Below, piece by piece: positions 1-32,793 of a stretch of DNA of 32,793 bases (position 1 is the first letter of the stretch; each line of letters starts with the position of its first letter). Location: contig JADGKB010000136.1 of assembly GCA_027604185.1 (NCBI GenBank), positions 1 to 32,793 of the forward strand, read 5' to 3'. This DNA comes from Boothiomyces macroporosus. Its lineage: Eukaryota > Chytridiomycota > Chytridiomycetes > Rhizophydiales > Terramycetaceae. The translations under genes and the position numbers were made by a program. Under the pieces are notes generated by a model. That model had not been told where the DNA came from. It saw only the letters and a program-made list of their open reading frames with translations, and did not search any database.

Positions 1-599
1 TTGTTGATTCTCTTTTCTGGAATGTAGTAGTCCCAAAGAGAGTGCAAGTTGTAGGTCCATTTGCCTTTAGATTGAGCGCCATCAAAAGTAACAGGGCTAA
101 TGAGGTTTCCACCAAGGGAACGGTTACAGACATGGAGTGGTTGAGTAATATCTCCAGAAAAGTGAGCAAGGAACTTGATTGCATCCTTTTGCAAGTCAGA
201 CTTTGGCAATCCAGTGTATGCGTCACAAGAGGCAAGTCTGGTGTAGTTGGCGATAGCACCAGTAACACAACGGTTATTTGGACAATCTCTTTCGTCAACA
301 TAAGAGCAGTTGGATGGGGGAGCATCAAATGTATCGACAAAGTGAAGGTTGTAAGCCCAAGCATAGCTTTTGTTTGCTTTAATCAAGTCAGCCCAGTTAG
401 GAATGTCAAGAGTAGCGGTACTGATATTAACATCATAAGTTCCCAAAGTTCCATTGTATTCAGGGAAGAGGTAGGCAATAACATTCTTGGAATGGTCATT
501 CAAGTAGTGCTGAGCCACGTTACCAACAGTGGAGTGACCATCGTTACCCCAAGCATTAACGAGTGAACAAGTAACGAGAGCCAAAATTTGGGAGCGCAT
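1..599 (-). CDS. Secreted S1/P1-type zinc nuclease, 3' part cut by window edge
   Basis: Reads leftwards from ATG at 597-599 with no stop before the left edge (199 complete codons seen). The family hydrolyses single-stranded DNA/RNA and 3'-phosphomononucleotides using three zinc ions. A hydrophobic signal peptide ends just before WGNDGH, so the mature chain would begin with the Trp whose backbone ligates zinc (W17, H22). NWAD, NLHF, FLAHFSGDITQPLH and LHSLWDYY supply the expected Asp/His ligands. It is the tandem paralogue of the gene at 778-1929: the 53 nt at 1-53 are identical to 1331-1383, and the proteins are alike throughout. No intron is visible. The C-terminus, and any GPI-type tail, lies outside the window. 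Role as an extracellular nutrient-scavenging nuclease is inferred from the family. Confidence 0.93.
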   Translation of the reverse strand, partial: MRSQILALVTCSLVNAWGNDGHSTVGNVAQHYLNDHSKNVIAYLFPEYNGTLGTYDVNISTATLDIPNWADLIKANKSYAWAYNLHFVDTFDAPPSNCSYVDERDCPNNRCVTGAIANYTRLASCDAYTGLPKSDLQKDAIKFLAHFSGDITQPLHVCNRSLGGNLISPVTFDGAQSKGKWTYNLHSLWDYYIPEKRIN

Positions 600-665
600 T
601 CTTTCTAGGATAACTTTTTTTGTGTTTGGTTGCTTTAAAATGGAAAATACATCCTGAATTGGAAA

Positions 666-686
666 CACGTGTTACAGCCGAGATAA
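666..686. promoter_or_regulatory. CACGTG E-box with adjacent AGATAA motif upstream of nuclease 1
   Basis: CACGTG at 666-671 lies within the 8-bp palindrome ACACGTGT, and AGATAA lies at 681-686. They are about 70-85 bp upstream of the nuclease start at 599. In ascomycetes CACGTG is the Pho4/NUC-1 phosphate-starvation site and WGATAR the nitrogen GATA-factor site. Use of these factors here is inferred. The second nuclease promoter has the same pair. Confidence 0.4.
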
Positions 687-772
687 ATGCGAAGCGCCAA
701 ACAATAGAACAAAGACAAAAAAGCAATATTCAAATGTCAACAGCGAGCGGAATTCAAGCCGATATTTAATGA

Positions 773-778
773 TTTATT
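773..778 (-). terminator. AATAAA poly(A) signal touching the stop codon of nuclease 2
   Basis: Read on the minus strand, the AATAAA hexamer shares one base with the TAA stop (778-780) of the nuclease gene, implying a very short 3' UTR. Confidence 0.5.
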
Positions 779-1929
779 TAAAGCGCAAATACGAATGCAA
801 CAACTGCCAAAACGGAAACAGATGAAGCAAGAGCGGAAGAGTAAATTGGCTTTGATCCATAGGTAGCAGTGGTAGTTGCAGCAGCAGGACCATTTCCTTG
901 GTAGCCTTTAGCAGCAGTGGTAGTTTGAGGAGCAGCACTGGTGTAACCTGGAGCTTGAGTTGGTGCTTGAGTGGTGGTAGCTGGAGCAGGTTGTCCTGGA
1001 ATTTGGCAATCTTGGAAGATTTCGTTCAAGAGATGAGCAAGTCTGTATCCTCCCTTGGCAATTTGCTTTTCGGCGGTGCTGTAAACATCTTGGTAGTATT
1101 TACCACCAAAGTCTTGCTTTGGATCAGCATCAACTGGACCCCAAACTTTGGAGCAGTCGAAAAGGTTGGCGTCAATAGCCCAGTCAACAGCTGCTGCAGA
1201 GTTTCCAACTTTGGTCAAGTCGTAGATTCCCTTGTCAGACAAGAAGGTAGAGACCTTTTCGTCAAAGGAGTCAGTGTCGATTTTGTTGACCAAGTAGTCT
1301 TGGAACTTTTTGTAGTCACCACCAAAGTCGTTGTTGATTCTCTTTTCTGGAATGTAGTAGTCCCAAAGAGAGTGCAAGTTGTATGAATACTTGCCTTTGG
1401 ATTGAGCGCCATCAAAAGTAATAGGCTTAATGAGGTTTCCACCAAGGGATCTGTTGCAAATGTGCAATGGTTGGGTTACATCACCAGCAAAGTGGGCAAG
1501 GAATCTGACGGCATCCTTTTGAAGGTCTGGGTTCTTTGGTTTACCAGTATTAGCATCGCAGGATGCAAGTCTGGTGTAGTTGGCAATAGCACCAGTAATA
1601 CACTTGTTATCTGGGCAATCTCTTTCGTCAATGTATGAGCAGTTCTTTGGAGGTGCGTCCAAAGAGTCAGAGAAGTGGAGGTTAGGGGAAAAGCTGTATT
1701 CTGGAGTGAACTTTACTTTGTCAGCCCAGTTAGGAACATCACCCATAGCAATGGAAAGGGAGACGTTGTAAGTTCCTAAAACACCATTGTATTCTGGGAA
1801 GAGATAGGCAACGAAAGCGGCAGCATGTTCGTTCAAGTAGTGTTGAGCAATGTTTCCGATTGTGGAGTGCCCGTCGTTACCCCATGCAAGGACGGAAGAA
1901 GCTGCAATAAAGACAGTTGCGGAACGCAT
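778..1929 (-). CDS. Secreted, probably GPI-anchored S1/P1 nuclease
   Basis: A 383-residue uninterrupted protein. The signal peptide (about 1-15) precedes W16, the predicted mature N-terminus. Zinc-site residues readable in order are W16, H21, D70 (NWAD), H85, H146, D150, H156, H186 and D190, matching the W/H/D/H/H/D/H/H/D set of P1 and S1 nucleases. Cys pairs and N-glycosylation sequons are present. After about residue 315 comes a Thr/Pro/Ala-rich linker and then a hydrophobic C-terminus (VSVLAVVAFVFAL) typical of a GPI-attachment signal, so the enzyme may stay on the cell surface. Metal ligands are complete, so activity is expected. Nuclease 1 starts 178 bp downstream on the same strand; the two are a recent tandem duplication. 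Confidence 0.95.
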   Translation of the reverse strand: MRSATVFIAASSVLAWGNDGHSTIGNIAQHYLNEHAAAFVAYLFPEYNGVLGTYNVSLSIAMGDVPNWADKVKFTPEYSFSPNLHFSDSLDAPPKNCSYIDERDCPDNKCITGAIANYTRLASCDANTGKPKNPDLQKDAVRFLAHFAGDVTQPLHICNRSLGGNLIKPITFDGAQSKGKYSYNLHSLWDYYIPEKRINNDFGGDYKKFQDYLVNKIDTDSFDEKVSTFLSDKGIYDLTKVGNSAAAVDWAIDANLFDCSKVWGPVDADPKQDFGGKYYQDVYSTAEKQIAKGGYRLAHLLNEIFQDCQIPGQPAPATTTQAPTQAPGYTSAAPQTTTAAKGYQGNGPAAATTTATYGSKPIYSSALASSVSVLAVVAFVFAL

Positions 1930-2882
1930 TGTATTCTAGTGTAAACAAGTTTTCATTTATCTAAGGCTATTTAAAGGTATGGCTGTAACCACGTTGGTTC
2001 AAAAAGGAAGGTGCGATCAGGGTCCACGGAGAACCCATTCGTTTCACAAAGAAAATAGAAAATAGAAAGTTCAAGGTAAACAAAGTATTTGCTGGTATGA
2101 CATTCAATTAAAATAATCAGTGTTCCGTGGGATAAATTCCATTTTATCCGGTGGGTGGATATTTATCCCCAGAGATAAAAAAGCTCTAGCCCACGTGTTT
2201 TCTTATTAGTTCCACGTTGTCTACAACTCTGTTTTCTACTGCGGATTTTCAGTAATAAAGGGGATGCAAACTCGCATGAGGATTCAATTTGAGCCGATAC
2301 TTCGATAAGAGTACAAACTATCCTTACTCTTTCAAGTTTTGTCTATAGTTTGACAATGATTTTTTTTGCTCGGGTACAAAAAGGAACTGACTGGGTGGAC
2401 GGCACAGAAGCTAATCATGCATGAATAGTAAACATTCTTCAATTGAATTTACAGCAATATTCTTATATTGAAACTTTTGCTGCATGATTGAGGAGTCTAA
2501 TCAAGGATATACATCACATCATATAATGGTAGCACTATTTCGCACTGGCAATATAATGCTTGGAAGGGAAATTGAGTGTTTCTAAAGAAAATGGAATAGT
2601 AAGAATGTTGCTTCTGAATTAGTTTGAATGACAGGGATCCATTCGCAGGCAGACAAAATTAATATCAAGAGTAAAAACGAGTTGCCAATTGCTGTGAACT
2701 TTAAAATGTGAGTCTTGAATTCTGATTGCTGTTTAGCGTACCAGAAGAAGGCAATGAGAGAATGTTGATGTTGTTCATAATTGAAATTTGTGAAGGATCA
2801 GCAATTATAACGAAGAACGCGACAAACAACCACCCACCAGTTCCTTAAAAGATATGCGACGTGAGATACACTTTTATTAAAA
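1930..2882. promoter_or_regulatory. 950-bp intergenic region: nuclease 2 promoter with GATA/E-box cluster
   Basis: No gene is recognised here. The left half is the upstream region of the nuclease starting at 1929. It holds CACGTT at 1990-1995, four GATA cores (GATAA 2131-2135, TTATC 2144-2148, TTATC 2163-2167, AGATAA 2173-2178), CACGTG at 2192-2197 and CACGTT at 2213-2218. The right end holds a minus-strand AATAAA about 7 nt past the ADAM stop codon. The remainder is AT-rich with nothing I can identify. Regulatory function is inferred from motif identity and clustering. Confidence 0.4.
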
Positions 2883-5488
2883 TTATCTATTTTCAGGTCC
2901 ATTGTAATAGTCATCTTGATGTTCTGGTTTCATATAACTAGGTCGCTGTGCATATACTTGAGAATTTCTTTGATTCGGAGGTTGGGCATATGTGGATCCT
3001 TGATTAGGATACATGGCGGTTGAATCAAAAGTTTGAGAAGTGCGATATTCCAAGTTAGGGTCAAGACTGCGATATGGATTTTGGTCTTGCCATGGCTCCG
3101 AATTGTATGGTTGATTGCTTCCCCTTCGGTAGTCTGATTGTGGATATGAAGAATAACTCGGCTCTTGGGCAGTCAAATTTTCGCCTGGGCCAGGATATTC
3201 ATTTGCACGAGATTTCTTGTGCTTTCTTGCACGACGTTCAGGTTCAGGGAAATGCTGTCCAGGGTATTGTTCAGGTGTATTTTCAGCAATTGTAACTTGA
3301 GAGGGTAATGCTGCCCTCGGTGGTTTTGGTAATCGTGGTTGACTAGCAGGGTTCTTTCTCCCTACACTTTTATAGTAACAACATTTTATGCAAGACCATA
3401 AGATTGAGAGCACTACGAGTGCAGTCAACGCGAGGAGCGGATAAAAATATTGAGGATATGCATTGATCCAAACAGACGCCATTCCAAAGATGGATGCACC
3501 AGTACAGCTTCCATTCGAACAGTGTCCATCACCACCACAAGGTGTTCCATCTAATTTAATGCAAAAGTTACCTACAAAGTTTCCGTTTAGGATATAGCAA
3601 TTTCCGTTGCTGTCTTGACATTTTAATCCGCAGTCGTTCCCAAACCCATTACATGCTGAAGTAGTAATGATACCGACAGTACCACCTGTACCAGCTGAAC
3701 CCAAATTTGAAGCCTTGCATTGCAAATCTCTACTTGTACATATTCCTGATGCACATTGTGCAGTTACATTGCCAGAAACTTTGCAACTGGTACCATCTGG
3801 CAAGAATGTATTAGTTGGACATGTGGCATTCGAACCAGTACAGACAGCATCTGTATCACAAACCCCTTGTGATTTGTGGCAACTCGTTCCTTGTGGTTGC
3901 AGCTGGCAAGTGCTTGCATTACAACAGTTATCAGCAGCGCTGCACACTGCCCCGCTGGCAAAAGTACAGGTAGAAGCGCTGCAACACTTGTCCTTGCATT
4001 GATCTGGTGTCCCACAGTCACACTGTTCATTCCCTTCACGAACTCCATTTCCACAAATACCTTGCTGAATCAATTTTGACACTTGAGAAGGGTCTTGTTA
4101 AAAACCATTTACCTTTCAAACACTTTCCTCCCATTTGTCCGATGCCTGAGCAAATTAAAGAGGTGGATCCTGATGAAAAGTTGTTGGTAGTCGCCGTGTC
4201 CAATGGGTTCATTACTATGATTAAATTTTTAATTACAAAATTGACTGTTGCAATCACAAGGCGAGCACGGAGAGCACACATTCGATGCACCACTAGCACT
4301 ACATGTCGAGCTAGTACAATCGTGTATTGCCCCAAAGTTATGCCCAATTTCATGGGCAACTACTTTCCACTCTGTAGGTACAATAGATGAGACACCTACA
4401 CCAGAAACATACACTGTCCCCCCACTACCTGATGGATCTGATTGCGCAACTGCGTTTTGCTGACATAGAGTGCTGAGCCATGCAATACCAACAGCTGGTT
4501 GAGTACTGCATTGGGTCATTAAATGCCATAAGCCCATTCCGTCATCGCCAAGGGTTCCTCTCCACTGTGCAAACGCTGATAATCTATTGCTGATGGTAAA
4601 CTGAGGATTCGAGCAGTCTACATTCCAAGTCAAAGAATTGTCAGCGCTACAGCTCTGTTGTATCATAACTTTTCCAACACCTAATTGAACATTGAATGTA
4701 GATTCATAGGTCTGTGTAGCAGAATTCCAATTCGAAAGAATGGATTGTAGCGCTTGGCTGACACCGCCTTTTGCTTGAACGTATGAACAATCTGCAGCCA
4801 CTCCCATTAACAATACTTTTTTGTTTGGTAATGGACAACTGGTGCTGTCTTTGACGGCTCCAAATTTAGAAGACTTGCCAGTATATGAAGAAGTATCAGT
4901 GCCGCAAGTGGAGAAAGAATTTCGTTTGATCAAATGTGAAATGTGATCGTGTTTTTCAATTACTCCATAGTCTTCCTTAATCAAAATGAAATCCGACAGA
5001 TAATCTTCAGGGTCTCTAGAATACGGCGAAGCGACTTCGACGTCCGCCTTTATCAATAATCAATTACCCTCCTTTGTGCTCTTTTGTACTGATTAATCTG
5101 TTTAATATGATAATTGGTATCCATAATAATCGATCCTTCCATAGTTAAAGGATTCTGACTTGTAATTACTATTTGCGCAGATGAACCTTTCACGATTTGA
5201 TTATCTTCTTTCATTACTCCGTTGTATACGGTATGGTATGGGAGTGGTAAAAACTGAACACCATCATCACCATGAATCTCTGCATACCCGTTCAAATTCA
5301 GACTTGAAGATTCCAATTCCGCATGAAATGTAGAGTTGAAGCTCTTGAATTTCAAATGCAACTTTCCATTTGTTTTGTATATTGTTGGCTTAGTAACAAA
5401 ATCGTAGGTTCTAATTGGGGGATTCACTATATTAGTATCGGATACTGCTTGCGAAAACATCTAGCGCCAGTAATAAGGCGCTCAACAT
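2883..5488 (-). CDS. ADAM-family membrane metalloprotease (prodomain, reprolysin, disintegrin, Cys-rich, TM, tail)
   Basis: Five exons: 5488-5446, 5426-5068, 5047-4237, 4214-4113 and 4093-2883, separated by introns of 19, 20, 22 and 19 nt; the spliced product is 841 residues. Exon 1 supplies the signal peptide (MLSALLLALDVFAS). The ATG at 5460 would leave the protein without one. The zinc site HEIGHNFGAIHD is at about H366, E367, H370 and H376. Removing the 22-nt intron creates LMNP, the Met-turn that defines metzincins. A Cys-rich disintegrin-like module (from GICGNG, about 452-545) and further Cys-rich sequence follow, then a transmembrane helix (about 655-675) and a 166-residue Pro/Tyr/Gln-rich cytoplasmic tail. 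Expected role is surface proteolysis or ectodomain shedding. The catalytic residues are intact. Confidence 0.92.
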
Positions 5489-5716
5489 AATTGGGAAACT
5501 TTGCTGTGTTTGAAATGGGGTGGCTTTTGGGTCAGCCCAAAGTTTGAAGCAAAGGGCAACAAGCCGTGAAAGGGTGATTAAGAAATAAATTTAACGGCGT
5601 AACATCTGCTTGCTCTCTGGAAGGAAATACGACAATGGGAAAAGAAGCGTCACGATTGGATATCTAAATTCAATATCGCAACACTATAAATAGCCAGAGA
5701 GGTAAAAGTAGCTATA

Positions 5717-8336
5717 TTATCCTGATTCATCAACTATTGGAAGCAAGCATTTCAAAGCCTCGTCCAACGGAATATGATCAGTTAACCATTTACGAGGTTG
5801 AACAGAAAGTGCATGACTAGAGTCCAATTGCAATTCGATTAAATTTGGATCATGAGCACCTGGGCTTAAGCCAATGCGAACTGAAAATTCTGGTTCATTT
5901 CTGTCATCGTCAATGCCTCCTGTTCTTTCGTATAACTCAAACGTAATTTGAGTGAGATCTAAATTAACGAATATTTACAGTCCAATTCCGCAATATCCGT
6001 TGGGATTACTTTGGTTTTTAAGCCATTTAGCAATACCACATTAAGCAAGCAGTACACTTTAGATTCTTTGGTAAAATATAGTCTTGTCAATGCATTTGGG
6101 GATATTGATGCAGTAACCAACTCTGAGTGTATCGAATTTAGCAAGAACCGCGTGTTTGTCTTTCCAATCTCCAACTTTTCCTTGTTTTCGATTCCAAATT
6201 CATGAGGACCGATAATGTCAAACAAAGCTTTCGATTGCACACACAAGCTTTGGACCAAATTTTCATCGTCGTGTTTAAAAGTATAGTACAGGAATTCCCT
6301 GTTGTGTAACAAGTCAAACTTTAAGGCATCGTAAAGTTCGCTAATTTTAGAGGGTTCAAATTTGTTGTGCTCGACATCGCAGAATTCCTTAAAGAGCTTG
6401 TCTACATTAACGCAAGTTACCCCATCTTTCCAAAAACAATTGTTCATTTTCAAAACAGCAGAATTCCACCTTTGCACGCGGCACTTTGAGGTTTTCTACC
6501 ATAATTATTCGCATCCTTTTCATCAATTTAATCATTGTTCGCACCGGCTCGGCGAAATCTGTCCATCCTTCTGGCATTACGAAAACTGAAGGGGGTATGG
6601 CATGATAGTCTGGGTTCAGGATATGCTGCAATTTGGATTTTACATAGTCTGTTTGTTCCTTTGCTGCATTACTATCATCAAGCATTTCTTTGTTTATCAC
6701 AATTAAACCAGACGGGATATCCTTATCCAATAACGCCTTGCAAAAAGTCTCTGCGGTATCAATCACTCGCTTTTCAGAGCTGCTTAGTACTTTCAAGTCT
6801 TGAATCAAATCTTTGTTGATGATATTCAAGTCTGTACGAAGATTCTCTCCTAAATCTTTTGATTGAAGATAGCCAGCGTGTGTAAAAAGCCCTCCCCATT
6901 TTATAATCAATTGCATTTTCTTTAGGTTTTTAGTTCCCTTTTCAAATATTGATCGAAGCTGTATTTTGGTCCCACTTAATTTTCCTTTATGTTCCAAAAT
7001 ATTGTCAATTTGCTTCAGCGCATCCACATCACCGATAGAGTTATCAATGCAATACTTTACAGTGTCCATCACAATTTTAAACTTGTCCATAGTCTTGTAC
7101 ACGAGCTCGTCTTCGCATCCTTTGACCAAGTCCAAGAACGGCTGGGTTTCAAAAAAGAATTTCACTTTTTGTTTTGGGGTTCTATCTGCATGTCGCATGA
7201 CTGAAAGAAAAGCTTTCATGTTCCACTGACCTTTTGAACTGAAAGTTTGTTGTCTAACAAGCTTGTTTCCTCTTCTAGACACTTCATTAAGAAAAATCTT
7301 TCTGATTCGTGATGCAGATTCATCATAGTAATCTTGATTCCCTTTGACAAATGACCAGCCATTGACATCAATCACGTACGACTTTCCATTTGCACGCAAT
7401 AAATCAAACCCACAAACTGTCTGACCAAATGTCACACACACCTTTCTAGCTATATCCACTTCCTCTGGTGATAACTCTGTCACATAGCGAATTTCTTTTC
7501 CTTCCGCGTTTCTTCGCACTACACCATCGACAACGGGTGATTTTCTTGTTTCTGCATGCGAATAATGCTGCCCAATTGTATACACTTTGACATCCTCTGC
7601 GTTATCCACTTGCATAAACTCTTCGTAAATGTAGGAATTAACACCGTCACATCGTATATCCGATTCTTCTTTGAAATATTCGCTGGATTTATTGCCCTTC
7701 TTCCTGAAAAGCTTCCTAATACCACCGCCTTCTTCTTTTGAATAGTAAATGTAAATATTATGGTCCTCGCCCGACACAGGCTTTTCCACGAATGGTTTCT
7801 TTAACGAATCGTTCTCCACCTGAATTTCTTCTGAACTAACCATCTTTGCAGTGATAGTAGCGTTAATATATCTGTCAACATCAAATCCTATCCTCCTTGC
7901 TTTCATTTTTACTTCTTTAGTGAGTGTTGGAGCATCCTTGTGCCAAGTAACCAAACGCTTTGGAGTCGGCACACCAACCGCATCCAACATAGTCAAAACT
8001 AGATCAACAATAATTACCTAGTCTTCTGTCCAGCAGCAGTTGCTGCATTGGCAAATCATTCAAACAAACTGGCTTTCTCAACTTTACATAGTCAATTGCC
8101 TTTTCCAAGGGAAACCCAGTGGAAAAGAAGGAAATCAAGAAATCGCACAAAGGCCAATGGTCAACTGGCTCATCAAGAATAACCTTATCTCCAAAAATGA
8201 TCAAACTGAAATCACCACTAGCGAGCAGCCTATCCAGAATATTGCGCATTGGCTTTGAGCGGGATTTAGTGTCCATTGCGCATATTCCAATTGTCCCTGA
8301 ATTTAATAAGAGGCTACACTTCTTTTCATCGTCCAT
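5717..8336 (-). CDS. VIP1: VIP1/PPIP5K inositol pyrophosphate kinase with histidine-phosphatase-like domain
   Basis: Four exons, 8336-8018, 7998-6421, 6401-5979 and 5958-5717, with introns of 19, 19 and 20 nt; 853 residues. The start is the ATG at 8336 (MDDEKK), followed by the family signature [15 protein letters not shown]. The N-terminal ATP-grasp kinase half ([45 protein letters not shown]) makes 1-position pyrophosphates on InsP6/5-InsP7. The C-terminal half begins with [13 protein letters not shown] and ends with [14 protein letters not shown] and [14 protein letters not shown]. All segments match the family in order only after splicing. The usual ESH of the phosphatase domain is ESK here ([11 protein letters not shown]), which may weaken phosphatase activity. 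Cytosolic. In fungi it controls phosphate sensing and polarised growth. Confidence 0.95.
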
Positions 8337-8649
8337 TTTTTGTAAAAAAACAAAAACAATAAACACATGCTAGTGATCTTACATGGAATGCGATGTTGGA
8401 CTATTGCTACACGTCCAATGTGGTCGGCTTTGCGGAATATTCTGGGTCTTCTTGGCTGTCTGTGCATCGGAAACCAACATTGGTAATTTCGAATATCCTA
8501 AAGGTGTTGAAACAGCCGCGGTTAGAGATTTTGTTTGAACTGAAGGGTTTCACCTCCAACTAAATTTCCTTTGCTCCAGGTTTCATCTGCGGAATGATGG
8601 CGGAATTTTCTTTTCTGTGCCCTCTGCAGTTTAAAAACAGCACTTGACC
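8337..8649. promoter_or_regulatory. Divergent promoter region between VIP1 and the MORN/hydrolase gene
   Basis: A 313-bp gap between two genes transcribed away from each other, so it must contain both promoters. I see no open frame of note, no repeat, and no motif I would name with confidence. Confidence 0.5.
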
Positions 8650-10657
8650 ATGTCGGGTTTAGAAAACACAGTCATAATCACAATGGCGAGGACAAATAAC
8701 ATGGGAGTAACAATGAGGCATATGTTCAAAAGGGAACTGAGAAGAGTGTCGAATGGACATTATAAAAAATCTGCACAGGAAGAACTTTGGTAATTCGTGC
8801 TAAATACAGGACGTTCTTTCTTGTACTTACATTCGCGGCTTTAATCGGTTTTGCATTTTGGGGCTCAAATTCAGTATCATATTATATTGCGAATTGGACC
8901 AGCTTCGGATTGCTGACATTTTCATTCCCAGTGATTATTTATGTCATTTTAAAGGTAAATATTGCTAATTCAAGCTGTCTCTGCTCATGCGATGGTTTGT
9001 ATATTGGATTATTGTTGCGACGGGGATTCTGTTGTTTGTCGATAATGATCATAGAGTAGAGTGGTCAAAATGGATGTTTGTCGGATTCATTTGTGTGGAA
9101 GCGATTACAATTTTTGTCTATATCTACATTAGAAGCGTTTATCCAAAGCTTGTTTTGATATTGTCACAGAGATACCATAACTTCTGGGATATCCAACCAC
9201 ACATCAAGCAAGATCAATATACCAGGAGAGCACTGTTTGTATGGGGTAAGAGATACAAGTTTTCCTATACTGGTTCAATAAATGAACAGAATTTACCCCA
9301 TGGATACGGAAAATGGACTAGCGAATGGAGATTGGGCGAGTCTCTCTCGGGTTACTGGGAAAATGGAATCCCGATTGGACCTTTTGATTCCAGAGAATAC
9401 AGAACCGGCTATGCATTCTCAAACGTGCGTATTGGATTTGCGACTTCTTGTGCTGGACCATTTACTGTTACATCTTTCAAAAGAGCCCCGGAGTTACTCT
9501 TCGGTGTTGGCTGCGTAGAATGCTCGGTATCTGGAAGATTTTTCTCTGATTTACCTAAGGCCAGAGTTATATTAGATCCATTCAAGGATAGGAATTATGA
9601 TGTTGACACAGTAGTCAGGCAAATTATTCACCCTGACGACTTTCCAGAGTCAAAAACTGCTTCTGCAAAGCGCAATACTCTGATAATTGATAATACTGAC
9701 CAAGGGCTGTACTTGCGCGGATATGTCCCTGAAAATGACGCAGCATATGAAAAGGTAGTTATTGAAAGGACAGAAAATGAAGATTTTGATTACAGTTGGC
9801 AAATTAAGGGCTGGAAACTATCCCCTAAACCAAAAGAAGCGATTGTTTTCGTGCCTGGATTCAACTGCTCAATGGAAGCTGCTTTCCGGTTATTTGGCCA
9901 AATGATTACTTTGGGAACAATCCCGAGCTACTTGAAACCTTTTGTTTTTGGTTGGCCAGGCGGTAATTTAATCGGGGTTAGAAAAGCTGTTCGAGTTGCG
10001 CAATCCCAGCAAGTTACAGACGACTTTATTAAATTTATTCAAGAGCTTACACGGGCAGGGTTTACCAAATTTCACTTGATTTGCCATTCGATGGGCGCAA
10101 GGGTGGTCAATGCCGCCTGTAAAGATTTCCACAGGGTGTTTCGACTTATTCCAAGAAACAGACGTTCATCATCCACCCTCAGCCAAGTACATCACCTCCC
10201 AGTGCTGTCTTCTATAACATATATCAATCCAGAAGCACTATTAAATCCCTTTTGTGAAGAGTACGTTGATATCATTAGAAATCACACAAGCTTAATTACA
10301 ATCTATGGAAATAACAGAGATATCGCTCTAAAGACTGCCGAAGCACTGGAAGGCTTTAATCCAATATTGGGCTGTAATGTGAATGGGATTCGATCTGCTT
10401 TTGGAGGTGGAGATATTGAAAACTACTCTGAAACGATAAGATACTTGATGGAAGTCGATGTGATAGATACCACTGAGCTTGATATGAACATTCACCTGGC
10501 ACGACATAGCTATTTCAATTTAAACAAGTTCATTGTAGATGATGTTTTTGATCTCATTATCACACGCAACAGAGCTAAAGACAGAGAACATAGACTACTC
10601 AACATTCGAGGAAATGTTTATGGTTTCTTGTCCGCCCCATCTTATGTAGTCACTTAA
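8650..10657 (+). CDS. Multi-pass membrane protein with MORN-like motifs and DUF900-type alpha/beta hydrolase domain
   Basis: Three exons, 8650-8789, 8810-8954 and 8975-10657, with two 20-nt introns; 655 residues. The ATG at 8650 is the first in frame after a stop. The N-terminal region holds about four hydrophobic helices (FFLVLTFAALIGFAFWG, LLTFSFPVIIYVIL, WIIVATGILLFV, FVGFICVEAITIFVYIYI). Next come MORN-like stretches (YTGSINEQNLPHGYGKW, GYWENGIPIGPF). The C-terminal half is an alpha/beta hydrolase: VFVPGFNCSMEAA strand/oxyanion region and nucleophile elbow CHSMG with Ser at about 467, as in DUF900 proteins of unknown substrate. Its stop is 34 bp from the convergent kinase stop. Esterase/lipase-like activity at an internal membrane is inferred; the substrate is unknown. 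Confidence 0.88.
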
Positions 10658-10670
10658 TATATTTAAATTG

Positions 10671-10676
10671 TTTATT
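10671..10676 (-). terminator. AATAAA poly(A) signal for the CK1-like kinase
   Basis: A minus-strand AATAAA sits 15 nt past the kinase stop, inside the 34-bp gap to the convergent hydrolase gene. Any normal 3' UTR on either gene would overlap the other. Confidence 0.4.
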
Positions 10677-10691
10677 ACGGGTATTATTGCG

Positions 10692-12066
10692 TTACCCTTT
10701 CACAAAGAATTGATCACCAACAAAGGTTACAGATGAGGATCCTACACGAGTGCTACTCTCCATTTCGCACCAGTCAAATACCTTATCAAAAGTGTGTCCG
10801 GAAAAGTGTAGTATGTCCAAGAACTGTTGGTAAAGTGCATCATATTCGATCACAGTGAAGGGTCGGGCTCGGTCCCTAGTTACAAACAAGTAACTAGCAA
10901 GGGGTTGTATTAGTGGTTCGTATTCAGTCCCAATTAAGCTAGCACAAAAATGATTAATCATATTATCATTTTTTGCCAGTGCGATATCCTTGTGGGTTCT
11001 TAAACCTCCCCAAGGCAATCCTTTCTTCCCACCCACTATTAAATACATCAATACGTAGCCTATTGATTCGTAATCATCCTGTATAGAAGGATCTAGAGTT
11101 AATTAAAGCTTACAAGTCGCGCCAACAGTTTGCAATTCACAAGCCATAAACAGGGGAGTTCCAGTTTGTCCAGGTAACTTTACCAATGGAGAAGTCGAGT
11201 ACCCGAAATCAATCAAGTAGAGATCCTTCCCGTTAGCACTTGTGCAAATATTTGATGGCTTGATATCCACATGTGCTTGGTTGGTTTTCTGATTAAAGTC
11301 TCTAACTAAAGACATCTACGTTAACTGGTGATTACCAAGTTGAGGGCAATCATGCATATGGTTTTTAGGCTGAATCTAAATCCACATTGCTCGAATCTTG
11401 AGGCCAGTGTGTCAGACAAGTATTCCATAATTAAAGTCTTTCGCTTTCTGCACGCAAGAATAAGTTTAGGGGTATAACCTGGATTAATTGCGGGGTTACC
11501 TCTTCCTAGAGAGTGAGTATTTAACATTTTCATTGTATTTAATTCCGAGAGAAATTGTTTGCGATCCTTGATAACCTTGACAGCAACCAATTCTGACGTT
11601 TGCGCGTGGAGCTCCCGTCCCAAGAACACTTCCCCACACCCTCCTTTCCCTAGCAACTTTATCAATTCCCACTCCCTTTTTCCGTTGTCAGAAACAATCT
11701 ACACGTAAGAAATTATTTTACTCTTGGCAAAATTTGGACAGGTGGACGTGGAAGGTCATTGGTTTTCCTCTTCAGTGGGATAATTGGTCTTTCCAGTGGA
11801 CTAGAGTAAAAATAAGGTGATTTGGGTGTGATTGGAGAGACTGGGCGGGCATCGAAAGGACTCTCATAATCGAAATCCTGACGTATGGTGTCATCTTCCA
11901 GACGCAATCGCTTTTCAGTAGGAGATGGATATGCAACTTGCAACGGTCTTTTGGTGCGGTTGTAACAATCCTGACAGCAAGATTCCGTATGGTGTTTAAC
12001 TGGTATTTGTATTTGCGGAGGATCGATGAGGTCTGGAATGGTGATTGCGTGGATAGGTTTGGTCAT
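10692..12066 (-). CDS. CK1/TTBK/VRK-like protein kinase
   Basis: Four exons, 12066-11722, 11698-11336, 11315-11114 and 11092-10692, with introns of 23, 20 and 21 nt; 436 residues. The first 115 residues are Pro-rich and basic (for example TEKRLRLED) and likely disordered. The kinase fold follows: Gly loop GKGGCGEVFLG (about 132-142), Lys in LVAVKVIK (K156), catalytic loop HVDIKPSNI (about 251-259), LIDFGYST (D272), and after the third intron DDYESIGYVLMYLIVGG.LPW, a casein-kinase-1-group signature. The HRD Arg is Val, so this is a non-RD kinase. All essential catalytic residues are present. Substrates unknown. CK1-group membership is secure; the subfamily is not. Confidence 0.9.
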
Positions 12067-12434
12067 TAATTAAAAATTAAGAGAGTTGTGTAAACTAATA
12101 ACTTTAAAAAGGGGTCAATAATCCACGGATGACATTTTGCCACCGTCATGTAGAAGTGGAAAGGGACATTGTTCTCATGTTTAGATGGTGATCATATGAG
12201 GCGAAGAGTTTATTTGTTTGGAGTTACCATGGTCCTAATCTATCATAATTCACCTTTTTTATTTGGTTAGATGGGTGGATGGCGAAATCCCTCCTCTTTT
12301 GGTTTGTTTAGGTCTTTCCCACGATTTGCTTTGGGTCCCACTGAACCCAAAAAGTTTTAAAGCAAATTGCCCAAATTTACTAATATGGAATGATTTATTT
12401 TACTTTGATGTCATATTAAGATCTATAAGCATGA
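12067..12434. other. Intergenic, 368 bp, no gene seen
   Basis: This lies between the kinase start (12066) and the stop of the LOTUS-like gene (12435), both on the minus strand, so it should hold the kinase promoter. A 68-codon plus-strand frame at 12263-12469 overlaps the downstream gene and looks like chance. Confidence 0.5.
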
Positions 12435-15219
12435 TTATCCTACTAGCTTTTTTCGTTGTTTTTCTTTAAGTGCCTCTACAACATGCATCATCTTGTGTTC
12501 GTCTGTCAATGGGACGTTTTTACACTTTGCACACATTATCACTCTTCCATTACTATCATATTTCTTTTCATCTGGCGCTCTTGGCTTCATTGGCACGGGC
12601 ACATTTTGTACAGCTTCTTTAGAGACTTTTATAGGTGGATTTACTGAGTTTGGGTGTACATTAGCTGGAATAGGTTCACAGTTGGTGGTGCTGGATCCAA
12701 TTGGGTTCAGGAACTCTTCAACTTCTGAAGAGCTCCGAACCTGTGGAATTACATAATCAGATGTTTGTGAAACAGGATCGATGTTTGGAATTGATTCAAA
12801 CTCTTTTTCAAGCTTGGGACTAGACACAATTGGTACAGAGTCTCCAAATCCTGCAACAGGTGAAAAATCCAAAACTTCTGGTTCTTCCTGTTCTCGGGAC
12901 TTTTTTTTCGACATGTTGCTCATATAGCTAGAAAAGCTTAGACGCTTCAGCTCCTTCTTTTCTGGGACTATATCTGTTGGAGATGTACCGAATTCTTGTT
13001 CGAAATTCCTTATAGATTCCAGTGGATTGTAGCCTGTCTTTTTCAGATTGGATTTAACAGGCACCTTAGAACTATCTGGATGCTTGAGATTGGGCGAAAG
13101 GTCAGGCAACAACCCAAAATCTTCAAAATCTGAATAATTGACATAGTGTCTTGTATCTTGACCAAATTTGATTTTCCTGGTATCAACTGGAAATGAATTT
13201 TGTCGCTGGACACCTTGGGGTTTTCGATATGACTTGGAGTACACTTCAGGAATATCTATTGAGGTAAATATTTTTAGTGGCTCCGCTCTAGTGTTCAAGG
13301 GTTTTTCAATGTGAATAGATTTTCTATCATTTGTGTCAGATTGGTTGGGTTTAGAGTCTTTTGCAGCTTTTTTGACATTTTCAGACACATAGTCTTTTCT
13401 TGCACCGGGTAAATTGCTTTGGATTGGTGAATTGAACTGGTTGATATTCCCTAATGGGTCAGCCTTTTCGGTATTTTTGATTCCCTGATCTCTAATTTCA
13501 CTTGAAGGCGTGCTGAAGCTTTGATTAACCTTACTGTATTTCTCGTTGTAGATATTTGTTCCTTTACTGCTATTTGAAAGTGATCCAGACACAGACTTTT
13601 CACCTACACTGATTGCTTTTGAAGGTAATCCTTGCTTTTTGATATTTGGAGACTGTACACTTCCAGTTGAATCCAGGGTCATTTTGTGCTTATCTTTTGA
13701 GAATGCGGGTAGCGGTGCTTCTTTCTTTCCAAAGTTTATCTGATGCCTGTCAGTACTTGATGAGTATTTTGTTTTTGGGGAATTGGTTGGAGATTTAGAT
13801 TTCTGCAAGTTAACCACTGGAAGATCATCTTCAGAGCTTTCAGATATAATAAGGTGTCGTTTTTTAGATGAAATGGGAACCTCCTCTTCATTTTTTCTCT
13901 TTGTCTCAACAGAACCGGCATCTACCACTTCTTCTTCCTCTTCATAGTCAGAATCAAGACTAACAGTCCCAATAGATTCATCATCTGGACTATTATCCAC
14001 CGCAGGGATGATTTCATCGACAGCTTCTGTTGGGATATAAACTTTGCCAGATCTGGTTTTTCGTATTCCGAGATAATCTGTTTGATGAATAAGATCAAAA
14101 TTAAACTCTGAATTGTGGATAATTTCAAAATCCTTTTCCGTTTTACCAGATGACTTTTTCCTTTTAGAATCGTCATTCGTTGCTTTTTTAGGCTGGATTT
14201 CTGTTTTTTGATCGGACGAAGAACTGCTTAGGGTTTCAGCAGGAGATGTAGTATCTGGAATATACGAAGCCAGCTTTGACGTAAAGGTATTTGGAGGATC
14301 GGTTGCCGGAGACTTTTCTTTTGAATTAGTATCCAGATAGGCTTTGATTCCACTTGCTTGGCTTGTTTCCGTTGTATTTTTTCGTTCTTGAATTTGTCGC
14401 ACAGGTATACTTTTTCTATCAGAATCTCCTTTTATATTCTTCCACTCTTCCATATTCCCACTGTTTGGTCGAATATTTTTGTTGGGACATACTTTGTTAT
14501 GATTGGCGAAGCTACTTGTCAACTTTACTCCACAATACCTACATGTTACCAAACCACCTGGATTTGGGCTATTGTTTTCTGGAAATTTCAAGAATTCCTT
14601 GGAGAGTACTATTTTAATATTACCATTGCCGTCTTCTCCCAGCAAATCTATGATTGACAACTTGGCTGCCCCATTAATGTAGTCACGCAATTTCCAGTTT
14701 GCAGGTGCATCCTTTTTGACTGTCTTATAAATCTAAACGTTAAAAGTAGTTTACCGATCCAACTTTCGAACTTTGCGACGGTAATGGGAATATTGGTTTC
14801 AGGTATTCTATTAATGGGCCGTATAATCGCTCTTGCTCTTTCGTAAGATTTCTTTCCATCTTTTTTGTTGGAGATTGATTTGGTGCCTTGGGTGTTGGAT
14901 CACTGGTTGGATAAGGCGGGTATGCTTGTGGTCTAGGGTAATGGTCAACTGGCACCTGGTACCTACCATAATGATGCTGAGAAACTGGATAAGGCGGATA
15001 ATCATTTGGATAATTATTTGGATAGTCATTTGGATGCGGTTGATAATCACTTGGATGTGGCCATTCACCTGGTCTTTGATAATATTCTGGATAGGGATAG
15101 TATGCTCTCCCAGGAGATGGAGGGTAATCACCTCGATCCGCATACTTCCATTCATCTGATCTGTAACTTGGAATCCTTTCCCCGCACGGTCTACTGTGTT
15201 CATATCTGTTGTAATCCAT
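12435..15219 (-). CDS. Large disordered protein with OST-HTH/LOTUS-like winged helix and two small zinc-finger motifs
   Basis: Two exons, 15219-14755 and 14732-12435, with a 22-nt intron; 920 residues. The start is ATG 15219 (MDYNRYEHSR). The first 115 residues are Tyr/Pro/His/Asp-rich. Across the intron, LYGPLIEYLKPIFP through KLRDYINGAAKLSIIDLLGEDG (about 133-205) follows the OST-HTH/LOTUS pattern seen in RNA-binding and ribonuclease-associated proteins. This assignment is by eye. CRYCGVKLTSSFANHNKVC is a plausible C2HC finger, and MCAKCKNVPLTDEHKMMH near the C-terminus has CxxC plus H..H. The roughly 600 residues between are Ser/Lys/Asp-rich with basic clusters that could serve nuclear import. 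No NYN nuclease domain is visible. An RNA-related nuclear or granule role is inference. Confidence 0.75.
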
Positions 15220-15483
15220 AAGAGAAATGAAAAAGTTTTTCAATTTTGCTGGCTGAAATCCACTCTTTTAAATCTCTGCAAAATTTAAATCAGCTTAAAA
15301 GTATTAGGAAACGTGTGAATTTATTAGTCAAGCGAAATCGGTTCAAACTCATCGCCGATGATGAGAATTTCCTTTGTGTTTTTATGCTGCAACTCACTTC
15401 CTTCCCGCTTTCCGTTGTCATTGATCACCGGTTCGACAATCGGCCTTGGCTTCAGCTCACCATACTCGACGCTTGGTTCTCCC

Positions 15484-17112
15484 CTATATTAGCTTGGAAT
15501 ACTCTTTAATGAACGCGATGATGCTATAGTTTTTAGAATCCTCATCATCATCATTTGTTATAGTCAATTGAGTTCCCTTTTTGATTCCTAAAGAAGAAAG
15601 GGAAAAGCCAAGATTGTCTTCAAAGTCAATGTCATAAAGCAACCTATGCTGATCTTGAATTGTTAGATCGCCATCAATATTCATTTCTCGTAAAAGTTCA
15701 ACTAGCGCAGACAACGGCTTATCTAGCTCTATAGTAATTGTAACGTAATTGTTGGAGCAAATGGCACATTTAGGATTAGGTTTCTGAAGCGGTTCATTCA
15801 TTAGATAATGTGTTCTATCTCCTCCATAAGCCAGGAATGAGTACTGACATTGATCCTTCTGGTTCGAAAGCACTTTGATTGCCAAGACAATCATCATACC
15901 AGCAACTATAGCGTTTGTGGTCGCAATAGCAGGAATGATATTACCCGCCATTTCTATATTAAATATTGGTACCTTTTACTGAAAATCTACTCTTTTTTTC
16001 AATGTGGAAGATATGTGCACGCAAGTTGGCAGTGGCAGTAACAAAATTTAATGCCAATTCATCGTCCTTGTCAAATGACATTGCATACTTTGGATCTTTT
16101 ACGCGTTCTTTTAACAATAGTTTCCCCAGCTCGTCAATAGTCTGCAAAAATATTGAAATATTTTCTTCCAGTGTCCAGACAGTTTGATCAAATTTTAGCT
16201 GATCTGCCTGTTTGAATTCCTTGACTTTTTTAAATTCGAGAGGAATTGGCTTTTGTCTTGTTTTCCACAAATCTTCCATACTTAGCAGTCGTTTGATATC
16301 TGCAGAAAATACTTTGTTGAATACCTTTACGGCAGCATCAGGTTTTCCAATTGATTCACACATTTGCTTTAAAGCTTCGGCTTCTTTTTTCAAGTTACTT
16401 ACTTCCTCGGCTTCATTAGAATTATAATACCATTATCCTCAGGAGAAGGTTCTTCCTCCTCAGGGACACCAAAGAGTGTATTGAATAAATAGTTCTTTGC
16501 CCACACTATACAATGAATAGGTTCACTAGGTGTAGATCGAATTGTGCACACTGGGTAAGTTTTCTTTTCAATTGGCTTTGGAACACAATCATAACAGGTG
16601 ATATCTTTGAAATGAACAGACACTTGTCCGTGATATCCAGCAGTTCCGGATTCAACCAAAGGAACATTGGCAGCCAAGCACATTTTGTTTACATGTCTTC
16701 GCGCAGCTGATATTAGCAAAAGATACCAATATTATCCAGTGCATTCATCACCAAATTAAAAGATCTAAACCAATCCAAGTCATACTTTTCATCAAACACA
16801 CTTGCGAAATGAGAAACGATTTTTGCATTAGGATTGAATTTCAATACTGACTCCCTCGCCACTACGGCTTTTGGTTTCTTTATATGCTGTTTCTGGAATA
16901 GAAATTGGCGGTTCAAATTGGATAAATCGATAGTGTCCAAGTCAATCTTGATTAGAAATATTTACGATTTCGATATTGTGGAATCCGGTCATTACCAAGT
17001 TCTTTAGTAACTCGCATCCGATGCCTCCTGCTCCTACTACGAGTACCTTTGATGAATGGATCTTGCTGACAGTGTCCTTGCCAAATATTTTTGTTAGCGA
17101 TTCAGAATTCAT
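15484..17112 (-). CDS. UBA2: SUMO-activating enzyme catalytic subunit UBA2
   Basis: Five exons, 17112-16966, 16946-16727, 16706-16431, 16410-15973 and 15953-15484, with introns of 19, 20, 20 and 19 nt; 516 residues. UBA2 pairs with AOS1 to adenylate SUMO and carries it as a thioester. Start [11 protein letters not shown] fits the family N-terminus; an ATG 21 nt upstream is the alternative. Seen in order: [20 protein letters not shown] (nucleotide loop), [18 protein letters not shown] rebuilt across intron 1, MNALDN then [17 protein letters not shown] across intron 2, zinc Cys pair CYDC (160/163), active-site Cys 176 in [20 protein letters not shown], then [18 protein letters not shown] across intron 4, second zinc pair CAIC and a ubiquitin-fold region. 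Nuclear. No missing residue seen. Confidence 0.97.
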
Positions 17113-18294
17113 GATCAGAAAAAAGCCCAACATTCAAGTTGATGGGCAAGGTTAAGAGATTCGTTTCCCAAGTATTTCAAACTAGTCGAATCCATAGGAA
17201 TTTCTAAAAGGATAATTACCAGCTGCATATTATAATGATTACATACTACGATATCGTTGAGGATTACTCAAGTGATTCAAGTGAGCAGAGAGCTCTACTG
17301 TAATGAGAGTAAGAGCATCTTTTCGTGTATTTCCAATTATCAACATTTTGCTTGTCAAGCTCAATGGCACTTGCAATAGCACTATCTTTAAGAGTTTGAT
17401 TTTCATCAGACTGTAGTATCTCGACTCAAATCGAAATCTCAGATATGTCAATCTAATTAGCCGTACTTTGTCTTCAAAAATAGTTTACTGTATCACCTGA
17501 TTAGCTATTCAATTATCCATATGACCTTATTCTTAGTAACCAATGACGAATAGCAGAATGGATGATGATTCATTCATTAATCAATGCTGAACAAGCAATT
17601 CTTAATTTATGATGAAACAAATATCATCTGACGTACTAGCTTCCGAGTTTAATTTATGTAGCGACCTTTTCGGCGGCGCTTACAAGCATTTTTCTTTTGA
17701 TGATTGGTACAAAGGGCTCTTTTTCATTAATTCTTGGGCTTTGACGTCTGCTGTTACGGTACTCTTTCTGTTAAAGTAGAACGTTTCTCTTAGTGGTTCA
17801 CTTTTGGATGGAACATTGCGTGGCGATAATATCCTTCCTAAAATAGAACAAGATTTTCATGTATGCGATTTATGTTGATTAAAAAATTGTTGGTTTCACG
17901 AATGGGAGGTTGAGATTAAAGGAATCCTAATCCGAACCATATCCATTTGCAAATTTTCATTTATTTTCAAGTTTCTTATCGTGCTCGCTGTGCTTTTTTC
18001 TTTGTGCTACACAGCTTCGTGAAGGGTCTCGGCTCTGTTTGACCATCCGTCCCTCAGGAGCCTCAAACTGCCAATAATAAATTCAACAGCAAATAGGGAG
18101 AATGGAATCCGATGATAATTTTAACAATACTTAGAATGCCTTTTACGTGGTGATTGTTTTCAATTTCATCTTTGTACTACGGTTCAGTGATTGCGTTTCC
18201 ATAAACATTTGTGGCAAACAATTGGAAATTTCGAGGGGCAAGCGCATGGTAGGTCTTTAAAAGCGGCGATTATGGATTCATCAGAAAATCCAGA
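17113..18294. other. 1.2-kb region with no confident gene; scattered coding-like fragments
   Basis: It separates UBA2 (-) from the first PX-PB1 gene (+). Short frames look protein-like but do not join cleanly. On plus, 17612-17779 gives 55 residues (from MKQISSDVLASEF) ending in a hydrophobic stretch. On minus, about 17680-17845 contains frames including TFYFNRKSTVTADVKAQEL and a short tail ending AAEKVAT at about 17662. A 17-nt GTA...AG gap at about 17701-17717 could link the minus pieces. A minus frame at 17239-17451 is rich in Lys and Leu and begins with TTG. These may be a small intron-split gene, a decayed gene, or chance. The right end must contain the promoter of the gene at 18295. Confidence 0.35.
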
Positions 18295-19338
18295 ATGAAT
18301 GGCATGGTTGGAGGTTTTGGCGGTGGAGCAGGAGCTGACTACTCCATGTTCTATCAACAGCAATTAAAGACTAGAAAGAAGGAATTGATTGCAAAAAAGA
18401 AGGCTGAGCTGTTGAAACTTAAGCAGGCAGAAGAAGAAAAGACTGAAGCTACAGAGCAAGAAATATCTCCTCCTCCAGCCTACAATACTGTAGTAGGCGG
18501 TGCCCTTAAAAACAACTCTACGCTTATGCCAAACAATTCGATTCACAGAACCTCGTCGCAAACATCTCAAAGAACCAACTATTTCCCTACCTCTAAACCA
18601 ACAAAGCCAGCTGAAATTGATACATCTGATAAGGCACATAGCCAAAAAACAGACTCTGGTGTGGAAATATCAATGGAGGCTAGAAACCGATTGGGTGGTT
18701 ATGTACAAAGTTGTGAACTGGGTGTGGATGACGAATGGCAATTTACAATCGAGGTAAAACTACGCTCTGGGGGTAGTCATATCCTATTCAGAAAGTATGA
18801 TGACTTGTGGGACTTGCACATTGACTTGATGAAAAACTACCCTGCGGAATCAGGTGCAAACGGAACACCACGATCTATTCCATTCCTGGACCCACCTGCA
18901 CACAACATGGCCCTTCAAGAAGCACTTCGCAGACGCAAAGTAATGAACTTTTATATCCAAGAAATCATGTTTTTATCCCTGCTTGGAGTAGGAAAAGATC
19001 CAATCAACAATTTCTTTGCCCTTAGAGATGGAGACTTGAATTGTAAAAACAAGGCTCTTTCGGGATCCTCTAATGCCATCATGGACCTCCTAAATGACCT
19101 CGACCTCACTAAAGAAATAACAGTGGTTATTTCAGATGGAAAGAAGACTGCTTCATTCACTACTCCGGTAGAGACAGATTTGGACACATTGTTTGAAAGT
19201 GCCAGAAAGGCTTTCAAAGAGCCGTTCTCTAAACTCAAGTATAGAAATGAAATGGGTGAAAAAATCGTGCTGCAGAGCGATAACGAATTAAGATTGCTCA
19301 TCAACTATAGAAACCGTTTGTCCTTGTCCACTGCGTAA
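18295..19338 (+). CDS. PX-PB1 scaffold protein, Bem1/Scd2-like but lacking SH3 (copy 1 of 3)
   Basis: Intronless, 347 residues. A Lys/Glu coiled-coil-like segment (about 25-52) is followed by a Ser/Thr/Pro-rich linker (about 55-120). The PX domain (about 135-247) contains DDEWQFTIEVKLR, FRKYDDLWDLHIDLM and PRSIPFLDPP. The C-terminal PB1 domain (about 270-347) contains VVISDGKKTASF, LKYRNEMGEKIVLQSDNELRL with the acidic OPCA-type turn. In Bem1/Scd2 the PX binds phosphoinositides and the PB1 binds Cdc24/Scd1, recruiting Cdc42 exchange activity to the cortex. With no SH3 domain this copy could still bind membrane and PB1 partners but not Pro-rich ligands. It heads a same-strand array of three. 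Confidence 0.85.
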   Translation: MNGMVGGFGGGAGADYSMFYQQQLKTRKKELIAKKKAELLKLKQAEEEKTEATEQEISPPPAYNTVVGGALKNNSTLMPNNSIHRTSSQTSQRTNYFPTSKPTKPAEIDTSDKAHSQKTDSGVEISMEARNRLGGYVQSCELGVDDEWQFTIEVKLRSGGSHILFRKYDDLWDLHIDLMKNYPAESGANGTPRSIPFLDPPAHNMALQEALRRRKVMNFYIQEIMFLSLLGVGKDPINNFFALRDGDLNCKNKALSGSSNAIMDLLNDLDLTKEITVVISDGKKTASFTTPVETDLDTLFESARKAFKEPFSKLKYRNEMGEKIVLQSDNELRLLINYRNRLSLSTA

Positions 19339-19719
19339 TTGTAAAAATAAAAAACTTTTCCAACATTGATGGATTGTTATTAAAGTTGGATGGTGTTTCA
19401 AACTTGCCACAATTCACAACTGATAAGTTTTGGCCACAAAACCATCATATGCTCGAATTATAGCTTGTGTTCCAAATACGCATTGAATCCACCGCAAATG
19501 TCAAAGCGCAGAGAGGGGGTAATTCCCAGACTGAAAAATAGTAGACTCCCAGGAACTCTTAAATGACAGTGTAACAGACACAATCAAGAAAATACTAAAT
19601 AACGAGCTTTCCCTGGCTGCCTTTGCTTGAATGTCATAACCAACCTGAGCATATACTCTGTTACTCTCTTTTGTAATCCCCAAGCCGAAAGTCGTATTTC
19701 GTGCTACCTTTGGGGGGTG
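19339..19719. other. Intergenic between PX-PB1 copies 1 and 2
   Basis: It has an AATAAA about 10 nt past the copy 1 stop. The rest is presumably the copy 2 promoter. The frame of copy 2 stays open back to 19627 but has no ATG there, only TTG, and that stretch does not look like the family. Confidence 0.5.
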
Positions 19720-20697
19720 ATGCATCAAAGCGAGATCCAAGACCATAGAAACCCCCCAGAAACACACAAAGAATATATAAGCTCGCAAAAATACGAAAAA
19801 GCACTTTCCATGTACGGGGCTTATTACATTCCATACTCTAAAAACCAACGATCCAGCGTCGAAAGCAAACGATCGAGTATAGAGAAACAAGACCGTCCTG
19901 TTATCCTCTCCCGAAGCTCTTCAGTAAAGCACAAAAATACATTCCCTGGGTCTAGACCGCTCTCTCCAACCGAGTCTGTTAGCAAAAGAAGAAACAGTCT
20001 GCATTCAAACCGGTTCGATTCTGGAATTGAACTGCAAGACGGAAAGGGCAAACAGTCAATTTTTGTACAAAGCTTACAGTTAATTGATGATGAATGGATG
20101 TTTACTATTGAATTCAAACTGCTCAATGGCAATAGTAGAATAATGTTTCGTGCGTTTTCTGAACTATGGGATATGCACAATGATATTCTGCAAGAATGCC
20201 CTATAGAGTCTGGGATAACTGGCCAGCCAAGATCGATACCTTTTATGGATGCGCCTAATCAAGCTATGGACCAATTGGAAGTGATTAGAATCCGGAATTC
20301 TGTTAATTTTTACATTCAAGAGATTTTCATGTTATCCTCATTGGGCATAGGCAGCAAATTCGTCAATGAAATGTTTTCCTTCAGGCAAGGGGACATTACT
20401 TGTCAAGATAAAATCCTGAATAATTCTACCACTGCAATTATGGATCTCTTATCAGATTTGACACCAGCACCTCAAAGAACAATAGTCCTCACGAATGGAA
20501 AGCGATCTGTCACTTGGACAGAATTTGGCGATTTGAAGATTGATGAAATAATGGAAAGAGCCAGAAGCACACTTGGCGAGCATGTCTTTGTCCTGCGGTA
20601 CAAGAATGAACTGGGAAAGAAAGTGGTAGTCCAAACTGACCACGAATTGCACCTCATAATGAACTTTAGACCAAGAGTTACATTATTTGTATCTTGA
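19720..20697 (+). CDS. PX-PB1 scaffold protein lacking SH3 (copy 2 of 3)
   Basis: Intronless, 325 residues from ATG 19720 (MHQSEIQDHRN). A basic, Ser-rich N-terminus (about 40-110, with many Arg-Ser and Ser-Pro sites suited to phosphorylation) precedes the PX domain (DDEWMFTIEFKLL, FRAFSELWDMHND, PRSIPFMDAP, NSVNFYIQEIFML) and a C-terminal PB1 domain (RTIVLTNGKRSV, LRYKNELGKKVVVQTDHELHL). It is closest to copy 1: both share DSGIE/DSGVE before PX, NFYIQEI within PX, and AIMDLL before PB1. The PB1 acidic turn is weaker than in the other copies. A Cdc42-polarity role is inferred from the family. Confidence 0.84.
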   Translation: MHQSEIQDHRNPPETHKEYISSQKYEKALSMYGAYYIPYSKNQRSSVESKRSSIEKQDRPVILSRSSSVKHKNTFPGSRPLSPTESVSKRRNSLHSNRFDSGIELQDGKGKQSIFVQSLQLIDDEWMFTIEFKLLNGNSRIMFRAFSELWDMHNDILQECPIESGITGQPRSIPFMDAPNQAMDQLEVIRIRNSVNFYIQEIFMLSSLGIGSKFVNEMFSFRQGDITCQDKILNNSTTAIMDLLSDLTPAPQRTIVLTNGKRSVTWTEFGDLKIDEIMERARSTLGEHVFVLRYKNELGKKVVVQTDHELHLIMNFRPRVTLFVS

Positions 20698-20698
20698 A

Positions 20699-20704
20699 AA
20701 TAAA
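20699..20704 (+). terminator. AATAAA poly(A) signal just after the stop of PX-PB1 copy 2
   Basis: The hexamer begins one base after the TGA stop at 20695-20697. Confidence 0.45.
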
Positions 20705-20732
20705 TCACAGTATATTTAAGAACCCTCTGCGT

Positions 20733-20930
20733 TTACTCTTCTGGATTTCGCATCTCGTCCTTCAGGCTAATTAATTTCGGGATTACTTTCTGATTTGCAA
20801 TATAATATCGGCAGTTTTTCGGGACTATACCGGAAATCAGCGTTTGATGAATTTCATATCGAATGCGATTGTGGTATCCCGGCAAGATGTTTTCTGAAAT
20901 GCATTTCTGTTTTAGGAAGTGTACCCCCAA
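20733..20930 (-). CDS. Possible small hypothetical protein (5' end unresolved)
   Basis: An open minus-strand frame ending in TAA at 20733-20735, protein-like in composition (for example NRIRYEIHQTLISGIVPKN, NQKVIPKLISLKDEM). It opens at a TTG, not an ATG. An 18-nt GTA...CAG segment at 20907-20924 with a CTAAA branch-like core could be an in-frame intron leading to an upstream start near 20985, but a TGA blocks the simplest join. It would be convergent with PX-PB1 copy 2 (35-bp gap), the spacing seen between other genes here. I do not recognise the family. It could be chance. Confidence 0.3.
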   Translation of the reverse strand: MGVHFLKQKCISENILPGYHNRIRYEIHQTLISGIVPKNCRYYIANQKVIPKLISLKDEMRNPEE

Positions 20931-21069
20931 GAATCAAAAGTGAGCACAAGTAACACAGCGAGATATACTACAATTAAGGCTTCTCATCAAAGAAAGATTG
21001 TAGATGCGATTTGACACAACCATGTTCCAATAAGATGATTCATCCAATCAACTTTCAAGCCTCCAGCGT

Positions 21070-22727
21070 ATGAAAAAGTTTCAGGGGAAAAGGGGCACTT
21101 GCGAACGGCACCTTGAAAATTTTCAACCATTCAACATGAATCCTTACTACTCTGTAGTCCCAGTAAATCCTAGGGACAATGACTATAGACAGGAAAGAAG
21201 CGACCAGTATTACCAGGCGAATTCTCAACCGTCAAACCCACCTAGAAAGAGTAAAAGCAGAAGACCACCAGTTGAAATTCAGCCAAGAGGGTCTTCAAAC
21301 CCAAAGCAGATATTCAATTTACCGCCAAAGAAAATCATCAAGGCCTCCAAGTCTTTCCAAGCTACAAAGACCGGCGAATTGACTTTTGAAAAGGGAGACT
21401 TTTTCTATGTAAGTATTGTTAACGACAGGTTATTCAAGAAAGACCAGAATTGGAAGTTTATGAAGTAACTAATCCGATCTTACAACTTCGAGGACTTGTC
21501 CCAATGTCTCACTTCCAGAATGTTAATAGAAACGCTGCAGAGGAGCAATATCAGAACCAGCAAAACGGCTACGAGAATGAAAAGTACCAAGATTATCCAG
21601 AGGATGCCAGGTATGAAGACAGATATGAAAACGACAGATATGGGGAAAGATACGAGGAGCCTAGATATGAAGACAGTCGCTATGATGACAGGTACGCTGA
21701 CGAGTCCCGATATGAAGATGACTCTCGCTACAGAAAAGACTCTAAATATCAAACTTACCAGTCTGATGCCCGCTATCAGGACGAGTTTGACTTTTACGAA
21801 AAAGAGCAAGAAAACTATGAAAAGAATGGCAAATATGATGACTATGATAAATATGACAAGTACAGTGATAGATACTCTGAAGTGCCTTGGGCAGAACCTA
21901 AAAGTGCGTATAGCGACACCAAATTGCCTTACAATCAAAAGAACTCTTACGAACCAAAAAGTCCCTATGGTGAAAAGAAAAGCCCATTTGCTGAACCAAA
22001 GAGTCCATATGGGGAATCAAAAGTGCCATTCAAGGAATCAAACAAGAATAGCTACCAACAAAATGACTACAAGCCGTACGTGGAATCAGCTACTGTGCAA
22101 TACTGTGAACAGGGAGCAGACAAGAAATGGGTCTTTACTGTGCACGTCAAGTATTCAGATGACAGTTTGAACATTTTGAAGAGAAACTATGACGATTTCT
22201 GGGCTTTGCAGGTAACGTTGATTTCAAGATTCCCTGTTGAAGCTGGAAGAGGTGGAGAACCTAGATCTATTCCATTCCTGGCTCCTCCACAAGGGCAAAT
22301 GACCCCTCAACAGGCTCAACAATGCCGATTTGACTTGCACCGATATTTATCTGAACTAGTCATTATCCCTGAACATGTCCTTGATTCCGAGCATGTGTCA
22401 AAATTCTTTTTGGTTCGCCCTGGTGATTTGAATTCATCCGCTATTGATCCAATCGATGTAGCCGATACCCTTATGGATCTCTTAGAAGACTATCAGCACG
22501 ACACTTCAATAACCATCAAACTTGTGCTGGGTCAGGAAATCATTGCCTGGAAGGAACCAAAAGGCTTCACTTATGATGATTTGATCATTGAGAGTGAGAA
22601 CAGACTTGGATTTTCGTTCGAGTCCTTGTACTACTATGATGAAGTCGAGAACATGATTCCCTTGTACGGTGACGACGATTTGGCACTTTTACTGTCGCTA
22701 AAGAAACTAAAGTTTTATGTCAAATAA
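21070..22727 (+). CDS. SH3-PX-PB1 polarity scaffold, Bem1/Scd2-like (copy 3 of 3)
   Basis: Two exons, 21070-21408 and 21429-22727, with a 20-nt intron inside the SH3 domain; 545 residues (ATG 21136 is an alternative start). The SH3 domain (about 87-145: IIKASKSFQATKTGELTFEKGDFFYV joined to EVYEVTNPILQLRGLVPMSHF) resembles the second SH3 of Bem1. Then comes a charged Tyr/Arg/Asp/Glu repeat (about 165-265), a run of SPYGE/SPFAE units (about 278-310), the PX domain (KKWVFTVHVKY, RNYDDFWALQ, PRSIPFLAPP) and a PB1 domain with an acidic turn (YYYDEVENMIPLYGDDD). It is the only copy with SH3, so the best candidate for the Cdc42/PAK-binding scaffold. Bem1 normally has two SH3 domains; only one is visible. 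Confidence 0.92.
21606..21786 (+). repeat. Coding repeat of Arg-Tyr-(Asp/Glu) units in copy 3
   Basis: About a dozen degenerate RYEDxRY/DRYxDE units. At DNA level this is a degenerate tandem array of (aga/cgc)-tat-(gaa/gat) codons. The translation is continuous, so it is low-complexity coding sequence and not a CRISPR or satellite. Confidence 0.8.
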
Positions 22728-22728
22728 A
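22723..22728 (+). terminator. AATAAA overlapping the stop codon of PX-PB1 copy 3
   Basis: The TAA stop (22725-22727) is embedded in the hexamer. The convergent neighbour ends 18 bp further on. Confidence 0.5.
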
Positions 22729-22745
22729 AGATATATTGATTTAAA

Positions 22746-23983
22746 TTAAGAGTTTCTTGAAAAATTAAGCAGTAGATTGACGTCTTCGTCATGGTTTAGC
22801 AAGTATTCAATTTTGATTCTCTTGAACTGCTTTTCATTTCTAGTTTGGACACTAACATCTTGTGCTTGTGAATGATGTTGAAAGAAGGATTCATTAGCTC
22901 GGCTTGGGGAAGGCAGTTCATGTTCTTGCTCACTAGTAGGAGTAAGCGGACTTCCAACGGCTGATTCCCCGGTTTCCAACACTCCATCAACAAACACACC
23001 AATACAATTGCCTACCTTATTCTTCATATCATACAGCTTTAGGTCTGGTTTAACCATTAACTTTGGCTTTTCAAACAGCCAGCTTTTGTTTCTAATGCCA
23101 AACTTAAAGTCCAGTCCACTACCTGGTTCAAACAAGACACAAAGCTCATTCTTTGACGGGTCAAACGTGGTTTCTTTGACGATCAGTTCGTTCAGCACAT
23201 TAGTAGCCTTGTTAGTAAATAATTACCAGTCCCACGTCCATCATTGGATACCGTTTCTTGTAATCACCAGTAATTTCAAAGTACTTTTCACCTTGATAAA
23301 CTGTAAATGAAGTTGGAGTAGACCTGAAATCGCTCCAAACTAGTTCAGATAGCAGCCTTATTGGGGCATACAACTTGCAGCTTTGTTTATGTTTTGGTTT
23401 CTGGTATCCCCGTTCAGTTTCTCCACAGTACTGGCAATAGTAACAAAACGGAGGGCATTTCCGTAAGAATTGCTTTTGGATATTGCCCAACTTGACTTGG
23501 TTCTTGTTTGTCTTTGAGTACTCATGATACTTTAGTTCAATCAGCTTGAACATTTGATCGTAAAAGTACTTGCTTTGTCCATAGTATTGATTCTTGACTG
23601 GCTTTTGAATTGCATGACTGTTTACTGTTTTCGGGTTGATGATTGACAGGATGTGAGTGTATCTATGAGAGCATTCCGCAAGAGCTAAAAAGCACTTTTT
23701 GCACTTTAGACTTGTTTTCAAGAATGGTTTATCTGGAATGTGCTGTATCACTTCGCCAATGGTATCCAGTATGTATTGCAGGTATGGGTCGATGAGAGTC
23801 ATTAGCAGCCCAGTCATTTCCCGCTGTGTCTCTATCATTAGGATAACTTTTTGTGTTCCAAAATGCTTTTCATTCAAATTCAGTACAACGTTTTGTGCGA
23901 CCCAAACATTTTCTTGTGTAACGTTAATGATCACATACTATGCGATTGCACATGAATGACACCTTGGGATAAATTTTAAACAT
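22746..23983 (-). CDS. Cys/His-cluster protein of unknown function (possibly MYND-like)
   Basis: The main exons are 23937-23227 and 23207-22746, joined by a clear 19-nt intron (GTAATTATTTACTAACAAG, 23208-23226). The frame has no ATG at its 5' end. A proposed first exon 23983-23963 (MFKIYPK) and 25-nt intron starting GTG would give 397 residues; this exon is uncertain. Visible features are an early CKKC, then CPPFCYYCQYC...HKQSC (about 165-192), reminiscent of the C-terminal half of a MYND finger, followed by a beta-rich region and an acidic Ser/Pro linker (about 320-355). It converges on the SH3-PX-PB1 gene with 18 bp between stops. Family not recognised; zinc binding is inference. Confidence 0.65.
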
Positions 23984-24943
23984 GCAAATCTACGGAAAGC
24001 CTACCTTGTCCTGGATTCCTATTGGTTGTATTACAGTTTATCTAGGTCCTTTCAAATGTTGGTGCTACTCCACTTTACCTTTTTGGGACCATTGGCAATT
24101 TTACAGGGGTTTCTTTGACTGCTGATTTAGGAGGAAAGGTATATGTCTCTGGCAAATGAGGTAGATTGCAAGTGAAGCAGAGACTGGCAATGTCTTTATT
24201 TCACGGATCTTGACTGTGATTTGACATACGCCAAGATTGCGATTCCCAAGACCCCTGACACAAGTTGCAAGCGTGCGGAAATATTGAGTTACCAGTTAAA
24301 TGTCTGCAATGAAAACAAGAAAATCGTCCAACAGCAGAAGATTTGAAGCAAAGAATCAAGTCTGAATGTGCCTCCACCTTACAGAGGATACCTGGTTGTA
24401 CTTTATCTGACGTTTGCACAATGACCATTTCAAATATATAATTCTAAATACTAGCATCCGTTCTAATCGTGGTGAATGACATGGAATCAAAGACAAGCCA
24501 AATTCCGTTTAGATTTTACATTTGAAAAACTCGAGAATATTATTTATATTGTCACTCACAAATATCAAGCTAGAGATAAGGAAAGGCTGCAAATGAAGGC
24601 TTCCTCTGTCATCTGAAATCAATATTATAGAGGGCACCGCTTGCAATAGCATGAATCGAATTTCATTTTTGAATCCGAAAATGTTTACAATTGGTTTATA
24701 AAACACGAGACACAGCTGAATCAACAATACCAATCAATCTGACCCCAATCCTTTGGGGTAATGTAATAAATCTAAATGCGGATCATATCCGATAGAGTAT
24801 CTGATAGTATTCCTATTCTAATATGAATTCTGTCAATGAGAAAGGGTCCTGAACTTAATGCAGTCGGAAAAATCAAAAAGCCACACGCTTATCAAACGGC
24901 GCAATTTTCTTTTAAAAATCACAAAATTTCACAATAATTGAAA
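23984..24943. other. 0.96-kb region without a confident gene
   Basis: A minus-strand frame 24201-24428 starts with ATG, has 75 codons and contains two CxxC pairs (CFHC, CNLC). On the plus strand overlapping short frames also look protein-like (for example LTADLGGKVYVSGK near 24120 and LKQRIKSECASTLQRIPGC near 24340) but I cannot join them with convincing introns. A second minus frame at 24509-24733 is hydrophobic and looks like chance. The right end must hold the bZIP promoter. A decayed or intron-rich gene is possible. Confidence 0.3.
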
Positions 24944-25312
24944 ATGAGTGATTCAATTGAAAACTTGCTTTCCATTGGCAGTTGGGATCAACAAAGGCCA
25001 AGCGATCTTGACTTTTGGCTGGCAACCGAATTCTCCTCATCAAAACCTGAAGAGCCAATTGTAGCTCAAAAGCCAGAAAAGAAACGTAAAACAATTTCGG
25101 AAGCAGACGACGAAGACGATAAACGCAGGAGGAACACAGAAGCATCTGCCAGATTCCGAGCAAAGAAAAAAGCCAGAGAGCAAGCAATTCAAAAGGAAGC
25201 TAAAGAGCTACAGGAAAAAGTAGTCAGGCTGGAAGAGAAGATTAAAGAACAAGAAATGGAGATTAAATGGCTGAGACAGCTTGTAAATGAAAAGCAGCAA
25301 CAAGTAAATTAA
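24944..25312 (+). CDS. Small bZIP transcription factor of the CYS3/MetR/Met4 type
   Basis: Intronless, 122 residues from ATG 24944; the frame continues 6 nt upstream only to a TTG. The N-terminal 45 residues are acidic/aromatic (SDLDFWLATEF), suitable as an activation segment. The basic region RRRNTEASARFRAKKKAREQ (about 66-85) carries the N-x-x-(A)-A-x-x-(S/F)-R bZIP DNA-contact pattern, and is followed by a leucine zipper with Lys/Glu-rich heptads ending IKWLRQLVNEK. The NTxASARFRxKKK signature and WL in the zipper match fungal sulphur-assimilation regulators (CYS-3, MetR, S. pombe Zip1). The sulphur role is inferred. It is unusually short for that family, which often exceeds 200 residues. 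Confidence 0.9.
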   Translation: MSDSIENLLSIGSWDQQRPSDLDFWLATEFSSSKPEEPIVAQKPEKKRKTISEADDEDDKRRRNTEASARFRAKKKAREQAIQKEAKELQEKVVRLEEKIKEQEMEIKWLRQLVNEKQQQVN

Positions 25313-25482
25313 ACGTTAATTCTAGGCTCAAAATGCCTCTGGCAATATATCACAGCAGCAGATACAAGAACAAATCAATGCCGCAGTTACGTTCGCGCTT
25401 CAAAATCAATTCTTGTCCAAATAATATATTTTTTAATCATTGATCTTATTTGCTATGCGCGAGTTGATGTAGGTCGACTATG

Positions 25483-27125
25483 TCAGTTTGCTTTACCTTT
25501 AATGATTAGGTTGTTTACCGACTCGTTTGACTTGACTCTGGAGTGCTCTTTTGTAATGTTTGATTTTGTAATTGTCTTTGGTGAGCTTAGAGCGCCATTT
25601 GATTTGCTTGTATTCAGCGCATTTACGCTCTTACTATTTGGGTCAAGATTAGTACTGCTTGACCTTTCAGATGTAAACGTATATAAATTACCGTTTGATT
25701 TCTCTAGACTAGAGGCACTGGATTTGCTTGCACTTTGCCTTCTGCTTGAACTTGTAGGATCCAGACCAGATGAAACAGAGGAAAAGCTCTTTAACTCGCT
25801 TCCACCCAAATTATAATTGGGTTGATTTTCTTTGAGTGATTTTGAACTTTTTTCTATAGTGGATTTAGTGAATGACGGCTGTCGTTTCTTTTCTACCATG
25901 CAGTCCGCGAAATACTTTAATCCTTGACAATTAAAAACCATTTGTTCAATATTTACTGAGTGGTCTTTAACAGCATTTTCCAAGAATAATGCATCACTAC
26001 TATCTGCTGTAACTGAAATTTCTATAGGAATGTCAGCAAGAGGTAGGGGCGCGCTGCTTTCAGTGAATGGCAACGCAGAGTGTGCACTTGAAGAGAGTGG
26101 GGCACTGTTTTCGGTAAACAGTGTTTGTTCAGCAACCGAAATTAAAGTCTTTTGTAAACGGGGACTCTTTTCACTATTATTAGCACTTGAGTTTTTCAGT
26201 TTTTCAACTCTACTTTCTGATCGTTCAAGAACATTTCGAACATAAATATTTACATCTTCAGGCTGTGATTCTTCAAGAGGGTTTTGCTGTTTTGGTAAAG
26301 AAGTGCTTCTTTTTCTAGTTTTTACTGGATCACTATTAGGTTTCAACCATTGTATTTCTACATTTATGTCTGGCTTTGATTCAAGAGTCTGTTCAGTTAT
26401 CGAATTTTCTTTGGAAATTCTAGATTTAGAAGCCACGCGTTCTTTCTTTGGATGTTGAAACAATCCAACAATATCGTGCTTTTCATATACATCTAATTTC
26501 TCTAGTAATTGTTCAAATGTTACTATTTCTATATCTAGTTTCTTTGCGTGCTGGAATAACATGTAACACGGGCATGATGGTATTGGGTACATGTCTAATA
26601 ATTCCTAAATCAAGTCAATTATACGTCCATTCCATTCATATTCAAATCTACACCTATAAGCTTTACTTTTGAGTGTGTAGATGATATACTGATGGTTTCA
26701 TTTACTAGTTCATTGTTTCGAAAAAACAGACAGACGACCAATCCAGTATATCTAAGCAAAATAATGAAATTGACTATACTAGAAGCTACCCTAAATTGAT
26801 TATTCAGGGCTAGCGCTTGCTTGTAAACATCCCACAGCTTCTCTGTTTCTTTTACCAATTCACCAACAGGATGGGAATCAAAAAAGAACTGAAATGATGG
26901 GAAATCTTTGATGTTGTATTTGCTCGCAATTTCTGGTATATTTACTGTATCCACTCTGATGCACTTTACTCCATCTTGCTGTAACTTTGGAGGTATAATT
27001 CTAACATCTGAGCTACTATTAAATACATCTTACTGGTATTGAAAGTAAGTAAATAAGCACAGCACGAGTCCTGTTGATATACTTGCTTTGAATTCTTCTA
27101 TCGAATCCTGTTCCTTCCAATCCAT
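25483..27125 (-). CDS. Double thioredoxin-fold protein without redox cysteines, long Ser-rich tail
   Basis: Three exons, 27125-27034, 27012-26625 and 26604-25483, with introns of 21 and 20 nt; 533 residues. The first Trx fold (about 5-88) has LVLCLFTYFQ where the WCxxC motif should be, then VKCIRVDTVNIPEIASKYN, then the cis-Pro loop IKDFPSFQFF. A second, more divergent fold (about 105-210) repeats the order: VVCLFFRNNEL, VKLIGVDLNMN, PIPSCPCYMLF. Neither has CxxC at the active-site position, so redox chemistry is unlikely; CPC lies at the cis-Pro position. The C-terminal 300 residues are Ser/Lys/Asn-rich and probably disordered. The neighbouring gene (27175-28432) is a one-domain paralogue. 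Function unknown. Confidence 0.82.
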
Positions 27126-27173
27126 CAAAAGTCAAACAATAGGAACAATAAAATGTAAACTATTTAGAATGTC

Positions 27174-27179
27174 TTTATT
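27174..27179 (-). terminator. AATAAA overlapping the stop codon of the single-Trx paralogue
   Basis: The TAA stop (27175-27177, minus strand) lies inside the hexamer. It supports the gene model ending here and not 43 nt further on. Confidence 0.5.
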
Positions 27180-28432
27180 GGTGTAAAAAATCAGCTTTAC
27201 TAGATTTTTTTTGGACCAGTACTGTGTTAATCTGTGATTACCTTCTTTTCGTAACGGCGTACTGACAAACTGATCTGCCTTTTCAGAGTATGAGTCCGTC
27301 TTGCTTTTTCTTGTATGTAATGTAGTCTCAAGTGTATCGTTTCCAAATACTTCAGTTTCCCTAATAGTTTCAAAAGGTTCGATTGGGCTTTTGGATCGAG
27401 AATTAGACCTGCTGCGAGATTTCCTTACATCTATTCTGAGTTCTACCGCAGGACTTTCTCTTTCCGTGGCATCAATATTCTTTAAAGCTTGAGTAAAAGG
27501 ATCAGAGTTTTCTATTGCGTTCGTACTTTGAGGTAAGTGGGTTAGTTCCAAAATGAATGACGGAGCTGAGAGTGTTGCAGGAACTACGGGTTTGATAATA
27601 TCATCTTCTTTCGAAACAGTAGGTTCAATCAATGTAACTCCATCTTTATCTAGTTTAAGGCATTCAGATTGGCGTATAATGTTTTCCACTAGAAAATCTA
27701 ATTCTTGCATATTCTGCATACTCGTTGGGGTATTTATAAACACTGAGCTCTTGTCGTTGTTGTCTAAAACTTGGATTGTATTAACAGGTAGTTTGCGAGA
27801 TAAAGAATTTGCTCTAGATTTCCTAATTTTGCTATCTGAAGTGCAGGAATTGGTAGATGCTACCATACTTTTTCGTCTATCTTGATTTTCCCCAAGACTA
27901 TTCTCTTTGAAATGGCCAATACTCGGTGTGTCACTGTTCTTTTCAGAAAAATTGCTCGCAGATTTACTCGTTTCTGTATTACTCGATTCAGTGGGATTTG
28001 GTTTGTCAACACTTTTATTTGACCTCGTTGACGAAACACTGTTTTTTCTAACTCGGCTGGTTAACACATCTGGAATTTGATTTAGAGGAGCATTTAAATG
28101 TCCGGCGAAATCTCTCGATTCATAATTTTTAAAGATATCCAAGACTTTTTCAAAATCATTAGACATTTCACCATATTTTTTGCCCTCTTTGAAATATTGA
28201 AAGGCAGGATAGTCTTTGATGTTGTACCGCAGTACTACTTCTTGCAAGACATTGGTATCGATCTGTATACATGCGATTCCCTTGGATTCTAGCTTGCTAG
28301 GTAGTGCCTTTATGTCAGAGCTACGATTAGCGCTGTTTACAAGTAAGGAAAACTATAAAAGAGACACAGGGTAAACGGCCCCTTAATATGCTCGTCCAAT
28401 TCTGGGATAGATTTCACGGTTTTCCAAGACAT
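27175..28432 (-). CDS. Single thioredoxin-fold protein without redox cysteines, Ser-rich tail
   Basis: Three exons, 28432-28341, 28320-27242 and 27221-27175, with two 20-nt introns; 405 residues. The Trx fold (about 5-88) reads TLCLFYSFPYF, IACIQIDTNVLQEVVLRYN, IKDYPAFQYFKEGKKYGEM. The WCxxC site is absent. Intron 1 sits at the same place and phase (after two bases of the residue 31 codon) as in the neighbouring paralogue, just where the missing active site would be. The remaining 310 residues are Ser/Asn/Lys/Glu-rich with an RSRSNSRSKSP segment. The last exon is preferred because it removes a 20-nt intron (GTAATCACAGATTAACACAG) and ends in a stop within AATAAA. Without it the frame would run to 27132, 6 nt from the next start. 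Function unknown. Confidence 0.8.
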
Positions 28433-28861
28433 GCAAAGAACAGAAAAACTTGTCAAAGACAATGGGATTAATACTTTAGCGCATTGTTTGGAATTATAGT
28501 TTTTTTTTCAGTATCTGTTTTGGGTCAAGAGCGTGTGCTCCCATGACTCTATGAGATGCCTTCCACACCATGTGATATCCGACAAAATCGGGAATCTGAT
28601 AGCAGGTGACAAAGGAAAATATTTCTTTCTCTTGACTCAAACCAAACTGCTCAAATATTTTTGCCAACGAGACAGATTCAACCAGTCAAGTCTTATCCTT
28701 TCATTTTCCGCCAATATCTCTACTGATGTCAAAGAAAACTTGGATTTACATAACCGTGATCTTTTGCGGTAGTGTCATCTGATGTCGCCCAACTGATTCT
28801 ACGGTCAAGGACGCAATGTGGGTCATTTCTATAAATTGCAAAGAAGTGGAATTACCATAGG
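28433..28861. other. Divergent intergenic region, 429 bp, ambiguous coding-like frames
   Basis: It must hold promoters for the Trx-like gene (-) and the amylase (+). A plus frame of 79 codons (28533-28772) opens at GTG. On minus, a frame ending TAA at 28494-28496 includes IPDFVGYHMVWKASHRVMG and looks protein-like, but a stop lies about 75 codons upstream and its start cannot be found. I do not call a gene. Confidence 0.3.
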
Positions 28862-31293
28862 ATGAATCTGATTACTTTCTTGCTCTCGCCATTCACCCTT
28901 GGTGCATCATCCAAAGTAGATTGTGGTTATAGTGGGATTACTCAATCCCAATGTGTTGCCAAAAGCTGCTGCTGGGTACCTGTTAGTCCAAATCCAAACA
29001 ATGATCCATGGTAAACGGATTTCACAGTAGGTGTTATGTTTGCTCTGCTTCGTCTAGTCTACAAGCTACCACTACTGTTTTGCAATCTTTGCCAGCTACT
29101 CCCACCGCAAAGATCGATTGTGGCTACAATGGCATTACTTCTGCTCAATGCCTAAACAATGGTTGTTGCTGGCAGCCTGTTAGTCCAAACCCAAATAACA
29201 TCCCATGGTTGATCTTGTATTAATTTAGGTGTTACAAGTGCGCAACAAATAGTATTCCTGTAGTCACCAGCACCATAGTGCCAACATCTACTGTTCCGAC
29301 CACTGCTATTCAAGTACCGAGTACTGTAGTTACTTTTACCACAACATCAGCTACTACCATTCCAGCAACGACTGTCAGCTCATCCGTGAATGCTGTTTCA
29401 ACAACCAGCGCGGCCCCAGTCAATACCATTGTTCCTGTTCTCACTGGCTGTAACAACTTTAATGGCCATGATAGCTGTGTTGGTAACAATATAGAAATAG
29501 ATCCTTCTCAAGATATCCGTGCATGGCAAACTCCAAATAGAAACGATTCCAACTACAAACCAACTTATCAAGACTATAGTGTTCTAACAGGCCATGCTCA
29601 CTTGGTTTACAGTTCTGGAATGCAATCGGCTACTGTCACTGTCTTGGCCAATTCTAAAGCTAACCTTCCACTTCAGTATTCATTTGATGGCGGGCAAACT
29701 TTCTCTGCTTCAAATACTCAAACTTTTACCACTGCACAAACTACTGCTGTTAATATTAAAGTGATTGATCCTAACGGTGCCCAGTTGGTTCTTGATCCTG
29801 TTGATTTGGTTTGGACCAATGCTCCAATTCCAAATATTCCGCAATTTAAAAACGGCCAATTTGGAGCGATTGTAGATCTTTTTGGTTGGAAATGGACTGA
29901 AGTTGAAGCTGAATGTCCAATGTTGGCAAAGGCTGGATACATGGGCGTAAAGATCCACCCTCCAAATGAACATGTAACTACTGACAGCTGGCTTCAAGAA
30001 AATAACGTGTTCAATATTTGGTATTTCATCTATCAACCGGTTTCTTATAGACTTCACTCTAGATTTGGAACTAGGGCTGAACTTCGAAAGATGATACAAA
30101 CCTGTAGATCATTGGGTGTAAGGGTGTATGCAGAGTAACATAGCTTCTAACCTTAGTGCTGTAGTAAATCATATGTCTGGTGGGGGGAATGATATCCAAA
30201 ACCATAGAAATCCTGGTGGAGGCAACAGCTGTGCAACTTGGGGTCCTAAATCAGGAACTGATAACAGTCCATTCTTTACCCAATGGGGAACATTCACTGC
30301 AAACAAAAACGGGCAATTTCCAGGTAACGAATTCCCTTCTGTTCCGTACTTCCCTTCGGACTTCCACTGCGAACGTGTGTTGGGATCTTGGACTGATCCT
30401 ATTCAGCTTGATGCTGGGTGGCTAAGCGGATTACTTGATTTGAACACTGGTCATGATCGAGTCCAAGAAAGAATTGCTGACTTGATGACTGATTATATCA
30501 GCATTGGGTTTTCTGGTTTCAGATTTGACGCCGCTAAACAAATACTGCCTGCTTCCATTGCCCAGATTTTGGCCAAAGTAAAAAGAAACCTCGGTGGATC
30601 ACTCCCTCCAGACTTCTTGACTTGGCTGGAAATCATCCTTGGTGGAGAAAAGGATATCCTTGCTTGTGATAGCACCAGTTCAATCAATTTTTACGCTGGA
30701 TTTGACAACTCTTTATCTGCCAATGGATTCACCGCTGATGAAATAAGCAAGATCAAAATTTGGAGTTCAGATTATCCAAAGGAAATGCCAATCTGTGGTT
30801 CTTGGATATTGCCTCCTTCTAGATTTGTCATGTAAGTTTTAATTAACATAGTCAAAATGATGACCACGATCAACAGAACCCTGGCTCTTCAAGTAGAGAT
30901 ATGCAATCATACGGGTCTGTGCTGATCAAAGAAAGAAACCAACAGGTGCATCGCAACTTTGAGCTGTTGCTTTTCAACAGAAGGGATAACGACTGGGCAA
31001 TCAAAGTGGTCTTGTCCTCCTTTTCTTACGGGCCAAACAATGAAAATGGATTCTTGGATGGATTGTCTGACTGCTCTTTGTACAAGGGTAACCAGACTGG
31101 ATGCAAAAGCTGTCCAAATGTTCCTGCTCACGATCCAAATGCTTGTGGCTACAGTGTTTTTGACGGTAATGGCAACTGGGTCCCATTCATGTACTCTAGG
31201 GTTCATAGAGATCGTCAAATCATCAACGCAATGCGTAACTGGGTTGGGCTACCTGCCAGCTCTGACTTGGGTATTCCAGCTTCATGTCCTTAG
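28862..31293 (+). CDS. Secreted GH13 alpha-amylase with two N-terminal trefoil domains
   Basis: Five exons, 28862-29010, 29031-29207, 29229-30134, 30157-30831 and 30852-31293, with introns of 20, 21, 22 and 20 nt; 782 residues. A signal peptide (about 1-16) is followed by trefoil (P-type) domains at about 19-54 and 77-113, each with the C-G-Y...C...CCW.PV...PWCY pattern. A Thr/Val/Ser linker (about 115-178) and a beta-sandwich starch-binding-like region (DIRAW...QYSFDGGQTF, about 190-300) precede the TIM barrel. Catalytic motifs are DAVVNHM (rebuilt across intron 3), GFRFDAAK with nucleophile D535, acid E569 in FLTWLEI, and D642 in NDDHDQQNPG (rebuilt across intron 4). It would hydrolyse alpha-1,4-glucans outside the cell. 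Trefoils may bind glycoproteins or protect from proteases, as in animals. Confidence 0.94.
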
Positions 31294-31294
31294 A

Positions 31295-31300
31295 AATAAA
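31295..31300 (+). terminator. AATAAA poly(A) signal just after the amylase stop
   Basis: The hexamer starts one base past the TAG stop at 31291-31293. Confidence 0.45.
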
Positions 31301-31491
31301 AGATCTGATTGAAGTACGATTTTCATTTTGGTGGGCAGCAATGCAACATTAATTTATTACTTTGCTCTGAGACCATAATTGATTCCCATGATGGATTATT
31401 ACGGTAATCTATGATATGTTACAGTGGATAATTATGGTAGGATGGCGAAATAATTTACACGAGTACGTTATGACATCACTTTGTCTTGGAA

Positions 31492-32793
31492 ATGAATTTG
31501 CTCTATCAGATAGCCCTACTCTTAGGGATTTGTAAATGTCTCACTCCTAATGGAACGATACAAATCAAGGTAGGAATTCTCATGTTCTATCTTGACGGAA
31601 CTAACGATTTAGCTGATGAAATTGAAGGTGTCTTTGTAAGAATCAGCCAGCTCAACCAAAACACTTCGCTAATACACCCAAACGCAACAATTGTACCGAC
31701 TCTGCTAAATAACCATGGAAGCAAGGCGCAGTTGGTTCCTCAGGCACTCGATATGGCTCTTGACGGAGAAATATTTATCTTTGGTTCCGGATACTCGTCA
31801 ATGTCGATTATTAGTTCGTTGATTCTACAAAACTACCAAATTCCAATGTGTTGCGGCTCTTCCACTAATCCGACTCTGGGACAGAAAGCGCTCTACCCAA
31901 ACTTTTTCCGAACCATCCCCAACGATAACGCTGCTACGCTCACGATGGCCCAATACCTTGCTTTCAACGGCTGGCACAAAATCGCCACTATTAATACCGA
32001 CGAAGACTATGGGAATGGAGCCATATCCTCTTTTCTGAATTACGCGTCGCAGTATAACATAACCGTGCTTTCGAGACAGCTAGTGGAAACGAATGTGGAC
32101 GCAAATGCAGCCAATCAAATCGCACAGCAAATTATTTCTGCCGAAGCGAGGATCATTGTGTATTTCGGGTTTGCAGCAGAGTACGAGGTGATCGTCCAGC
32201 AGGCCACGCTGGCTGGCTGCTACGGCGCTGGATACTTTTGGATCGGAACCGACGGGCTGCAGCAAATGGTCCCTACTACTGCCTATGCCGGCACCTCGTA
32301 TCTGTTCCCGCTGGAGCGGGCTGACGGGCCAGTGTCAGACGCCTTTGACGCCTACTGGAAAGCCAACAGACTCGGCGTTGGAAACCCTGGCGCAAACGTG
32401 TCTTCGATCAACAGCAGCGGCCCGTTTGGCTATTTCCACAGCAGCTGCGTCGATCTAGCGCTTTTGGGCTTTGATGCTCTGGTCAAAGCAAACGGAAACA
32501 ATGTCACCAAGCTCGCTAATGGTAAGCCGCTCTAATGCAGGTGAGCTAAACAGCCAGATGCAAGTCCCTCAATCATTTAACTTCCCAAATCACGACACGA
32601 CGACGGGAAGGATATCTCTGGACCAGAACGGCGACAGAAGCGGGGACTACGCGATTATGAATGTTCAGGCAGACGCCAGCCTTGTCCAAGTATCAAAGTG
32701 GTCCAATGGCGCAGAATACCAAATTCAGCCATACTACTATCCAGGAGGAGCCAGTTACAAGCCAGCGGACGCAATCGACCCAACAACTGTAGC
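31492..32793 (+). CDS. Receptor-type periplasmic-binding-fold ectodomain (class C GPCR or ANF-receptor-like), 3' end outside window
   Basis: Exon 1 is 31492-32521 and exon 2 starts at 32541, running off the right edge, with a 19-nt intron (GTAAGCCGCTCTAATGCAG). ATG 31492 gives a signal peptide (MNLLYQIALLLGICKC). The rest follows the type 1 ligand-binding (Venus flytrap) fold: VGILMFYLDG, IIFGSGYSSMS-like region IFIFGSGYSS, PMCCGSSTNPTLG, FFRTIPNDNAAT, WHKIATINTDEDYGNGAISSF, IIVYFGFAAEYEVIV, YFWIGTDGLQQ and, after the intron, GRISLDQNGDRSGDYAIMNVQ. Class C receptors (GABA-B-like) and receptor guanylyl cyclases both use this module; the transmembrane part that would decide is not in the window. 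GC content rises sharply inside the gene from about 31,900. Confidence 0.88.

Follow-up and report, generated by a model that had tools for sequence, protein, structure and literature searches.

Several conserved proteins of the chytrid Boothiomyces macroporosus are encoded, in the 32,793-nt stretch of DNA analyzed here (contig JADGKB010000136.1, hereafter the window), by reading frames that become continuous when segments of 19 to 23 nt are taken out, raising the question of what these segments are and how they are removed. We consider it highly probable (about 0.93, judged from sequence) that they are GT-AG introns handled by the major (U2-type) spliceosome and that shrinkage throughout the genome has brought such introns to a nearly fixed length, 19 to 22 nt. 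Our gene models of the window contained 33 introns in all, 31 of which were accepted. These were spread over 12 genes (Table 1) and measured 19 (n = 8), 20 (n = 12), 21 (n = 6), 22 (n = 4), or 23 nt (n = 1). Both discarded introns belonged to an S1/P1 nuclease model: one, of 23 nt, was without a branch motif, and the other, a 139-nt join, is not a real long intron, since it merges two tandem nuclease genes. A preliminary description of this DNA had placed 28 introns in 11 genes (8, 13, 3, 3, and 1 at 19, 20, 21, 22, and 23 nt); the ultra-short class was confirmed, while the count is now revised as above. The four introns quoted there (16947-16965, 6402-6420, 5427-5445, and 28321-28340) were correctly located and all belong to our models, and the statement that no longer intron is needed is borne out for the window as far as our models could probe it, the tandem-gene fusion being the sole call of 41 nt or more.

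Table 1. Ultra-short introns accepted in the window, with the genes that carry them
Gene	Feature	Position	Strand	Sequence or remark	Evidence
ADAM-type metalloprotease	gene, 5 ultra-short introns	2883..5488	-	reprolysin + disintegrin	gene model; Pfam
ADAM-type metalloprotease	intron, 19 nt	5427..5445	-	GTATCCGATACTAATATAG	gene model
ADAM-type metalloprotease	intron, 20 nt	5048..5067	-		gene model
ADAM-type metalloprotease	intron, 22 nt	4215..4236	-		gene model
ADAM-type metalloprotease	intron, 19 nt	4094..4112	-		gene model
ADAM-type metalloprotease	intron, 21 nt	3551..3571	-		gene model
VIP1/PPIP5K inositol pyrophosphate kinase	gene, 4 ultra-short introns	5717..8336	-		gene model; Pfam; ortholog alignment
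VIP1	intron, 21 nt	8297..8317	-	divisible by three, no in-frame stop	ortholog alignment
VIP1	intron, 19 nt	7999..8017	-		ortholog alignment
VIP1	intron, 19 nt	6402..6420	-	GTAACTTGCGTTAATGTAG	ortholog alignment
VIP1	intron, 20 nt	5959..5978	-		ortholog alignment
DUF900 hydrolase (8722-10657)	intron, 20 nt	8790..8809	+		gene model; Pfam
DUF900 hydrolase (8722-10657)	intron, 20 nt	8955..8974	+		gene model
Protein kinase (10692-12066)	intron, 23 nt	11699..11721	-		gene model; Pfam
Protein kinase (10692-12066)	intron, 21 nt	11479..11499	-		gene model
Protein kinase (10692-12066)	intron, 20 nt	11316..11335	-		gene model
Protein kinase (10692-12066)	intron, 21 nt	11093..11113	-		gene model
Uncharacterized (12435-15219)	intron, 22 nt	14733..14754	-		gene model
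UBA2 (SUMO E1 subunit 2)	gene, 5 ultra-short introns	15324..17112	-		gene model; ortholog alignment
UBA2	intron, 19 nt	16947..16965	-	GTAAATATTTCTAATCAAG	ortholog alignment
UBA2	intron, 20 nt	16707..16726	-	GTATCTTTTGCTAATATCAG	ortholog alignment
UBA2	intron, 20 nt	16411..16430	-	GTATTATAATTCTAATGAAG	ortholog alignment
UBA2	intron, 19 nt	15954..15972	-	GTACCAATATTTAATATAG	ortholog alignment
UBA2	intron, 19 nt	15484..15502	-	GTATTCCAAGCTAATATAG	ortholog alignment
SH3/PX scaffold (21136-22727)	intron, 20 nt	21409..21428	+		gene model; Pfam
Gene without Pfam match (22746-23838)	intron, 19 nt	23208..23226	-	GTAATTATTTACTAACAAG	gene model
bZIP (24944-25424)	intron, 22 nt	25304..25325	+		gene model; Pfam
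Thioredoxin-like (25483-27125)	intron, 21 nt	27013..27033	-	gene's Pfam match under cut-off	gene model
Thioredoxin-like (25483-27125)	intron, 20 nt	26605..26624	-		gene model
Gene 27175-28432	intron, 20 nt	28321..28340	-	GTAAACAGCGCTAATCGTAG; gene similar to neighboring 25483-27125, no Pfam match	gene model
Gene 27175-28432	intron, 20 nt	27222..27241	-		gene model
Trefoil/alpha-amylase (29008-31293)	intron, 21 nt	29208..29228	+	begins GTT	gene model; Pfam
Trefoil/alpha-amylase (29008-31293)	intron, 22 nt	30135..30156	+		gene model
Trefoil/alpha-amylase (29008-31293)	intron, 20 nt	30832..30851	+		gene model

The size class exceeds chance. A blind gene finder, given only GT...AG ends and a flat length prior of 10 to 150 nt, was applied to a 200-kb part of contig C1 and put 98 of its 237 introns there at 19 to 22 nt (6.7 expected if lengths were flat). 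This excess was peculiar to GT-AG among the 11 dinucleotide pairs tried (101 for GT-AG; 6 to 14 for each of the ten others). On the window itself, the blind run placed 12 of its 28 introns at 19 to 22 nt, and the remaining 16 joins measured 14, 23, 25, or 41 to 148 nt. Several of these use a splice site that also belongs to a short model, or span two short introns and the intervening exon, and the 16 are therefore read as probable mis-joins. A first gene finder (fifth-order model, high penalties), whose yield was limited to 34 introns (11 at 19 to 22 nt), had been replaced by lower-order models. Across the whole genome, one strict 19-nt intron pattern matched 1,028 times and its reversed version 40 times. 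The preliminary description had spoken of a genome-wide style and judged coincidence very unlikely; these counts bear out both statements, the former being further supported by the independent 200-kb sample, by the continuity of orthologs across the junctions, and by the U1, U2, and U6 genes described below.

Models whose scoring used a motif and lengths taken from the blind introns placed 284 of 298 introns at 19 to 23 nt in C1 and the window together (63, 126, 62, 27, and 6 at 19, 20, 21, 22, and 23 nt, one discarded window intron included), so that only the blind set (102 introns) is free of the motif. The modeled DNA comprises the window, a few loci for splicing factors, and the first half of one contig, 200 kb out of a 15.2-Mb total. 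Genes of low conservation and 21-nt introns lacking a stop are under-detected. Intron density on C1 was about 250 per 200 kb. A count of the motif by length on the same 200 kb peaked at 19 to 21 nt and gave no excess at 22 nt (15 versus 21 for the reversed control). Introns shorter than 19 nt were not in excess, and no peak at greater lengths was seen up to 59 nt in the motif count or up to 150 nt in the blind run, although blind runs did show small clusters at 68 and 74 nt. Of the 265 introns called on C1, 12 measured at least 41 nt; of the 33 in the window, one did, which proved on inspection to be the tandem-gene fusion. C1 may hold a small class of longer introns besides the ultra-short ones. 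In-frame stops were in excess in 21-nt introns (54 of 62, versus 138 of 222 at other lengths), and we do not claim this as selection by nonsense-mediated decay of the Paramecium kind, because the gene finder favors stop-containing introns of that length.

The introns share a compact anatomy. The 5' splice site is cut down to GTA, mostly GTAA (commonest donors among the 284 introns, GTAATT [34] and GTAAAT [21]), and the 3' end is YAG. A YTRAY-like motif was present in 101 of the 102 blind introns of 18 to 23 nt, versus 22% of exonic 20-mers with GT and AG imposed. TAAY near the intron end was likewise found in 69 of 102 blind introns of 18 to 23 nt, in 11 of 45 of 24 to 60 nt, and in 11 of 76 of 61 to 150 nt. 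The putative branch adenosine, assigned from the motif, lay 13 to 15 nt past the first G and 5 to 6 nt ahead of the last G in 241 of 284 final and 86 of 102 blind introns. Each intron consists of three short signals set end to end (reduced 5' splice site, putative YTRAY branch motif, and YAG), and two spacers that hardly vary add up to nearly its full length. Because of these spacers and the lack of an excess below 19 nt, the size looks set by packing, namely, by how near U1, and later U6, bound to the 5' site can come to U2 bound to the branch, a presumed steric floor. Recognition would proceed by intron definition, and the spacing would in itself serve as a signal. The best-scoring branch motif lay only 7 to 11 nt from the first G in 16 of 281 final and 5 of 101 blind introns, so that a 13-nt floor is not absolute, unless these cases are wrong choices of motif.

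The machinery found in the genome is consistent with recognition by U1, U2, and U6 RNAs with canonical recognition sequences. A U1 gene with the 5' end AUACUUACCUG scored 68.8, just under the gathering score of 69.5, whereas U2, in two copies, and U6 scored above theirs. Both U2 genes carry GUAGUA, and no compensatory change matches the common CTAAT and TTAAT branches, which leaves a G-U pair. With no room for a polypyrimidine tract between branch and AG, loss of U2AF65, SF1, or Slu7/Prp18 was considered; it was rejected, as all four proteins were found and would have been retained for these introns. Genome searches lacking a positive control gave no match for U5, for RED_N, or, at an E value of ≤0.001, for U12 RNA. 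This last result, with the same reservation on the search, weighs against removal by the minor (U12-type) spliceosome, which the nearness of the branch motif to the 3' end and the occurrence of some CTAAC or TTAAC branches might suggest. The commonest 5' sites are nevertheless unlike a U12 donor such as RTATCCTT, and we regard this route as very improbable.

Removal from RNA is what we infer from the orthologous proteins that splicing restores. In UBA2, VIP1, and U2AF65, conserved blocks run on across the junctions once the short introns are taken out. The spliced UBA2 model is identical to the deposited B. macroporosus protein (563 of 563 residues), which ties the window to this chytrid, and an annotation pipeline had therefore already removed these introns. 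Spliced U2AF65 reached 342.7 bits (cut-off, 310.3), versus 230.7 for the best unspliced stretch. Deposited annotations sometimes cut more, which could suggest that the true introns are longer and conventional and that our short joins are frame-fitting artifacts: 11 residues are absent at the first junction of the B. macroporosus U2AF65 and 10 at that of the Terramyces sp. JEL0728 UBA2. Other fungi, however, do have residues there (9 of 12 aligned U2AF65 sequences, the other three being the deposited one and two animals; for UBA2, all 10 of the other fungi), and the blind run selected 19 to 22 nt even with lengths up to 150 nt allowed. Conventional longer introns are very improbable as the explanation. 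These larger deletions are better seen as errors in deposited chytrid gene models, which elsewhere retain a short intron: the 21-nt VIP1 intron (8297..8317) is kept as seven extra residues in the protein of Boothiomyces sp. JEL0838.

The same seven residues weigh against assembly or sequencing indels misread as introns. Frame breaks in draft genomes can mimic short introns, but the translated VIP1 segment recurs in that other isolate with one residue different from the reading of this genome and has no counterpart in the other 11 fungal orthologs of the alignment. Moreover, the segments have GT..YTRAY..AG in common at near-fixed spacing, and other dinucleotide pairs yield no length peak, leaving indels with next to no probability. 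Equally negligible is a bypassing of the segments in translation or their elimination as DNA, mechanisms with precedents among short elements such as yeast mitochondrial byps and the internal eliminated sequences of ciliates, given that GT-AG ends, a branch motif at near-fixed distance, and U1, U2, and U6 genes fit splicing.

Segments, motifs, geometry, restored proteins, and machinery genes can all be read directly in the DNA; any remodeling of the spliceosome would be presumptive. Within the preferred reading of shrunken major-spliceosome introns, we tentatively propose, at slightly less than even odds, that an apparently ordinary spliceosome handles introns nearly all of which have been reset to a physical minimum, with about 13 nt separating the 5' site from the branch and 5 nt the branch from the 3' site. 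Most of the information in the donor would be replaced by spacing (U1 is canonical, yet the donor has lost its +5 G), U1 and U2 would have to touch in one intron-defined complex, and the trait would be common to at least the genus, perhaps to Terramycetaceae. If it is fixed in the genus or family, a lineage-specific change in a spliceosome protein should be findable.

Fungi are a kingdom with well-developed splicing genetics and biochemistry. B. macroporosus would provide a clean geometric estimate of how small an intron a spliceosome can manage (about 13 + 5 nt), making this chytrid a testable model for the smallest intron removable by the splicing machine, with lengths close to the smallest known anywhere. 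Among the matches listed in the open-licence PMC literature, none reported ultra-short introns in Boothiomyces, Terramyces, or other chytrids. Such introns are known as the standard class in heterotrich ciliates, mikrocytids, and chlorarachniophyte nucleomorphs, and the new case is a fungus with a 15-Mb genome.

The B. macroporosus class is not the shortest known, since heterotrich ciliates and mikrocytids have introns of 15 to 17 nt (PMC10245619). In the heterotrich Stentor coeruleus, introns are 15 to 16 nt long, branch at an adenosine in position 10 or 11, and have no strong branch consensus (PMC9505925). Both organisms show one narrow size class, mostly GU-AG ends, a conserved U2 branch recognition site and U6 ACAGAGA, and a 5-nt tail past the branch adenosine; B. 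macroporosus differs in its 19- to 22-nt introns, putative branch adenosine usually at positions 14 to 16, and clear YTRAY motif. Mikrocytids share very uniform short introns of conserved sequence, but Mikrocytos mackini is a reduced parasite with 224 introns of 16 to 17 nt in 179 genes and only 17 to 19 spliceosomal proteins found (PMC10245619), while B. macroporosus has about 250 introns in 200 kb and possesses SF1, U2AF65, Slu7, and Prp18. Chlorarachniophyte nucleomorphs, remnant endosymbiont nuclei with reduced genomes, have introns of nearly the same length range (18 to 21 nt; PMC10245619, PMC5014332), here found in a fungal nuclear genome. The preliminary description knew of no such case in fungi: this stands for ultra-short introns as a standard class, as far as the cited literature extends, but not for single introns, a 20- to 40-nt bin having been plotted for Cryptococcus neoformans, whose introns average 56 nt (PMC11913375). 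Other fungi (Cryptococcus, PMC11913375; a 644-genome survey, PMC8476143) share short major-spliceosome introns, some single ones of 20 to 40 nt, although their introns are on average more than twice as long as those of B. macroporosus.

The gene finder trained on this genome predicted 16 genes and 33 introns in the window, and 31 of these introns, in 12 genes and all of 19-23 nt, were accepted. The other two belong to the S1/P1 nuclease model and were dropped, one fusing two tandem genes and the other having no branch motif. The preliminary description had placed 28 introns of these lengths in 11 genes, and the four whose sequences it quoted are all among the accepted ones, at identical coordinates. 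Its guess of a fungal source was also borne out, since the spliced UBA2 model matches a deposited protein of the chytrid Boothiomyces macroporosus (order Rhizophydiales, family Terramycetaceae) at all 563 residues. The genome comprises 216 contigs and 15,203,306 bases, the window being contig C136. Among the matches listed, the same sequences recur at a constant offset on contigs C2 (about 269-298 and 312-341 kb), C3 (about 197-211 and 219-233 kb) and C20 (about 74 and 119 kb), a pattern that points to segmental duplication or to haplotypes duplicated in the assembly.

Pfam named 10 of the 16 models (table) with matches that passed the curated cut-off. The remaining six comprised two with a single match each, below the cut-off, and four without a match, three of these searched at full length and one as 338 of its 920 residues. 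Three full-length models among these six hold five of the 31 accepted introns and the partly searched model holds one, and these are called from coding statistics and the motif only.

Gene models of the window and U2 loci of the genome
Feature	Position	Strand	Observation
S1/P1 nuclease	124-1929	minus	Two tandem genes fused by the gene finder (Pfam matches in two stretches); second gene incomplete in the model
ADAM protease	2883-5488
VIP1	5717-8336
DUF900 hydrolase
Protein kinase
UBA2
SH3/PX scaffold and two neighbors	18295-22727	plus	Three adjacent genes with a common PRSIPF-type stretch (by eye), resembling fungal Bem1 scaffolds; Pfam: first PB1 below cut-off, second none, third SH3 and PX above cut-off; first two intronless in the models
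bZIP
Two tandem genes	25483-28432		Similar N terminus (by eye), long low-complexity tails; thioredoxin match below cut-off in one
Trefoil/amylase	29008-31293		Alpha-amylase-like protein with N-terminal trefoil (P-type) domain
ANF-receptor-like
U2 gene, locus L009 (contig C80)	1501-1693		GC 44%
U2 gene, locus L010 (contig C178)	1501-1691		GC 36%

On sequence evidence, the short introns appear to be a product neither of chance nor of frame-fitting. A blind Viterbi finder, which had only coding statistics, the GT and AG dinucleotides and a flat prior on lengths of 10-150 nt, put 98 of its 237 introns on 200 kb of another contig, C1, at 19-22 nt, where 6.7 were expected (12 of 28 in the window alone). 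With ten other dinucleotide pairs in place of GT-AG, the number of introns of this size was 6-14, whereas GT-AG itself yielded 101 in that run. The motif TAAY, never supplied to the blind finder, stood just upstream of AG in 69 of the 102 blind introns of 18-23 nt, compared with 11 of 45 at 24-60 nt and 11 of 76 at 61-150 nt. Small clusters of blind joins on C1 at exactly 68 nt (5-6) and 74 nt (2-5) are perhaps a repeat.

Direct counting of GT[AG]..YTAAY N1-3 AG on the same 200 kb gave 57, 73, 35 and 15 occurrences at 19, 20, 21 and 22 nt, versus 20, 13, 26 and 21 when the sequence was reversed. Most other lengths had counts of 6-19, and the excess on this stretch is therefore at 19-21 nt. Genome-wide, GTA N7 CTAAT NN AG occurred 1028 times (40 for the reverse). 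Allowing the gap to vary over 3-33 nt raised these counts to 1350 and 508, respectively; of the first 100 matches listed, 83 were of 19-22 nt.

Comparisons with orthologs revealed that the deposited annotation agrees with the short introns for UBA2 and differs from them in other genes. The second and fourth of the five UBA2 junctions are gap-free in all 11 other fungal orthologs aligned, and the first in all but Terramyces sp. JEL0728, where the deposited protein is missing 10 residues at precisely this point. Downstream of the third, which adjoins an acidic stretch of variable length, the alignment is unbroken, and the fifth falls within a tail of low conservation; any of the five introns, if kept, would bring a stop within the stretch shown. 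In VIP1, the residues flanking junctions two, three and four align in all 12 orthologs; three of them are gapped a few residues upstream of the third, and four carry small gaps or insertions ahead of the fourth. The first VIP1 intron (21 nt) is stop-free, and only the deposited Boothiomyces sp. JEL0838 protein has its 7 extra residues, which are absent from the 11 other orthologs. This protein (1407 residues) also fuses the neighbors VIP1 and ADAM, probably an annotation error alongside the short-intron error. At the first U2AF65 junction, a 19-nt join restores 11 residues that are missing from the deposited B. macroporosus protein; 9 of 12 aligned proteins, all fungal, have residues at this place, and the two animal ones have none. 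All 12 run on without a break across the second and third junctions, and at the fourth two proteins are truncated or gapped. Splicing raised the TIGR01642 score to 342.7 bits (cut-off, 310.3) from 230.7 for the best unspliced stretch. The JEL0728 gap and the JEL0838 retained segment give only a hint that the trait is common to the genus or family.

For C1 and the window together, 284 of the 298 introns called were of 18-24 nt (including one rejected 23-nt window intron), with 63, 126, 62, 27 and 6 at 19, 20, 21, 22 and 23 nt. None was of 18 nt, an edge favored by the length prior of this final set; the blind set had 20 at 19 nt versus 2 at 18 nt. In 241 of 284 introns (86 of 102 in the blind set), the best YTRAY match placed the putative branch adenosine 13-15 nt downstream of the first G and 5-6 nt upstream of the last. 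No intron had its best match at 12 nt, and those at 7-11 nt (16 of 281 final, 5 of 101 blind) could reflect misassigned motifs or genuine exceptions. Donors carried strong information in GTA only, with A at +4 in 59% and G at +5 in 14% (0.04 bits); GTAATT was the commonest hexamer (34 of 284), and GTAAGT occurred 7 times. Most acceptors were YAG. GC content was 29% in introns versus 40% in coding sequence, and phases 0, 1 and 2 numbered 118, 93 and 73.

The genome encodes two diverged U2 genes, both with GUAGUA and an intact branch-recognition sequence, as well as U6 and a U1 with the 5' end AUACUUACCUG (68.8 bits, just under the gathering score of 69.5). The usual +5 G is lost at the 5' splice site although this U1 end is canonical. 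U2AF65, SF1, Slu7 and Prp18 were found, their genes having predicted introns of 19-24 nt of their own. U12, U5 and RED gave no match in the genome, in searches run without a positive control.

The canonical snRNA elements point to standard splicing chemistry. The U1 footprint covers roughly +1 to +6, and the helix between U2 and the branch takes up some seven positions around the adenosine. At a distance of 13-15 nt between the 5' splice site and that adenosine, the two would have to nearly abut, suggesting that U1 and U2 probably come together at once in intron definition and that the spacing itself may be part of the signal. The 19-nt lower edge would fit a steric floor of about 13 + 5 nt. 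The authors of a study on Stentor were led by the same line of argument to Cwc25, Isy1 and Yju2 (PMC9505925).

The models cover the window, 200 kb of the 15.2 Mb and a few splicing-factor loci; extrapolation, rather than counting, from 98 blind or 253 final introns (25 nt or less) per 200 kb gives roughly 7,000-19,000 such introns in the genome. Searches of the open-licence literature found no report of them as the standard class in a chytrid or other fungus. Very short introns are described (PMC10245619) in heterotrich ciliates (15-16 nt), mikrocytids (16-17 nt) and chlorarachniophyte nucleomorphs (18-21 nt), and are of the same style as those of B. macroporosus. The latter is therefore a further case of a known style and, as far as literature searches show, the first fungus with this intron class.
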